DNA of 64,000 nt from Denitrificimonas caeni DSM 24390. Lineage in GTDB: Bacteria > Pseudomonadota > Gammaproteobacteria > Pseudomonadales > Pseudomonadaceae. Every line of letters starts with the position of its first letter. The first letter of the stretch is position 1. The DNA lies in the NCBI RefSeq assembly GCF_000421765.1, contig NZ_ATXQ01000004.1, forward strand, positions 124,001-188,000. Direction: 5' to 3'. Of the stretch, positions 1 through 64,000 are shown in pieces. The notes under the pieces are model-generated. The model did no database searches and was not told the DNA's origin. It saw nothing but the letters and a program-made list of their open reading frames with translations. The position numbers and the translations under genes were made by a program.

Positions 1-425
1 TGCACCATGTTCAGTAACTTGCACACAATCGTAGCGACACCATCGAAATGTCCAGGACGGCTACCGCCGCATAAACCTGTGGACACGCCTGGCACGCTAA
101 CGATAGTTTGTTGCGCCATACCTTGTGGGTACATCTCTTGCGCATCTGGAGTAAAGAGCAGGTTGCAACCGGCCTCGAGCAGCTTGCTTTGATCCGCCAC
201 GAGAGTGCGCGGGTAGCTGTCTAAATCTTCATTGGCACCGAATTGCAAAGGGTTAACAAAAATACTGGCGACAACAAAGTCCGCGCGCTCAGTGGCGTGC
301 TGTATTAAAGCAACATGTCCTGCATGCAGGTTGCCCATGGTTGGTACAAAAGCTATACGTTTGCCTTCGCTGCGGGCGCGACTGATGGCTGCGCGTAATT
401 GTTGCAGATTTTTAACAGTGTTCAT
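1..425 (-). CDS. panC: Pantothenate synthetase PanC (partial, N-terminal half)
   Basis: PanC joins pantoate and beta-alanine with ATP in the cytosol, the last step of pantothenate (coenzyme A precursor) synthesis. The first 141 residues are visible, about half of the usual 280 or so; the C-terminus lies beyond the left edge. The ATP-binding signature [11 protein letters not shown] is near residues 27-37, followed by [12 protein letters not shown], both typical of the family. The ATG (423-425) overlaps the panB stop as ATGA, so the two genes are translationally coupled in one minus-strand transcript. Identification is secure. Confidence 0.95.
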
Positions 426-1222
426 GCGCGGAACTCGTGCTCTGCTGCTGGAAATGACTGGTCTTTGACTGAACGGCTGTACAGGCTGATGGCGTCAGCA
501 ATACTGCTTTGACCTTGCATAAAGTTACGTACGAACTTAGGTGTGCGACCGCTGAGCGATAAACCTAGCATGTCGTGCAGTACCAAAACTTGACCGTCAG
601 TATCAGCACCGGCGCCAATACCAATTACCGGTATGCGCACCGCGCGGCTGATACGCGCGGCTAGTTCGCTTGGCACGCACTCAAGGAGCAGTAGGGCCGC
701 GCCGGCTTGTTCCAGCGCCAGGGCATCATCCAGCATTTTTTGTGCTTGTTGCTCGCCACGGCCTTGTACTTTGTAACCGCCGAACACATTGACTGATTGT
801 GGTGTCAGGCCTAAGTGAATACAGGCTGGAATACCACGCTCAGCCAGTAAGCGCACAGACTCTGCCAACCATGCTCCGCCTTCTAATTTCACCATGTGCG
901 CACCGGCTTGCATCAATTGAGTGCAACTTTGATAGGTTTGCTCAAGGGTCGCTGCGCTCATAAACGGCAGATCACACAGAATTAGCGCACCTTTATTGCC
1001 ACGTTTTACCGCTGCAGTGTGATAGGCCATATCAGCAACAGTCACTGGCAATGTGCTGTCATGCCCCTGCAGAACCATGCCTAAAGAATCGCCAATCAAT
1101 AAGATTTCCACACCGGCCGCACATGCGGTAGCGGCGAAAGTGGCGTCATAACAGGTCAGCATGGTGATTTTTTCGCCACGCTGTTTTAGCTCTAATAAAG
1201 TCGTCAAGGTGACATCAGACAT
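422..1222 (-). CDS. panB: 3-methyl-2-oxobutanoate hydroxymethyltransferase PanB
   Basis: PanB transfers a hydroxymethyl group from methylene-tetrahydrofolate to 2-oxoisovalerate to give ketopantoate, the first committed step toward pantothenate. The 266-residue product matches the family length. Visible active-site elements are GDSLGMV with Asp45, the second metal-region Asp84 in LCDLPF, and the catalytic Glu181 in [11 protein letters not shown]. An in-frame extension to 1261 exists, but the ATG at 1220-1222 is preceded by GAGGA at proper distance and begins at the conserved [13 protein letters not shown]. It sits 74 bp downstream of folK and overlaps panC by 4 bp. Confidence 0.96.
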
Positions 1223-1296
1223 GCAAGGAGTCCTCTTTGGTACCTTGAATGGTACTCGCATCAGGGCTGCTATAGTCCTGATGGCTTAATTGTAAG

Positions 1297-1833
1297 TCAA
1301 TCATCTCTAGATGGGTCGACCGCTTGAGTGGTGGAAAGCTGTGGAGTATGCAAGCGTTGCAGTGTTGGATCAACCGGGCAGCTGCTTAATAAATCCTTCA
1401 GCCAACGACCGTCGGGTAGTTGGAAGTCAGCAGGGCAGAGCTCTGCTAACGGCAGCAAAACAAAAGGGCGTGCATGCATATGATAGTGCGGTACACACAA
1501 ACGCTCATCATCAATTATACGCTTACCAAACAATAAAATATCTAAATCTAGAGTGCGGGGACCCCAGCGCTCAGCTTTACGTTGACGGCCTTGATTCAGC
1601 TCGATGGCTTGCAGATGATCAAGTAATTGATGTGCTGTTAGGCTGGTCTCTAGAAGGACCGCTGCGTTGGTATAGCGCGGCTGGTCTGCTGGGCCTAGCG
1701 GAGCACTGGAATAGTAGGCAGAGCTGCGCACTAAAGAAGTCTGCGGCAGTTGGATCAGCGCCATGAGAGCAGCATCGAGTTGTTGTTCAGGCGCAGCTAA
1801 ATTGCTACCTAAGCCGATGTACACCTGCTCCAT
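1297..1833 (-). CDS. folK: 6-hydroxymethyl-7,8-dihydropterin pyrophosphokinase FolK
   Basis: FolK transfers pyrophosphate from ATP to hydroxymethyl-dihydropterin in folate synthesis. The product has 178 residues, a little longer than the E. coli enzyme because of a C-terminal tail. It opens with YIGLGSNL and carries the family signature RWGPRTLDLDILLFG near residues 89-103, including the magnesium-binding DLD. The start ATG shares one base with the pcnB stop (TAATG), implying coupled translation. A small 7-bp inverted repeat (1259-1283) lies between folK and panB. Confidence 0.95.
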   Translation of the reverse strand: MEQVYIGLGSNLAAPEQQLDAALMALIQLPQTSLVRSSAYYSSAPLGPADQPRYTNAAVLLETSLTAHQLLDHLQAIELNQGRQRKAERWGPRTLDLDILLFGKRIIDDERLCVPHYHMHARPFVLLPLAELCPADFQLPDGRWLKDLLSSCPVDPTLQRLHTPQLSTTQAVDPSRDD

Positions 1834-3218
1834 TACTCGTCGCTCTGCACTGCGGGTGCTGGAATTTTACTGCGTGGTTTGCTGCGGCGACGCTTACGTG
1901 GTGCGCCACTTTTAGTGGATAGATTGCTAATCATTTCGCGACGCTGGCTGTCACTGGCGTCTTGGTAATCAGTCCACCAGTCGCCGAGGCCTTGAGTTTG
2001 CTCGCCAGATTCTTCACGCAGCAATAAGAAATCGTAACCCGCACGAAAACGAGGATTGGCCAATAATGTATCCGCTCGCTTGCCAGCGCGGCGCGGTAAG
2101 CGTTCCTGCATATCCCAAATTTCGCGCGTGGGCAAACTGAAGCGTTTGGGGACCGCTATGCGCTGCACTTGCTCAAGTAACACTTGATGTGCGGCTTCTT
2201 GCATTGCCGGTAAAGCATGCATGCCATCGTTTTGCAAACTAACCGCACGGGTGGTCAGGGCAGGCCAGAGCAGTGCCGCGAATAAAAAGGCAGGAGTGAC
2301 CGGGCGATCAATGCTAATGCGGTGATCGGTATTTTTAAATGCGTTACGCAGCAAACGGTCGACATACTCTGGCTGTTTCGCCAGTGCTTTGGCGGTGCCA
2401 GGAAACAGCTCGTCGAATAAGTTATATTCGCGCAATAATTCGTAGGTGCGTACGGCATAGCCGCTCAAAAACAGCTTGAGAACTTCTTCGTATAAACGCG
2501 CTGACGGGATGTCGCGTAATAAGTGCGCGAGACGGCGAATGGGTTCGGCGGTGTCATCTTCAATATCGAAATCCAGTTTGGCTGCAAAGCGTATGGCGCG
2601 CAGCATGCGTACAGGATCTTCAAGGTAACGTTGTTCCGGGTCGCCAATTAAACGAATTAAACGGCGTTTAATATCGGCAAAGCCGGTGCTGTAATCGTGA
2701 ATTTTTTCATTACTGACATCAAAGTACAGCGCATTCATAGTGAAGTCGCGGCGCTGCGCGTCATCTTCCATGTTGCCGTAAACGTTATCGCGTAAAATTC
2801 GGCCACTGGCATCGTGTGATGAGATGTCGCTATTGTTCTCTTCGTCATCTTGCGAGTGATTGCTGCGGAAGGTGGCAACTTCAATCAATTCACGACCAAA
2901 ATGCACGTGCACCAGCTTAAAACGGCGACCAATAATGCGCGAGTTACGAAACTCATAGCGCACTTGTTCAGGGGTCGCGCTGGTGGCAACGTCAAAGTCT
3001 TTTGGTGTTACTCCGAGCAACGAGTCGCGCACGCAACCGCCCACTAGATAGGCTTCAAAACCTGCTTGCTGTAAGCGCACTGCGACATTCGCTGAGTTGC
3101 GACTGAAATGAGCACAGTTAATCCGATGCTCATGAGCATCAAGGATCGTGGGCTGCATTGGCTTCGGCTCTTTACGCTGGCGTGAGAGACGAAAGGGTTT
3201 GAAAAGTTTTTTCAACAT
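1833..3218 (-). CDS. pcnB: Poly(A) polymerase I PcnB
   Basis: PcnB adds 3-prime poly(A) tails to RNA, marking it for degradation. The 461-residue protein has the class II nucleotidyltransferase head: LVGGCVRDSLLG at residues 58-69 and the catalytic DFDVAT with Asp74 and Asp76. The RNA-binding HD-like region follows (around EDPVRMLRAIRFAAKL), then a basic tail (RKRRRSKPRSK) typical of bacterial PAP I and absent from CCA-adding enzymes. The start MLKKLFKPFR matches the Pseudomonas form. It is the first gene of the pcnB-folK-panB-panC operon and lies downstream of the CrcZ candidate, as in other pseudomonads. Confidence 0.95.
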   Translation of the reverse strand: MLKKLFKPFRLSRQRKEPKPMQPTILDAHEHRINCAHFSRNSANVAVRLQQAGFEAYLVGGCVRDSLLGVTPKDFDVATSATPEQVRYEFRNSRIIGRRFKLVHVHFGRELIEVATFRSNHSQDDEENNSDISSHDASGRILRDNVYGNMEDDAQRRDFTMNALYFDVSNEKIHDYSTGFADIKRRLIRLIGDPEQRYLEDPVRMLRAIRFAAKLDFDIEDDTAEPIRRLAHLLRDIPSARLYEEVLKLFLSGYAVRTYELLREYNLFDELFPGTAKALAKQPEYVDRLLRNAFKNTDHRISIDRPVTPAFLFAALLWPALTTRAVSLQNDGMHALPAMQEAAHQVLLEQVQRIAVPKRFSLPTREIWDMQERLPRRAGKRADTLLANPRFRAGYDFLLLREESGEQTQGLGDWWTDYQDASDSQRREMISNLSTKSGAPRKRRRSKPRSKIPAPAVQSDE

Positions 3219-3360
3219 AGCCGGGCCTGTTTGCGTTTCCTGACGAAAGGACTCTCCATAAACGTGTGCCGCAATAAAAGACGCAATAAAGCGTGCAGTG
3301 CTGCCTTCGCTACAGAATGAAAAAAATAGTTGTCGTGTGAATTGCAGATCATGGTGCGCG

Positions 3361-3389
3361 ATTCTACCACTGCTAGCGAACGAGGTGAA
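3361..3389 (-). promoter_or_regulatory. Candidate sigma-70 promoter of pcnB
   Basis: On the minus strand TTCACC (3384-3389) and TAGAAT (3361-3366) are separated by exactly 17 bp, matching four or five of six consensus bases each. Transcription would begin near 3353, giving a leader of about 135 nt before pcnB. It lies downstream of the CrcZ terminator, so pcnB could be expressed independently of the small RNA. Confidence 0.5.
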
Positions 3390-3470
3390 TGAAGAAAAGT
3401 ATCTGGCGCCAATGAGAGAGGTATTGCTTGCATAAGAAGTCGCGTGGCGAGGAGTGTTTTACCAACAAGC

Positions 3471-3500
3471 TTACAGGGGAAGCTAGTGCTTCCCCTGTAA
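3471..3500 (-). terminator. Perfect 13-bp hairpin ending the CrcZ-like RNA
   Basis: TTACAGGGGAAGC (3471-3483) and its exact complement (3488-3500) enclose a 4-nt TAGT loop. No U-tract follows on the minus strand; the A/U-rich side is upstream, inside the RNA. On the plus strand a T-rich run follows, so it could also terminate plus-strand transcription, but no plus-strand gene ends here. Confidence 0.7.
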
Positions 3501-3814
3501 ATATTTTTATGCGTTTTTTTTATTATTGTGGCATTTTTGTTGTTGTTATCAGCCCGCTTTTTTATATACAGCTCAAGTTAAGCTGTTGAATAGTTAACGG
3601 ATTGCTTTGGATACTGATGGGATTGTTTGCTGCAGTTGATACGGGCGCTGCATAAATTGCAGTTTTATTATTCTCGGATCATCTGTGTTGCTACAATCGC
3701 TATCCTTTGCAAAGTAATCAGTTAGCTGCGTCTCCCATGCTGTTGTTTTTATTGTGCTGGAGCCGTTACGTTTTATTTTTATTCTATGTTTATTGGTTTT
3801 TATTGTTTTTGTAC
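3471..3814 (-). ncRNA. crcZ: CrcZ-like small RNA that titrates Hfq/Crc
   Basis: CrcZ relieves carbon catabolite repression in Pseudomonas by sequestering Hfq and Crc through repeated A-rich CA motifs (AAnAAnAA). Here, on the minus strand upstream of pcnB, the predicted RNA starts about 12 nt after a sigma-54 -12 element, and its first bases are GUACAAAAACAAUAAAAA. At least five A-rich motifs are visible: AACAAUAA (3800-3807), an AAUAAAAAUAAAA run, ACAAUAAAAACAAC, AAUAAUAA, AACAACAACAAAAA, and CACAAUAAUAAAAAAAA just before a perfect 13-bp terminator hairpin. Predicted length is about 344 nt, against about 407 nt in P. aeruginosa. Position (upstream of pcnB, same strand), promoter type and motifs agree. 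The unusual point is that cbrB, which normally precedes it, is absent. Confidence 0.85.
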
Positions 3815-3823
3815 GAATATATA

Positions 3824-3840
3824 AAGCACTAGGCGTGCCA
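3824..3840 (-). promoter_or_regulatory. Sigma-54 promoter of crcZ
   Basis: Minus-strand TGGCAC-N5-GTGCTTT, with GG at 3839-3838 and GC at 3827-3826 separated by the required 10 bases. This is close to the TGGCACN5TTGCW consensus and predicts a start at about 3814. Confidence 0.8.
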
Positions 3841-3924
3841 TGTTTTACTAAGTTCTTTAAAATCAATAAGTTACGGTTGTTGGTGGTTTTTTAAGAGACA
3901 TTGCTTAGTACAAAAAAAAGATTT

Positions 3925-3973
3925 TGTTACCATCAATCACGCAAAGTGTTACGCAGTTCGCGGTGTGGTAACA
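3925..3973 (-). promoter_or_regulatory. CbrB-type upstream activating sites (three half-sites)
   Basis: TGTTAC occurs at 3925-3930 and 3947-3952, and GTAACA at 3968-3973. Starts are 22 and 21 bp apart, about two helical turns. TGTTAC/GTAACA half-sites are the reported recognition elements of the NtrC-family activator CbrB. They lie about 110-160 bp upstream of the predicted crcZ start, a normal enhancer distance. Confidence 0.7.
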
Positions 3974-4089
3974 GTTTTATGGGCTGCGCTGTCGTTCGCT
4001 GTGTTCTGGTCGGTAAGGGAAGCTCATGTTCTGGGTGAATTCAGCTTAATAAACGCTTCTAAGCTGCCTTTCGATTGCGTTGGGTCAAG

Positions 4090-4103
4090 TGACTCATGAG
4101 TCA
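4090..4103. promoter_or_regulatory. Perfect 14-bp palindrome upstream of the alcohol dehydrogenase
   Basis: TGACTCATGAGTCA is fully self-complementary and lies 78 bp before the dehydrogenase start, a plausible operator position. The binding protein is unknown and it could be chance. Confidence 0.35.
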
Positions 4104-4181
4104 GGTGGGCTATGCTGAGTTAAGTTAAGCGAATACGTGGTCGTTAATTGATGGCTGCGACACACAGAAAAGGGGTTGAAT

Positions 4182-5336
4182 ATGAGCAAGAATGCAAGTT
4201 TCTTCATGCCGGTTGTATCGTTGTTTGGTGCGAATGTGTTGTCTGAGCTGGCTGATCGAGTGAAGTCGCTGGGTGGTAAGAAGCCGCTGGTCATCACTGA
4301 TAAGGGTATGACTCAACTGGGCTACACCAAGCAAGTAACGGATCTGCTTGATCAGGCCAACATTGCTTATGCAGTGTTTGATGAGACCATTCCTAATCCG
4401 ACCGATAAAAACGTCGAGCAAGGCGTTGCTGCCTACCAGAAGGGACAGTGCGATATGCTGATCTCCTTGGGTGGCGGCAGTGCCCATGACTGTTGTAAAG
4501 GTGTTGGTTTAGTAGTGTCTAATGGCGGCGTGATTGCTGACTATGAAGGTGTCGATCAGTCAAAGAACAGCTTGCCACCTTATATTGCGATCAATACCAC
4601 TGCCGGGACTGCAAGCGAGTTAACCCGTTTTACTATTATTACCAATACGTCCAATCACGTGAAAATGGCGATTGTGGATTGGCGAGTAACGCCGGACTTG
4701 GCGATTAATGATCCGCTGTTGATGATGAAAATGCCGCCGTCGTTGACTGCTGCAACCGGTATGGATGCGCTGACTCATGCGGTGGAGGCTTATGTCTCAA
4801 CGGATGCAAACCCGATCACTGATGCTTGTGCGCTACAAGCGATTCGTTTGATTGCGCGTTATTTGCGAGTTGCAGTGGCGCGTGGTGATGATCTCGAAGC
4901 GCGTGATCGTATGGCCTATGCGCAGTATTTGGCGGGGATGGCGTTTAATAATGCTGGTCTCGGTCATGTGCATGCGATGTCGCATCAACTCGGTGGTATG
5001 TATGACTTGCCACATGGCGTGTGTAACGCATTGTTGTTACCGCATGTCTGTGAAGCGAACTTAATGGCTGCGCAAGAGCGTTATGCGGATATTGCCGAAG
5101 CTTTGGGCGAAAATGTATACGGTCTGCCGGTGCGTGAAGCTGCACAAATGGCTGTAGTGGCGATTCGTTGTCTGTCGGTTGATGTGGGTATCCCGAGTAA
5201 TCTGACTGAATTGGGTGTGCAGGATAAAGACATTGATGCAATGGTTAAGCATGCGCAGCAAGATGTGTGTGCATTAACTAATCCCCGTCGACTGAATGAC
5301 AAGGAAGTGGCAGCAATCTTCCGTGCTGCAATGTAG
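4182..5336 (+). CDS. Iron-containing (group III) alcohol dehydrogenase
   Basis: This 384-residue protein belongs to the iron-dependent alcohol dehydrogenases (Zymomonas AdhB, E. coli YiaY, Pseudomonas ErcA branch), which interconvert short alcohols and aldehydes with NAD(H). Visible features are the nucleotide-binding ISLGGGSAHDCCKG (residues 94-107), INTTAGTASE, and the metal ligands Asp195 and His199 in GMDALTHAVEAY, His264 in HVHAMSHQLGG and His278 in LPHGVCNA. ATG at 4182 is chosen because AGGGG (4171-4175) sits 6 nt upstream; a TTG two codons earlier is less likely. It is monocistronic, followed by a terminator, and diverges from the CrcZ-like RNA. The exact substrate cannot be read from sequence. 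Confidence 0.9.
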   Translation: MSKNASFFMPVVSLFGANVLSELADRVKSLGGKKPLVITDKGMTQLGYTKQVTDLLDQANIAYAVFDETIPNPTDKNVEQGVAAYQKGQCDMLISLGGGSAHDCCKGVGLVVSNGGVIADYEGVDQSKNSLPPYIAINTTAGTASELTRFTIITNTSNHVKMAIVDWRVTPDLAINDPLLMMKMPPSLTAATGMDALTHAVEAYVSTDANPITDACALQAIRLIARYLRVAVARGDDLEARDRMAYAQYLAGMAFNNAGLGHVHAMSHQLGGMYDLPHGVCNALLLPHVCEANLMAAQERYADIAEALGENVYGLPVREAAQMAVVAIRCLSVDVGIPSNLTELGVQDKDIDAMVKHAQQDVCALTNPRRLNDKEVAAIFRAAM

Positions 5337-5364
5337 TTATTGCTAGCTAGAAACGTAGCTGACA

Positions 5365-5404
5365 ACCACGCCTCGCCTTAAAACAGCGGGGCGTGTTGCG
5401 TTTT
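5365..5404 (+). terminator. Rho-independent terminator of the alcohol dehydrogenase
   Basis: CACGCCTCGC (5367-5376) pairs with GCGGGGCGTG (5386-5395), with one T-G wobble, and is followed by TTGCGTTTTAG. It lies 30 bp after the stop codon. Confidence 0.65.
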
Positions 5405-5483
5405 AGATACTGTATGAGTAGGTCATACCTGCGACAGTGGTGTTTTGTTCCAGATATATTTTTAGATGACATCGGTGCATGCC

Positions 5484-5582
5484 GTACTTCGGGGCAGATG
5501 TTAATCCGTCGATGAACCCGTCCAGGGTTCAACTCCGGCGCTCGCCATCCTTGGCTCGCTCGTCACACCCACCCCGAAGCAC
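5484..5582 (-). repeat. Type A structured repeat, copy A1
   Basis: Outer arms GTACTTCGGGG (5484-5494) and CCCCGAAGCAC (5572-5582) pair with one A/C mismatch at the third position. On the minus strand the core holds two small hairpins with GGA-containing loops, GCC-aaggat-GGC and GAACCC-tggac-GGGTTC, separated by GAGCGCCGGAG. Confidence 0.85.
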
Positions 5583-5726
5583 TCGTTGATGATGTGCAGG
5601 GTTTGCTCTGTTGCAGTACCAGTCAGATGTACAGATACATTTTTGCCACAGACCAATAAACTTCGCAAAATGATGACTTTAAAAGAGTCTTACTCAAAAC
5701 TCGCGCGCGACATCACTGATCAATGA

Positions 5727-5823
5727 GTGCCTTGCTGGTGTCGCGATCAGCGAACCATGGATGGTGAGCGCCCGAATCGGGTCAGGATGACCCGTTGAGG
5801 GAAAAGCGATACCAGCAAGGTAC
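5727..5823 (+). repeat. Type B structured repeat, copy B1
   Basis: Outer arms GTGCCTTGCTGGT (5727-5739) and ACCAGCAAGGTAC (5811-5823) pair at 12 of 13 positions. The plus-strand core contains ACC-atggat-GGT, GAGCGCCCGAA and CGGGTC-aggat-GACCCG, the same plan as type A in inverted orientation. The palindrome-like ATCACTGATCAATGAG abuts the left arm. Confidence 0.85.
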
Positions 5824-5883
5824 GGCATGCATATATCTTTCAGGATGCTTTGCATGGTTAAAAACATTCAATCTGCGCATGTC

Positions 5884-5982
5884 GTGCTTCGGGATAAGTG
5901 TTAGTCCGTCGACGAACCCGTCCCGGGCTCAACTCCGGCGCTCGCCATCCTTGGCCCGCTCGTCACACCTACCCCGAAGCAC
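5884..5982 (-). repeat. Type A structured repeat, copy A2
   Basis: Arms GTGCTTCGGG (from 5884) and CCCGAAGCAC (to 5982) are fully complementary; the mismatch present in A1 is corrected here. The core matches A1. Confidence 0.85.
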
Positions 5983-6126
5983 TCGTTGATGACATGCAGG
6001 GTTTGCTCTGTTGCAGTACCAGTCAGATGTACAGATACATCTTTGCCACAGACCAATAAACTTCGCAAAATGGTGGCTTTAAAAGAGTCTTACTCAAAAC
6101 TTGCACGCGACATCACTGATCAATGA

Positions 6127-6223
6127 GTACCTCGTTGGTGTCGCGATCAGCGAACCATGGATGGTGAGCGCCCGAATCGGGTCAGGATGATCCGTTGAGG
6201 GAAAAGCGATACCAGCAAGGTAC
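6127..6223 (+). repeat. Type B structured repeat, copy B2
   Basis: Arms GTACCTCGTTGGT (6127-6139) and ACCAGCAAGGTAC (6211-6223) pair at 11 of 13 positions plus one wobble. In the second hairpin (CGGGTC/GATCCG) a C-to-T change replaces one G-C pair by a G-T wobble relative to B1. Confidence 0.8.
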
Positions 6224-6283
6224 GGCATGCATATATCTTTCAGGATGCTTTGCATGGTTAAAAACATTCAGTCTGCGCATGTC

Positions 6284-6382
6284 GTGCTTCGGGATAAGTG
6301 TTAGTCCGTCGACGAACCCGTCCCGGGTTCAACTCCGGCGCTCGCCATCCCTGGCTCGCTCGTCACACCTACCCCGAAGCAC
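6284..6382 (-). repeat. Type A structured repeat, copy A3
   Basis: Nearly identical to A2, with the same complementary GTGCTTCGGG/CCCGAAGCAC arms. The array ends about 8 bp after this element, so the unit is truncated at the first linker. Confidence 0.85.
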
Positions 6383-6553
6383 TCGTTGATCATCTGTATT
6401 GTTAGCACTATTAGAGCTCCAGTTCGTTGGGCAATGATCTAAAGATGCAATTGAGACTAGTACAGCATGTATATATCAATAAAACCTGAGGTTTAGTTTG
6501 AGGCAATTTGGAGCTTTCTATATGTGTGCGTATCATGCTCGCCATTAACTTTT

Positions 6554-6586
6554 TGTAATGATATTCATTTGTTAGTAATGATCATT
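6554..6586 (+). promoter_or_regulatory. Fur-box-like operator before the TonB receptor
   Basis: TGTAATGATATTCATTTGT (6554-6572) matches most of the 19-bp Fur consensus GATAATGATAATCATTATC. It is followed directly by a second AT-rich palindrome, AATGATCATT (6577-6586). The pair lies 36-68 bp before the receptor start, where Fur would block transcription in iron-replete cells. Confidence 0.7.
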
Positions 6587-6621
6587 GCGTGTGTTCTTCT
6601 ATTTTTGTGCGCGGGGAAATT

Positions 6622-8643
6622 ATGTATTTTCAGTCTTCTAAACTGTGGGTTAGCCTGGTATTAGGCAATGCTCTACTGGTTGCGGCAGGTACAGCGCAGA
6701 GTAAACCTTATCAATTTGACCAAGTCACGGTGCTCGGACAAGCGCAGGAAACTGAAATATTCAAGAATCCAGCCTCTGTTAGCGTGATTGATCGCGCGAC
6801 GCTCGATAAAAGTGCCGGGCAGTCGATTGCGAGCTATTTGCGCAATATTCCAGGTGTGCAAATCTCCGAGGAAGGCGTTGAGCGCATTTCTATCCGTGGT
6901 GAGGATTCCCGCCGCGTAGCTATTTTTATTGATGGTCAGAAGCTGACCGACCACACTAAGTACGGGCAACCATTGCTGATTGATCCGGCCTCGATAGAGC
7001 GCATCGAAGTGCTGCGTGGTTCTTCTTCTGTGGTATCGGGCGGTCGTGCGATTGGTGGCGTAGTTAATATTGTAACCAAAAAAGGTGCGGACAAGCCTTT
7101 AGAAATCAGTACGCAAGCAGGTTACTTTTCAGCAACTAAAGGTTATCGCGCATCAACTGCATTATCGGGTAGTCAGGCCGGTTTTGATTACCGTTTAGGT
7201 GTGTCACGCTCGGAGTTGAATGATCGTGCGACACCTAAAGGGCGCTTAAAACCTTCAGAAACCGACGATAGCAACGTTTCTGCTCATGTTGGTTATAAAG
7301 CTGGACCACATTATTTTGCCCTAAAGGCTCAGCGTTACGATGTCGCTGCCCAAGTCTATTTAAAACAAGATAACGCTAAATTGGAGCTACCTAAACGCGA
7401 ACTGAATAAAGTTGGTTTGTTTTACCAAGGTGATCAACTGACTGAAACGCTAGATAAACTAAAAATTGACGTATACCGCCAAACGATTGATCGTGAGTTT
7501 CAAAATAGTGTGACTCAGCGAACGCCGGTAGCGACCGTTAATGTTGATGTTCTCTCTGATGACGAGCAAGTCACGCATGGTTTGAATCTGCAGGCAGAGT
7601 TGTCATTAATCGACGGGCACAGCACCGTTATTGGTGCGGAGTATGAGCAGGACGGTCTTAAAACCAAGAAAAGCAACGTAGTTGCAACATCATTTAGCAC
7701 CCCGTTTCCTCCCAGCTCAAAGAAGCAGACTCAAGGCTATGATGATGCTCAGATTGATACCACATCTATCTTTGCTCAACACAGTGTGCCATTAGCTGAG
7801 GATCTGACTGCCAGCTTTGGTGCGCGTCATTATTACGTAAAAGCTAAGCATGATAAGTCGCTTTTAAATAATGTTGCGCAACCGCGTAGCGATAACTCTG
7901 ATAATCACACTGTGGGTGCGATGAGCTTGGTGTGGCAGGCCAGCGATGCCCTAGTATTGCGCAGTAACCTCTCTCAGGGGTATGTGTACCCAACCTTGAG
8001 TCAGTTATTTTTGGCTACAACCGGTGGCGGAAACACGTTTTCCGGTAACCCTGGTTTAAAACCTGAAAAATCGACGACCTTCGAACTGGGTGCGCGTTAC
8101 GATACCAGCGAGTTGTTACTGGATGCCACGGTATTTTATAGCCGCTCAAAGGATTATATTGATTCTGTATTGACCGGTAAAAATATTGGTACCTTCCGTA
8201 ATGTTGATAAAGCAAAAAGTTATGGTATTGAACTCGCTGCTGAGAAAAGTTTTGCGGACAGTGGTTTTACTCCGTACACAACAGCAACTTTAATGCGTCG
8301 CCAAATTACCACGCCAGCCTATCGCAGCTACGACAGCGGTACGCCCAACGTGTTTGCCCGCGTTGGTTTAAAACACACCGGCTACTGGAATGTATTTGAG
8401 CGTGAGGCCGACCTGTTCGTACAAGGTGCATCCTCAGCAAAAAATGTGAGCAAACCAAACAGTGAAGCTTATGAGGCTCAAGGTTACGCTACTTTGAATC
8501 TGCGTTTAAGCATGACCACAGAGAGCAGTAATAGCTTTGGGGTTGAGCTCAATAACTTAACCAATAAAACCTATCGCCCTATTGATGAGCAGCTCTACGG
8601 CGCAAAACGTAGTGCCAATATCTTTGCAACCTATACGTTCTAA
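6622..8643 (+). CDS. TonB-dependent outer-membrane receptor, probably for heme or a siderophore
   Basis: A 673-residue outer-membrane receptor that imports an iron source using TonB energy. After a signal peptide (about residues 1-28, ending near TAQSKP) comes a plug domain: the TonB-box-like QVTVLGQ, NPASVSVIDRATL, LRNIPGVQI, ISIRGEDSRRVAIFIDG and IERIEVLRGSSSVVSGGRA. A beta-barrel follows, ending NNLTNKTYRPID and a terminal aromatic FATYTF needed for BAM insertion. The barrel segment GNPGLKPEKSTTFELGARY is common in hemin/siderophore receptors, but the ligand is not certain. ATG 6622 is chosen for its GGGGA ribosome site and proper signal peptide; an upstream GTG at 6589 would overlap the regulatory region. 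Fur control is expected. No exbBD or transport genes adjoin. Confidence 0.9.
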   Translation: MYFQSSKLWVSLVLGNALLVAAGTAQSKPYQFDQVTVLGQAQETEIFKNPASVSVIDRATLDKSAGQSIASYLRNIPGVQISEEGVERISIRGEDSRRVAIFIDGQKLTDHTKYGQPLLIDPASIERIEVLRGSSSVVSGGRAIGGVVNIVTKKGADKPLEISTQAGYFSATKGYRASTALSGSQAGFDYRLGVSRSELNDRATPKGRLKPSETDDSNVSAHVGYKAGPHYFALKAQRYDVAAQVYLKQDNAKLELPKRELNKVGLFYQGDQLTETLDKLKIDVYRQTIDREFQNSVTQRTPVATVNVDVLSDDEQVTHGLNLQAELSLIDGHSTVIGAEYEQDGLKTKKSNVVATSFSTPFPPSSKKQTQGYDDAQIDTTSIFAQHSVPLAEDLTASFGARHYYVKAKHDKSLLNNVAQPRSDNSDNHTVGAMSLVWQASDALVLRSNLSQGYVYPTLSQLFLATTGGGNTFSGNPGLKPEKSTTFELGARYDTSELLLDATVFYSRSKDYIDSVLTGKNIGTFRNVDKAKSYGIELAAEKSFADSGFTPYTTATLMRRQITTPAYRSYDSGTPNVFARVGLKHTGYWNVFEREADLFVQGASSAKNVSKPNSEAYEAQGYATLNLRLSMTTESSNSFGVELNNLTNKTYRPIDEQLYGAKRSANIFATYTF

Positions 8644-8648
8644 AATTG

Positions 8649-8690
8649 GACCGTTGCGACGCTTAATGCAGTGTCGCAACGGTCGTTTAG
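8649..8690 (+). terminator. Rho-independent terminator of the TonB receptor
   Basis: GACCGTTGCGAC (8649-8660) and its exact complement (8673-8684) form a 12-bp stem, followed by GTTTAG, 5 bp after the stop codon. The convergent LysR gene ends 15 bp further on. Confidence 0.75.
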
Positions 8691-8705
8691 ATCTGCGCTA
8701 GCAAT

Positions 8706-9605
8706 TTAACCGGTGTGCACTTGCCGGCAATGATTTAAGAACGCAGTGAGTTGTGGTGATAACGTTTTATTGCGCTGGTAAATCAAAAAGAAGCGGCGGG
8801 TCAATTTTGGCAGTGACGTGTTGACTTCCACCAGTTCACCGCGGGTCAAAAAGCGCGCCACAATTGTTCGTGATAAGCAGGCTAAGCCTAAGCCTGCAGC
8901 GGCGGCATGCTTAATCGCTTCAGAGTTACTAAACTCGGCCGCAGGTCGCAGTTGATGCAGGTGCGGTAGTAACACATGCTCAACCGCTTCTTGGGTGCCG
9001 GAGCCTGGCTCACGTAATAACCACAGCGCATTCTGTAAGTCTTTCAGGGTAACTTGCCGTTTTGCCTGTCCTTGTAAAATAGGATGATTGGCGGCGCAGA
9101 CAATCACCAGTTCATCCTCAATCCAAGGTTCAGCTAACAGATCAGGTTCATGGCAGGGGCCTTCGATGATGCCCATATCTACTTCAAAATGCGCTACTGC
9201 AGTCGCCGTCGCGGCACTGTTCGCGATCATCACCCGTGGGCAATGTTGCTTGTTGTGCAAAGCGTGACTGGCCAGTAGTTTTGGTAACAGATAAATACCA
9301 ATCGTAGTGCTGGCGCCAATGTATAAACCTGCGCCAGTTGTCTCGCTAGAATTGAACTGTTGTTCGATGGTATTGGCGGCATCGAGCATTTGCCGTGCTT
9401 GCGGTAGCAGTAAGCGGCCATTGTCGTTCAGTACGAGGCGCTTGCCGACTCGATCGAATAGATCGACAGTCAAGATGCTTTCCAGTTCTTTTAATGCAGC
9501 GCTGGTAGCGGACTGTGAGAGGGCGATGTTTTGCGCTGCCGCTGCAGTGCTACCTGATAAAGCAATCGCAGTAAAAATATGCAATTGGCGCAAAGTGATT
9601 TGCAT
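8706..9605 (-). CDS. LysR-family regulator, YeiE-like
   Basis: A 299-residue LysR-type regulator with the standard plan: winged helix-turn-helix at residues 1-65 (LRQLHIFTAIALSGSTAAAA, then LSQSATSAALKELES, then LFDRVGKRLVL) and a periplasmic-binding-like effector domain from about residue 90. It diverges from a YeiH-family gene, the same arrangement as E. coli yeiE-yeiH, where YeiE senses sulfite. By analogy it probably activates the neighbouring exporter gene. The effector is inferred from synteny, not from binding residues. Confidence 0.85.
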   Translation of the reverse strand: MQITLRQLHIFTAIALSGSTAAAAQNIALSQSATSAALKELESILTVDLFDRVGKRLVLNDNGRLLLPQARQMLDAANTIEQQFNSSETTGAGLYIGASTTIGIYLLPKLLASHALHNKQHCPRVMIANSAATATAVAHFEVDMGIIEGPCHEPDLLAEPWIEDELVIVCAANHPILQGQAKRQVTLKDLQNALWLLREPGSGTQEAVEHVLLPHLHQLRPAAEFSNSEAIKHAAAAGLGLACLSRTIVARFLTRGELVEVNTSLPKLTRRFFLIYQRNKTLSPQLTAFLNHCRQVHTG

Positions 9606-9652
9606 GCTGAGGCCTCTGGTAAATGCTGTCGATCAACCTGTTATATCGTTTG

Positions 9653-9668
9653 ATTATACCTATATAAT
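9653..9668. promoter_or_regulatory. Candidate LysR operator in the divergent intergenic region
   Basis: ATTATA-N4-TATAAT is a dyad in the 148-bp gap between the divergent regulator and the YeiH gene. It fits the T-N11-A style of LysR boxes, and its right half could double as a -10 element for yeiH. Chance is possible in AT-rich DNA. Confidence 0.35.
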
Positions 9669-9753
9669 TCGTTTTATTGTTTGAATGCTGGCCCATACAC
9701 TGTTTGACATCGGGTGCTGATACAGGCCTTCAGAAACAGTGAGAGCGTTTAAA

Positions 9754-10866
9754 ATGTTAGCGTTACCAAGAAAAAATACAGATATGTGTACTGGCCTGCC
9801 CAAATGGCTGCAGCTGCGTACAGAGTTGCTGCCCGGTTTATTGTTGTGTGCGGCTTTGTCTGCTGGCGCATTAATGCTGGATCGTGTGCCGTGGTTACAA
9901 ACGCATGGACTGTCTGCATTAACGCTGGCCATCATGTTCGGTTTTGTTGTGGGTAATACAGTGTTTCCACGCTTGGTTGATCGCTGTGCGCCCGGGGTGC
10001 TTTACGCGAAGCAATACATGCTGCGTTTAGGCATCATCCTCTATGGTTTTCGCTTAACGTTTCAAGACATGGGCTATGTTGGGCTAGCTGGTGTACTGAT
10101 TGATGCGCTTGTGTTGACCACAACTTTTGCTTTGGCGGTGGTGCTGGGTATACGCGTATTCAAGCTGGAGCGTGGTACCGCAATGTTGATTGGTATTGGC
10201 AGCTCTATTTGTGGTGCGGCGGCAATTATGGCAGCGGAGCCGGTTCTCAAAGCGCGTGCTGAGCAGGTTACCGTAGCAGTCGCAACTGTCGTGGTGTTTG
10301 GTACCTTAGCGATTTTTGTCTATCCGTTGCTGCACAGCTTAAATATGCATTGGCAGTTATTGAATACCACTGACTTTGCTTACGGTATGTTTGTCGGTTC
10401 TACTATTCATGAGGTTGCGCAAGTAGTGGCCGCAGGCGCAGCAATCAGCCCAACCGCTGCCGACACTGCCGTCATTGCTAAGATGGTGAGGGTGATGATG
10501 CTGGCGCCATTCTTGATTGGTTTGGCGGTGTATTTGGCCCGAGCCAAGACCGAGCAAGTAACTGAGAAGGCTCCCGCTAAAAAAGGACTGCTCGCTAGGG
10601 TTAGCGTACCTTGGTTTGCTTTTATCTTTGTCGCGGTGGCCGGCTTTAACTCTTTGCAGTTGTTGCCTGAGTTGGTCATCGAGCATATTGCACAAGTGGA
10701 TACAGCTTTATTAGCCATGGCTATGGCGGGTCTTGGTTTGACCACTGATCTCAAAGCGATTCGCCGTGCCGGCTTGAAGCCGCTAATGTTGGCCAGCCTG
10801 CTGTTTGTTTGGTTAGTGGTGGGAGGCGCTGGGTTGAACTATGCGATCACGGCAGCATTTTCCTAA
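9754..10866 (+). CDS. YeiH family inner-membrane protein (putative sulfate/sulfite exporter)
   Basis: A polytopic membrane protein of 370 residues with about ten hydrophobic segments and the family motifs AIMFGFVVGNTVFP, LRLGIILYGFRLT, GIGSSICGAAAIMA and GSTIHEVAQVVAAG. The family (UPF0324/YeiH, Pfam Cons_hypoth698) is annotated as a putative sulfate exporter; transport substrates are poorly proven, but the partner regulator YeiE responds to sulfite. ATG 9754 is chosen because GAGAG lies 8 bp upstream; an in-frame GTG at 9739 lacks a ribosome site. A strong bidirectional terminator follows. Confidence 0.85.
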   Translation: MLALPRKNTDMCTGLPKWLQLRTELLPGLLLCAALSAGALMLDRVPWLQTHGLSALTLAIMFGFVVGNTVFPRLVDRCAPGVLYAKQYMLRLGIILYGFRLTFQDMGYVGLAGVLIDALVLTTTFALAVVLGIRVFKLERGTAMLIGIGSSICGAAAIMAAEPVLKARAEQVTVAVATVVVFGTLAIFVYPLLHSLNMHWQLLNTTDFAYGMFVGSTIHEVAQVVAAGAAISPTAADTAVIAKMVRVMMLAPFLIGLAVYLARAKTEQVTEKAPAKKGLLARVSVPWFAFIFVAVAGFNSLQLLPELVIEHIAQVDTALLAMAMAGLGLTTDLKAIRRAGLKPLMLASLLFVWLVVGGAGLNYAITAAFS

Positions 10867-10895
10867 TCGATATAAAATATTCTTATCGCTTAAAC

Positions 10896-10947
10896 AAAAC
10901 CGCGCAGTGAGCATTCATTTTAAATGGCTGCTCACTGCGCGGTTTTT
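10896..10947. terminator. Strong bidirectional terminator, 18-bp perfect stem
   Basis: AAAACCGCGCAGTGAGCA (10896-10913) is the exact complement of 10929-10946 and ends in TTTTT on the plus strand and in TTTT on the minus strand. It separates the convergent yeiH-like gene and the small secreted-protein gene. Confidence 0.85.
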
Positions 10948-10991
10948 AGATTTTAAAGGAGTAGCGGTGTGTCTGGATTTTTGCGTAACTG

Positions 10992-11384
10992 CTATAGCTC
11001 ATCGCACACATGGTTTTCTTTGAGGGAGTCGATATCGAACTCTTCTTGCAATGCTTGTGCACCAGGGAAAGCATTGCCCATTTGTGCTGTGCATTTTTTC
11101 ATGGCTTGGAAGTTAGGATTGCTTTGCATGTCTTTAGCGTAGGTCATCGCGCTATCTTGTGCTTGCTGGCGCTGGTCAGACTCACATAGCTGCTTAATGT
11201 GCTTGGCCATTTTTTCGCCATTGGCGGCCATGTCTTCTAAGTAGCGCATATCAACAGTTTCGCTGATACAGCGCTGCATTTGCATCATGTTTTGCATCAT
11301 CTGTTCGTGCTCGTTAGCGTGAGCCATAGAAGTCGCAGTGGTTATGATGCAGAGTGTTGCTGCTAAGGCTGAGGGCTTAATCAT
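10992..11384 (-). CDS. Small exported protein of unknown function
   Basis: A 130-residue protein with a clear N-terminal signal peptide (MIKPSALAATLCIITTATSMAHA, cleavage likely after AHA, near residue 23). The mature part is about 107 residues, rich in Met, Gln, Glu and Lys, predicted mostly helical, with four cysteines (CISETV, LCESDQ, KKCTAQ and the near-terminal HVCDEL) that could form two disulfides in the periplasm. AGAGGA precedes the ATG. I recognise no domain. It stands alone between two terminator-bounded units, in the place where ruvC would normally precede ruvA. Confidence 0.75.
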   Translation of the reverse strand: MIKPSALAATLCIITTATSMAHANEHEQMMQNMMQMQRCISETVDMRYLEDMAANGEKMAKHIKQLCESDQRQQAQDSAMTYAKDMQSNPNFQAMKKCTAQMGNAFPGAQALQEEFDIDSLKENHVCDEL

Positions 11385-11618
11385 GCGCCTTATCCTCTGT
11401 AGGTTGTGTTGATGGCTCAGATAATAGGCGATCTGAGCACGCTTGCCTAATCAATCAGGGGGAGTCGAGTCATGCTTCAATCTATAGATTGAAAGGGCTG
11501 GGTGCGCATTGAGAGCATTGCAGGCTGATCTGGTATTGTTTTGTGGTAACTGTATATAATGCCAGCTGTTGTGTTTGGGTTGCTGCTCGGTAATCCAACT
11601 CTTAAAGAAGGAAAGGTT

Positions 11619-12233
11619 GTGATTGGATATCTACGAGGCAATTTACTAGAGAAGCAACCGCCGCATGTCCTGCTGGATGTCAATGGCGTTGGTTATGAAT
11701 TGGAAGTGCCAATGACCACTTTATTCCAGTTGCCGATGGTGGGTGAGCCTTTGGTGCTGCATGTGCATTTGGTGGTGCGCGAAGATGCGCAGCTTTTATA
11801 CGGCTTTTACACTAAACGCGACCGTACTTTATTTCGTGAACTGATCCGCTTAAATGGTGTGGGGCCCAAGCTGGCGCTGGCCTTGATGTCGGGGATGAGC
11901 GTCGATGAAATGATTCAATGCGTGAATGCCGAAGACACCAGTCGCTTAATGAAAGTCCCAGGCGTCGGTAAAAAAACTGCTGAACGCTTACTGGTTGAAC
12001 TTAAAGATCGTTTTAAAAATTGGGACAGCACGCCGTTGGCCGGGCAAAACAGCATGGAACCTGCTGGGCTTTCGGCAGTCACAGACGCGAACAGTCCAGA
12101 AAAAGATGCAGTGAGTGCGCTGATTAGTTTAGGCTTTAAACCCGCCGAAGCGAGTCGCGCGGTTAGCGCTGTAGCGCAAGATGGTTTGAGCAGCGAAGAC
12201 TTGATTCGTCGCGCATTGAAAGGCATGGCGTAA
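11619..12233 (+). CDS. ruvA: Holliday junction branch-migration protein RuvA
   Basis: RuvA binds four-way DNA junctions and loads the RuvB motor during recombinational repair. The 204-residue product begins [12 protein letters not shown], uses a GTG start with AAGGAAAGG just upstream, and shows the OB fold, the helix-hairpin-helix region ([16 protein letters not shown] and [17 protein letters not shown]) and a C-terminal UBA-like RuvB-binding domain ([18 protein letters not shown]). A longer in-frame start at 11559 is rejected because conserved sequence begins at 11619. ruvB follows; ruvC is not upstream, which is unusual. A TATAAT at 11555-11560 may be the -10 box. Confidence 0.95.
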
Positions 12234-12265
12234 TTGAGCCACATTATTTGGGATAACTGCAGTTT

Positions 12266-13315
12266 ATGATTGAAGCTGATCGCTTGATTGCCGCCGCTCC
12301 GCGTGAGCGTGAAGAGCACGTTGATCGCGCCATACGCCCGCTGTGCTTAGCTGATTATATTGGTCAGCCCAGTGTGCGTGAGCAAATGGCATTGTTTATG
12401 CAGGCTGCTAAAAACCGTGATGAAGCGCTTGATCATACGCTGATCTTTGGTCCGCCAGGTTTAGGCAAAACCACGTTAGCCAATATCATTGCCCAAGAAA
12501 TGAATGTCTCGTTAAAAAGCACTTCAGGTCCGGTGCTTGAGCGTCCAGGTGATTTGGCAGCACTGTTAACTAACCTTGAAGAAGGTGACGTGCTGTTTAT
12601 TGATGAAATTCACCGCTTGCCGCCAATTGTGGAAGAGGTTTTGTATCCAGCGATGGAAGACTTCCAATTGGATATCATGATCGGTGAGGGGCCGGCCGCG
12701 CGCTCAATCAAACTCGACTTGCCACAATTTACTTTAGTCGGTGCCACCACGCGCGCTGGCATGCTGACCAATCCGTTGCGCGACCGCTTTGGTATTGTGC
12801 AGCGCTTAGAGTTTTATAACGTCACAGACTTGACCACTATTGTGGTGCGCTCGGCAGGCATTTTAAACATGCCAATTGAGTATGAAGGCGCCTATGAAAT
12901 TGCGCGGCGCGCGCGCGGCACTCCACGGATTGCCAACCGTTTATTGCGCCGTGTGCGCGATTTTGCTCAAGTGCGCGGCACTGGACAGATCAGTCAAGTC
13001 ATCGCCAATCAAGCACTGAACTTGCTTGATGTGGATGAACATGGTTTTGATCACCAGGACCGTCGTCTGTTGTTGGCAATGATTGAAAAGTTTGATGGCG
13101 GTCCAGTGGGTGTGGATAGCTTGGCTGCCGCGATCAGTGAAGAGCGGCATACCATTGAAGATGTGCTGGAACCCTATTTGATTCAGCAGGGCTTTATCAT
13201 GCGCACCCCACGTGGGCGCGTCGTCACCCGTCATGCTTATCTGCATTTTGGCTTACATTTACCTGAGCGTTTGCTCGATGGTGCGGTGTTAGAGAAATAC
13301 CTTGATGATGAGTGA
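12266..13315 (+). CDS. ruvB: Holliday junction helicase motor RuvB
   Basis: RuvB is the AAA+ ATPase that drives branch migration with RuvA. The 349 residues include Walker [10 protein letters not shown] (62-70), Walker [10 protein letters not shown] (from 110), sensor I GATTRAG (159-165) and arginine finger Arg174 in NPLRDRFG, followed by the winged-helix DNA-binding domain ([18 protein letters not shown]). It lies 32 bp after ruvA, clearly the same transcript. Confidence 0.97.
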
Positions 13316-13364
13316 AAATATACCTGCGTTCCCCATTGGCAATTAGACGAGGTGGCATTACAGT

Positions 13365-13808
13365 ATGCGCGCACAAACATCAGCACAACGGTTTACCTTT
13401 CCTTGTCGTGTTTATTACGAGGATACGGATGCAGGCGGCATCGTGTATTACGTGAATTACCTAAAATTCATGGAGCGCGCACGCACTGAACGCTTGCGCC
13501 ACCTGGGCTTTTCCCAAGCGCAGATGGCCACCGAAAATCTGTTGTTTGTTGTACATTCCTCGCAAGCACGCTACCACACGCCAGCTCGTTTAGACGATGA
13601 GCTATTGGTGAGTGTGCAAGTGGAAGCTCTAAAACGTGCCAGTTTAAAATTTTATCAGCAGGTTCGCCGTGTCAGTGATGATGCTCTTCTGTGTGAAGGA
13701 CATTTCACCATTGCCTGTGTGCGTGCTGATACCTTAAAACCTCGGGGCATTCCCGAACTGTTATATGCGGCGTTTAATGCCGATGTGCAAGATTTTGCAG
13801 GAGAGTAA
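13365..13808 (+). CDS. ybgC: Tol-Pal-associated acyl-CoA thioesterase YbgC
   Basis: A hotdog-fold thioesterase of 147 residues that hydrolyses acyl-CoA and is almost always encoded at the head of tol-pal. The active-site segment [19 protein letters not shown] (from residue 18) carries the catalytic Asp in DTDAGG. GAGGTGG lies 9 bp upstream of the ATG. tolQ starts 2 bp after its stop, so the two are translated together. Confidence 0.93.
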
Positions 13809-13810
13809 GC

Positions 13811-14506
13811 GTGGAAGCTAATGCCGTTGATCAGATGTCAATGTGGAGCCTAATCAGTAACGCCAGTCTGGTGGTTCAGTTTGTCATGTTGATTCTAGTG
13901 GGAGCCTCGATCACTTCATGGGTGATTATCTTCCAACGCAGCCAGTTATTGCGTACTGCACGCAACAGCTTAAATGTTTTTGAAGACCGTTTTTGGTCTG
14001 GTATTGATCTGTCTAAGTTGTACCGACAAGTCAATAGCGATCCTGATCCAGACTCAGGCGTTGAGCAGATTTTCCGCGCTGGCTTTAAAGAGTTTTCGCG
14101 CTTAAGTCAGCAGCAAGGTGCTAATCCTGAATCAGTGATGGATGGTGTGGCGCGTTCGATGCGTGTGGCCATTTCTCACGAAGAAGAAAAACTTGAGCAA
14201 AGCCTACCGTTTCTGGCCACTGTTGGATCAACCAGCCCGTATATTGGTCTGTTTGGTACGGTGTGGGGCATTATGAACTCCTTCCGTGGTTTGGCGCAGG
14301 TGCAGCAAGCCACTCTGGCAACTGTTGCTCCAGGTATTGCTGAAGCATTGATTGCTACGGCGATTGGCTTGTTTGCAGCGATTCCTGCTGTCATTGCTTA
14401 TAACCGCTTCTCGGCGCGCGGTGAGAATTTAATTGCGCGTTATTACACCTTTGCTGATGAGTTCCAAGCCATTTTGCATCGTAAAGTCCACTCGAACGAG
14501 GATTAA
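13811..14506 (+). CDS. tolQ: Tol-Pal proton channel subunit TolQ
   Basis: TolQ forms with TolR the inner-membrane proton-driven motor that energises TolA for outer-membrane constriction at division. The 231-residue protein has three membrane segments: near residues 20-42 (VVQFVMLILVGASITSWVII), then GLFGTVWGIMNSF near 150, and IATAIGLFAAIPAVIAYN near 182. It belongs to the ExbB/MotA family. The GTG start follows GGAGAG. Confidence 0.95.
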   Translation: MEANAVDQMSMWSLISNASLVVQFVMLILVGASITSWVIIFQRSQLLRTARNSLNVFEDRFWSGIDLSKLYRQVNSDPDPDSGVEQIFRAGFKEFSRLSQQQGANPESVMDGVARSMRVAISHEEEKLEQSLPFLATVGSTSPYIGLFGTVWGIMNSFRGLAQVQQATLATVAPGIAEALIATAIGLFAAIPAVIAYNRFSARGENLIARYYTFADEFQAILHRKVHSNED

Positions 14507-14514
14507 GGTGCCCC

Positions 14515-14973
14515 ATGCAAAGAGCTAGAATTCGTAATCGGCGCAAACCCGTTGCAGAAATGAACGTGGTGCCCTATATCGACGTGATGCTGGTGCTGTT
14601 GGTGATCTTTATGGTTACCGCGCCGATGCTTAATCAAGGCGTTAAAGTCGACTTACCACAGGTCAGCAGTGAAGTATTGCCGCAAGATAACAACTCAATT
14701 GTGCTGACCATTTCTATTAAGGCTGATAAAAGCTATTACTGGAATACCGGTACTGAGGTTGATATTGATACCGTGCAAGATCAAGCTGTCGATTTAACCC
14801 AGATGGTCAATGCGGCACGCGCTATTTTAGGTGCCAATGCTGCTCAAGGTAAAAAAGTGCAAGTCTATGTGCGTGCCGATAAAACTGTCGACTATGGCAG
14901 TGTGATGGCAGCGATGGGTGGTTTGCAGCAGGCTGGCGTCAGTGATGTTGGCTTAATTACTGAGGCGCCTTAA
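14515..14973 (+). CDS. tolR: Tol-Pal proton channel subunit TolR
   Basis: TolR is the ExbD-like partner of TolQ. The 152-residue protein has one N-terminal membrane helix, YIDVMLVLLVIFMVTAP (from residue 21), containing the proton-accepting Asp23, followed by a periplasmic domain. Its TAA stop shares one base with the tolA ATG (TAATG). Confidence 0.95.
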   Translation: MQRARIRNRRKPVAEMNVVPYIDVMLVLLVIFMVTAPMLNQGVKVDLPQVSSEVLPQDNNSIVLTISIKADKSYYWNTGTEVDIDTVQDQAVDLTQMVNAARAILGANAAQGKKVQVYVRADKTVDYGSVMAAMGGLQQAGVSDVGLITEAP

Positions 14974-16025
14974 TGCGACAGCATGACCGTTCCCCTTCGG
15001 AAAACCTGTTTTGGCCGGTGGTCTGGGCTGTGGGTTTGCACGCGATGCTGTTTGCGTTCTTATTTGTCAGTTTTGCGCGCACGCCTGATTTGCCGCCAGC
15101 ACGTCCGGTAATTAAAGCCACTTTGTATCAGTTGCAATCGCAAAGCCAAGCCACTACGCAAACCAATCAAAAAATTGCCGGTGAAGCTGCAAAAACTTCT
15201 GCGCCAACCTATGAAGCTGAGCAACTCGAGCAGAAAAAAGTTGAGCAAGAGAAAATAGCCGCAGCCGCGCAAGCCGCAAAAGCCAAAGCTGCCGATGCGC
15301 AAGCTAAAGCGGCCGAAGCACGCAAACAGGCCGAGCAAAAAGCTGCCCAAGCGCAGAAGCAAGCACAAGCCAGCAAAGAAGATCAGGCTAAAAAAGCAGC
15401 GGAAAAACTTAAGCAGGCTGAAGTGGCTAAGTTGAAAGCAGCCGAAGATGCCAAGAAGAAGGCAGCTGAGGACGCGAAGAAAAAAGCCGCAGAAGAGGCT
15501 AAAAAGAAAGCTGCAGCAGAAGCTGCGAAGAAAAAAACAGCTGACGATGCCAAGAAGAAAGCTGAAGCCGACAAGAAAAAGCGTGCTGCAGAAGAAGCTG
15601 CTAAGCAGAAGAAAGCTCAAGACGCTGCCCGTAAGGCCCTTGAAGATAAGAAAGCTGGCGCATTAGCAGAGTTGTTGTCTGAGGATACTCAGTATCAACA
15701 AACCGTTGCTGATACGGTAGGTTCGCAAGTGGCGGGTAGTCTCGATGATTTGATCGTGCGCTTAGTCAGTGAGCAGTGGGTGCGACCACCTTCAGCACGC
15801 AACGGCATGGCGGTAACTGTGCTGATTGAAATGTTGCCCGATGGAACCATTACCAATGCAAGTGTCACACGCAGTAGTGGTGATCCCGCTTTTGATGCCT
15901 CGGCAGTGGCGGCTGTGCGTAACGTTGGGCGCATTCGTGAAATGCAACAATTGGATCGTAAAACGTTTGATAGCATGTACCGCAAACGTAGTGCGATATT
16001 TAAACCAGAGGATTTGAGTCTGTGA
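14973..16025 (+). CDS. tolA: Tol-Pal energy transducer TolA
   Basis: TolA spans the periplasm and links the TolQR motor to TolB/Pal. Domain I is a single anchor (about residues 11-36). Domain II, about residues 60-225, is a long Ala/Lys/Glu-rich helix with repeated [12 protein letters not shown]-like heptads. Domain III, about residues 228-350, is the globular TolB-binding end ([29 protein letters not shown]). Length 350 is in the family range. Antisense ORFs over domain II are artefacts of its repetitive codons. Confidence 0.95.
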
Positions 16026-17320
16026 ATATGTTGAAACGATGGTTGTTATTGAGTGCATTGCTGTGTGTCAGCGTGGTGCAGGCAGCAGACCCTCTGCTGA
16101 TTTCTGGTGGTAACGACCGCGCGATCCCAATTGCTGTGGTGCCTTTCGGTTGGCAAGGTGGTAATGCTTTGCCTGAAGATATGTCAGATATCATCGGTAA
16201 AGATTTGCGTAACTCCGGTATCTTTGAACCCATTGCGCGACAAAATATGATCAGCCAGCCGGCTCAGGCCAGTGAAGTGATTTTTCGTGACTGGAGTGCG
16301 GTGGGTGCACAGTATGTATTGGTTGGCAATATCACTCCCAATGGCAACCGTTTACAAATCAACTATGCGGTGCTGAATGTCAGCACTGAGCAAGTCATGG
16401 TCAGTGGCACCGTGGGTGGTTCAATTGAGCAATTACGTGATTTAGCACATTATATTTCTGACCAGTCGTATGAAAAGCTAACCGGAGTGAAGGGCGCATT
16501 TTCTACCCGTTTATTGTATGTCACGGCTGAGCGTTTTTCTGCTACCAACACCCGTTATACCTTGCAGCGCTCGGATTACGATGGAGCGCGTGCCGTCACT
16601 TTGCTACAGTCACGCGAGCCAATTTTGTCACCGTCTTTTGCTCCTGATGGCAAGCGCATTGCTTATGTCTCGTTTGAGCAAAAGCGTCCGCGTATTTTCG
16701 TACAGAATGTCGATACCGGTCACCGTGAGCAAATCACTAATTATGAAGGCTTAAATGGTGCGCCGGCTTGGTCGCCAGATGGCAGTCGTTTAGCCTTTGT
16801 TTTATCACGAGATGGTAATCCAGAGATTTACGTGATGGATATGGGCTCGCGCCAAGTGCGTCGAGTGACCAATCATGCAGCGATTGATACGGAACCTTTC
16901 TGGGGTAAAGACGGACAAACTTTGTACTTCACTTCGGATCGTTCCGGTAAGCCGCAAATTTATCGCATGAGTATCAATGGTGGAGCGGCAGAGCGGGTTA
17001 CTTTTATTGGCAACTACAATGCCAATCCGAAATTATCAGCCGATGAGAAGACGCTGGTGATGATTCACCGTCAAGAAGGCTATGCGGTATTTAAGGTGGC
17101 TGCGCAAGACTTGCAGCGAGGTAACTTACGTATCCTCTCAAACTCAAGTTTAGATGAGTCACCTACTGTCGCACCCAATGGAACAATGGTAATCTATGCC
17201 ACCCATCAACAGGGTCGAGGTGTCCTGATGCTTGCATCTATCAATGGGCGGGTGCGGCTCCCACTACCTAGCATTCAAGGCGAAGTCAGAGAGCCTTCAT
17301 GGTCCCCTTACCTAAACTGA
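16022..17320 (+). CDS. tolB: Periplasmic Tol-Pal beta-propeller protein TolB
   Basis: TolB shuttles between Pal and TolA to control Pal mobility and outer-membrane constriction. It has a signal peptide (to about VVQA, residues 1-21), an N-terminal domain with [13 protein letters not shown], and a six-bladed propeller with repeats such as [28 protein letters not shown] and [16 protein letters not shown]. The GTG at 16022 overlaps the tolA stop (GTGA) and has AGAGGA 9 bp upstream; an ATG two codons later is the alternative. Confidence 0.95.
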
Positions 17321-17374
17321 TGATGGGTTATCTGTTAACTAAACTAAATATGTTGTTTTTTTGGAGCTTGTAAA

Positions 17375-17881
17375 ATGGAAATGCTTAAATTCGGTAAATT
17401 TGCCGCGTTATCATTGGCTTTGGCTGTAGCTGTTGGTTGTTCTTCAAAAGGCGGCGACGCAAGCGGTGAAGGTGCAATTGACCCGAATGCCGGTTACGGC
17501 GCAAACACAGGTGCCATCGATGGCAGCATGAACGGTGGTAGCGAAGAAGCAGCATTGCGCGCTATTACTACGTTCTACTTTGAATTCGACAGCTCAGACC
17601 TAAAACCAGAAGCCATGCGCGCACTTGATGTACACGCACGTGACTTACAAGGTAACGGCGCACGCGTTGTATTGGAAGGTCACGCTGATGAGCGCGGTAC
17701 TCGCGAATACAACATGGCGCTGGGCGAGCGTCGTGCTCAAGCAGTACAGCGTTACTTAGTTCTGCAAGGTGTTTCACCTGCACAACTTGAGCCAGTATCT
17801 TATGGTGAAGAGCGTCCAAACGTAGTGGGTCATGACGACAGCGCATGGTCACAAAACCGTCGCGTTGAACTGCGTAAGTAA
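17375..17881 (+). CDS. pal: Peptidoglycan-associated lipoprotein Pal (OprL)
   Basis: An outer-membrane lipoprotein that binds peptidoglycan and TolB. The N-terminus [20 protein letters not shown] leads to the lipobox cysteine at residue 22 (VGCSS). A Gly/Ser-rich linker precedes the OmpA-like domain ([43 protein letters not shown]). GGAG lies 9 bp before the start; a poly-T stretch sits in the 54-bp gap after tolB. Length 168 equals the Pseudomonas orthologue. Confidence 0.97.
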
Positions 17882-17893
17882 TAGGTAATACAA

Positions 17894-18679
17894 ATGATCC
17901 GTCCTACCCTGATAGCTTTGGCCCTCAGCCTGCCTACTTTGGCAGTTGCTGCGATCCCAGTCACTGATCGCCCCGCATATGATCAAACCTATGCTGGCAC
18001 AGATCAGGGTATGAACGGAACTGCGACTGGAGGTGGTGCTAACGCACCACTTTCAGCTCAAAGTCAGTTGTTCATGCAGTTACAGCAGATGCAGCAAGAA
18101 ATTGCTACGCTGCGCGGTTTGCTTGAAGAGCAACAGCATGAAATAAGTCAGTTACGCCAAGAGAATCTTGAGCGTTACCAAACATTAGACAGCCGCTTGA
18201 GTAACAACTCTGGAGCACAAGTCGGCAGTCCAGCGTCAACGACTGAGCAGCCCAACAGCGGCGCTGCCACTCCTGCCGCTCAGGCCAGTAATGGCGAAGC
18301 CGATCCCGCTAAGGAAAAGCTCTATTACGAAGCCTCTTTTGATTTAATTAAAGCGCGCGAGTTTGATAAAGCTCAGCAAGCCTTCACGGCTTTTTTGCGT
18401 AAGTATCCAAACAGTCAGTATGCGGGAAATGCCCAGTATTGGTTAGGTGAAGTCAGTTTAGTGCAAGGTGATATGCAAGCCGCTGGTAAGGCTTTTGCAT
18501 TGGTCAGTCACAACTACCCTAAGCACAATAAAGTGCCTGATTCACTGTATAAGCTGGCTGACGTTGAGCGCCGCTTAGGCAATGCAGATAAAGCCCGTGG
18601 TATTTTGCAGCAAGTGGTTGCCGAGTACCCAGGTAGCTCCGCTGCACAGTTAGCGCAACAAGATTTAAGAAAACTCTAA
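17894..18679 (+). CDS. cpoB: Cell division coordinator CpoB (YbgF)
   Basis: A periplasmic Tol-Pal partner that coordinates outer-membrane constriction with septal peptidoglycan synthesis. The 261-residue protein has a signal peptide (1-19, ending AVAA), a Gln-rich coiled-coil trimerisation segment (about 55-105, LQQMQQEIATLRGLLEEQQ), a low-complexity Ser/Ala linker, and C-terminal TPR repeats (YYEASFDLIKAREFDKAQQA, NAQYWLGEVSLVQGD, DSLYKLADVERRLGNADKA). It is the last gene of the tol-pal set, 12 bp after pal. Confidence 0.93.
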   Translation: MIRPTLIALALSLPTLAVAAIPVTDRPAYDQTYAGTDQGMNGTATGGGANAPLSAQSQLFMQLQQMQQEIATLRGLLEEQQHEISQLRQENLERYQTLDSRLSNNSGAQVGSPASTTEQPNSGAATPAAQASNGEADPAKEKLYYEASFDLIKAREFDKAQQAFTAFLRKYPNSQYAGNAQYWLGEVSLVQGDMQAAGKAFALVSHNYPKHNKVPDSLYKLADVERRLGNADKARGILQQVVAEYPGSSAAQLAQQDLRKL

Positions 18680-18791
18680 TACGCTGCTTTCATCAGCACG
18701 TTCGCGCTCAGCGCGGGTCCGTGCTGGGCAGTGCCTCATTCAGCAATGGAGGCGGACGGCCTGTTTTGCTGTCGCGCCCGGCGCATATACA

Positions 18792-19439
18792 ATGCACAAC
18801 ACCCTACGCATCACCGAGATTTTTTACTCGTTACAGGGCGAAACTCGCACTGTTGGTCTTCCGACTGTTTTTATCCGTCTCACCGGTTGCCCGCTCCGCT
18901 GCCAATACTGCGACAGCGCCTATGCGTTTAGCGGCGGGCAGTTGTTCTCTATCGAAGATATTTTGATTCAAGTCGCGGGTTACCGGCCGCGTTATGTCTG
19001 CGTGACAGGTGGCGAACCTTTAGCACAACCGCATGCTTTAACGCTATTTAAAGCGCTGTGTGACGCAGGCTATCGAGTGTCCACCGAAACCAGTGGTGCG
19101 CTCGATATTAGCGGCATTGATACGCGGGTCAGTATTGTGCTCGACCTTAAAACTCCTGGCTCATTAGAATCGCAACGCAATCGCTATGAAAATATCGATT
19201 TGCTGAAAGGCGATGACCAGGTCAAATTCGTGCTGTGCAATCGCGCGGATTACGACTGGGCGGTCACTAAGCTTCTGCAATACAAGCTGGATACGCGCGT
19301 ATCTGAAGTGCTTTTTTCGCCCAGTCAGGGCCAGTTGCTTCCGCGCGATCTGGCTGATTGGATCGTTGCCGATAACCTGCCGGTGCGTCTGCAGCTACAG
19401 TTGCATAAGCTGTTGTGGGATGACCAGCCTGGTTACTAA
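18792..19439 (+). CDS. queE: 7-carboxy-7-deazaguanine synthase QueE
   Basis: A radical SAM enzyme that converts 6-carboxytetrahydropterin to 7-carboxy-7-deazaguanine on the path to queuosine. The 215-residue protein has the cluster ligands Cys33, Cys37 and Cys40 in GCPLRCQYC and the GGEPL motif near residue 74. The start MHNTLRITEIFYSLQGE matches the family even though no strong ribosome site is seen. It lies 112 bp after cpoB and is followed by queC, as in other pseudomonads. Confidence 0.93.
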   Translation: MHNTLRITEIFYSLQGETRTVGLPTVFIRLTGCPLRCQYCDSAYAFSGGQLFSIEDILIQVAGYRPRYVCVTGGEPLAQPHALTLFKALCDAGYRVSTETSGALDISGIDTRVSIVLDLKTPGSLESQRNRYENIDLLKGDDQVKFVLCNRADYDWAVTKLLQYKLDTRVSEVLFSPSQGQLLPRDLADWIVADNLPVRLQLQLHKLLWDDQPGY

Positions 19440-19512
19440 TGCCGAGCTAACTGTGTTATTGCGCATCTGCAATCTGCAGCATGTTGCTTAGTAAACAAGC
19501 TTTGAGAAAACA

Positions 19513-20193
19513 ATGATGACCAATAAACGCGCTGTTATTTTATTATCAGGCGGCTTAGATTCTGCCACTGTCCTTGCCTCTGCGCGAGCGCAAGGCTACG
19601 ACTGCTACACCATGAGCTTTGATTATGGTCAGCGCCATCGCAGCGAGTTGGACGCCTCTCGGCGGATTTCAGAGGCTTTAGGCGCTACTGAACACAAAGT
19701 GATTGGGATTAATTTAGATGGCATAGGTGGTTCTGCGTTAACCGATAGCAGTCTTGCTGTGCCAGAGCGGTTAAGTCAGGGGGAGATTCCGGTCACCTAC
19801 GTGCCAGCGCGTAATACCGTGTTTTTGTCTCTGGCTTTGGGTTGGGCAGAAGTGCTAAAGGCGTATGATATTTTCATTGGTGTGAACGATGTTGATTACT
19901 CTGGCTACCCGGATTGCCGTATTGAATTCATCCAAGCGTTTGAGCGTGTAGCCAATTTAGCCACACGTGAAGGTGTGGAGGGACGAGCGTTTCGTATTCA
20001 GGCACCTCTGCAAAGTATGAGTAAGGCTGCTATTATTCAGCTTGGTACGCAGTTAGGGGTAGACTATGCGCTCACCGTATCCTGTTATCAGGCTGATCTT
20101 GATGGTCGGGCTTGTGGGGTCTGTGAAAGCTGTCAATTGCGTAAACAAGGTTTTATTAACGCAGGAATAAACGATTCAACGCGATATTTTTGA
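19513..20193 (+). CDS. queC: 7-cyano-7-deazaguanine synthase QueC
   Basis: QueC uses ATP and ammonia to turn carboxy-deazaguanine into preQ0. The 226 residues include the PP-loop SGGLDS (12-17) and a zinc site made by Cys191, Cys201, Cys204 and Cys207 (ending CGVCESC). The start may be the first or second of two tandem ATGs. Together with queE here and queA/tgt near 49 kb it accounts for four queuosine steps; queD and queF are not in the window. Confidence 0.95.
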
Positions 20194-20252
20194 CAAATAT
20201 AGAATTTATGCTTGAACTGAGCTGAGAAGTCCGTATTATGCGCATCCCTTCC

Positions 20253-20327
20253 GGGTCGTTAGCTCAGTGGTAGAGCAGTTGGCTTTTAACCAATTGGTCG
20301 TAGGTTCGAATCCCACACGACCCACCA
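20253..20327 (+). tRNA. tRNA-Lys (anticodon UUU), CCA encoded
   Basis: Acceptor GGGTCGT pairs with ACGACCC. The D arm is TAGCTCAGTGGTAGAGCA, the anticodon loop CTTTTAA gives UUU, the T arm contains GGTTCGAATCC, and the discriminator A is followed by an encoded CCA. In Pseudomonas this tRNA-Lys lies between queC and nadA and is a known integration hotspot for genomic islands; here nadA begins only 106 bp downstream and no second copy of the tRNA 3-prime end is seen, so the site looks unoccupied. Confidence 0.97.
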
Positions 20328-20432
20328 ATTTCTATAGCATCGTTTTGTCGGTATTGCGTTGTATCTCTTTTAGAGCACTCAGCATTACACTTGTTAACAT
20401 TGCGCCTATGCGCGCTGTGAGGACTGACATCA

Positions 20433-21491
20433 ATGACGCAGATTTCTGAACGTATTTTGGTTCAAGCACACTTGGCGGCTAAGCAGATTGAAGAGCTTAC
20501 GCCTGAGCAAGAGGCGCATTACTGTGAGCGCATCATTGCCGAACTGAAAGCACAAAATGCGGTGTTAGTCGCGCATTACTATTGCGCCCCCATCATTCAA
20601 GAATTAGCTGAGAAAAGTGGCGGCTGTGTGGCTGACTCGCTAGAAATGGCACGCTTTGGTAGTCAGCACAGTGCGCAAACGCTGGTGGTCGCTGGTGTGC
20701 GTTTTATGGGTGAGACAGCAAAAATTCTCAACCCAGAAAAGCGTATCTTGATGCCAACTCTAGAAGCCACATGCTCTTTAGATTTGGGTTGCCCGGTTAA
20801 AGAGTTTTCTGAGTTTTGTGATCAGCATCCTGAGCGTACTGTGGTGGTGTATGCCAATACCTCAGCGGCAGTCAAAGCCCGTGCTGATTGGGTGGTGACC
20901 TCTAGTTGTGCCTTGGAGATTGTTGAAAGCCTGATGGATAATGGTGAAACCATTTTGTGGGCACCGGATCAGCATTTGGGCCGCTATATTCAGCGTGAAA
21001 CTGGCGCAGATATGTTGTTGTGGGACGGTGCGTGCATTGTTCACGAAGAGTTTAAAGCCAAGCAGTTGGCTGATATGAAGGTTCTTTATCCTGACGCCGC
21101 TGTATTGGCTCACCCTGAGTCGCCGACTGCGGTGCTGGAGCTGGCCGATGTGATTGGCTCAACTACGCAGTTGATTAAAGCGACGCAGGAACTACCGAAT
21201 CAGCAGTTTATTGTGGCGACTGATCGTGGCATTTTTTATAAAATGCAGCAGCTCAGCCCGAATAAGAGCTTTATTGAAGCACCAACAGCGGGTGAGGGTG
21301 CATCTTGCCGCAGTTGCGCTAACTGTCCGTGGATGGCGATGAATACGCTGGAAGCAATGTTGCTTGGTTTGCAGCATGGCAGTAATGAAATCATTGTTGA
21401 TCCAGCGATTATTCCACGCGCCGTGCGTCCTTTGCAGCGCATGCTGGATTTCACCCGCGATGCACAAATTAAGCTCAAAGGTAACGCTTAA
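20433..21491 (+). CDS. nadA: Quinolinate synthase NadA
   Basis: NadA condenses iminoaspartate with dihydroxyacetone phosphate to quinolinate, using a [4Fe-4S] cluster, in de novo NAD synthesis. The 352-residue product shows [14 protein letters not shown], the Cys in [24 protein letters not shown], and a C-terminal [23 protein letters not shown] lies about 10 bp before the ATG. Its cluster depends on the isc operon, present further right. A terminator follows at 21513. Confidence 0.95.
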
Positions 21492-21512
21492 CTAACATCT
21501 TTGTGACTTTAG

Positions 21513-21560
21513 AAAGCCCTAACGAGAGCTGCATTGGCAGTACTTCGTTGGGGCTTTTTG
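21513..21560 (+). terminator. Rho-independent terminator of nadA
   Basis: AAAGCCCTAACGA (21513-21525) pairs with TCGTTGGGGCTTT (21545-21557), with one T-G wobble, and continues as a T-run. Confidence 0.75.
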
Positions 21561-21723
21561 CTTTTATCGGTTATTCAGTGCTCATTGATCAGTGATCTGT
21601 TATTCGAGAATTGAACCCTGTATAAGCTGGCCATGCCAGCGATTGCGGCTTAATCCGATGCACGACACGCGCAGACTGAACGTTTTTAACCATATAAAAC
21701 ATTCATTGGAATAGGCGCATGCC

Positions 21724-21821
21724 GCACCTTGCTGGTATTGCTCTTCCCTCAACGGGTCGTCCTGACCCGATTCGGGCGCTACGTCATCCCTGACTCGCTA
21801 GCCGCGATACCAGCAAGGTAC
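21724..21821 (-). repeat. Type B structured repeat, copy B3
   Basis: Arms ACCTTGCTGGTAT (21726-21738) and ATACCAGCAAGGT (21807-21819) pair perfectly over 13 bp. On the minus strand the first hairpin is GTC-agggat-GAC, where B1 has ACC/GGT, a compensated change; the second is CGGGTC-aggac-GACCCG. TCATTGATCAATGA, a perfect 14-bp palindrome, abuts the right arm. Confidence 0.85.
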
Positions 21822-21966
21822 TCATTGATCAATGATGTTGTTTTCGCACCTTTAGTAGGACTCTTTTAAAGCCATCATTCTGTGAAGTTTTATTGGCCTG
21901 CGGCAAAGATGTATCTGTACACCTGACTGGTAGTCCAGCACGGCAAACCCTGCAAATGCTCAACGA

Positions 21967-22065
21967 GTGCTTCGGGGTGGATGTGCTGAGCGAGCCAAGG
22001 ATGGCGAGCGCCGGAGTTGAACCCTGGATGGGTTCATCGACGGATTAACACTTACCCCGAAGTAC
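21967..22065 (+). repeat. Type A structured repeat, copy A4
   Basis: Arms GTGCTTCGGGGT (21967-21978) and ACCCCGAAGTAC (22054-22065) pair with one G-T wobble. The core has GCC-aaggat-GGC, GAGCGCCGGAG and GAACCC-tggat-GGGTTC. Confidence 0.85.
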
Positions 22066-22119
22066 GACATTCGCTGACTGAGCATTTTAGCCATGCAAAG
22101 TATTTAGATGTTTATGTAA

Positions 22120-22223
22120 GTGCACGCATCGTGCCAGTGGAGATATTCTCTAGACGAGTCATCCTGACCCGATTCGGGCGCTGCGTCATCCATGACTCGC
22201 TAGCCGCGACACCAGCAAGGTAC
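22120..22223 (-). repeat. Type B structured repeat, copy B4 (left arm degraded)
   Basis: The right arm CACCAGCAAGGTAC is intact, but the left arm region (about 22120-22140) no longer pairs. The core is preserved, with a first hairpin GTC-atggat-GAC on the minus strand. It is probably a decaying copy. Confidence 0.7.
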
Positions 22224-22410
22224 TCATTGAGCAGTGATATTGTTTGCAGGTTTGGTGCGTGACACTTTTAAAAAAACTATTTGGCAAGCTTCTGCCGTAT
22301 AGGCGAACTAAATGCATGGTGCTTGTTCCAAAGTGTAATAAACTCCAACACAATAGCTGCCATTAATGTGGCGATGAAACTGCTGTCTAATAATTAGGAT
22401 GAGGTGTGAT

Positions 22411-23229
22411 TTGGCGACTTTACATAAATATGCTGCGTTGGCTGGTGCGCTGTTGCTGGTAGGCTGCCAAGCCGTCAATACCACTGGCTCAAGTGCCGTG
22501 GGCGTTGATCGCAAACAGTATATGTTCAGCATGCTCAGCACGAACGAAATCAATCAAAGCTATGCTCAGGCTTACCAAGAGACGCTGCAGCAAGCCCAAG
22601 CGAAGGGCAAGCTGGATACGCGCAGTAATAATGCCAAGCGTTTACAGGTCATTGGCAAGCGCTTGATTGCGCAAGCCGGATACTTCCGTCCAGATGCAGC
22701 ACAGTGGGACTGGCAGGTAAGTTTGATTGAAAGTCCTGATTTAAATGCCAATTGCGGCCCTGGCGGTAAAATAATTTTTTATAGTGGCATTATCACTAAG
22801 CTCAATCTGACTGATGATGAAATCGCTGCAATTATGGGGCATGAAATTGCTCATGCATTGCGCGAGCACAGCCGTGAAGCGATGTCGAAGGCCTATGGCA
22901 TTGAAATGGCTAAATTAGGCTTGGGCGCAGTGCTTGGCGTCAGTCAAGATACGATGCAGATTGCTGATACTGCCGTGCAGTATGGTATGACTTTACCTAA
23001 TAGTCGTGGTGCAGAAACAGAAGCTGACTTGTTAGGTATTGAGCTGGCGGCACGTGCCGGTTACAACCCGAATGCTGCGGTCAGTCTATGGCAAAAAATG
23101 GAGCAGGTCAGTCAAGGTGCGCCAGCTGAGTTTACCAGTACACACCCTTCTTCATCGACCCGGATTCAAAACCTACAAGCCAATATGCCGAAAGTTATGC
23201 CGCTCTATGAGCAGGCACGTAAACGTTAA
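22411..23229 (+). CDS. M48 family zinc metalloprotease lipoprotein (LoiP/BepA-like)
   Basis: A periplasmic, outer-membrane-anchored zinc protease that probably takes part in envelope quality control. The signal sequence ends in the lipobox LLVGC; the zinc motif HEIAHAL and the downstream third ligand region (ETEADLLGIELAARAGY) are intact, as is the NANCGPGGKIIFYSGI strand. TTG at 22411 is preferred because GAGGTG lies 4-6 nt upstream; an in-frame ATG at 22399 has no ribosome site. A homologue follows nadA in P. aeruginosa too, so the neighbourhood is ancestral, with locus II repeats between. Confidence 0.88.
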   Translation: MATLHKYAALAGALLLVGCQAVNTTGSSAVGVDRKQYMFSMLSTNEINQSYAQAYQETLQQAQAKGKLDTRSNNAKRLQVIGKRLIAQAGYFRPDAAQWDWQVSLIESPDLNANCGPGGKIIFYSGIITKLNLTDDEIAAIMGHEIAHALREHSREAMSKAYGIEMAKLGLGAVLGVSQDTMQIADTAVQYGMTLPNSRGAETEADLLGIELAARAGYNPNAAVSLWQKMEQVSQGAPAEFTSTHPSSSTRIQNLQANMPKVMPLYEQARKR

Positions 23230-23298
23230 GTGCTTGGCTGTACGGGCTGAACTGCCCGCTTCAGCAAGCTGACAGCCGACGCTTAATCTTGCAGCTGA

Positions 23299-23322
23299 AA
23301 AACGCCCTTATAAGGGCGTTTT
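23299..23322. terminator. Bidirectional terminator between the M48 gene and rlmG
   Basis: AAAACGCCCTTATAAGGGCGTTTT is a perfect 24-bp palindrome between two convergent genes, one base from the rlmG stop. Confidence 0.8.
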
Positions 23323-23323
23323 C

Positions 23324-24448
23324 CTATTTGGTTGCTTTGAAAATCACAAATTTAGCGTTCGCGGCAATCTGCTGTACGTCGCGGAACATGCGTTTTAGCG
23401 TGACGTGATAGCCCAGGTGGCGATTACCGACGACCCATAATTGACCGTCTTTTTTTAAGGCGCGGTGGCTTTGTTGAAACATGCGTCTGGCTAAAAAGTC
23501 GCCAACCACTTGCTGCTGGTGAAAAGGCGGGTTACAGAGAACAATATCAAGTGTTTCTGCTTGTTCTGCGCCAAGACCGTCACCAGCATAAACAGTGATC
23601 GGACGCTCTGCTAAAGCCCGTTGCCAGTTTTCTTGCGCAGATTGCACGGCCATATAAGACTCATCAATCATACGCAGCTGTGCTTGCGGGTTATTTAGCG
23701 CACAGACAATACCTAGCACACCGTTACCGCAACCAAGGTCTGCGACCTGTGCATTGCCTAAGTTAGCAGGTAAGTGCGGCAGAAAAAATCGCGTGCCAAT
23801 ATCCAAGGCTTCACGGCAAAACACTCCTGCATGGTTGCGCAAGATAAGCTGAGGTTTTTCCAGTTGATATTCACTTGGATAAGGTGAGCTGGCTTGGAGT
23901 TTTTCAGCTGGCGTGACAAAAAGTAAGCGTGCTTTTTTCTCGGCAAGACTGGCTTGCACTGGACCAATGTAGCGTTCAAGTAAATCGCCTGCCGAACGCG
24001 GCAGGTGTTTAATCATGCCAGCGGCGATAATAATAGTGTCTGGGGTGATCTGAGTTTGTAAGCGAATCAACTGTTCTTCGAGTAGGGCAAGAGTTTTCGG
24101 CACACGAATCAGTACGCAAGCATAGGGGCCGTTAAAGGCTTGATCGGCTTGGATGATCTCGACGCTGTCTTGGCTAAGTTGATTATTATCAAGGTTATTG
24201 CGCAGGGCTTGATGGGCTAAAAATGAATCGCCACTGCTATGCACCTGCATTTGGCTAGCTAAACTAGCGGCAAGGGCACCGAAGTTATCGTTAAGGATTA
24301 GCGTGCGCGCATTGCTCGCTAAGCTGCAGCTGCTAAGGTGTTTAAGCAGATACTCGTCAGCCGCATCGAAAGCTTGTAGTGGAGTGTTGGGCAGCTCTGG
24401 ATAGCGTAATAAATCCAGCTGTGCAAAAGACGTATTAAATATAGGCAT
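23324..24448 (-). CDS. rlmG: 23S rRNA (guanine-1835-N2)-methyltransferase RlmG
   Basis: A two-domain class I SAM methyltransferase of the RsmC/RlmG type, predicted to methylate G1835 of 23S rRNA. The N-terminal half is a degenerate methyltransferase fold; the C-terminal half carries the SAM motif VADLGCGNGVLG and the catalytic NPPFHQQQ. The start at MPIFNTSFAQLDLLRYPE gives 374 residues, the Pseudomonas length; the upstream TTG extension is rejected. RlmG versus RsmC rests on overall resemblance. Confidence 0.85.
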   Translation of the reverse strand: MPIFNTSFAQLDLLRYPELPNTPLQAFDAADEYLLKHLSSCSLASNARTLILNDNFGALAASLASQMQVHSSGDSFLAHQALRNNLDNNQLSQDSVEIIQADQAFNGPYACVLIRVPKTLALLEEQLIRLQTQITPDTIIIAAGMIKHLPRSAGDLLERYIGPVQASLAEKKARLLFVTPAEKLQASSPYPSEYQLEKPQLILRNHAGVFCREALDIGTRFFLPHLPANLGNAQVADLGCGNGVLGIVCALNNPQAQLRMIDESYMAVQSAQENWQRALAERPITVYAGDGLGAEQAETLDIVLCNPPFHQQQVVGDFLARRMFQQSHRALKKDGQLWVVGNRHLGYHVTLKRMFRDVQQIAANAKFVIFKATK

Positions 24449-24519
24449 AAGGATCGCAGGTATTTGTTTGGCCAAAAATGGCGTATGAATAGAGTGACTG
24501 TTAATTAATGAGGTGCAGT

Positions 24520-25296
24520 ATGAACGCGGCGCAAGAAAAGTTCACCCGACAAACGATTACTCACTTACATACGTGGACGCCAAGTCTGTTTAGTTTTCGT
24601 TGTACGCGTGATGTGGGGTTTCGTTTTACGGCAGGACAGTTTGCCCGTTTAGGCGTGCGCAAGGCCAATGGCTCGATTGTTTGGCGTGGCTATTCGATGG
24701 TGTCGAGTCCGTTTGATGAGTTTTTAGAGTTTTTCTCGATTGTCGTGCCCGGCGGTGAGTTTACCAGTGAACTAAGTCAGCTGGCGGTCGGCGATGAGAT
24801 TTTGATTGAGAAACAAGCGCATGGTTTTTTGACCTTAGATCGCTTTGTTGATGGTGAAAATCTTTGGTTGTTATCGACAGGTACCGGGGTTGCGCCGTTT
24901 TTGTCGATGCTACAGGATTTTGAAATTTGGCAGCGTTTTGAGCGAATTGTTTTGGTGTACAGCGTGCGCTCTGCGGCTGAATTAGCTTACAAAGATTTGC
25001 TCGATGAAATTTTGACGCGAGAGTATGTTGCCGAGTATGCACATAAGTTTACCTTTGTACCGGTAGTCACCCGCGAAGACATTGCTGGCTGCTTAGGTGC
25101 GCGCATTACTGATTTGTTGATATCTGGTGAGCTTGAAAAGCATGTTGGTTTGCCGATGACTGCAGAAAGTTCTCGGGTGCTGCTCTGTGGTAACCCAGAG
25201 ATGGTTGAGGATTGTCGGATGTTGCTACAAGGCCGCGACATGCAATTGTCGCTGACCCGTCGACCGGGAGCAGTGGCTGTTGAGAATTACTGGTAG
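24520..25296 (+). CDS. fpr: Ferredoxin-NADP+ reductase
   Basis: A 258-residue FAD flavoprotein that moves electrons between NADPH and ferredoxin/flavodoxin. The FAD motif is RGYSMVSSP (about residues 50-58), the NADP region LLSTGTGVAPFLSML, and the end VENYW is typical of bacterial subclass I reductases. ATG 24520 is preceded by GAGGTG; an earlier ATG at 24508 lies inside that ribosome site. It diverges from rlmG and converges on mscL, with locus III repeats between. It may serve the ferredoxins encoded at 45.0 and 62.5 kb. Confidence 0.9.
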   Translation: MNAAQEKFTRQTITHLHTWTPSLFSFRCTRDVGFRFTAGQFARLGVRKANGSIVWRGYSMVSSPFDEFLEFFSIVVPGGEFTSELSQLAVGDEILIEKQAHGFLTLDRFVDGENLWLLSTGTGVAPFLSMLQDFEIWQRFERIVLVYSVRSAAELAYKDLLDEILTREYVAEYAHKFTFVPVVTREDIAGCLGARITDLLISGELEKHVGLPMTAESSRVLLCGNPEMVEDCRMLLQGRDMQLSLTRRPGAVAVENYW

Positions 25297-25380
25297 TTTG
25301 CTTTGCGAGATATTGTGCTTGATGTTCATGTGTGTAACTGGAGTAACTATTAAGAGCTTCGGGCAAGATATGTGCGAGCC

Positions 25381-25479
25381 GTGCCGCGCTAATGTCACTT
25401 TTCTCTCAATGAGTCATCCTGACTCAATTCGAGCGCTACGCCATCCATGGCTACGCTTGCCGTGAAACTAGCGCGGCAC
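25381..25479 (-). repeat. Type B structured repeat with alternative arms, copy B5
   Basis: Arms GTGCCGCGCTA (25381-25391) and TAGCGCGGCAC (25469-25479) pair perfectly. On the minus strand the core gives GCC-atggat-GGC and TGAGTC-aggat-GACTCA, compensated versions of the hairpins in B1-B4. Confidence 0.85.
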
Positions 25480-25612
25480 TCATGGATCAATGATGCTGTT
25501 TGCGTATTTTTTGTAAGTATCAATGAATCTATAGTAAGCGTTCGTCATTGGCGTTTATGGCTAGTCGCTCTACTTATTTTGCAGTAGCGCGAACAACGCA
25601 AATGATTAACGA

Positions 25613-25713
25613 GTACTGCGCAGTAGGTGTGATGAGCGAAGCCAGGGATGGCGCAGCGCCGGAGTTGAACCCAGGATGGGTTCATCGACGGATAAACACT
25701 TATTGCGCAGTAC
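25613..25713 (+). repeat. Type A structured repeat with alternative arms, copy A5
   Basis: Arms GTACTGCGCAGTA (25613-25625) and TATTGCGCAGTAC (25701-25713) pair over 13 bp with one G-T wobble. The core (GCC-agggat-GGC, then CAGCGCCGGAG, then GAACCC-aggat-GGGTTC) is close to that of A4 although the arms are different. Confidence 0.85.
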
Positions 25714-25775
25714 GATATGCATCGCACCAAACTGAAAATACTAGCGTTTAAGTGACGGTGTGAAGTTGAGAGGAT

Positions 25776-25801
25776 AAGGCTGCGGCTTGAGCCACAGCCT
25801 T
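25776..25801 (-). terminator. Terminator downstream of mscL
   Basis: AAGGCTGTGGCT and AGCCGCAGCCTT form a near-perfect stem on the minus strand, 30 bp after the mscL stop, with only a short T-poor tail (ATCCTCTC). Confidence 0.55.
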
Positions 25802-25830
25802 ATTATAGTGTTGGTTTTTATATTGCAGTG

Positions 25831-26250
25831 TTAGCTTTTATTTTGATTCTTAAGTAGATCACGGATTTCACTGAGCAAAACTTCTTCGTTGCTTGGTGCT
25901 TCTGGTTCAGCAGGTGCTTCTTCAGCGATTGCTTCTTCACGCTTAAGGCGGTTAATCACTTTAACGCCCATGAAAATTGCAAAGGCGACAATAATAAAAT
26001 CAATAATGCTTTGAAGAAACTTACCGTAAGCTAATACCACGGCTGGTAAGTCGCCTTCAGCGGCCTTCAAAGTGACAGCGAGGTCGGCAAAGTCAACACC
26101 GCCCACTAATACGCCGATTGGCGGCATTATAACGTCACCGACAAACGAGCTGACGATTTTACCGAAAGCAGCACCGATAATAATACCAACAGCCATATCA
26201 ACGACGTTGCCTTTAACTGCAAAGGTTTTGAATTCTTTTAAAATGCTCAT
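25831..26250 (-). CDS. mscL: Large-conductance mechanosensitive channel MscL
   Basis: MscL opens under membrane tension to release solutes on hypo-osmotic shock. The 139-residue subunit begins [22 protein letters not shown] with TM1 ([17 protein letters not shown]), a short periplasmic loop, TM2 ([20 protein letters not shown]) and a C-terminal helix ([12 protein letters not shown]), the standard plan. It is monocistronic. fpr next to mscL is also seen in P. aeruginosa. Confidence 0.96.
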
Positions 26251-26428
26251 GCGCTTATATTCCCAGTTAAGTTAAAGCTTAAAGTTATTGAGGCGTCATT
26301 ATGCCGCGCTTTTCTATGCAGTTATATAGGGTAAAGGACAGATTAGTGTTAATCAAAGATTGCTGTATCTCGAACACAGCCTAACCCTCTAGACAGACGC
26401 TAAAGGGTTGGTTAAAAATGAAAGAGAG

Positions 26429-27397
26429 TTAGGTCGAGCGTGCGACAGCGAAGTTGGCGAGTTCGATCAAAGCATCGCGGTAGCCGGAAGCTGGGATATC
26501 GTCTAAGCAGGCAATGGCACGTTGCGCGTACTCTTGCGCAAGTTTGGCCGTGTAGTCCAAAGCGCCAGACGCTTCGACTGCAGCGCTGATTTCCGCTAGA
26601 TCTTCAATGCCACCTTGTTGAATGGCTTTGCGCACCAGTGCCGCTTGCTCAGGCGTGCCGTCGCGCATGGTGACAATCAGTGGCAGCGTTGGTTTACCTT
26701 CAGCGAGATCATCGCCGACGTTCTTGCCCAAAGTCTCAGCATCGCCGCGGTAGTCCAAGAGATCATCAACCAGTTGGAAAGCGATGCCCAGATTATCGCC
26801 ATAGGTGCGCAGGGCTTCTATTTGATTAGCTGGGGCTCCCGCTAAAACTGCAGCACTATGGGTTGATGCTTCAAACAGCATGGCCGTTTTGCCGCGAATC
26901 ACTTCCATATAGGTGGCTTCAGTCGTACTGGCATCACGTACCTTGGTGAGCTGTAAAACTTCACCTTCAGCGATGACGCGAGTGGCTTGTGAAATAATCT
27001 CCATCACCGGTAAAGAGCCGAGACGTACCATCATTTCAAATGAGCGGGCATATAAGAAGTCACCAACCAGAACGCTAGGAGCGTTACCCCACTTGGCATT
27101 GGCAGTTGAGCGGCCGCGGCGCAGGTCAGACTTATCCACAACATCATCATGTAATAATGTCGATGTATGCAAAAACTCAATAACAGCTGCAAGTAAACGC
27201 AGATCGTCGTCCTGTTTGCCTACAGCATTACCGGCCAATAAAACTAGTAGCGGGCGCAGACGTTTGCCGCCGGCAGAGATGATGTAATCACCGATTTTTT
27301 CTACCAGAGGGATTCGTGAAGAAAGCTGTTGTTTGATGAGGCTGTCTACTGCAGCAAAATCTTCAGCGACGATTTGGTAAAAAGCCTGTGGTTGCAT
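26429..27397 (-). CDS. ispB: Octaprenyl (polyprenyl) diphosphate synthase IspB
   Basis: IspB elongates isoprenoid diphosphates to make the side chain of ubiquinone. The 322-residue protein has both aspartate-rich motifs, LLHDDVVDKSDLRRG and FQLVDDLLDYRGD, plus GGKRLRPLL near the N-terminus. ATG 27397 (MQPQAFYQIV) has GGAG upstream; the longer frame to 27457 runs into the divergent promoter region. It diverges from rplU. Chain length (C40 or C45) cannot be read from sequence. Confidence 0.93.
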   Translation of the reverse strand: MQPQAFYQIVAEDFAAVDSLIKQQLSSRIPLVEKIGDYIISAGGKRLRPLLVLLAGNAVGKQDDDLRLLAAVIEFLHTSTLLHDDVVDKSDLRRGRSTANAKWGNAPSVLVGDFLYARSFEMMVRLGSLPVMEIISQATRVIAEGEVLQLTKVRDASTTEATYMEVIRGKTAMLFEASTHSAAVLAGAPANQIEALRTYGDNLGIAFQLVDDLLDYRGDAETLGKNVGDDLAEGKPTLPLIVTMRDGTPEQAALVRKAIQQGGIEDLAEISAAVEASGALDYTAKLAQEYAQRAIACLDDIPASGYRDALIELANFAVARST

Positions 27398-27476
27398 GAC
27401 TCTGCGTACTCCAATAAGGTTGAGCGGCATGCTATGAGGCGCGCGCCTTCCTGTCAAGGTAAGTGCATAGAGTGCT

Positions 27477-27505
27477 TGCGCCTAGATTGAACTGTGCGTA
27501 CAATT
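27477..27505 (+). promoter_or_regulatory. Sigma-70 promoter of rplU-rpmA
   Basis: TTGCGC (27477-27482), a 17-bp spacer and TACAAT (27500-27505) predict a start near 27512 and a leader of about 130 nt before rplU. Confidence 0.6.
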
Positions 27506-27641
27506 CGCGCTCCTGAACTTTACTTGGGCAACTCCCTGCCTTACGCAATTGCAGTGCGTCCTAATCCAATGCACAGCAGCCATGCCAACTGATACCTACT
27601 CTTATAAAACGTTGGGTGAGCAGGAATAACGGAGAGATACG

Positions 27642-27953
27642 ATGTACGCAGTAATTGTAACTGGCGGTAAGCAATACAAAGTCGCCGAAGGCGAATTTTT
27701 GAAGATTGAAAAACTGGACGTGCCAGTCGGCGAAGCTATTTCGTTTGACCGCGTTCTGTTAATCGGCAACGGCGAAGATGTGAAAATCGGTGCGCCAGTT
27801 GTTGACGGTGCTAAAGTGACAGCTGAAGTGATTGACCAAGGTCGTCACGATAAAGTAACTATTATCAAGTTTCGTCGTCGTAAGCACAGCATGAAGCGTC
27901 AGGGCCACCGTCAGTGGTACACTGAAGTTAAAATCACTGGTATTCAGGCTTAA
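27642..27953 (+). CDS. rplU: 50S ribosomal protein L21
   Basis: L21, 103 residues, binds 23S rRNA with L20 during 50S assembly. It begins [18 protein letters not shown] and ends with the basic [29 protein letters not shown] precedes the start. It forms an operon with rpmA 36 bp downstream. Confidence 0.98.
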
Positions 27954-27989
27954 TTGACTGAACCCCTACACTGATGGAGTGTTGATCTC

Positions 27990-28247
27990 ATGGCAACGAA
28001 AAAAGCTGGTGGTAGTACTCGTAACGGTCGCGATTCAGAAGCTAAACGCTTAGGCGTTAAGATGTACGGCGGCCAAACGGTTAAAGCAGGAAACATTATC
28101 GTGCGTCAGCGCGGTACAGAATTCCACCCGGGTCCTAATGTAGGCATGGGCAAAGATCACACCTTGTTTGCTAAAGAAGCAGGCGTGTTGAAATTTGAAG
28201 TTAAAGGTGCTTTTGGACGTCGCTACGTAAGCGTAGTTTCAGCCTAA
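27990..28247 (+). CDS. rpmA: 50S ribosomal protein L27
   Basis: L27, 85 residues, places its N-terminal tail ([19 protein letters not shown]) at the peptidyl transferase centre. The short-tail form without a processed extension is usual in proteobacteria. A terminator follows. Confidence 0.98.
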
Positions 28248-28262
28248 GTAGCTTTACACGGA

Positions 28263-28291
28263 AAAGCCCTGTCATCTGACGGGGCTTTTTT
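28263..28291 (+). terminator. Rho-independent terminator of rplU-rpmA
   Basis: AAAGCCCTGTCA pairs with TGACGGGGCTTT (one T-G wobble), with a T-run after it. Confidence 0.85.
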
Positions 28292-28308
28292 GTTTGAGCA
28301 GGCAGTAA

Positions 28309-29604
<1,296 letters not shown>

Positions 29605-29616
29605 CTGATGGATGTG

Positions 29617-29642
29617 CTCGGCGTTTTTGCAAAAGCGCCGAG
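29617..29642 (+). other. Intercistronic hairpin between obgE and proB
   Basis: CTCGGCG (29617-29623) and CGCCGAG (29636-29642) flank TTTTGCAAAA, giving one long nearly continuous stem without a following U-run. It could stabilise or attenuate the obgE-proB transcript. Confidence 0.4.
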
Positions 29643-29667
29643 TGTTCAATTTCAACAGGATTGTGTT

Positions 29668-30786
29668 ATGCGTGACAAGGTGACAGGCGCTCAGCGCTGG
29701 GTAGTGAAAATTGGCAGTGCGTTGTTGACTGCTGATGGCCGAGGTCTGGACCGTAATGCTATGGCAATTTGGGTCCAGCAAATGGTTGCTCTGCGTCAGC
29801 AAGGCATTGACTTGGTGTTGGTCTCTTCTGGTGCTGTGGCGGCGGGAATGAGCCGCCTTGGTTGGCTAGAGCGCCCCAGTGCCATTCATGAATTGCAGGC
29901 CGCCGCCGCAGTCGGGCAGATGAGCTTAGTCAAAGCTTGGGAAAGCAGTTTTGCTGAGCACAATGAGCGTACCGCGCAGATTCTGTTAACCCACGATGAC
30001 TTGTCCGATCGCAAGCGTTATCTAAACGCACGCAGCACCTTGCGCACCTTGCTGGAGTTGGGTGTGATTCCGGTGATCAATGAAAACGATACAGTGGCCA
30101 CCGATGAAATTCGCTTTGGTGATAACGATACTTTAGCCGCTTTGGTGGCTAACTTGGTTGAAGCTGATTTACTGGTGATCCTGACCGATCGTGATGGTAT
30201 GTACGACGCCGATCCGAGCAAAAATCCAGATGCGCAGGTGATCTACGAAGCGCGTGCTGATGATCCAAAGCTTGATGCGATGGCCGGCGGCAGTGCTGGT
30301 GCTTTAGGGCGCGGAGGTATGCAAACTAAGCTCCGTGCGGCACGCTTAGCGGCGCGTTCAGGGGCTTACAGTGTGATTGTCGGTGGGCGCATTGAGCATG
30401 TTTTGGATCGACTGCATGCGGGTGAGCGTCTTGGCACTTTGTTGACGCCTGAGCAATGCCGCGATGGCGCGCGTAAGCAATGGTTGGCAGGTCATCTGCA
30501 AACCCGTGGCACTTTGACCCTTGATGCGGGTGCAGTAAAAGCCTTAGCCAGCGACCATAAAAGCTTGCTCCCGGTCGGTGTCACCGCTGTGGCAGGACAC
30601 TTTTTACGTGGCGAAATGGTGGTTTGTGTTGATGCGCAAGGCACTGAAGTGGCACGTGGTTTAAGCAACTACAGTGCAGCTGAAGCGAGCAAGATCATTG
30701 GCCTGTGCTCTGAAAGTATCGTAGAAACTTTAGGCTATATGGCCGAAGCGGAGCTGATTCATCGCGATAACTTAGTGGTGATTTAA
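29668..30786 (+). CDS. proB: Glutamate 5-kinase ProB
   Basis: ProB phosphorylates glutamate, the first step of proline synthesis. The 372-residue protein has the amino-acid kinase domain ([49 protein letters not shown]-like [12 protein letters not shown]) and a C-terminal PUA domain. ATG 29668 follows AGGA at 7 bp; the in-frame extension to 29608 runs through the intercistronic hairpin and is unlikely. proA is located separately at 33.8 kb. Confidence 0.95.
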
Positions 30787-30826
30787 GCCTCCACTCTGCG
30801 TTTGAAACGCACATAGATCTGCTGAT

Positions 30827-30864
30827 AAAACCCGTGATAAGCCACAAGCTATCACGGGTTTTTT
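30827..30864. terminator. Bidirectional terminator between proB and nadE
   Basis: AAAACCCGTGATA (30827-30839) and TATCACGGGTTTT (30850-30862) form a 13-bp perfect stem with a T-run on each strand, between convergent genes. Confidence 0.85.
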
Positions 30865-30872
30865 AATGAAGC

Positions 30873-32516
30873 TTAATCACCACGCGCCCAAAGATTGCTG
30901 ATTGGGTAGCGACGGTCACTACCAAAGCTACGCTTGCTAATGCGCGGACCCACTGCGGCTTGGCGGCGTTTATATTCGTTAATATCGATCAAGCGTAAAA
31001 TCCGCATCACCATCTCTTGCTTAAAGCCCTTAGCAATAATGGCTTGTGCTGATAAGTCTTCTTCTACGTATAAACGCAGAATCTCATCAAGCACATCATA
31101 TGGCGGCAGACTGTCTTGATCTTTTTGGTCAGGCGATAACTCTGCGGATGGCGCGCGGGTAATCACCCGCTCAGGAATAACAGGACTTAAGCTATTGCGG
31201 TAGCGGGCGAGGCGATAGACCAAGCATTTAGGCAGGTCTTTTAGCAAAGCAAAGCCGCCGGCCATGTCGCCATATAGTGTCGCGTAACCGACCGCTGTTT
31301 CGCTTTTATTGCTGGTGGTCAGCACCAAATAACCATTTTTGTTGGACAGCGCCATCAATACATTGCCACGGCAACGGGCTTGCAGGTTTTCTTCTGTGGT
31401 GTCGTTGGCTATGGACGGCATCTGTGCAAACACCGGTTTTAGTGTTTCGATAAACGCTTCAACCATTGGTGCGATGGCAATGGTCTTATAATCAACGCCC
31501 ATAATACGTGCTTGTGCAGCGGCATCATCTTGACTGATCTGCGCAGTGTAATGATAAGGCATCATCACGGCTTGCACTTGCTCAGCGCCTAAAGCGTCGG
31601 CAGCAATGGCCAGAACCAAAGCAGAATCAATACCGCCGGACAAGCCAAGTAGCACGCCTTTAAAGCCGTTGTAGTTCACGTAGTCACGCAAGCTCAGCAT
31701 GAGCGCTTGATAGGCGCTAGCTTCCTCGCTGAGCAAGGGACTGATGGTGGTTTTTTCTACATGGCTGGTGGAATGGGTGAACTGCAGTTCTAGCGCACAG
31801 AGCTCTTCACTGAAAGCTGGCGCACGTTGACGCAGATTGCCTTGTGCATCCACGGCGCAGCTACCGCCATCAAAAATCAGATCATCCTGCGCGCCAACTT
31901 GATTGACATAAATAATTGGCATTTGCGCTTTCTGAGTCTGGCGGCTGAGCATCTGCTCGCGCTCAGTTTGTTTGTTTAAGTGATACGGCGAAGCATTGAG
32001 GCTGACGATCATCTGGGCATTGGCTGCACACGCCTGCTCAATAAACTCTGGCTGCCAGACATCCTCACAAATACCTAAAGCGATTTTCACCTGATTGATT
32101 TCAATGCATAACGCTTGATTATCAGGGGTGAAATAACGATTTTCATAAAATACTGTATCAGTCGGTAAAAACTGTTTTTTATACACCGCTTGAATTTGAC
32201 CTTGAAAAACATGGGCGCAGCAGTTGTAACGATGGCCTTGCTCAAGCCAAGGGTAACCCACTAAAACATGAAGATTATGTGGTAGCGCAGTGCACAGCCG
32301 CTCTAATGCGCGTTCAATACGCACTTGCATGCTGTCACGCAGTAGCAAGTCTTGTGCGTTATAACCACAGAGTGATAGCTCAGGAAAAACAATCAAATCA
32401 GCTTGCAAATGTTGTTTTGCCTGCACACTTGAATCAAGGATACGCTGCAGATTGCCGTCAATGTCGCCGACGCGCATATTTAATTGTGCCAGTACGATGC
32501 GCAGTGCAGTTGCCAT
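30873..32516 (-). CDS. nadE: Glutamine-dependent NAD+ synthetase NadE
   Basis: NadE amidates nicotinic acid adenine dinucleotide to NAD. This 547-residue form carries an N-terminal nitrilase-type glutaminase domain (Glu in FPELSLCGY, Lys in YKKQFLP, Cys in LGICEDVWQPE) and a C-terminal synthetase with PP-loop GLSGGIDSAL and the end KRSFGSDRRYPISN. The glutaminase domain channels ammonia from glutamine. P. aeruginosa, by contrast, is known for a short ammonia-dependent NadE. It completes NAD synthesis with nadA and nadD of this window. Confidence 0.95.
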   Translation of the reverse strand: MATALRIVLAQLNMRVGDIDGNLQRILDSSVQAKQHLQADLIVFPELSLCGYNAQDLLLRDSMQVRIERALERLCTALPHNLHVLVGYPWLEQGHRYNCCAHVFQGQIQAVYKKQFLPTDTVFYENRYFTPDNQALCIEINQVKIALGICEDVWQPEFIEQACAANAQMIVSLNASPYHLNKQTEREQMLSRQTQKAQMPIIYVNQVGAQDDLIFDGGSCAVDAQGNLRQRAPAFSEELCALELQFTHSTSHVEKTTISPLLSEEASAYQALMLSLRDYVNYNGFKGVLLGLSGGIDSALVLAIAADALGAEQVQAVMMPYHYTAQISQDDAAAQARIMGVDYKTIAIAPMVEAFIETLKPVFAQMPSIANDTTEENLQARCRGNVLMALSNKNGYLVLTTSNKSETAVGYATLYGDMAGGFALLKDLPKCLVYRLARYRNSLSPVIPERVITRAPSAELSPDQKDQDSLPPYDVLDEILRLYVEEDLSAQAIIAKGFKQEMVMRILRLIDINEYKRRQAAVGPRISKRSFGSDRRYPISNLWARGD

Positions 32517-32759
32517 GCTTAATCCTCAAAAATGATTAGAGCGCCAGTTTAGCAAAGCAAAGTGCTTGATGGGTTGTTACTGCGATAAATCGCCAGCGAG
32601 GGCTCTGACTGGGTGGTTTCGTAGTATTGTAAGTAGCTAGATCAATTGGCGTGTGTCGTCATGACTGGTAATGGTATGTCGTGCAAAGTGCTTGAGTCTT
32701 TGTATAAAATGCCGCTCAGTTTAGTACTCAATGACAGATTTGAATAAAAGAGAGTTGAT

Positions 32760-33518
32760 ATGCAGTTAAAAGATAAAGTGATCATTATCACCGGCGGTGG
32801 CCAAGGTTTAGGTCGTGCGATGGCTGAGTACTTGGCAGGAAAGGGCGCGCAATTAGCACTGGTCGATTTAGATCAAAGTAAGCTTGATGCAGCGGTTGCT
32901 GCCTGTCAGAGCCTTGGTGCACAAACGCGTGCGTATCTTTGTAACGTGGCCAATGAAGAGCAAGTTAACCATATGGTTGCGCAAGTGGCTGATGACTTCG
33001 GCGCGATTAACGGTTTAGTCAATAATGCCGGTATTTTGCGTGATGGTCTGACGATCCGTGTGAAAGATGGTGAGATGAGCAAAATGAGTCTGGCCAACTG
33101 GCAGGCGGTGATTGACGTTAATCTGACAGGTGTCTTCCTTTGTACCCGTGAAGTGGCCGCGAAGATGATTGAGTTAAACAATCATGGCGCTATCGTAAAT
33201 ATTTCTTCAATTTCACGTGCCGGTAATATGGGGCAAGCGAACTATTCTGCAGCTAAAGCAGGTGTGGCCGCGGATACTGTGGTGTGGGCAAAAGAGCTCG
33301 CGCGTTATGGCATTCGTGTAGCTGGCGTTGCGCCTGGCTTTATCGAAACTGAAATGACCTTAGGTATGAAGCCCGAAGCGTTGGAGAAAATGACTGCAGG
33401 CATTCCTTTGCGTCGCATGGGTAAGCCAGAAGAGATCGCCCACTCAGTCGCGTACATCTTTGAAAATGACTACTACACCGGTCGCATTCTTGAACTCGAT
33501 GGTGGTTTGCGTTTGTAA
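32760..33518 (+). CDS. Short-chain dehydrogenase/reductase, FabG-like
   Basis: A 252-residue SDR with the Rossmann motif TGGGQGLGRAMA (residues 11-22), NNAG (88-91), catalytic Ser149/150 in NISSIS, Tyr162 and Lys166 in NYSAAKAG, and GRILELDGGLRL at the C-terminus. Closest in character to 3-oxoacyl-ACP reductase family proteins, but the substrate is not determined, and it stands outside the fatty acid gene cluster. A TATAAA element lies about 60 bp upstream; an imperfect AAGCATT-type hairpin follows the gene. Confidence 0.8.
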   Translation: MQLKDKVIIITGGGQGLGRAMAEYLAGKGAQLALVDLDQSKLDAAVAACQSLGAQTRAYLCNVANEEQVNHMVAQVADDFGAINGLVNNAGILRDGLTIRVKDGEMSKMSLANWQAVIDVNLTGVFLCTREVAAKMIELNNHGAIVNISSISRAGNMGQANYSAAKAGVAADTVVWAKELARYGIRVAGVAPGFIETEMTLGMKPEALEKMTAGIPLRRMGKPEEIAHSVAYIFENDYYTGRILELDGGLRL

Positions 33519-33717
33519 TCAGCCACGTAAGCATTAGCAATTACTTATCGTCACTGCCAATGCTTAATTAATGATGTGAAAGTTATAAAGCCGCGTAAAA
33601 TTTATGCAGTGGCTATAAGACCAGCTGACTGGCTCACTTGATGTTTTAGTTGAGCGCAGTTGATTGAGCGTTTTTGTCCATTTTTAAACTATCTGTGCGT
33701 TTGTACTGCGACATCGC

Positions 33718-33723
33718 TATAAT
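33718..33723 (+). promoter_or_regulatory. Candidate -10 element of the proA operon
   Basis: A perfect TATAAT 36 bp before the proA ATG. No good -35 is seen at 16-18 bp, so this is tentative. Confidence 0.35.
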
Positions 33724-33759
33724 CCAGACCTATTTAACTTTTGACTTTGGTTTGATGCT

Positions 33760-35025
33760 ATGACCGAACTTGTTGTTGACTACATGCAGCGCCTTGGCGA
33801 GTCTGCGCGTGAGGCTTCGCGTGTGTTGGCAAGAGCCAGTACTGCGCAAAAAAATCAGGCTTTATTAGCCACAGCTGTTGCTTTAGATAAATCCCGTGAT
33901 GCTTTATTAGCGGCGAATGAGTTGGATATGCAGGCCGGCCGCGCCAATGGCTTAGACGATGCCATGCTTGATCGTCTGGCTTTAAGCTCCAAGCGCATTG
34001 ATGAGATGATTGAAGGCCTCAAGCAAGTGGCTGCACTGCCTGATCCAATCGGCGAGATCCGTGATATGCACTTTGTGCCGTCAGGGATCCAAGTCGGTAA
34101 GATGCGCGTGCCGCTAGGTGTGATTGGCATCATTTATGAGTCACGTCCTAACGTAACAGTGGAAGCGGCTAGCTTATGTATTAAGTCAGGTAACGCAACG
34201 ATTTTACGTGGCGGTTCTGAAGCGATTCATTCCAACCAAGCGATTGCTAAGTGCTTAAATGAAGGCTTGGCAGAAGCTGGTTTCCCGGCAACAGCAGTAC
34301 AAGTGGTGGAAACCACTGACCGTGCTGCAGTCGGCGCATTAATCACCATGCCTAAATACGTAGACGTGATTGTCCCGCGTGGTGGTAAAGGCTTAATTGA
34401 GCGTATCAGTCGTGATGCAAAGGTGCCGGTGATTAAGCATTTAGATGGAGTGTGCCATGTGTATGTCGATCAGGCCGCTGATGCAGAAAAAGCAATTCGT
34501 ATTGCCGATAACTCGAAAACTCAGCGTTATGCACCCTGCAATGCAATGGAAACCCTTTTAGTACATGAGTCGCAAGTCGACGCTGTATTGCGTCCGCTGT
34601 TTGATATTTATGAGGCTAAAAAGGTTGAATTGCGTGGCTGTGAGAAAACCTGCGCTTTATTTGTTGGACGAGTTAAGCCAGTTACTGCAGAAGATTGGGC
34701 AGCCGAGTACAATGCACCGATTCTAGCGATTCGTATTGTCGCATCGCTTGAAGAGGCGATTGAACACATCAATACCTACGGTTCTCAACATACCGATAGC
34801 ATTGTCACAGAAAACTTCACTGATGCACGTCGATTCTTAACCGAAGTAGACTCCAGCTCAGTGATGATTAATGCCTCAACCCGCTTTGCCGATGGTTTTG
34901 AATATGGGTTGGGCGCGGAGATTGGTATTTCCACTGATAAGCTGCATGCTCGTGGTCCTGTCGGTTTACTCGGCTTAACCAGTGAAAAGTATGTGGTGTT
35001 TGGTGACGGACACGTGCGTGGCTAA
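33760..35025 (+). CDS. proA: Gamma-glutamyl phosphate reductase ProA
   Basis: ProA reduces glutamyl-5-phosphate to the semialdehyde in proline synthesis. The 421-residue aldehyde-dehydrogenase-family protein has [28 protein letters not shown], the [13 protein letters not shown] loop and the catalytic Cys in [10 protein letters not shown]. It heads a long operon running to lipA; its last codons overlap nadD by 8 bp. Confidence 0.96.
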
Positions 35026-35659
35026 GCGAATTGGTATGCTTGGCGGTACTTTTGATCCGGTGCATATCGGGCATTTGCGCAGCGCCTTGGAGGTTGCCGA
35101 AAGTTATGCACTCGATAAGCTGCTGTTGATTCCTAGTGCCCGGCCGCCACACAGAGACACTCCGCAAGTCAGTGCTCAGCAGCGCTTAGAAATGGTGCAG
35201 CTGGCAGTAGCGGATGTTGAAATGCTCAGTGTCGATGATCGCGAGTTACGTCGTGATAAACCGTCATGGAGCATTGATACCTTGTTATCATTGCGTGCTG
35301 AACTCGATGAGCAGGATCAATTGTTACTGATTTTAGGTTGGGATGCATTTTGCGGCTTGCCCAACTGGCATCGCTGGAGCGAGCTATTAGATTATTGTCA
35401 TATTTTAGTCTTGCAGCGTCCTGATGCAGATATTGAAGCGCCACAAGTCCTACGCGATTTAGTGGCTGCCAAAAGCGTGAGCGGTCCGCAAACTTTACAC
35501 GGCCCTAGTGGTCAAATCGCCTTTGTATGGCAAACACCGTTGGCTGTTTCAGCAACACAAATTAGACATTTATTAGCAACACAACGTTGCGTACGGTATT
35601 TGGTACCAGATACTGTTTTTAAATATATTTACGCTCACCGACTCTATCAAGAGTCATGA
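35018..35659 (+). CDS. nadD: Nicotinate-nucleotide adenylyltransferase NadD
   Basis: NadD adenylates nicotinate mononucleotide. The GTG at 35018 starts [19 protein letters not shown]; this gives 213 residues with the nucleotidyltransferase motif [11 protein letters not shown] near residues 9-19 and SATQIRHLL near the C-terminus. Longer in-frame starts lie within proA and lack conserved sequence. It overlaps the end of proA. Confidence 0.95.
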
Positions 35660-35680
35660 GCTTTTGAGGCTAGATACCCA

Positions 35681-36043
35681 ATGCAAAATGAACAACTTGT
35701 TAAAATAGTGACGGCTGCTTTAGAAGAAGTTAAAGCCAAAGACATCGTCACCATTGATGTACGTGGTAAAACCAGTATCACTGACTTTATGATTATCGCT
35801 TCAGGCGGTTCAGCGCGTCAGGTTAAGGCATTGGCAGAAAACGTTATCGACAAAGCGAAAGAAAATGGCGTTCGACCTGTTGGTAGTGAAGGTTTGGACG
35901 GTGGCGAGTGGGCCTTAATTGACTTAAATGATGTGGTGGTTCACGTCATGCAAGTTGAAACCCGTGAGCATTATGACTTAGAGCGTCTTTGGCAGGGCGC
36001 TGAGCAAAGCCGTGCACAACACAATGAGCAAGGCGCTGAGTAA
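35681..36043 (+). CDS. rsfS: Ribosomal silencing factor RsfS
   Basis: RsfS binds L14 and blocks joining of ribosomal subunits when nutrients are low. The 120-residue protein has the family segments [22 protein letters not shown] and [21 protein letters not shown]. rlmH begins on the next base after its stop. Confidence 0.95.
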
Positions 36044-36511
36044 GTGCGTATTCGCTTAATTGCTGTAGGTTCAAAGATGCCGCGTTGGGTTGAGGACGGT
36101 TGGCACGAATATGCTAAGCGTCTGCCCAGTGAGCTGCCTCTAGAGCTGGTGGAGATTCCTTTGAGCACGCGTGGGAAAAACGCCGATGTACAAAGGTTGA
36201 TTCGCCAAGAAGGTGATGCAATGTTGGCGAAAGTGCAACCGGGGGAGCGTATTGTCACTCTGGAAGTGCACGGCAAACCTTGGAGCACCGAGCAATTAGC
36301 CCAAGAGCTTGAGCGCTGGCGTTTAGAAGCACGCAATGTGAATCTAATGGTTGGCGGTCCTGAAGGCTTAGCGCCACAAGTGTGTGAGCGTAGTGAGCAA
36401 CGTTGGTCATTGTCGCCCCTGACACTACCGCACCCATTGGTACGAATTCTCCTCGGTGAGCAGATTTATCGTGCATGGACTGTGCTTAATGGTCATCCAT
36501 ATCATAAATAG
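36044..36511 (+). CDS. rlmH: 23S rRNA pseudouridine-1915 N3-methyltransferase RlmH
   Basis: A 155-residue SPOUT methyltransferase that modifies position 1915 of 23S rRNA in assembled 70S ribosomes. The SAM knot is seen as [12 protein letters not shown] and [19 protein letters not shown], ending NGHPYHK. The GTG start abuts the rsfS stop without a gap. Confidence 0.96.
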
Positions 36512-36520
36512 TGGACGGGT

Positions 36521-38416
36521 ATGCCAGCTCCTATTCGGTTAAAAGACCATGAAGTTGATACGCGACTGATTCGTGGACGGTTACTCGTCGGCGCTGTTGC
36601 GGTTATTCTTTTAACCCTGTTGCTAGTGTCTCGCATGTACTACTTGCAAGTGGTGCAATTTGAGCATCACTCAACTTTAGCTGAAAATAACCGCATCCAT
36701 GTGCAATCGCTGCCGCCCACGCGAGGTATGATTTACGATCGTAATGGTGTCGTGGTTGCTGATAACCGTGCCAGCTTTAGCCTAACTTTGACCCGCGAGC
36801 GTGCTGGTGATTGGGAAACAGTTCTGGACTCCATTATTGAGGTCTTAGAGCTTGATGCGGACAGTCGTGAATTGTTTGAGAAGCGGATTCGTCAAGGGCG
36901 CCGACCATTTGAGCCTGTGCCGGTGATGTTTGAGTTGACGGAAGAGCAAATTGCCCGCGTCGCGGTGAATCAGTTTCGCTTGCCGGGCGTTGAAGTAGCG
37001 GCCAGTTTAGTGCGCTATTACCCGCAAAAAGAGCATTTTGCTCACTCTGTAGGCTATGTCGGGCGGATTAATGAAGGTGAGCTGAAAAAACTTGATGCTG
37101 TGAATTACAGCGGTACCCACCATATTGGTAAAACCGGTATCGAGCGGTTTTATGAAGATGAGCTGCATGGTCAGGTTGGCTATGAAGAGGTTGAAACCAA
37201 TGCGCGCGGGCGTGTCCTGCGTGTATTAAAGCGCGTAGAACCTATTTCTGGGGAAGATATTTATCTGACCCTAGACATCGCTTTGCAAGAAGCAGCAGAG
37301 GCAGCGTTGGATGGTCGGCGTGGAGCCATTGTGGCGATTGAGCCCAACACCGGTGAGGTCTTGGCAATGGTCAGTCAGCCCAGTTTTGATCCTAACCCCT
37401 TTGTGACCGGTATAAGTTTTAAAGCCTACGGTGAGTTGCGTGACTCACTTGATCAGCCACTGTTTAACCGAGTGCTGCGTGGGCTTTACCCGCCGGGCTC
37501 GACCATCAAACCGATGGTGGCGATTGCTGGTTTAGATGCTGGGGTGATTACGCCCAGTACGCGTGTATTTGACCCAGGCTTTTATCAGCTGCCTAATAAT
37601 AAACACAAGTACCGCAACTGGAACCGTTATGGTGATGGTTGGGTGGATTTGGATTTAGCATTGGCGCGCTCTAACGACACCTATTTTTATGACTTAGCAC
37701 ACAAGCTAGGCATTGATCGTTTACATGATTATATGAGCCGCTTTGGCTTTGGTCAGCGCGTTTCCCTCGATATGTTCGAAGAGACTGCAGGATTGATGCC
37801 GTCGCGTGATTGGAAGCGTAACCGTTATCGCCAATCTTGGTATCCGGGAGAGACTTTAATTCTGGGTATCGGTCAAGGCTATATGCAGACAACGCCCCTG
37901 CAGCTGGCTCAGTCCACCGCACTAATGGCTTCTAGAGGTAAGTGGATACGTCCACACCTCGCGCGCAGTGTGGGCGGCGTGCAGCCTGTTGATACTGACC
38001 CGCCTGCAGACATCGTTTTGCGTGATCAGAAAGCGTGGGAGCCTGCGCGCTTGGGAATGGAGCATGTATTGCATGGCGCACGTGGTACTGCTCGTAAAGT
38101 GGGTGATGCTGCTGCCTACCGCATTGCCGGTAAAAGTGGCACCGCACAAGTGGTGGCGATCAAGCAGGGCGAGCGTTATAACCGTGAGAAAACTCAAGAA
38201 CGCCACCGTGATCATGCATTATTTATTGCCTATGCCCCGGCTGAAAAGCCGCAAATTGCAGTTGCTGTGATGGTTGAGAATGGCGAGTCGGGTTCCGGTG
38301 TCGCAGCGCCGGTGGCGAAACAAGTACTAGATGCTTGGCTGCTGGACGAAGAGGGTCTCTTAAAAAGCCAATACCGTCCCGCTGACAGCGTGTTGCCGGT
38401 AGGAGTGAAACGATGA
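36521..38416 (+). CDS. mrdA: Penicillin-binding protein 2 (MrdA), elongasome transpeptidase
   Basis: PBP2 cross-links peptidoglycan during cell elongation with RodA. The 631-residue protein has an N-terminal anchor (about 19-42), the pedestal with RGMIYDRNGVVVADN, and the transpeptidase domain with Ser327-Lys330 in PPGSTIKP, SND in ARSNDTYFYDL and KSGTAQV. It lies 9 bp after rlmH and overlaps rodA by 4 bp (ATGA). Confidence 0.97.
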   Translation: MPAPIRLKDHEVDTRLIRGRLLVGAVAVILLTLLLVSRMYYLQVVQFEHHSTLAENNRIHVQSLPPTRGMIYDRNGVVVADNRASFSLTLTRERAGDWETVLDSIIEVLELDADSRELFEKRIRQGRRPFEPVPVMFELTEEQIARVAVNQFRLPGVEVAASLVRYYPQKEHFAHSVGYVGRINEGELKKLDAVNYSGTHHIGKTGIERFYEDELHGQVGYEEVETNARGRVLRVLKRVEPISGEDIYLTLDIALQEAAEAALDGRRGAIVAIEPNTGEVLAMVSQPSFDPNPFVTGISFKAYGELRDSLDQPLFNRVLRGLYPPGSTIKPMVAIAGLDAGVITPSTRVFDPGFYQLPNNKHKYRNWNRYGDGWVDLDLALARSNDTYFYDLAHKLGIDRLHDYMSRFGFGQRVSLDMFEETAGLMPSRDWKRNRYRQSWYPGETLILGIGQGYMQTTPLQLAQSTALMASRGKWIRPHLARSVGGVQPVDTDPPADIVLRDQKAWEPARLGMEHVLHGARGTARKVGDAAAYRIAGKSGTAQVVAIKQGERYNREKTQERHRDHALFIAYAPAEKPQIAVAVMVENGESGSGVAAPVAKQVLDAWLLDEEGLLKSQYRPADSVLPVGVKR

Positions 38417-39558
38417 ATCGCGGTTTTGATCGAGCCTTATCCGATGGTGATGTCTTACGCCGCAGAGCATCGTTCTTGCAGCGCATCCATATTGATGGCT
38501 GGTTACTTTTTTTACTGTTGATTCTTGGTGTGATTGGCTTATTTGTACTGTATTCAGCTGGCGGCCGAGATCAAGGTTTATTGATAAAACAGGCTTCATC
38601 ATTTGGCGTGGGTTTACTGGTTATGGTGGTGGTGGCGCAACTTGAGCCACGCTTTATGGCCAGTTGGTCAGCGCTGATGTATTTAATTGGCGTGGCTCTA
38701 TTGGTGGTCGTTGATGTGATGGGTCACAACGCGATGGGCGCAACACGCTGGATTAATATTCCTGGAGTCATACGTTTTCAGCCCGCAGAGTTGATGAAAG
38801 TGTTTGTGCCCATGACCTTAGCTTGGTATTTGGCACGGCATAACTTGCCACCCACCTTCAAACATATTCTGATCAGTTGTGTGCTGATTGCGGTGCCTTT
38901 TGTATTGATTGCGCGTCAACCTGACCTTGGTACGGCGCTGTTGGTTTTGGTTTCTGCGGTTTTTGTGTTGTTTTTAGGTGGCTTGCGTTGGCGCTGGATT
39001 CTGAGTGCGGTTGCTGCGGTTGTGCCGATTGCCTTTGGGATGTGGATGTTCGTGATGCATCAATATCAAAAGCAACGGGTCTTGACCTTCTTAAACCCAG
39101 AAAGTGATCCGTTGGGCAGTGGCTGGAATATTATCCAGTCAAAAGCAGCAATTGGTTCGGGCGGTGTATATGGCAAAGGCTGGCTACTCGGAACACAATC
39201 ACATTTGGATTTTTTACCGGAAAGCCATACTGACTTTATTATTGCCGTATTAGGCGAAGAGTTTGGTTTGGTCGGCATTTGTTTATTGTTGCTGGTGTAT
39301 TTGCTATTGATCGCCCGTGCATTGGTGATTACTCTGCAAGCACAAACAGTCTTCGGTAAGCTGTTAGCTGGCTCGATAACCCTGACATTCTTTATTTACG
39401 TGTTTGTTAATGTGGGGATGGTCAGTGGTCTGCTGCCAGTTGTTGGTGTACCGCTGCCCTTTATCAGTTACGGCGGAACTTCTTTGGTTACCCTCTTGTC
39501 TGGGTTTGGTATTTTAATGGCGATCCATACGCACCGTAAGTGGATTGCACAATCGTAA
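38413..39558 (+). CDS. rodA: Peptidoglycan glycosyltransferase RodA
   Basis: A SEDS-family polymerase of about ten membrane segments that extends glycan strands in the rod complex. The 381-residue protein shows AELMKVFVPMTLAWYL, RQPDLGTALLVL, ESHTDFIIAVLGEEFG and GVPLPFISYGGTSLVT, all family signatures. It is translationally coupled to mrdA. Confidence 0.97.
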   Translation: MNRGFDRALSDGDVLRRRASFLQRIHIDGWLLFLLLILGVIGLFVLYSAGGRDQGLLIKQASSFGVGLLVMVVVAQLEPRFMASWSALMYLIGVALLVVVDVMGHNAMGATRWINIPGVIRFQPAELMKVFVPMTLAWYLARHNLPPTFKHILISCVLIAVPFVLIARQPDLGTALLVLVSAVFVLFLGGLRWRWILSAVAAVVPIAFGMWMFVMHQYQKQRVLTFLNPESDPLGSGWNIIQSKAAIGSGGVYGKGWLLGTQSHLDFLPESHTDFIIAVLGEEFGLVGICLLLLVYLLLIARALVITLQAQTVFGKLLAGSITLTFFIYVFVNVGMVSGLLPVVGVPLPFISYGGTSLVTLLSGFGILMAIHTHRKWIAQS

Positions 39559-39567
39559 GGGTTTTAC

Positions 39568-40575
39568 ATGCAAACTGCGCTGTTTCGAAGCAAAAAATTA
39601 GTGGCGTGCTTAGGTTTAGCCCTAGCGACTGCATCTGTCTATGCAAAAGAAAATAGTTATGCACAGCATCCGCTGACTGCACCCTTTATCGAAGAAATGA
39701 GCACCGAGTTTGGTTTTCTGCCTGAGCCTCTGCAGGCGATTTTTACTGATGCTGAGCGTAAACAAGTCATTTTAGACGCCATTTCCCGTCCTGCAGAGCG
39801 AGTTAAGCAGTGGAAAGACTACCGTCCGATTTTTATTACTCAAGCACGTGTGGATAAAGGCCTAGAGTTTTGGGCGAAAAATCAAGAAGCCTTACAGCGC
39901 GCTGAACAAGAATACGGTGTGCCGGCTGAGTTTATTGTCGCCATTATCGGCGTCGAGACCATTTATGGCGGCAACACCGGCAGCTATCGGGTGATTGATG
40001 CCTTATCAACCTTGGCTTTTGATTATCCGCCGCGAGCGCCTTTCTTTCGCCAGCAACTTAAAGAGTACTTACTGCTAACCCGCGAGGAGCAAGTGGATCC
40101 CTTAAGTCTTAAAGGATCTTACGCCGGAGCCATGGGCTTGCCACAGTTTATGCCTGGTAGTTTTCGAGCCTACGCAGTTGATTTTGATCACGATGGCCAT
40201 ATTGATATATGGCAGAACCCCACCGATGCGGTGGGCAGCGTCGCCAACTACTTTATTAAACATGGTTGGAAGCCAGGGCAGCCGGTTGTTGTGCGTGCGG
40301 ATTTAAAAGCGGTAGCGGTTGCCGAAAAAGGTTTATCCGACAGTTTGGATCCAAAAATCACTGTCAAGCAACTGCAAAAGTTAGGCTGGACGCCACGTTC
40401 AGCTTTAGATGCCAAGCAAAAAGTCACGGCTTTCCGTTTAGAAGCTGAGCAAGGTAATGAATATTGGATCGGTTTGGCGAATTTTCATGCTATAACGCGC
40501 TATAATCGCAGCGTGATGTATGCCATGGCCGTTAATGAGCTGGCTGAGTTATTAGTCGCCGCACGTAAGGATTAA
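39568..40575 (+). CDS. mltB: Membrane-bound lytic murein transglycosylase B
   Basis: MltB cleaves glycan strands to anhydromuropeptides. The 335-residue protein has a signal peptide (ending SVYAKE), the catalytic Glu in IIGVETIYGGN, and family motifs GSYAGAMGLPQFMPGSFR and DFDHDGHIDIW. No lipobox cysteine precedes the mature part, so it may be a soluble form rather than a lipoprotein. Confidence 0.93.
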   Translation: MQTALFRSKKLVACLGLALATASVYAKENSYAQHPLTAPFIEEMSTEFGFLPEPLQAIFTDAERKQVILDAISRPAERVKQWKDYRPIFITQARVDKGLEFWAKNQEALQRAEQEYGVPAEFIVAIIGVETIYGGNTGSYRVIDALSTLAFDYPPRAPFFRQQLKEYLLLTREEQVDPLSLKGSYAGAMGLPQFMPGSFRAYAVDFDHDGHIDIWQNPTDAVGSVANYFIKHGWKPGQPVVVRADLKAVAVAEKGLSDSLDPKITVKQLQKLGWTPRSALDAKQKVTAFRLEAEQGNEYWIGLANFHAITRYNRSVMYAMAVNELAELLVAARKD

Positions 40576-40577
40576 CA

Positions 40578-41585
40578 ATGTTTAAACACAGTGCGCAAGT
40601 TTTGATTGCAGCTGCTGTCGGCGTGGCCTTGATTAGCTGTTCTTCGAGCAGTCCTAAAGGTCCACAGCCGCAGCCGGTGATTCGCAATGGCTCGATCAGC
40701 GGTCCAAGCGATTTCAAACAACCAGGTAGCGATGGTGCGCCTTGGTGGTCAGTTGATGTCTCGCGCATTCCAGATGCTGTGCCAATGCCGCATCAAGGCA
40801 GCTTTAAAGCCGCACCTTACACTGTGCGTGGCAGTCGCTATTTCCCTATTCAAGACGCTCGTAACTATAAAGTGACCGGTACTGCTTCTTGGTATGGCAC
40901 GAAGTTTCATGGTCGTGATACGGCTAATGGTGAGACTTTCGATTTATACGGTATGACCGCAGCGCATAAAACTCTACCGTTACCCAGTTACGTTAAAGTC
41001 ACTAACTTAGAGAACGGTCGCAGCGTGACATTACGTGTCAATGACCGTGGTCCGTTTTATTCTGACCGTATTATTGATTTGTCGTTTGCGGCAGCAAAAA
41101 AGCTGGGTTATGCCGAAAAAGGTGTCGCGCGTGTCAGCGTTGAGGGTATTGATCCGCATGAATGGTGGGCTGCACATGGACAAAAAGTGCCAATGGCTGG
41201 CGCCGCTTATCCGGTGGCCAATGCTAAACCTTTGAGCTTGCCATCTTTGCCGCAAGAGCCAGAAGCCTATACGCCGCCGCTTGAGCAGCATGCTGGCGCA
41301 TTACTGCCAGTAGAGATTGACTCAAAAAAAAACGCTTTTTTACCAGCAGATGGCCTATATCTCCAAGTCGGAGCCTTCGCCAATCCCGACGCTGCGCAAC
41401 TGCTGAGGGACAAGCTGAGTACGCTGACCAGTGCGCCGGTGTTTATCAATTCAGTGGTGCGCAACCAGCAAGTACTCCATCGCGTGCGCATGGGGCCGGT
41501 ACCGAATCAGAACGAGGCTGAAAACTTAAAAGATCGCGTGCGTTTAGCGAACTTAGGGCAGGCCGCTTTAGTCTCAGCTGAGTAA
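40578..41585 (+). CDS. rlpA: Septal ring lytic transglycosylase RlpA
   Basis: An outer-membrane lipoprotein that cuts denuded (stem-peptide-free) glycan at septa and, in P. aeruginosa, is needed for rod shape and daughter-cell separation. The 335-residue protein has a signal and lipobox (ALISCSSSS), the double-psi beta-barrel domain (GTASWYGTKFHGRDTANGE, NDRGPF) and a C-terminal SPOR domain (LYLQVGAFANPDAAQLLRDK). It starts 2 bp after mltB ends. Confidence 0.95.
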   Translation: MFKHSAQVLIAAAVGVALISCSSSSPKGPQPQPVIRNGSISGPSDFKQPGSDGAPWWSVDVSRIPDAVPMPHQGSFKAAPYTVRGSRYFPIQDARNYKVTGTASWYGTKFHGRDTANGETFDLYGMTAAHKTLPLPSYVKVTNLENGRSVTLRVNDRGPFYSDRIIDLSFAAAKKLGYAEKGVARVSVEGIDPHEWWAAHGQKVPMAGAAYPVANAKPLSLPSLPQEPEAYTPPLEQHAGALLPVEIDSKKNAFLPADGLYLQVGAFANPDAAQLLRDKLSTLTSAPVFINSVVRNQQVLHRVRMGPVPNQNEAENLKDRVRLANLGQAALVSAE

Positions 41586-41677
41586 GGGTTTAAGCACAGT
41601 GCTTTAGCTTTTACTCAAGTAGCGTATGAATACCGTGAATGGACGCATCCATTTATTTTTAAAAATTTGAGAGTGGT

Positions 41678-42874
41678 ATGAAAATCAGTCAATTATTACA
41701 AACCTTTTGTTTCAGCGCTGTCGCTTGTGTTGCCAGTTATAGCAACGCCGCTCCGACACCAACACCGACACCCACAGCAGCAACTGCGCCCACGGTGATT
41801 CCGGCCATGCCAGAGTTGGCTGCTAAGTCTTATGTGTTGATGGATGCTGCCAGCGGCAATATTTTGGTTGAGCACAATGGTGATGAGCGTTTGCCGCCAG
41901 CCAGCTTAACTAAATTGATGACCGCCTATATTGCTACAGTTGAAATGAAGCGTGGACAAATTGCTGAACAAGACTTAGTGACCGTCAGCGAAAAAGCTTG
42001 GCGCACCGGTGGTTCACGGATGTTTATTGATGTTGGCAAGCAAGTCTCTGTCGATGACTTACTGCACGGTATTATTATTCAGTCGGGTAATGACGCTAGT
42101 GTTGCTTTAGCGGAACACATTGCCGGCAGTGAAGAAGCTTTCTCAAGCATGATGAATACTGCTGCAACGCGCTTACATCTCGACAATACGCATTTTATGA
42201 ATGCCACAGGTTTGCCGTCGGAAGAGCATTACTCGTCAGCCCACGATATGGCCAAGTTGGCGCGTGCGATTATTTATGAAGATCCAGAGCATTATGCGAT
42301 TTATGCGCAGAAAGAGTTCCTTTGGAATGGCATCAAGCAGCCGAACCGTAACTTACTGCTGTGGCGCGACAAAACCGTTGATGGTTTAAAAACGGGACAC
42401 ACTGATGAGGCCGGCTATTGCTTAGTCGCTTCTGCGGTGCGCGATGATATGCGTTTGATTTCTGTGGTGTTTGGTACGACCAGTGAAGCTGCCCGTGCGG
42501 CGGAAACGCAGAAATTATTGACCTATGGTTTTCGCTTTTTTGAAACTAAAACCTTCTATAAAAAAGGCGTAGAACTGGCAGACAGTAAAGTTTGGAAAGG
42601 TCAGGAAGACAAAGTGAAGGTTGGTTTGGCCGATGATTTAACTTTAACCTTGCCACGTGGCCAGCTGCAGAAAATGGCGGCCACCATGGTGCTTGATGAA
42701 AGCGTAGTTGCTCCGGTTAAGAAGGGCGATCGCCTTGGTGTGGTGGAAGTGCGTTTGGGTAATGAGGTTTTGCACACAGCCGATCTCGTCGCTTTGCAAG
42801 ACGTTGAAGAAGGTGGCTTTTTCAGCCGCATCATCGATTCCATTCGTATGTTTTTTTACAGCTTATTTAACTAA
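41678..42874 (+). CDS. dacC: D-alanyl-D-alanine carboxypeptidase (PBP5/6 type)
   Basis: A low-molecular-mass PBP that trims the terminal D-Ala of peptidoglycan stems. The 398-residue protein has a signal peptide (to about residue 25), then an unusual Pro-Thr stretch (APTPTPTPTAATAPT, residues 25-39), the active site Ser76-Lys79 in PPASLTKL, SGN in IQSGNDASVALAE and KTG in GLKTGHTDEAG, and an amphipathic C-terminal anchor (FFSRIIDSIRMFFYSLFN). The symbol could equally be dacA. Confidence 0.93.
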   Translation: MKISQLLQTFCFSAVACVASYSNAAPTPTPTPTAATAPTVIPAMPELAAKSYVLMDAASGNILVEHNGDERLPPASLTKLMTAYIATVEMKRGQIAEQDLVTVSEKAWRTGGSRMFIDVGKQVSVDDLLHGIIIQSGNDASVALAEHIAGSEEAFSSMMNTAATRLHLDNTHFMNATGLPSEEHYSSAHDMAKLARAIIYEDPEHYAIYAQKEFLWNGIKQPNRNLLLWRDKTVDGLKTGHTDEAGYCLVASAVRDDMRLISVVFGTTSEAARAAETQKLLTYGFRFFETKTFYKKGVELADSKVWKGQEDKVKVGLADDLTLTLPRGQLQKMAATMVLDESVVAPVKKGDRLGVVEVRLGNEVLHTADLVALQDVEEGGFFSRIIDSIRMFFYSLFN

Positions 42875-43003
42875 AGCTTAATTGTTCAAACTAGGTTTGC
42901 AGTGCACACTCGAGTACTTGCAAGCCTAAGTATGAACACAGGTATATGCATAGACGGTTTTATCCAAGCCTTCTGCTAAAAGAGCCAAAAGCTCGGAGTT
43001 GAG

Positions 43004-43285
43004 ATGACTGAAGACACAGTGCAACAACCACCTAAAATTGAATTTCCTTGCGCGAATTATCCAATTAAAATTATTGGTGACAGTTGCGAGGCTTTTGTTG
43101 ATATCGTCCTTGAAGTAGTGCAGCGTCACGCGCCAGAAACCGATCCAGCCGCAATTACCCGACGCGACAGTAGCAATGGCCGCTTTTTGTCGGTGCAAGT
43201 GCACATTCATGCACAAAGTATTGAGCAACTGGAAAAAATCAACAGTGATTTACGCGAGACGGGCATAGTGCGCATGGTGCTCTAA
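43004..43285 (+). CDS. ybeD: DUF493 family protein YbeD
   Basis: A 93-residue ACT-like small protein always found beside lipB; its function is unproven, with suggested roles in lipoate regulation. Recognisable by [15 protein letters not shown] and [14 protein letters not shown]. Its last base is the first base of the lipB ATG (TAATG). Confidence 0.93.
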
Positions 43286-43944
43286 TGTCTAGGTCTGTTG
43301 TGGTTCGGCATTTAGGCTGTGTAGCCTACGAGCCAACTTGGCACGCCATGCAGCACTTTACCCAAAACCGTGGCGCCGATACTGCGGACGAAATATGGCT
43401 GCTTGAACACCCGCGTGTTTTTACCCAAGGGCAGGCAGGTAAAGCAGAGCATGTGTTAGCCGCTGGCGACATCCCGGTTGTTCAAGTCGATCGCGGTGGA
43501 CAGGTGACTTACCATGGTCCAGGCCAGTTAGTGGCTTATGTCTTGGTGGATGTGCGCCGCGCAGGCCAAGGCGTACGCGACTTGGTCACGAGCATTGAAA
43601 ACAGCTTAATTGATCTATTGGCTCAGTATGATATTGCCGCGCAAGCCAAACCTGATGCTCCCGGTGTCTATGTTGGCGATAAAAAAATTGCTTCATTGGG
43701 CCTGCGCATTCGTCGCGGCTGTTCTTTTCATGGCTTGGCCTTGAATGTTGATATGGATTTGCAGCCGTTTCAGCGAATTAACCCCTGTGGTTACGCAGGC
43801 TTGCACATGACCCAATTGCGTGAAGAGACGCAGCAGCCTGTGGACATGACAGAAGTTAGTGTCCGCCTGCGGGATACGCTCGTCTCACACCTGAAGTTCA
43901 GTGAATACATAACCCTTACCGATGGGATTGAATGCTATGAGTAA
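43285..43944 (+). CDS. lipB: Octanoyl-[ACP]:protein N-octanoyltransferase LipB
   Basis: LipB moves octanoyl groups from acyl carrier protein to lipoyl domains. The 219-residue protein has [17 protein letters not shown], catalytic Lys134 in [11 protein letters not shown] and Cys168 in [13 protein letters not shown]. It shares a base with ybeD and overlaps lipA by 8 bp. Confidence 0.96.
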
Positions 43945-44914
43945 TCAAGAGGCTCCAGTCAGCGCTAAACCCGCTAAAGTTGAAATGGGTGTTAAGTTGC
44001 GCGGTGCAGAGAAGTTAGCGCGTATCCCTGTAAAAATTATTCCGACCATTGATGTTCTGCGTAAACCCGATTGGATTCGCGTACGCGTGCCTGTCTCGCC
44101 TAAGGTTGAAAGCATTAAACAGACTTTGCGTAAGCACAAGTTACACAGTGTTTGCGAAGAAGCGTCGTGTCCAAACTTAGGCGAATGTTTCTCCAGTGGC
44201 ACTGCGACCTTTATGATTATGGGTGATATCTGCACCCGTCGCTGTCCATTTTGTGATGTTGGCCATGGCCGTCCTAATCCCTTGGATGAGAATGAGCCGC
44301 GCAGCTTAGCGGTCGCGATTGCCGATATGAAGCTTAAATATGTAGTGATTACCTCGGTGGATCGCGATGACTTGCGCGATGGCGGTGCCCAACACTTTGC
44401 TGATTGCTTACGTGAAATTCGTGCACTGTCACCCCATGTTCAGCTCGAAACCTTAGTGCCGGACTATCGTGGTCGCATGGATATCGCTTTAGAAATTACT
44501 GCGACTGAGCCGCCAGATGTGTTCAATCACAACCTAGAAACCGTACCGCGCTTGTATAAAGCTGCACGTCCGGGTTCTGATTTTGAATGGTCGTTAGATT
44601 TGCTTGAGCGTTTTAAGCAGTTGGTACCTGGCGTGCCGACCAAGTCAGGCTTGATGTTGGGGCTTGGTGAGACCGATGAAGAAGTGATTGAAGTGATGAA
44701 GCGCATGCGCGAGCATGATATTGACATGCTGACCCTCGGCCAGTATTTGCAGCCATCGCGTGACCACATGCCAGTACAGCGCTACGTGCACCCTGATGTG
44801 TTTGCTTGGTTTGCCGAGGAAGGCCTGAAAATGGGCTTTAAGAATGTCGCATCTGGTCCTTTGGTGCGTTCTTCTTATCATGCTGACCAGCAAGCGCACG
44901 AAGTACAGTCATAA
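43937..44914 (+). CDS. lipA: Lipoyl synthase LipA
   Basis: A radical SAM enzyme with two [4Fe-4S] clusters that inserts sulfur into protein-bound octanoate. The 325-residue product has the auxiliary cluster [12 protein letters not shown] and the radical [11 protein letters not shown] followed by [12 protein letters not shown] 43937 is preferred (GGGATTG upstream); an in-frame ATG at 43922 is possible. It depends on isc-built clusters and ends the proA-lipA operon. Confidence 0.96.
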
Positions 44915-44915
44915 T

Positions 44916-44957
44916 AAAAAACCCGTATCCGCACAGATTGGCGGATACGGGTTTTTT
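44916..44957. terminator. Bidirectional terminator between lipA and fdxA
   Basis: AAAAAACCCGTATCCGC (44916-44932) and its complement (44941-44957) form a 17-bp stem with T-runs on both strands, between convergent genes. Confidence 0.88.
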
Positions 44958-45011
44958 GATGCGTCGATCAAGCAGTGTGACCCAGTGATTAACTCGATCA
45001 GCGAGCGAAGC

Positions 45012-45335
45012 TTAGCGCTCTAAATATTGCAACTTATCTGCTACGCCATCCCACTCTTCTGCATCGGGCAGAGGATCTTTCTTCTCGCTGATGTTTGGCC
45101 AAATATCTGCTAAGTCTTTATTCAACTCAGTATATTCTTGCATGTCATCAGGCACTTCATCCTCTGCAAAAATCGCTTCAGCAGGGCACTCAGGCTCACA
45201 CAGTGCGCAGTCAATGCACTCGTCTGGATGAATAACCAGAAAGTTTGGGCCTTCATAGAAACAGTCTACAGGGCAGACTTCTACGCAGTCGGTGTACTTG
45301 CATTTAACGCAGTTATCAGTGACAACGAAGGTCAT
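45012..45335 (-). CDS. fdxA: Seven-iron ferredoxin FdxA
   Basis: An electron carrier with one [3Fe-4S] and one [4Fe-4S] cluster. The 107-residue protein has ligands in [18 protein letters not shown] and the second motif [12 protein letters not shown]; the C-terminal extension (about 45 residues) is typical of the Azotobacter/Pseudomonas type. AGGAG lies about 11 bp upstream. It sits downstream of mutS, as in other pseudomonads; rpoS, often next, is not here. Confidence 0.96.
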
Positions 45336-45468
45336 AACTAGCTATCTCCTAGGGCTGGTAACTTGTGCTCTATCTACGCAGAGCTGACAAGAAAAAGTTA
45401 CGCGCGGCGTCAGACCGCGCAATCAGTAAATTAAAGGCAGCAATTCTAACAGCTTGTACTCAATAGCG

Positions 45469-48039
45469 TTAGATTTGAGACTTCCAAGCATATAACAGAT
45501 CAAGTGCCTGTTTTGGCGACAACTCGTCTGGATTGGTGTCTTGCAATTCTAGCAGCAGGTGATGCGGCTGCGTAGCGAATAAATCACTTTGCATTGGACG
45601 TTGACCATCGGTGCTGCTCTGTTGGGCTTGCATAAGGCTGCTGTCTTCCAGCTGTTTGAGATGCTCACGTGCCCGCGCAATTACCGCAGAGGGTACGCCA
45701 GCCAACTGCGCGACCGCGAGACCATAGCTTTGATTGGCAGGGCCACTACGGACATTATGTAGAAACACGATGCGGTCTTGATGCTCAGTGGCAGTCAGGT
45801 GCACGTTAGCAACGCTGCTTAAGCGCTCTGGCAGTGATGTCAGCTCAAAATAATGCGTGGCAAACAATGTCCAAGCTTTCAATTCAGCCAATTGTTCAGC
45901 GGCTGCCCAGGCTAAGGATAGACCATCAAATGTGCTGGTACCGCGGCCCACTTCATCCATGAGGACCAAGCTGTTGGCACTGGCATTGTGCAAAATATTA
46001 GCTGTTTCGCTCATTTCCACCATAAAGGTAGAGCGACCACCCGCCAGGTCATCGCTGGAACCAATGCGGGTAAAAATGCGGTCGACTAAGGATAGCGCAC
46101 AGTGCTGTGCAGGAACAAAGCTACCGATGTGCGCGAGCAGTACGATCAATGCGGTCTGGCGCATGTAGGTGGACTTACCGCCCATGTTTGGACCAGTAAT
46201 GATCAGCATGCGCGTTTCATCGTCCATTTCCACATCATTGGCGACAAAAGGCGTGGTTAATACATGCTCGACCACTAAGTGACGGCCTTGCTTGATATCC
46301 AGCAGCGGTTGCTCGGTAAAGTCTGGACGGCACAGATCGAGGCTCAGCGCGCGCTCAGCTAAATTGCTGATCACATCCAGTTCAGCTAATGCTGCCGCGC
46401 TGTTTTGTAGCGGTGCAATATGGGTAATTAGAATGTCCAGTAACTCATCATACAGCTGCTTTTCACGGGCGAGGGCACGGCTCTTAGCTGAGAGGGCTTT
46501 ATCTTCAAATGTTTTTAATTCTGGGGTGATAAAACGCTCGGCACCTTTCAGGGTTTGCCGACGAATATAATCAGCTGGCGCTTGCTCTGCTTGCTTGGTT
46601 GGAATTTCAATAAAGTAACCGTGGACACGGTTGTAGCCGACTTTTAGGTTAGCCAGGCCGGTGCGTGCTTTCTCGCGGGTTTCTAGATCGATTAAATACT
46701 GTCCAGCGTTCTCACTGATCGATAGCAGCTCATCTAACTCAGCGTCATAGCCTATTTTTAATACGCCTCCTTCACGAATCACCGCTGGTGGATTATCAAT
46801 AATCGCGCGGCTTAACGTCTCTGAAAGTTCGGGGTAAACGCTTATGGCTGTGGCGAGTTGCTGGATGCGAGCAATATCAAGGCTTTTCAGCACCTCTTGT
46901 AACGCCGGTAGTGCATTGAGTGCATCGCGCAGACGCGCTAAGTCGCGTGGGCGTGCACTGCGCAAACTGATACGCGCTAAGATCCGCTCAATATCACCGA
47001 TGTCTTTGAGTGCCGGCTGCACACTCTCAAAATGATAGTCATTGAGCAGGTAGGCAATCGCATCTTGACGTGCTTCTAGCACTGCGCGCTGGCGCAATGG
47101 ACGATTCAACCAGCGACTCAGTAAGCGGCTGCCCATGCTGGTCTGACAGCGATCGATCACTGATTGCAAAGTGTTGTCGCGACCGCCAGAGAGATTTTTA
47201 TCCAACTCGAGGTTGCGCCGTGTGGCCGCGTCCAGCACCACTGTTTCACTGATGCGCTCATGATAAAGACTGCGGATATGCGGCAGTGCGGTACGCTGAG
47301 TTTCTTTGGCGTAATTTAATAAACTGCCGGCTGCGCCGATGGCAAATGATAGTTGCTCACAGCCAAAGCCTTTCAGGTCTTGGGTAGAAAATTGTTGGCA
47401 CAAAGCTTTGAGGGCGCTGTCGTAATCAAAATCCCATGGTGCGCGACGCTGGGTGCCACGACGTTTTTCTAGAGCGCTTGGCACCGACCAGTCATCAGGA
47501 ATTAACAACTCAGCAGGGTTGATGCGCTCAATTTCGGCAAGCACGTTTTCTTCATTGTGCAGTTCTTGCACACTGAAGCGTCCGCTGCTGATATCTAAAA
47601 CGGCCAAGCCAAACAGGTTATCTTTACCCAGTAGTGCCGCAACTAAATTGTCGCGTCGGTCATCCATTAAGGCTTCATCGCTGACCGTGCCGGGCGTTAG
47701 GATTCGCACCACTTGCCGTTCAACTGGGCCTTTGGTGGTAGTGGCCGGGTCGCCGGTTTGCTCACAGATGACCACTGATTCGCCAAGACTGACTAAGCGC
47801 GCGAGATAGCCTTCAGCGGCATGAAAAGGAATGCCCGCCATCGGGATCACACTACCGGCAGACTGTCCGCGCGAGGTAAGGGTGATATCCAGTAGTTGCG
47901 AGGCTTTTTTTGCATCGTCATAAAAGAGTTCATAAAAATCACCCATGCGATAAAACATGATCTGATCAGGGTGTTGATTTTTCAAGCGCCAATACTGTTG
48001 CATCATCGGCGTGTGGTTACTTAAATCTGTAGCACTCAT
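45469..48039 (-). CDS. mutS: DNA mismatch repair protein MutS
   Basis: MutS recognises base mismatches and starts repair with MutL. The 856-residue protein has the mismatch-reading [11 protein letters not shown] near residues 30-40, connector and clamp domains, and the C-terminal ABC ATPase with Walker [14 protein letters not shown], Walker B/signature [16 protein letters not shown] and [11 protein letters not shown] 48039 ([17 protein letters not shown]) matches the family start; a TTG five codons upstream is unlikely. Confidence 0.97.
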
Positions 48040-48213
48040 AATGAACTGACTCAATTGCGTTGCAAAAGCGCTAGTCTAGCGGATTGCACAAAAAATTTAT
48101 GCACTGCCAAGGCTTGCTGCGCTGAAAATGGCGGCGAAAGTGCAAGTTGGGCAGGCGGATTAAATAAAAGTTGAGCTGTTAAGCTGCAGCGTAGGGTAAC
48201 TGGAGGCATGCAA

Positions 48214-48417
48214 ATGGTGGACGAAACAAAAAGTAAACAGGCTGACACATTATGCGATGACATTCTGCCGTATGAACAAGCGCAGGCGCACATACCTGTG
48301 GAGGATCCTTTGTCAGCGATTAAAACCATGCGTTTAGAGCAGTTGGTTGTCTGTAGGCTTAAGTCGGGGCAAAAGAGGCACAAGGTTCGTGACGATTTGG
48401 ATAAGGTTTCGAAATAA
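48214..48417 (+). CDS. Small hypothetical protein
   Basis: A 67-residue ORF with a strong ribosome site (GGAGG, 7 bp before ATG 48214; an ATG two codons earlier is too close). The sequence is highly charged, with acidic first half (VDETKSKQADTLCDDILPYE) and a basic end (RLKSGQKRHKVRDDLDKV); no domain or membrane segment is recognised. It diverges from mutS and converges on tRNA-Leu. Real-gene status rests on the ribosome site and position only. Confidence 0.5.
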   Translation: MVDETKSKQADTLCDDILPYEQAQAHIPVEDPLSAIKTMRLEQLVVCRLKSGQKRHKVRDDLDKVSK

Positions 48418-48462
48418 CAGGATGTAACGCAGTGATCGATCAAAAATATTTTATTGCAGACA

Positions 48463-48497
48463 TAAAAAAGCCCCTAAGTCCGAAAACTTAAGGGCTA
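48463..48497 (-). terminator. Terminator of tRNA-Leu
   Basis: On the minus strand AGCCCTTAAGT pairs with ACTTAGGGGCT around a TTTCGG loop, followed by TTTTTTA, just downstream of the tRNA. Confidence 0.85.
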
Positions 48498-48504
48498 AAG
48501 AAAT

Positions 48505-48591
48505 TGGTGCCTCGGGGGAGAATCGAACTCCCACGTTGTTACCAACGGCGGATTTTGAATCCGCTGCGTCTACCAATTCCGCCACCGAGGC
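48505..48591 (-). tRNA. tRNA-Leu (anticodon CAA), CCA encoded
   Basis: Class II tRNA of 87 nt: acceptor GCCTCGG/CCGAGGC, D arm GGCGGAATTGGTAGACGC, anticodon stem GCGGA/TCCGC with loop TTCAAAA (CAA), long variable arm (CGTTGGTAACAACG), T arm GTTCGATTC, discriminator A and encoded CCA. Confidence 0.97.
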
Positions 48592-48698
48592 ATGGCGCGG
48601 AATTATAGAGATGCTTTGTGGATCGGTCAAATGATTTCGCATGGTCAGATGCAATTATTTCCGTTAAGCTTTGCTCCCTCTTATTAATGATCACGATT

Positions 48699-49745
48699 AT
48701 GCGCGTTGCCCACTTCCAATTTGATTTGCCCGATGAGCTGATTGCTCGCTATCCTCTCGCCGAACGCCGTGCCAGCCGCCTATTAGTGTTGGATGGTCCA
48801 AGTGGCACTATTGCCCACCAACAGTTTGCTGATCTGCTCAGTTATTTGCGCCCAGGCGACTTAATGGTGTTTAACAACACGCGGGTGATTCCCGCGCGCT
48901 TGTTTGCCAAGAAGCTTACGGGTGGCAAGCTTGAAGTACTGGTCGAGCGCGTGCTGGATACTGATCGCGTCTTGGCGCATGTGCGTGCCAGTAAAGCGCC
49001 TAAGGTTGGCAGTACCATTGAATTTGAAAATGGCACACAAGCGACTTTATTAGCACGTCACGACAGTTTGTTCGAATGGCAGTTTGCCGAGCCGGTATTG
49101 CCGCTACTTGAGCGTATTGGTCATATGCCGCTGCCTCCATATATGGAGCGTGACGATGAGCTGGATGATCGCGAGCGTTATCAAACGGTCTATGCCGAGC
49201 ATGCAGGAGCAGTCGCTGCGCCAACCGCTGGTTTGCATTTTGATGATCAAATGCTGGCGAGTATCGGTGAGTTGGGTGTAGAGACGGCTTTTGTTACTTT
49301 ACATGTGGGCGCTGGTACTTTTCAGCCAGTAAGGGTGGAAACGCTAGAAGAGCATCAAATGCACCATGAGTGGCTGCAAGTGTCGCAGGATGTGGTTGAT
49401 GCAGTCGCAGCCTGTAAAGCGCGTGGTGGACGGGTTGTCGCTGTTGGCACTACCAGTGTGCGCTCTTTAGAAAGTGCGGCGCAGGCTAGCGGTGAGCTGC
49501 AGGCGTTTGCTGGCGAAACGGATATCTTTTTATACCCAGGGCGTCCATTTCATGTGGTTGATGCGTTGGTGACCAATTTTCACTTATCTGAATCGACTTT
49601 ATTAATGTTGGTTGCGGCGTTTGCTGGTTACCCAGAAATTATGGATGCCTATCGCAGCGCTGTTGAGCACAATTATCGGTTCTTCAGTTATGGCGATGCC
49701 ATGTTTATTACGCGCAATCCGCAACCGCGCAGTCCTAAGGAGTGA
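48699..49745 (+). CDS. queA: S-adenosylmethionine:tRNA ribosyltransferase-isomerase QueA
   Basis: QueA builds epoxyqueuosine from preQ1-tRNA using the ribosyl part of SAM. The 348-residue protein begins [20 protein letters not shown], and has [26 protein letters not shown] and [20 protein letters not shown]. No good ribosome site is visible before ATG 48699; longer frames run back toward the tRNA. It is followed by tgt after 3 bp. Confidence 0.95.
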
Positions 49746-50873
<1,128 letters not shown>

Positions 50874-50912
50874 AATAACGGACACTAATGTCTTTTGTAA
50901 TGGGAGTTGTTC

Positions 50913-51245
50913 ATGGATTTCTTTATTTCTGCTGCTTACGCTGATACTGCTGCTGGCGCACCGCCAGGTGGTGAGTACATGCAATTTATCTTGTTGGCCG
51001 GTTTTTTGGTCATCTTCTACTTGATGATCTGGCGTCCACAAGCTAAGCGTGCCAAAGAGCACCGCAACTTAGTTGGCGGCTTGCAGAAAGGTGATGAAGT
51101 AGTGACCAGTGGCGGTATTGCTGGAAAAGTAACTAAAGTAACTGATGATTTTTTAGTGATTGAAGCATCAGATACAGTTGAGTTGAAAATTCAAAAAAGC
51201 GCAGTGATTGCAGCGCTGCCTAAAGGCACTTTAAAAGCGATTTAA
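50913..51245 (+). CDS. yajC: Sec translocon accessory protein YajC
   Basis: A small inner-membrane partner of SecDF-YidC. The 110-residue protein has one membrane segment (FILLAGFLVIFYLMIWRPQ) followed by a cytosolic KGDEVVTSGGIAGKVTKV domain. GGGAG precedes ATG 50913 by 6 bp. Confidence 0.95.
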   Translation: MDFFISAAYADTAAGAPPGGEYMQFILLAGFLVIFYLMIWRPQAKRAKEHRNLVGGLQKGDEVVTSGGIAGKVTKVTDDFLVIEASDTVELKIQKSAVIAALPKGTLKAI

Positions 51246-51371
51246 GTACATTGTGTGCTGGGCGGTTGTGCTTAAAGGCTGCTAGAGCGACCTTTAAGTG
51301 CGCTGCCCATTTTGCGTTATATTCGATTAGTTTTGACTGAATCTAGTTCAGTCACTTAAGCGGGCGGTGTC

Positions 51372-53234
51372 ATGCTCAACAAGTATCCTTTATGGAAGTA
51401 TCTGCTGATTGTAGCAATCCTCTCCATCAGTTTTATTTACTCTGCGCCAAACCTGTACCCAGATGACCCAGCGATTCAGGTAACCGGTGCCAGCAGTGCA
51501 TTACAGATTGAACAAGCAGATTTAGACCGTGCCACTGCAGCCTTAACCGCTGCTGGTATTGAAGTTAAAAGTGCTGCCCTTGAAACCCGTGGTGGTTTGC
51601 TGCGTTTACTGCATCGTGATGATCAGTTGCCGGCTAAAGATGTTGTGCGTAAAGCTTTGGGTGATGAGTATGTGGTGGCGTTAAACCTTGCTGCGACCAC
51701 GCCGCAATGGTTACGTAGCCTTGGTGCCAGCCCAATGAAACTGGGCCTCGATTTATCTGGTGGTGTGCACTTCTTGCTTGAAGTGGATATGGATAAGGCG
51801 ATTTCTGCACGAATTAAAGTCTATGACAGCGAAGTGAAAACTATCCTGCGCAAGGAGCGTGTCCGCTATCGCAGTTTGCCGAGCATCGAAAACGGCGTGC
51901 AGCTTGGTTTTGATGATGAGGCAACTTTAAGCAAAGCGCGCAGTTTGATTCGTAAAGACTTTGCTGATTTTGAAATGGTAGCGGCTGAGTTGAATGGTAA
52001 GCCCGTGCTGCGGCTAACCTTATTGCCAGCGAAGATTACTGAAATTCGTGAATACTCAATCAAGCAAAACTTAACCACGGTACGTAACCGGGTGAATGAG
52101 TTGGGTGTGGCTGAGCCGCTGGTACAGCGTCAAGGTGCTAACCGGATTGTGGTTGAGTTGCCAGGCGTGCAAGACACTGCAGAAGCTAAACGTATTCTCG
52201 GTAAAACCGCCAACCTAGAGTTTCGCCTAGCGGCAGCGATGGATGCGCCGCGAGCTACTACAGAAATGTACGAGTTTCGTGAAGAAGGTCGTCCGCCAGT
52301 TGCTTTAGAGCGCAGCGTGATCATCACTGGTGATCAGGTGACTGATGCACAAGCTAGTTATGATGAAAATGGTCGTCCGCAAGTGAATATTCGTCTCGAT
52401 GGTCACGGTGGCGAACTGATGAACCGTGCCACGCGTAACGATATCGGCCGCAGTATGGCAGTAATTTTCATCGAGCAGCGCCCCATGACACGCTATGTGC
52501 GTGAGATGGTGGATGGCGTTGAAAAAGAAGTGCCGGTACAAACCTTCAAAGAAGAAAAACGAGTAATCAGCTTGGCGACGATTCAGTCGGCGCTCGGCAG
52601 TCAGTTCCGTATCACTGGCCTTGATGGCCAGGGTGAGTCGTCTGAGTTGGCCTTGTTACTGCGTGCCGGTGGCCTCGCTGCGCCAATGTACTTTGCTGAA
52701 GAACGCACCATTGGTCCAAGCTTAGGTGCTGAAAACATTCAGTTGGGTGTGCAGGCTGCGCTGTGGGGCTTCTTATTTGTCGCGATCTTCATCGTGCTGA
52801 TTTATAAGTTCTTTGGTGTGTTGGCGACCGTTGCGCTGAGTCTAAATATGGTCAACCTGTTAGCGATGATGTCTTTGCTAGGGGCAACCTTAACCCTGCC
52901 AGGTATCGCAGGTATTGTCTTGACCATGGGTATGGCGGTTGATGCGAACGTGCTGATTTTCTCGCGGATTCGTGAAGAAATTGCCAATGGCATGTCGGTG
53001 CAGCGCGCTATTCATGAAGGTTTTGATAAAGCCTACTCAGCGATTATTGACGGTAACTTAACCACGCTATTAGTTGGTGCGATCCTGTTTGCCATGGGCA
53101 CTGGGCCGATTAAAGGCTTTGCGGTCACCCTGTCGCTTGGAATTATCACCTCAATGTTCACTGCCATTATGGTGACACGTGCCATGGTTAACCTGATGTA
53201 TGGTGGCCGTGACGTCAAGAAGCTGTGGATTTAA
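51372..53234 (+). CDS. secD: Protein translocase subunit SecD
   Basis: An RND-family membrane protein that uses the proton gradient to help pull proteins through SecYEG on the periplasmic side. The 620-residue protein has TM1 (about 8-24), the P1 head domain with MKLGLDLSGGVHFLLEVD, and a C-terminal five-helix bundle (TLPGIAGIVLTMGMAVDANV, FSRIREEI). It lies 126 bp after yajC; secF follows. Confidence 0.96.
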   Translation: MLNKYPLWKYLLIVAILSISFIYSAPNLYPDDPAIQVTGASSALQIEQADLDRATAALTAAGIEVKSAALETRGGLLRLLHRDDQLPAKDVVRKALGDEYVVALNLAATTPQWLRSLGASPMKLGLDLSGGVHFLLEVDMDKAISARIKVYDSEVKTILRKERVRYRSLPSIENGVQLGFDDEATLSKARSLIRKDFADFEMVAAELNGKPVLRLTLLPAKITEIREYSIKQNLTTVRNRVNELGVAEPLVQRQGANRIVVELPGVQDTAEAKRILGKTANLEFRLAAAMDAPRATTEMYEFREEGRPPVALERSVIITGDQVTDAQASYDENGRPQVNIRLDGHGGELMNRATRNDIGRSMAVIFIEQRPMTRYVREMVDGVEKEVPVQTFKEEKRVISLATIQSALGSQFRITGLDGQGESSELALLLRAGGLAAPMYFAEERTIGPSLGAENIQLGVQAALWGFLFVAIFIVLIYKFFGVLATVALSLNMVNLLAMMSLLGATLTLPGIAGIVLTMGMAVDANVLIFSRIREEIANGMSVQRAIHEGFDKAYSAIIDGNLTTLLVGAILFAMGTGPIKGFAVTLSLGIITSMFTAIMVTRAMVNLMYGGRDVKKLWI

Positions 53235-53247
53235 GGATATGACAAGC

Positions 53248-54156
53248 ATGAAACGTGTAATTAATTTTATGGGCGCACGCCATATAGCGGCCGTCGTCAG
53301 TTTGCTGATGGTTTTTGCTTCATTCGGCAGCTTAGCTGTTAAGGGGCTAAACTTTGGTTTGGACTTCACTGGCGGTACGCTGATTGAACTCAATTATGAG
53401 CAAGCAGCGGATTTGAATAAAATCCGTAGTCAGCTACAAGAAGGCGCTTACCCTGACGCAGTGGTGCAAAGCTTTGGTGCCGTGAATGATGTGTTGGTGC
53501 GCCTGCCGGGTGATGACCCAGAGCTGGGTAATCAAGTTGCCCAAGTGTTGCGCCAAGATGCTGGCAGTCAAGTGACTGTTAAACGTGTCGAGTTCGTTGG
53601 TCCTGCAGTGGGCGAAGAGCTGCGTGATCAGGGTGGTTTGGGCATGCTCTTAGCCTTGGCTGGCATCATGGTCTATCTGGGTTTTCGCTTTCAGTGGAAG
53701 TTCGGTATTGGTGCAATTGTGAGCCTGTTCCATGATGTGATTATCACACTAGGAATTTTCTCATATTTTCAGTTCACCTTTGACTTGACCGTATTGGCGG
53801 CGATTTTGGCGATTATTGGTTACTCGCTCAACGATACCATTGTGGTGTTTGACCGTATTCGTGAGAACTTCCGTTTCTTGCGTAATACCTCATTGATTGA
53901 AAACATCAATATCTCGACTACGCAAACATTGCTACGTACTTTGGCGACCTCGATCTCCACGTTGCTGGCGGTAGGTGCGCTGCTGGTGTTTGGTGGCGAT
54001 AACCTCTGGGGTTTTGCTTTTGCCTTATTTATAGGTATCAGTGTGGGAACCTTTTCATCAGTTTATATCGCCAGTATCTTCTTGATTTGGCTGAACTTGA
54101 CAGTGGAAGACTTGATTCCGCCTGTGAGTACTGAAGAGATTGATGAGACCCCTTAG
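53248..54156 (+). CDS. secF: Protein translocase subunit SecF
   Basis: Partner of SecD. The 302-residue protein has TM1, GLDFTGGTLIEL, and the C-terminal bundle with IGYSLNDTIVVFDRIREN. ATG 53248 is chosen since AAGGA lies 10 bp upstream and the conserved MKRVINFMG begins there; an ATG at 53239 is too close to the ribosome site. Confidence 0.95.
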   Translation: MKRVINFMGARHIAAVVSLLMVFASFGSLAVKGLNFGLDFTGGTLIELNYEQAADLNKIRSQLQEGAYPDAVVQSFGAVNDVLVRLPGDDPELGNQVAQVLRQDAGSQVTVKRVEFVGPAVGEELRDQGGLGMLLALAGIMVYLGFRFQWKFGIGAIVSLFHDVIITLGIFSYFQFTFDLTVLAAILAIIGYSLNDTIVVFDRIRENFRFLRNTSLIENINISTTQTLLRTLATSISTLLAVGALLVFGGDNLWGFAFALFIGISVGTFSSVYIASIFLIWLNLTVEDLIPPVSTEEIDETP

Positions 54157-54207
54157 GTCATTAAGTCGCTAGGCTCTCTTTAATTTGAGAAGTGCGTCTA
54201 ACTATTA

Positions 54208-54247
54208 CAATTAAGCCATGCAGGTGGGAACTTGCATGGCTTAATTG
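54208..54247. other. Perfect 15-bp inverted repeat after secF
   Basis: CAATTAAGCCATGCA and its exact complement surround a 10-nt loop. No T-run follows on the plus strand, so it is a terminator of weak type, an RNA-stability element, or a leader structure for the next gene, which starts 43 bp later. Confidence 0.55.
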
Positions 54248-54289
54248 CTTCTAATGCATCGTAAGTAACCGTTATTTGAGAGAAATAAA

Positions 54290-54829
54290 ATGAATAAGTC
54301 GATGTTGATTGGTAGTGTGCTGGGTGCAGTTGCAGTAACAGCAGGCGGTGCTTACGCAACCTATAGTCTTGTGGGTGGCCCGAGCTACGCAGAAGTGGTT
54401 GCTGTTAAGCCGATTAAAGAAACAGTGAAAACACCGCGTCAAGAATGCCGTGATGTCACTGTGACTAAGCGTAAACCTATTAAAGATGATAACCGCATCG
54501 TAGGTACTGCAGTGGGCGCTGTTGTTGGTGGTTTGCTGGGTAATCAGGTCGGTGGTGGTAATGGCAAGAAAGTGGCAACTGTTGCCGGTGCAGTAGGTGG
54601 TGGTTATGCGGGTAATAAAACCCAAGAGCATCTACAGCAAAACAACACCTATACGACCACTGAACGTCGTTGCAATACCGAATATGATATCAGTGAGAAA
54701 GTTGCAGGCTACGATGTCAGCTACGAATTAGATGGCAAAGTACGCACTGTGCGTATGGATGAAGATCCAGGTCGTCGTTTGCAGTTAGATGATCAAGGAC
54801 GTGTGATTCTGTCGCAAGTTGTCCGCTAA
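54290..54829 (+). CDS. Glycine-zipper 2TM domain envelope protein (SlyB-like)
   Basis: A 179-residue envelope protein with an N-terminal signal/anchor (SMLIGSVLGAVAVTAGGAYA) and a glycine-zipper region near 70-110 (VGTAVGAVVGGLLGNQVGGG, AGAVGGGYAGNKTQE), then a C-terminal domain with YDVSYELDGKVRTVRMD. Such proteins are outer-membrane-associated; a comparable gene occupies this position between secF and suhB in P. aeruginosa. No lipobox is evident, so it is not a typical SlyB lipoprotein. Precise function unknown. Confidence 0.85.
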   Translation: MNKSMLIGSVLGAVAVTAGGAYATYSLVGGPSYAEVVAVKPIKETVKTPRQECRDVTVTKRKPIKDDNRIVGTAVGAVVGGLLGNQVGGGNGKKVATVAGAVGGGYAGNKTQEHLQQNNTYTTTERRCNTEYDISEKVAGYDVSYELDGKVRTVRMDEDPGRRLQLDDQGRVILSQVVR

Positions 54830-54856
54830 TACGCGTTATTACGGTCAGTTTAAAAC

Positions 54857-54884
54857 AAAAAAGCGCCTTAAAGGCGCTTTTTTT
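54857..54884. terminator. Bidirectional terminator between the glycine-zipper gene and suhB
   Basis: AAAAGCGCCTT and AAGGCGCTTTT pair with A/T runs on both strands, between convergent genes. Confidence 0.85.
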
Positions 54885-54900
54885 GTTACTGCAGCGGCTT

Positions 54901-55713
54901 TTATTTAAAGCTGCGTGGCACAAAAGGTTGGATCGTGGTCAGTACTGCTTTAAAGCATTTTGGACCGCCGGCAACGATGTGTCCTTGTTCTAAAAAGTCA
55001 TGGCTGCCGTTGAAGTCGCTGACCAATCCGCCTGCTTCTTGTACTAAGAGTGCACCTGCGGCCAGATCAAACTCAGACAGTCCGTATTCCCAGAACGCAT
55101 CATAACGGCCTGCCGCAACATAGGCTAAATCAAGGCTGGTAGTACCGGCGCGGCGAATACCTGCAGACTGTACGGCGAGTTCTTTAAACATCGACATGTA
55201 ACTGTCCATGTTCTCCAGTTGGCTTTCGCCAGCAGGGAAGCCGGTGCCAATCAGTGCGTCGTCAAGAGTCTTGCGTTTGCTGACACGCATGCGGCGGCCG
55301 TTAAAGGCTGCGCCATTACCACGGCTAGCAGTGAATTCCTCTTGGCGAACAGGGTCGATAATGACCGCATGTTCAATGCGTCCACGGTATTTGCAAGCAA
55401 TGCTGACGGCAAAGTGAGGAATGCCGCGAGTAAAGTTGATAACACCAGTGAGCGGTTCGATCAGCCACTCGTAGTCAGCACCATCAGCTTTGCCGATAAT
55501 GCGACCGCCTGCCTCGGTATTGATACCGTGATCAGGGTGGGCTTTAAGTATAGATGTGATAATGGCTTGTTCGGCAGTGCGGCCAATCTCAGTGACGTAA
55601 TCTTTTGCGTCTTTTTCACTTGCTGAGACCGCATCTAAGCGCTCAATCGAACGAACAATTAATTCACCTGCGCTACGAGCAGCGCGCAGCGCGATATTCA
55701 GCATTGGCTGCAT
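54901..55713 (-). CDS. suhB: SuhB, inositol-monophosphatase fold with altered active site
   Basis: A 270-residue member of the IMPase family; E. coli SuhB also acts with Nus factors in rRNA transcription antitermination, a role not needing phosphatase activity. The fold is well conserved (MQPMLNIALRAARSAGELI, HFAVSIACKY, DPVRQEEFTASRG, GLSEFDLAAGALLVQEAGG). However, the metal/catalytic motif usually seen as DPLDGTTNF reads EPLTGVINF (residues 86-94), so Glu86, Thr89 and Val91 replace Asp, Asp and Thr; Gly44 replaces a conserved Asp in TEIGRTAEQ; and the GEE motif reads TEA (Glu67 kept). Asp216 is kept. Reading frame and DNA are clean, so this is not a frameshift. It is probably a catalytically impaired protein kept for its regulatory role. 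Confidence 0.92.
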   Translation of the reverse strand: MQPMLNIALRAARSAGELIVRSIERLDAVSASEKDAKDYVTEIGRTAEQAIITSILKAHPDHGINTEAGGRIIGKADGADYEWLIEPLTGVINFTRGIPHFAVSIACKYRGRIEHAVIIDPVRQEEFTASRGNGAAFNGRRMRVSKRKTLDDALIGTGFPAGESQLENMDSYMSMFKELAVQSAGIRRAGTTSLDLAYVAAGRYDAFWEYGLSEFDLAAGALLVQEAGGLVSDFNGSHDFLEQGHIVAGGPKCFKAVLTTIQPFVPRSFK

Positions 55714-55878
55714 GAAAAGTCACCGGAGGTTGTTAAAGAAGAGCGCGCATTCTAGCAGAAAGCATTTCGAAGGTCTGTAGTTGCGTTGTTCTTTTTCATG
55801 GCGTGATTGCGGGGGCTTCGGTAAGCTTGTGTTTTTTGCCTTAATAGACTGCATTTAAAATGCGAACTGGAGTGCTCT

Positions 55879-56664
55879 GTGCTGGATAAAATTCGCGTGG
55901 TTTTGGTTAATACCAGTCACCCAGGCAATATTGGTGGCGCCGCCCGAGCGATGAAAAATATGGGGCTCAAATCCTTGGTATTGGTCGATCCGATCAAGTA
56001 TCCGCACCGTGATGCCAATTCGCGTGCGGCTGGTGCTGATGACATACTTGAAAATGCAAAGGTAGTAGCTACTCTCGAGGAAGCATTAGAAGGCTGCAGC
56101 GTGGTATTAGGTACCAGTGCCCGTGATCGCCGCATTCCTTGGCCGTTGCTGGACCCGCGTGAGGCTGCTGGCACGTGTTTGCAGATGTGGCAGGCGGATC
56201 AGGAAGCGGGCATTGCCCTTGTGTTTGGTCGTGAGTATGCCGGCTTAACCAATGCCGAGTTACAACGCTGCCAGTACCATATTCACATTCCATCGGATCC
56301 AGAGTTCAGCTCGCTAAACTTAGCAGCAGCGGTGCAGGTGATGTCTTATGAAGTGCGCATGGCTTGGTTAAAAGAAACTGAGCAGCCAACTCACATGCCA
56401 GAAGTTGAAGCGACTGGTATGCTGGGGACTGCACCTGCCACGCATGAATCATTGGAATTGTTTTATGGGCACTTGCAAGAAACGTTAATTGAAATTGATT
56501 TTTTGGATCCAGAAAAACCGCGGCATTTAATGGCGCGCTTAAGACGTATTTTTGGCCGTAGTCAGCTGAAAAAGTCTGAAGTAAATATTTTGCGTGGTAT
56601 TTTGACCGAGACTCAAAAAGCCGCACGAGGTGAGATCGTCCAGCGTCGAGGTGAACATGTTTAG
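55879..56664 (+). CDS. trmJ: tRNA (cytidine/uridine-32-2'-O)-methyltransferase TrmJ
   Basis: A SPOUT-family enzyme that 2-prime-O-methylates position 32 of tRNA. The 261-residue protein has [20 protein letters not shown] at the N-terminus and the SAM knot ([35 protein letters not shown]), with a helical C-terminal extension. GTG start with GGAG upstream. It diverges from suhB and overlaps cysE by 8 bp. Confidence 0.94.
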
Positions 56665-57451
56665 CAATATGCGAGAAGATATTCAGAGTGTTTTTCGTCG
56701 CGATCCTGCCGCGCGTAATGCTTTTGAGGTATTAACCTGCTACCCAGGTTTGCATGCCGTGTGGCTGCATCGTTTGGCTCATGCTTTATGGGTGCGTAAC
56801 TGGAAATGGCTGGCGCGAATGGTTTCAAATCTGGGGCGTTGGTTAACCGGTATTGAAATTCATCCTGGCGCTAAAATCGGTCGTCGCTTCTTTATTGATC
56901 ATGGTATGGGCATTGTTATCGGTGAAACTGCTGAGGTTGGCGACGATGTCACTCTCTATCAAGGCGTGACTCTGGGCGGTACCAGCTGGAATAAAGGTAA
57001 GCGCCATCCAACTCTAGAGGATGGGGTGGTGGTTGGTGCTGGCGCGAAAGTATTAGGTCCGTTTACCGTTGGTGCCGGCGCGAAAATTGGCTCCAATGCT
57101 GTGGTGACCAAAGCCGTGCCAGCTGGTGCTACCGCGGTGGGTATTCCAGGGCGCATCATTGTTAAAACCAGTGAAGAGCAAGAAGCTAAGCGTCAAGCGC
57201 TGGCTGAGCGCTTCGGTTTTGATGCCTACGGCATGAGTGAGGATATGCCGGACCCTGTTGCGCGTTCAATTGGCCAGATTCTTGATCACTTAGAAGCGGT
57301 TGAGGAGCGGCTGGAAGGTATGTGCGAAGCGCTGCATAAAATGGGCAGCGATTTTCAGGGTAAAGAGTTACCGACCTTGCCGGACTCTGCTTTCCCGTGT
57401 TCTGAGCTGCTGTCGCGCAGCTCCGCAGAAGATGATGGTGTAAAGGATTAG
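56657..57451 (+). CDS. cysE: Serine O-acetyltransferase CysE
   Basis: CysE acetylates serine, the entry step of cysteine synthesis, which supplies sulfur for the Fe-S operon that follows. The 264-residue protein has the left-handed beta-helix of hexapeptide repeats ([58 protein letters not shown]). GAGGTG precedes ATG 56657; the longer frame within trmJ is rejected. Confidence 0.95.
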
Positions 57452-57521
57452 ATGATCGGCTTAGAGAGATTGGCGCTGCAAATGTGGGCAGTGCCAACTT
57501 AGCCTGCTAGAATAGCGTGAG

Positions 57522-57583
57522 TTTAATCCCGAGTAATTTAATCAGGTTTAATACTTGATCTATTTACTCGGGTATTGCATAAT
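57522..57583 (+). promoter_or_regulatory. iscR promoter with two type 1 IscR boxes
   Basis: A 25-bp box at 57551-57575 (ATACTTGA, middle, then ACTCGGGTAT) fits the type 1 site bound by [2Fe-2S]-IscR. A second, inverted copy covers 57522-57550 (CCCGAGTAA followed by TGATT-like bases on the opposite strand). TTGATC (57555-57560), a 17-bp spacer and CATAAT (57578-57583) form a promoter overlapped by the first box, as expected for autorepression. Confidence 0.75.
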
Positions 57584-57617
57584 AAGTCCTGAAATCCACT
57601 CTTTGCGGTATTCATTT

Positions 57618-58088
57618 ATGCGACTTACAACCAAAGGCCGCTATGCCGTGACAGCAATGCTTGATTTGGCATTGAATGCACAAGATGGTCCCGTGCCTCT
57701 AGCTGATATCTCTGAAAGACAAGGTATTTCTTTGTCTTACCTCGAGCAACTCTTTGCTAAATTACGACGCGGCAAGCTGGTCAATAGTGTGCGCGGGCCT
57801 GGTGGTGGCTATCAGTTAGCATATGAGCCTGAGTCTATCCAAATAGTGCAAGTAATAGATGCGGTGAATGAGTCTGTAGATGCTACGCGCTGCCAAGGTG
57901 TCGGCGATTGTCAGGGTGGTGATGAGTGTTTAACCCACCGGCTGTGGTGTGATTTAAGTAAACAAATTCATGATTTTTTAAGTGGTATTAGCTTGGCTGA
58001 TTTAGTTGCACGCCAAGAAATTCAAAAAGTTGCATTGCGCCAGAGTCAGCGTGTAGCAAACAAAATTCAAGCGTCCTCCGTTGAGTGA
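57618..58088 (+). CDS. iscR: Fe-S cluster-sensing regulator IscR
   Basis: An Rrf2-family repressor that senses Fe-S status. The 156-residue protein has a winged helix ([38 protein letters not shown]) and cluster ligands Cys92, Cys98, Cys104 and His107 in [17 protein letters not shown]. The conserved start is MRLTTKGRY; the upstream frame crosses the operator. It heads the isc operon. Confidence 0.96.
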
Positions 58089-58117
58089 GTAAGACGCAGA
58101 CCGTGAGGAGATTTACA

Positions 58118-59332
58118 ATGAAACTGCCGATTTATCTAGACTATTCAGCGACAACACCGGTTGATCCGCGAGTGGCCAAAAAAATGTGCGAGTGCCTCAC
58201 TCTTGAGGGTAACTTTGGTAATGCCGCATCACGTTCTCATGTGTATGGCTGGCGCGCTGAAGAAGCTATCGAGAATGCGCGTCGCCAGGTGGCTGACTTA
58301 ATTAAAGCGGATCCGCGTGAAATTGTCTGGACCTCGGGTGCGACAGAATCAAACAACTTGGCGATTAAAGGTGCGGCGCATTTTTACGTAAGTAAAGGTA
58401 AGCACATTATTACCTCTAAGCTTGAGCATAAAGCGGTACTGGATACCACTCGCCAACTTGAGCGCGAAGGTTATGAGGTAACTTACCTTGAGCCTTGCGA
58501 AGACGGCATAATTACTGCTGATATGGTTGCTGAAGCATTGCGTGACGATACTATTTTAGTGTCAATCATGCATGTCAATAACGAAATCGGCACGATCAAT
58601 GACATTGCCGCAATTGGCGAATTAACACGTTCCAAAGGTGTGCTGTTCCATGTTGATGCGGCGCAGTCAGCAGGTAAGGTTGAAATCGACCTGGAAAACA
58701 CCAAAGTTGATTTGATGTCCTTCTCTGCGCACAAAGCCTATGGTCCAAAAGGTATGGGTGCCCTCTATGTGCGCCGTAAGCCACGCGTACGTTTAGAAGC
58801 GCAAATGCATGGCGGTGGTCATGAGCGCGGTATGCGTTCAGGAACCCTTGCCACTCACCAGATTGTTGGAATGGGCGAAGCATTTGAGTTGGCGCGTTTG
58901 GAAATGGCTGAAGAAAGCCAGCGTATTGCTACGCTGAATAAGCGCTTTTATGACAAAGTTCGCGATATGGATGAGTTGTACTTAAATGGTAGTGCGACTC
59001 AGCGTGTACCGCACAACTTAAACCTCAGTTTCAACTATGTTGAGGGTGAGTCGCTGATTATGGCGCTAAAAGATATGGCAGTTTCTTCAGGTTCAGCCTG
59101 TACTTCTGCCTCGCTTGAGCCGTCTTACGTACTGCGCGCGCTAGGCCGCAGCGATGAGTTAGCACACAGTTCGATTCGTTTCACTTTCGGTCGTTTTACT
59201 ACCGAAGAAGAAGTGGATTATGCCGCAGGACAGATTCGTGAAGCAGTACAGCGTCTCCGCGATTTGTCACCGTTGTGGGATATGCATAACGACGGCGTTG
59301 ATCTCTCTAAAGTTGAGTGGCAAGCACATTAA
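58118..59332 (+). CDS. iscS: Cysteine desulfurase IscS
   Basis: A PLP enzyme that strips sulfur from cysteine for Fe-S clusters and tRNA thiolation. The 404-residue protein has the PLP lysine Lys206 in [12 protein letters not shown] and the sulfur-carrying Cys328 in [22 protein letters not shown] precedes ATG 58118; a longer frame beginning at 58085 overlaps the iscR stop and is not conserved. Confidence 0.97.
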
Positions 59333-59361
59333 TGCTTGCCCGTTAAGTAAGGAATACCATC

Positions 59362-59757
59362 ATGGCATACAGTGAAAAGGTCTTAGACCACTACGAGAAC
59401 CCTCGAAACGTTGGCAAGATGGACGCCGATGCTCCTGATGTTGGTACCGGCATGGTCGGTGCACCAGCTTGTGGCGACGTAATGCGCCTACAGATTCAAG
59501 TCAGTGATGACGGCATCATTCAGGATGCGAAGTTCAAAACTTACGGCTGTGGCTCTGCCATTGCATCAAGCTCTTTAGCAACAGAATGGATGAAAGGTAA
59601 AACCATTGATGAAGCTGAGCTGATCAAAAACACCACGATTGCTGAGGAGTTGGCTTTGCCACCAGTGAAAATTCACTGCTCAGTTTTAGCGGAAGATGCG
59701 ATTAAGGCTGCGGTACGTGATTACAAGCAAAAGAAAGGCTTAATCAAAGAGGTTTGA
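59362..59757 (+). CDS. iscU: Fe-S cluster assembly scaffold IscU
   Basis: IscU assembles [2Fe-2S] clusters from IscS sulfur. The 131-residue protein has Cys37, Asp39, Cys63 and Cys106, and the HscA-recognised LPPVK motif at 99-103, all intact. It lies 29 bp after iscS and 1 bp before iscA. Confidence 0.98.
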
Positions 59758-59758
59758 T

Positions 59759-60082
59759 ATGGCAATCAGCTTAACAGAAGCCGCAGCAAATCATGTGCGG
59801 CGCTCACTTGAAAACCGTGGTAGCGGCGAAGGCATACGCCTAGGCGTGCGCACCACGGGCTGTTCAGGTATGGCGTATGTGCTTGAGTTTGTTGACGAGT
59901 TGCAGCCTGATGATGAAGTGTTTGAAAGTTTCGGCATGAAGGTCATTATTGATCCTAAAAGCCTTGCTTATATTGATGGCACAGAGCTTGATTTTGTCCG
60001 CGAAGGCATTAACGAAGGCTTTAAGTTCAATAACCCTAACGTGCGTGGCGAGTGCGGCTGCGGCGAAAGTTTTAATGTGTAA
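59759..60082 (+). CDS. iscA: A-type Fe-S carrier IscA
   Basis: IscA receives and passes clusters to target proteins. The 107-residue protein has the three ligands Cys35 (TTGCSGMAY), Cys99 and Cys101 (GECGCGESF). Confidence 0.97.
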
Positions 60083-60083
60083 T

Positions 60084-60611
60084 ATGGGACAGTCCCAGCA
60101 CACTGACTATTTCGCCTTGTTCGCTTTACAGCCAACCTTTGCTGTTGATACAGCGGCGTTGGCTGTGACCTACCGACAGCTGGCAAAAGATGTGCATCCA
60201 GATCGCTTTGCCAATGCAACAGCTGCCGAGCAGCGTCAGGCAGTTGAGCGTGCGGCAGAGCTCAATGATGCTTTTCAAACCTTGAAGTCACCGACTCAGC
60301 GTGCACTGTACTTGCTACGCCAGCAGGCTGAAATGCCAGAAGAGACGACCATTCAAGACGGTGAGTTTTTACTCCAGCAAATGGAGTGGCGTGAGCAGTT
60401 AGAAGACCTTCAAGAGCAGGCTGACTTGCAGGCGTTAGAGCGTTTTGTCGGTGAGTTGAAGCAGGCGCGCAGCAAGATTGATAATGCTTTTGCCTTGTGT
60501 ATTGAAGATCCTGAGCAGCGCTTGCAAGCTGAGCGATTGGCGCGACGTATGCAGTTTTTGGACAAGATGTTTTATGAAGTGCGTCAGCTAGAAGAGCGCT
60601 TAGACGATTAA
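60084..60611 (+). CDS. hscB: Fe-S co-chaperone HscB
   Basis: A J-domain protein that brings IscU to HscA and stimulates its ATPase. The 175-residue protein has the J motif HPD in DVHPDRF (about residue 32) and a C-terminal three-helix IscU-binding domain. ATG 60084 follows the iscA stop by one base; the longer frame inside iscA is spurious. Confidence 0.95.
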
Positions 60612-60652
60612 CCCAAAGCCTGCTGGTGCAGGCTTTCAGATTAAAGATCCGT

Positions 60653-62515
60653 ATGGCCTTACTACAGATTGCAGAACCTGGACAAAGCCCGCAACCTCAC
60701 CAGCAGCGTCTGGCGGTTGGGATTGACTTAGGCACGACCAACTCCTTAGTGGCGACCGTGCGCAGTGGTATTGCTGAAGCTTTACCGGATGTTGATGGTC
60801 GCATTGCTCTGTCTTCGGCGGTGCGCTATCACGCCGATCGCATTGAAGTCGGGCATCTGGCGCGCGAAGCTGCGGCCAGTGATCCTTATAATTGTATTTT
60901 ATCGGTGAAGCGCCTAATGGGGCGAGGCTTGGCCGATGTGCAGCAGCTCGGTGAGCAGCTACCGTACCGTTTTCAGGCGGGAAAATCGCATATGCCGTTT
61001 ATTGAAACGGTGCAGGGGCCGAAAAGCCCAGTTGAAGTGTCTGCGCATATTCTGCAAGCACTGCGTGAACGTGGTGAGGCCGCATTGGGTGGTGAGTTAA
61101 CTGGTGTGGTGATTACCGTGCCAGCGTATTTTGATGATGCGCAGCGCCAAGCCACTAAAGATGCAGCGCGTTTAGCGGGTCTTAATGTTTTACGTTTACT
61201 GAATGAACCAACGGCTGCAGCGGTCGCTTATGGTTTGGATCAGCAGGCAGAAGGTGTTGTAGTTATTTATGACTTGGGCGGCGGTACCTTTGATGTGTCG
61301 ATTCTGCGCTTGAGTCGTGGCGTGTTTGAAGTGCTCTCGACCGGTGGTGACAGTGCGTTAGGTGGTGATGATTTTGATCATGCCATCGCCCGCTGGATGA
61401 TTGAGCAAGCCGGTGCTTCTAGTGATTTATCACCCAGTGAGCAGCGCTCTGTATTGCAGCAGGCGTGTGCCGCAAAAGAGTTATTGACCAGTCAAGATGC
61501 TGTTGCTATGCATTATCAAGATTGGCAGGGGCAGCTCAGTCGCGATACTTTTGAGCAATTAATTGAGCCTTTGGTGGCGCGCAGTTTACGTGCCTGTCGC
61601 CGTGCTTTGCGTGACTCAGAGGTTGAGTTGTCTGAAATTGAATCAGTCGTAATGGTGGGCGGCTCTACTCGGGTACCTTTAGTGCGCACGCGAGTCGGCG
61701 AGTTGTTTGAGTGCACACCATTAACTGATATTGATCCCGACCAAGTGGTTGCTATCGGTGCGGCTATTCAGGCGGACACCTTGGTGGGTAATAAGCGCGC
61801 AGGTGATGAGTTATTGCTGCTGGATGTCACGCCTTTATCCCTGGGTTTAGAGACCATGGGTGATTTGGTTGAGAAAATCATTCCGCGTAATACCACTATT
61901 CCCGTGACTCGAGCGCAAGAATTTACTACCGCGCGCGATGGGCAAACGGCAATGGTTGTGCATGTTTTGCAGGGTGAGCGTGAGTTGGTCAGTGATTGCC
62001 GCTCGCTGGCACGCTTTGAATTACGCGGTATTCCGCCAATGGTGGCTGGCGCTGCAAAGATTCGCGTGACTTTTCAGGTGGATGCCGACGGCTTGCTCAG
62101 CGTGACTGCGCGCGAGTTAGCGAGCGGCGTGGAAGCCAGTATTCAGGTTAAACCCTCGTATGGCTTAACCGACACTGAAATCAGCGGCATGCTCAAAGCA
62201 TCATTTGAAAATGCTGCCAATGATAAGCAAGCCCGTGCATTGCAAGAGCAGCGCGTAGATGCAGAACGTCTATTAGAAACTGTGCGAGCTGCGTTAAAGG
62301 CAGACGCAGAGGCTTTATTGACTGAACAAGAGCGAGCAGTGATTGAGGAGCGCATGAGCGCTTTAGATGCTGTTCGTCATAGCAATGATGTAAATGCTAT
62401 TGCTCGCCATGTTCAGCAGCTTAATCATGCAACGAATGAGTTCGCTGCACGCCGTCTCGATGCCACAGTGAAGTCTGCGTTGGCTGGACGACAACTTAAT
62501 GAAATGGAGGGTTAG
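60653..62515 (+). CDS. hscA: Fe-S biogenesis Hsp70 chaperone HscA
   Basis: HscA uses ATP to promote cluster transfer from IscU. The 620-residue Hsp70 has [12 protein letters not shown] near residue 23, [27 protein letters not shown] and a substrate domain ([13 protein letters not shown]). ATG 60653 ([10 protein letters not shown]) matches the family. No strong ribosome site is seen, suggesting reinitiation from hscB 41 bp upstream. Confidence 0.96.
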
Positions 62516-62520
62516 TCCCT

Positions 62521-62859
62521 ATGACGCAAATTATATTTTTGCCCCATGCTGAGCATTGCCCTGAAGGTGCTGTTATTGAAGCAGTTCCTGGTGAAACCAT
62601 CATGGATGCTGCGCTACGCAATGGTATTGAAATTGAACATGCCTGTGAGATGTCTTGCGCCTGCACCACTTGCCATGTGATTGTGCGTGAAGGCTTGCAG
62701 TCGCTGGATGAGTCGGATGATTTAGAAGACGATATGCTTGATAAGGCTTGGGGTCTTGAGCCCGATTCACGTTTATCATGCCAGGCAGTAGTCAAAGACA
62801 CAGACTTGACGGTGGAAATTCCAAAGTACACTATCAACCAAGTGTCTGAGCGTCAGTGA
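62521..62859 (+). CDS. fdx: [2Fe-2S] ferredoxin Fdx of the ISC system
   Basis: Supplies electrons for cluster assembly. The 112-residue protein has ligands Cys42, Cys48 and Cys51 in ACEMSCACTTC and Cys87 in SRLSCQAVV. It lies 5 bp after hscA. Confidence 0.96.
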   Translation: MTQIIFLPHAEHCPEGAVIEAVPGETIMDAALRNGIEIEHACEMSCACTTCHVIVREGLQSLDESDDLEDDMLDKAWGLEPDSRLSCQAVVKDTDLTVEIPKYTINQVSERQ

Positions 62860-62875
62860 TTGAGAGGGATTTAAC

Positions 62876-63076
62876 ATGCAATTAAAATGGGTAGATGTGC
62901 TTGAGATTGCAATTTCACTCAGTGAAAAGCATGAAGATATTGATCCGCGCACCATTAACTTTGTCAATTTACGTCGCTTGGTGACTGAGTTGCCTGAGTT
63001 TGCTGATGATCCTGAGCGCAGTGGCGAGAAAATTCTTGAAGCCATTCAAGCAGCTTGGATCGAAGAGATCGAGTGA
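62876..63076 (+). CDS. iscX: Fe-S assembly protein IscX
   Basis: A 66-residue acidic helical protein that binds IscS and modulates its rate. Recognisable by LKWVDVLEIAISLSEKHEDI, DPRTINFVNLRRL and the end ILEAIQAAWIEEIE. It closes the isc operon. Confidence 0.95.
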   Translation: MQLKWVDVLEIAISLSEKHEDIDPRTINFVNLRRLVTELPEFADDPERSGEKILEAIQAAWIEEIE

Positions 63077-63160
63077 TTCGGCACTGAGTTGATCGCGCTG
63101 CACAGCAGAAAACAGTCAATGCCGGCCAAGTAGGGCTGTGAGTGGCTACGCATTTTCAAC

Positions 63161-63185
63161 AAACCCGCGTATAATTCGCGGGTTT
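63161..63185 (+). promoter_or_regulatory. TATAAT box in the loop of a 9-bp inverted repeat before ndk
   Basis: AAACCCGCG (63161-63169) and CGCGGGTTT (63177-63185) enclose TATAATT. The perfect -10 sits in the loop, 47 bp before ndk. No good -35 is seen, so the element may be an operator-wrapped promoter or a hairpin at the end of the isc operon. Confidence 0.5.
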
Positions 63186-63221
63186 GATCCTTCTAAACAC
63201 TTAATTCATCTGGAGTTTTAC

Positions 63222-63653
63222 ATGACTGTTCAACGTACTTTCTCAATCATCAAGCCTGACGCCGTTGCAAAAAACGTTGTTGGCGAAATTACTTCACGCT
63301 TTGAAAAAGCAGGTTTACGTGTTGTTGCCTCTAAAATGGTACAACTGTCAGAGCGCGAAGCAGGCGGTTTCTACGCTGAGCACAAAGAGCGTCCTTTCTA
63401 CAAAGACCTCGTTAGCTTCATGACTTCAGGTCCTGTGATTGTTCAGGTTTTGGAAGGCGAGAACGCTATCGCAGCAAACCGTGACCTGATGGGCGCAACG
63501 AACCCGAAAGAAGCAGCTGCTGGCACTATCCGTGCTGACTTTGCAGTTTCTATCGACGAAAACGCTGTACACGGTTCTGACTCAGAAGCCGCTGCTGCAC
63601 GTGAAATTTCATACTTCTTCGCAGCAACTGAAGTATGTGACCGTATCCGTTAA
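63222..63653 (+). CDS. ndk: Nucleoside diphosphate kinase Ndk
   Basis: Ndk balances nucleoside triphosphates through a phospho-histidine. The 143-residue protein has the active-site His117 in NAVHGSDS and the N-terminal [15 protein letters not shown] precedes ATG 63222; an upstream in-frame extension covers the promoter hairpin and is rejected. Confidence 0.97.
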
Positions 63654-63679
63654 TAACGGATAGGCAACAAGGTGAATCC

Positions 63680-64000
63680 ATGACAACTGTAACTGAAAAA
63701 GTTAACCTACTTGGCTTAACGCGTGAGCAATTGATTGAGTTTTTCGCCTCTATTGGCGAGAAGAAGTTTCGCGCTGACCAAGTAATGAAATGGATTCACC
63801 ATTTTGGTGTCGATGATTTCTCCTCGATGACCAATGTCAGTAAAGCGTTACAAGAAAAGCTGAGTGATTGTGCTGAGATCCGTGGTCCAGAGATCGTCAG
63901 CGAAGATATTTCTAGTGATGGCACCCGTAAATGGGTGGTGCGCGTCGCTTCCGGCAGTTGTGTTGAAACTGTCTATATACCGCAAGGCACTCGCGGTACT
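63680..64000 (+). CDS. rlmN: Dual-specificity RNA (adenine-C2)-methyltransferase RlmN (partial)
   Basis: A radical SAM enzyme that methylates A2503 of 23S rRNA and A37 of some tRNAs. The first 107 codons are visible: [37 protein letters not shown] and GTRKWVVRV, which fit the RlmN N-terminal domain; the cluster motif lies beyond the right edge. The start has GGTGA upstream. Gene order ndk-rlmN is as in other pseudomonads. Confidence 0.92.

Follow-up and report, generated by a model that had tools for sequence, protein, structure and literature searches.

Ten dispersed repeats in the window

The window, a stretch of 64,000 nucleotides from Denitrificimonas caeni DSM 24390, contains ten elements of about 99 bp, all of which were found by sequence check at the places given in the original prediction (Table 1). 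Copies lie on both strands when read by the strand carrying the GGAT/GGAC loop. Two types, a and b, occupy opposite strands within arrays. The array at 5484-6382 has the appearance of a tandemly amplified a/b unit of about 400 bp, its direct repeats being spaced by 400, and the copies at 25613-25713 and 25381-25479 form an isolated 5'-5' pair, 133 bp apart. The lowest scores among the window copies in two model searches (62.3 and 66.8 bits) were those of copy 22126-22223.

Table 1. Elements and spacers of the repeat family in the window
Position	Strand	Feature	Fold z	Remarks
5484..5582	-	type-a three-way-junction element	-7.12	P1 GTGCTTCGGGGTGGGTGT; matched by models R1/R2
5583..5726	.	5'-5' spacer, 144 bp, a to b		contains both conserved ~45-nt 5' flanks
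5727..5823	+	type-b element	-8.24	P1 GTGCCTTGCTGGTGTCGC
5824..5883	.	3'-3' spacer, 60 bp		
5884..5982	-	type-a element	-6.53	
6127..6223	+	type-b element	-5.63	
6284..6382	-	type-a element	-7.59	
21724..21821	-	type-b element	-6.26	
21967..22065	+	type-a element	-6.85	145 bp 5'-5' from b copy, 60 bp 3'-3' from next
22126..22223	-	type-b element, 3' arm replaced	-0.27	typed by eye, untyped by script
25381..25479	-	type-b element, other arms	-6.38	GTGCCGCGCTAGTTTCAC; typed by eye, untyped by script
25613..25713	+	type-a element, other arms	-9.18	GTACTGCGCAGTAGGTGT

A three-way junction maintained on one strand

On the GGA-bearing strand, nine window copies adopt a single plan, a three-way junction made of an 18-bp outer stem (P1) and two hairpins (P2 and P3). 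Their z-scores range from -5.63 to -9.18, and for each copy none of 200 shuffles folded as well. The tenth (22120-22223) does not show the common fold because one of its outer arms has been replaced (z -0.27, with 72 of 200 shuffles equally good). The predicted plan was thus retained for nine of the ten copies rather than all of them, and its outer stem had to be extended from 10-13 bp to 18 bp.

Covariation was analyzed in three alignments. A3 comprises the nine folding window copies, the tenth being excluded; it was not fitted to the structure, which nevertheless derives from the folds of its own members. Standard pairs filled 98.7% of its 297 cells, 21 of 33 pairs were changed on both sides, and sliding the pairing by 1-3 columns as a control left only 30-44% paired. 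Four of five covariation measures were reached by 0/500 shuffles, while the fifth, the number of further pair types, was unexceptional (34 vs 34.9, reached by 374/500). Alignments A4 (125 distinct rows from the best 150 of 166 matches) and A5 (132 distinct rows from the best 150 of 155) had 97.9% of 4123 and 98.1% of 4485 cells in standard pairs, and all five measures were reached by 0/500 shuffles in both; these values are favoured by the choice of the best copies, by the copies common to both sets and by the fitting of both alignments to the structure. In A5, 28 of 34 pairs, a set that includes one pair added by the analyst, were changed on both sides. The compensated changes and the selection on a junction-like fold that had been proposed from the window are therefore strongly supported, with standard-pair fractions of 97.9-98.7% across A3, A4 and A5, and the covariation persisted when genomic copies were added (132 rows, 98.1% paired, 0/500 shuffles). 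G·U plus U·G pairs far outnumbered A·C plus C·A pairs on the GGA strand, by 253:28 in A4 and 290:23 in A5, which indicates that one strand is the folded one.

Complementarity might also be an unselected remnant of recent copying among decaying neutral repeats. Copy 22126-22223 is indeed decayed, several half elements were recognized by eye at two further loci (L140 and L141), and near-identity among the copies of one genome is common. Such a history is very hard to reconcile, however, with the 49 different 5' arms that P1 takes in 132 distinct copies, 97.1% of P1 cells being paired, with a 12.6:1 bias of G·U over A·C, or with a GGA that is kept in 131 (P2) and 130 (P3) of the 132, even if the alignments, as sets of best-scoring copies, leave out the most decayed ones. 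Neutral decay also runs counter to the covariation controls, and we regard it as extremely improbable.

Hairpin loops resembling CsrA/RsmA sites

Beyond the near-invariant GGA of both loops in A5, P2 displays an ANGGAU hexaloop on a stem. The base before GGA is free (A45 G46 T38 C2), whereas the A preceding it (131/132) and the U following GGA (129/132) are nearly fixed, and the A-N-GGAT form occurs in 126/132 rows. P3 carries a five-base NGGAN loop. A high-affinity RsmE site is described as an ANGGAX hexaloop on a stem, loops without the N being weaker (PMC4005645). The full ANGGAX context of Csr/Rsm-binding RNA is accordingly found in P2 only, and P3 resembles the class that lacks N. Tandem G·A pairs are present in both stems: G·A 128/132 and A·G 126/132 in P2, G·A 131/132 in P3, where the remaining pair, the fourth of the set, is A·G in 98 and C·A in 34 of 132.

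A CsrA gene is present in 12/12 genomes of the genus, and in 7/8 outside genomes with the core pattern vs 3/14 control genomes. RsmY-like matches below the gathering score were obtained in 12/12 genus genomes, two unrelated control genomes matching as well; given such matches across the genus, the repeats need not be the sole CsrA decoy. Like the decoy RNAs RsmX/Y/Z and CsrB/C, the repeats expose GGA in hairpin loops, and P2 and P3 resemble the two loop classes of RsmE sites. Unlike them, they are dispersed in at least 116 copies with two GGA loops each, and no promoter or terminator was evident in the one array scanned.

Copy number and rules of pairs and arrays

A search of the genome and its relatives, as had been suggested, recovered at least 116 copies in the genome of the window, and all 12 genus genomes searched carry repeats; in the single-contig genome G005, 110 of 111 candidates scored were matches. 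Inverted neighbours pooled over the genomes were heterotypic in 118 cases, and the three pairs scored as homotypic by pattern proved heterotypic on reading their sequences, whereas 33/33 direct neighbours were homotypic. Among 3'-3' gaps, 25/39 measure 60-63 bp; the 5'-5' class comprises 55 gaps of 100-277 bp, and in this spacer each element is preceded by a partly conserved stretch of about 45 nucleotides. Arrays consist of repeated units. They prefer convergent gene ends, tail-tail flanks being found for 19/37 arrays vs 34/283 other junctions (p 1.4e-7). The element nearest to the 3' end of an array-facing gene is antisense to that gene in 55/73 cases, which does not favour a simple CsrA site in the 3' UTR of the neighbour. 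The distribution over replication strands (leading 29 vs lagging 18, p 0.14) was not significantly biased.

This layout raises the possibility of divergent sRNA gene pairs, in which the 5'-5' spacer would hold two promoters driving a and b outward as short CsrA-titrating sRNAs. The facing 5' ends, the conserved upstream stretch and the outward 3' ends in the 55 of 73 gene-facing cases would suit such genes. On the other hand, the upstream stretch is not sigma-70-like by eye, the one array scanned had no excess of promoter-like sites (three vs an expected 1.5), none of its elements was followed by a terminator-like site, and a genome with over 100 such sRNA genes would be out of the ordinary. 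We consider divergent sRNA genes improbable.

A diverged relative of TwoAYGGAY

The family, which the original prediction had not recognized, can now be placed. Direct comparison with Rfam was negative: in a profile search of the window, the copies matched no family at the gathering score. TwoAYGGAY (RF01731, clan CL00106), first listed in PMC2864571, failed to appear at E<=5 in 5300-6600 or at E<=10 in 21700-22240, its gathering score was not attained in six genus loci, and none of 10 genus genomes reached it under stricter filters (25 candidates scored in each). In the opposite direction, R2, a model whose 150 rows all come from the genus, was tried on 16 of the 20 RF01731 loci and found 14 of the 16 at E<=1e-3, L172 and L174 failing. 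This statistical link places the repeats as a strongly diverged, expanded relative of TwoAYGGAY, homologous to that motif.

In both, an outer stem closes a junction that holds two GGA-loop hairpins, tandem G·A pairs occur (reported in one stem of TwoAYGGAY in PMC4333381, where CsrA binding is also proposed) and some loci have inverted 5'-5' pairs. The window family differs by its 18-bp P1 with mostly GTRC/GYAC ends, its a/b array grammar and its own conserved flanks. Its P3 loop is shortened to five bases, so that only P2 retains a six-base AYGGAY-like form, with N free rather than only Y. Outside the genus, inverted 5'-5' pairs were seen at several loci of one genome (G104) and one locus of another (G019), both of other genera, and among 13 RF01731 loci, each about 3 kb long, only one contained a further match that passed the gathering score; the paired layout is less general there. 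RF01731 itself gave at least 20 matches in 10/99 Pseudomonadaceae genomes (25 candidates scored in each).

No description of TwoAYGGAY as a mobile repeat was found in the portion of the open-access literature consulted. R178, an intergenic repeat of P. fluorescens described as 101 bp long with internal 11-bp inverted repeats (PMC2718517), is similar in size and internal inverted repeats and comes from a related group; on this comparison of descriptions, one might guess that R178 corresponds to TwoAYGGAY repeats. Further afield, R2 listed 10/12 Lachnospiraceae loci with the core pattern at weak values (best per locus E 0.0016-0.031), and three that were folded gave mixed z-scores (-0.93, -2.53 and -4.39). 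RF01731 reached its gathering score in 0/10 Lachnospiraceae loci tested and in 0/5 of the 7 Silanimonas loci. The shared core ties the Lachnospiraceae loci weakly to the family. A single core-pattern match in Elioraea (R2 E 0.56) was taken as chance.

Possible movement of the repeats

No mobilizing gene or target duplication was found in the loci examined. Ten mscL loci showed no clean empty site, the stretch at two of them (L142 and L148) not showing the gap. RAYT/IS200 was rejected as a general mover, half of the genus genomes (6/12), including copy-rich G005, having no Y1 match; the sole Y1 gene in the genome of the window (C6:87065) is adjoined by other repeats. For a MITE, no parent transposon gene was found. 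A plasmid or phage origin was set aside when one 509-base query had no blastn match in either collection. Nor did we retain an autonomous long element: a 2.6-kb interval between inverted copies (G000:C1:370959-373520) holds, by eye, a TonB-receptor-like ORF, and two longer gaps of G005 hold ParE-type toxin genes, which were not taken as parent genes.

Of the two natures first proposed, a REP/MITE-type DNA or a structured RNA, both keep evidence and they are not exclusive; what was lost is the link to a RAYT-type palindrome and transposase. For REPs and BIMEs, both this alternation and palindromes with compensated changes have been described (PMC2817692), and the present repeats share with REP/BIME/REPIN elements an extragenic location with tail-tail preference, units of two types that alternate in inverted orientation, linkers of two classes and compensated stems. 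They differ in forming a 99-nt three-way junction instead of a palindrome of 20-40 bp with a tag such as GTAG, in ending mostly with GTRC/GYAC, and in the missing Y1 match in half of the genus genomes. In layout they are BIME-like without being REPs.

They could still be DNA-level mobile repeats in the BIME/REPIN style, whose single-stranded junction would be read by a transposase or another enzyme, with the GGA loops as recognition bases and RNA irrelevant. The array organization, including its tandem arrays, would fit, as would a fold specific to one strand and the inverted pairs of G104 and G019, and an enzyme reading single-stranded DNA could impose the same conservation. The size of the junction, the Y1 distribution and the non-significant strand split speak against it; moreover, the GGA loops follow CsrA rules down to the free N, a detail that an enzyme acting on DNA would not have to match. 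We see a purely DNA-level role as possible and rather unlikely.

Proposed nature and significance of the family

By a slight preference, we interpret the ten copies as members of a high-copy, dispersed, strand-specific three-way-junction family, each bearing two CsrA/RsmA-type GGA hairpins and spreading as inverted heterotypic pairs. This interpretation builds on what was observed: a covarying fold specific to one strand, conserved loops, a high number of copies, the rules that pairs and arrays follow, the preference for convergent gene ends and the statistical link to RF01731. Elements would be transcribed, and a CsrA/RsmA dimer may hold the RNA copy by bridging both GGA loops, with a physiological effect. 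The spreading unit would be an inverted pair of two different elements, a on one strand and b on the other, presumably moved by an enzyme and then growing into arrays by tandem duplication.

More tentatively, and short of an even chance in our estimate, the TwoAYGGAY class as a whole may consist of widespread mobile repeats that move as inverted pairs of non-identical candidate CsrA/RsmA-binding junctions. The regulator site would now form the conserved core of an element that is either selfish or domesticated, and the array grammar, by tying type to strand, would prevent base pairing between the two members.

The analysis connects a dispersed repeat of high abundance with an Rfam motif that is catalogued but unexplained. 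If CsrA/RsmA does bind the loops, each genome would offer at least 100 sites on its chromosome at which a global regulator could be titrated or localised; recognition of the fold as single-stranded DNA would instead point towards a so far unknown mobilizing enzyme. On both readings, this genus has a family that escapes the Rfam models tried.

A conserved three-way junction in the window

All ten repeat copies that had been claimed are present as described, and all lie inside three gaps between ORFs. Folding of the strand carrying the GGAT/GGAC loops gave a three-way junction of one plan in nine of them. The outer stem P1 has 18 bp. In P2, a GC/GC step and a tandem G·A lead into a 4-bp stem enclosing NGGA (CCA-N-GGA-TGG); in P3, CCS/SGG and a tandem G·A are followed by one further pair and then by a stem of 6-7 bp capped by the loop NGGAY. 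The shared plan of the original prediction stands for these nine and fails for the tenth copy (22126-22223), in which one P1 arm is replaced.

In a structure-free alignment of the nine copies, 98.7% of 297 cells were paired and 21 of 33 pairs had changed on both sides; slid versions of the structure paired 30-44%. Four of five covariation measures were matched by none of 500 shuffles, and the number of further pair types was unexceptional (reached by 374/500). Two larger, partly overlapping alignments to the model, taken from the best 150 of 166 and the best 150 of 155 matches, were 97.9% paired in 125 distinct rows and 98.1% paired in 132, the latter with 28 of 34 pairs altered on both sides and 49 distinct P1 5' arms. 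Compensated changes had been said to imply a selected fold, which the pairing retained after addition of genomic copies bears out.

On the GGA strand, G·U plus U·G outnumbered A·C plus C·A 253:28 in the first of the two larger alignments and 290:23 in the second. This excess is unexpected if both strands needed the structure; the folding strand is therefore the GGA-bearing one.

The window also holds an inverted repeat (25-bp arms, 92% complementary, 1-nt gap) not of the element family, and the CrcZ sRNA (Rfam RF01675, 171.5 bits), a Crc/Hfq decoy in pseudomonads.

Locations of the features discussed in the text
Feature	Location	Context
Copy-bearing gap 1	5337-6588	iron-containing alcohol dehydrogenase / TonB-dependent receptor ORFs either side
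Copy-bearing gap 2	21492-22398	nadA / M48 peptidase ORFs either side
Copy-bearing gap 3	25297-25830	FAD/NAD oxidoreductase / mscL ORFs either side
Copy outside the common fold	22126-22223	
CrcZ sRNA	3448-3812 (-)	
Inverted repeat	10896-10946	
RAYT-like Y1 transposase ORF	L088:1501-1749 = G000:C6:87065-87313	window's genome
ParE-type toxin ORFs	L093:8210-8760; L096:6441-7005	G005
TGTGGGAGG(G/A)GGCTTGCTCCCGAT...ATCGGGAGCAAGCCCCCTCCCACA repeat	L194:1410-1510, L194:1688-1782 (twice); L193:1356-1448	G104

Distribution and relation to TwoAYGGAY

The covariance-model search of the genome and its relatives, proposed originally as a check, extended the family: R1, built from nine window copies, found at least 116 copies in the window's genome (150 of 291 candidates scored) and matched 12/12 genomes of the genus (its own and 11 others) and 1/25 genomes searched elsewhere. 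A second model, R2, whose 150 rows all come from the genus, matched 19/148 Pseudomonadaceae genomes, namely the 12 of the genus and, with weak scores, seven of one other genus. Searching the contig collection genome_contigs with a core pattern (21 bases fixed) gave 45 stretches: 25 from MAG records titled Gammaproteobacteria or Pseudomonadaceae bacterium, 12 from Lachnospiraceae, seven from Silanimonas lenta and one from Elioraea. S. lenta gave at least 10 R2 matches (best E 1.9e-15; 150 of 3049 candidates scored), most having a block of ~125-230 bases in common with the reference copy; six inspected by eye were apparently intergenic. At five of the Lachnospiraceae loci (L203, L213, L223, L227, L243), which stay below the Rfam cut-off, the 24-base core recurs next to another GGA hairpin and a motif resembling TATAAT, by eye upstream of start codons.

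Of 99 Pseudomonadaceae genomes, 53 had matches to the Rfam motif TwoAYGGAY (RF01731) at E<=0.001, in 35 cases over the cut-off; with 25 candidates scored per genome, 10/99 had at least 20 matches, and none was found at that E-value in the 10 genus genomes included. R2 recovered 14 of the 16 RF01731 loci searched (out of 20) at E<=1e-3, missing L172 and L174, and two other-genus copies (L070, L082) exceeded the RF01731 gathering score. From these matches, the genus elements and TwoAYGGAY are homologous; the genus copies are termed TwoAYGGAY-like and not members, lying beyond the Rfam family as its model draws it.

Predicted CsrA/RsmA binding

GGA is conserved in the P2 loop of 131 and the P3 loop of 130 of 132 distinct copies. 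In P2 the base preceding GGA is free; the A on its 5' side and the U that follows GGA are nearly fixed (A-N-GGAT in 126/132 rows). The P3 loop has five bases in 68 rows and seven between modelled pairs in the other 64, where an outer C-G mostly closes and five bases remain. In a study of RsmE (PMC4005645), the high-affinity site is an ANGGAX hexaloop on a stem; five-base loops without N are weaker sites, some purine pentaloops nonetheless binding well. Of these, P2 fits the high-affinity class and P3 the N-less five-base class. We infer that the elements may bind CsrA/RsmA. CsrA was found in 12/12 genus genomes, in 7/8 outside genomes with the core pattern (Elioraea being the one without) and in 3/14 control genomes. 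RsmY-like matches of sub-gathering score occurred in 12/12 genus genomes and in two control genomes.

Array layout and proposed mobility

Two element types, with P3 mostly CCG/CGG (a) or CCC/GGG (b), occupy opposite strands within arrays. Among neighbours <=400 bp apart, pairs with an untyped member omitted, inverted pairs scored 118 heterotypic vs 3 homotypic and direct pairs were homotypic in 33/33; one direct pair scored as differing in the first set contained an untyped member. On reading the sequences, the three exceptions proved to be pattern mis-scorings, so that no true exception to the heterotypic rule is known. Of 48 arrays, 2 scored as mixed in type. All arrays entering these counts were selected for good scores, and since many within a genome are duplicates of each other they are not independent. 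The 3'-3' gaps measured 60-63 bp in 25/39 and the 5'-5' gaps 100-277 bp (n=55). Outside the genus, inverted 5'-5' pairs were seen at several loci of one genome (G104) and one locus of another (G019), but only 1/13 RF01731 loci (~3 kb each) had a second match over the gathering score. By eye, the long 5'-5' spacers of the G104 pairs hold a different palindromic repeat.

Convergent ORFs flanked 19/37 arrays vs 34/283 other junctions (p 1.4e-7), and 27/50 arrays in a larger set; 30/155 elements lay mostly within kept ORFs >=120 aa, which hold 78% of bases. The first element facing a gene was antisense in 55/73 cases, which disfavours a plain 3'-UTR element; 3' ends are thus directed outward, consistent with the 5'-5' pair as the unit. 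In L141, a locus of the copy-rich, one-contig genus genome G005 read in gene orientation, a tandem run of half elements, each a single P1 arm with its flank, adjoins intact copies by eye, which suggests rapid turnover.

RAYTs, the REP-linked transposases, were rejected as general mover, since in G005 110 of the 111 candidates scored are matches, yet there is no Y1 match. The window's genome does have a Y1 gene, but other repeats adjoin it: its 207-aa ORF has GCGGGC-rich repeats on both sides, by eye unlike the junction elements. Neither a mobilising enzyme nor a target duplication was found. Two ParE-type toxin ORFs of G005 lie between two same-orientation elements, each adjoined by a small ORF, the one in L093 weakly ribbon-helix-helix-like.

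The most economical reading, ahead of a less likely one in which the elements act as DNA only, combines two layers, an RNA core of CsrA/RsmA-binding type and the genomic behaviour of a mobile repeat. The conserved core would be that of a candidate CsrA/RsmA-binding RNA, and the mobile unit would be the inverted heterotypic pair, whose unlike partners may avoid long palindromes.
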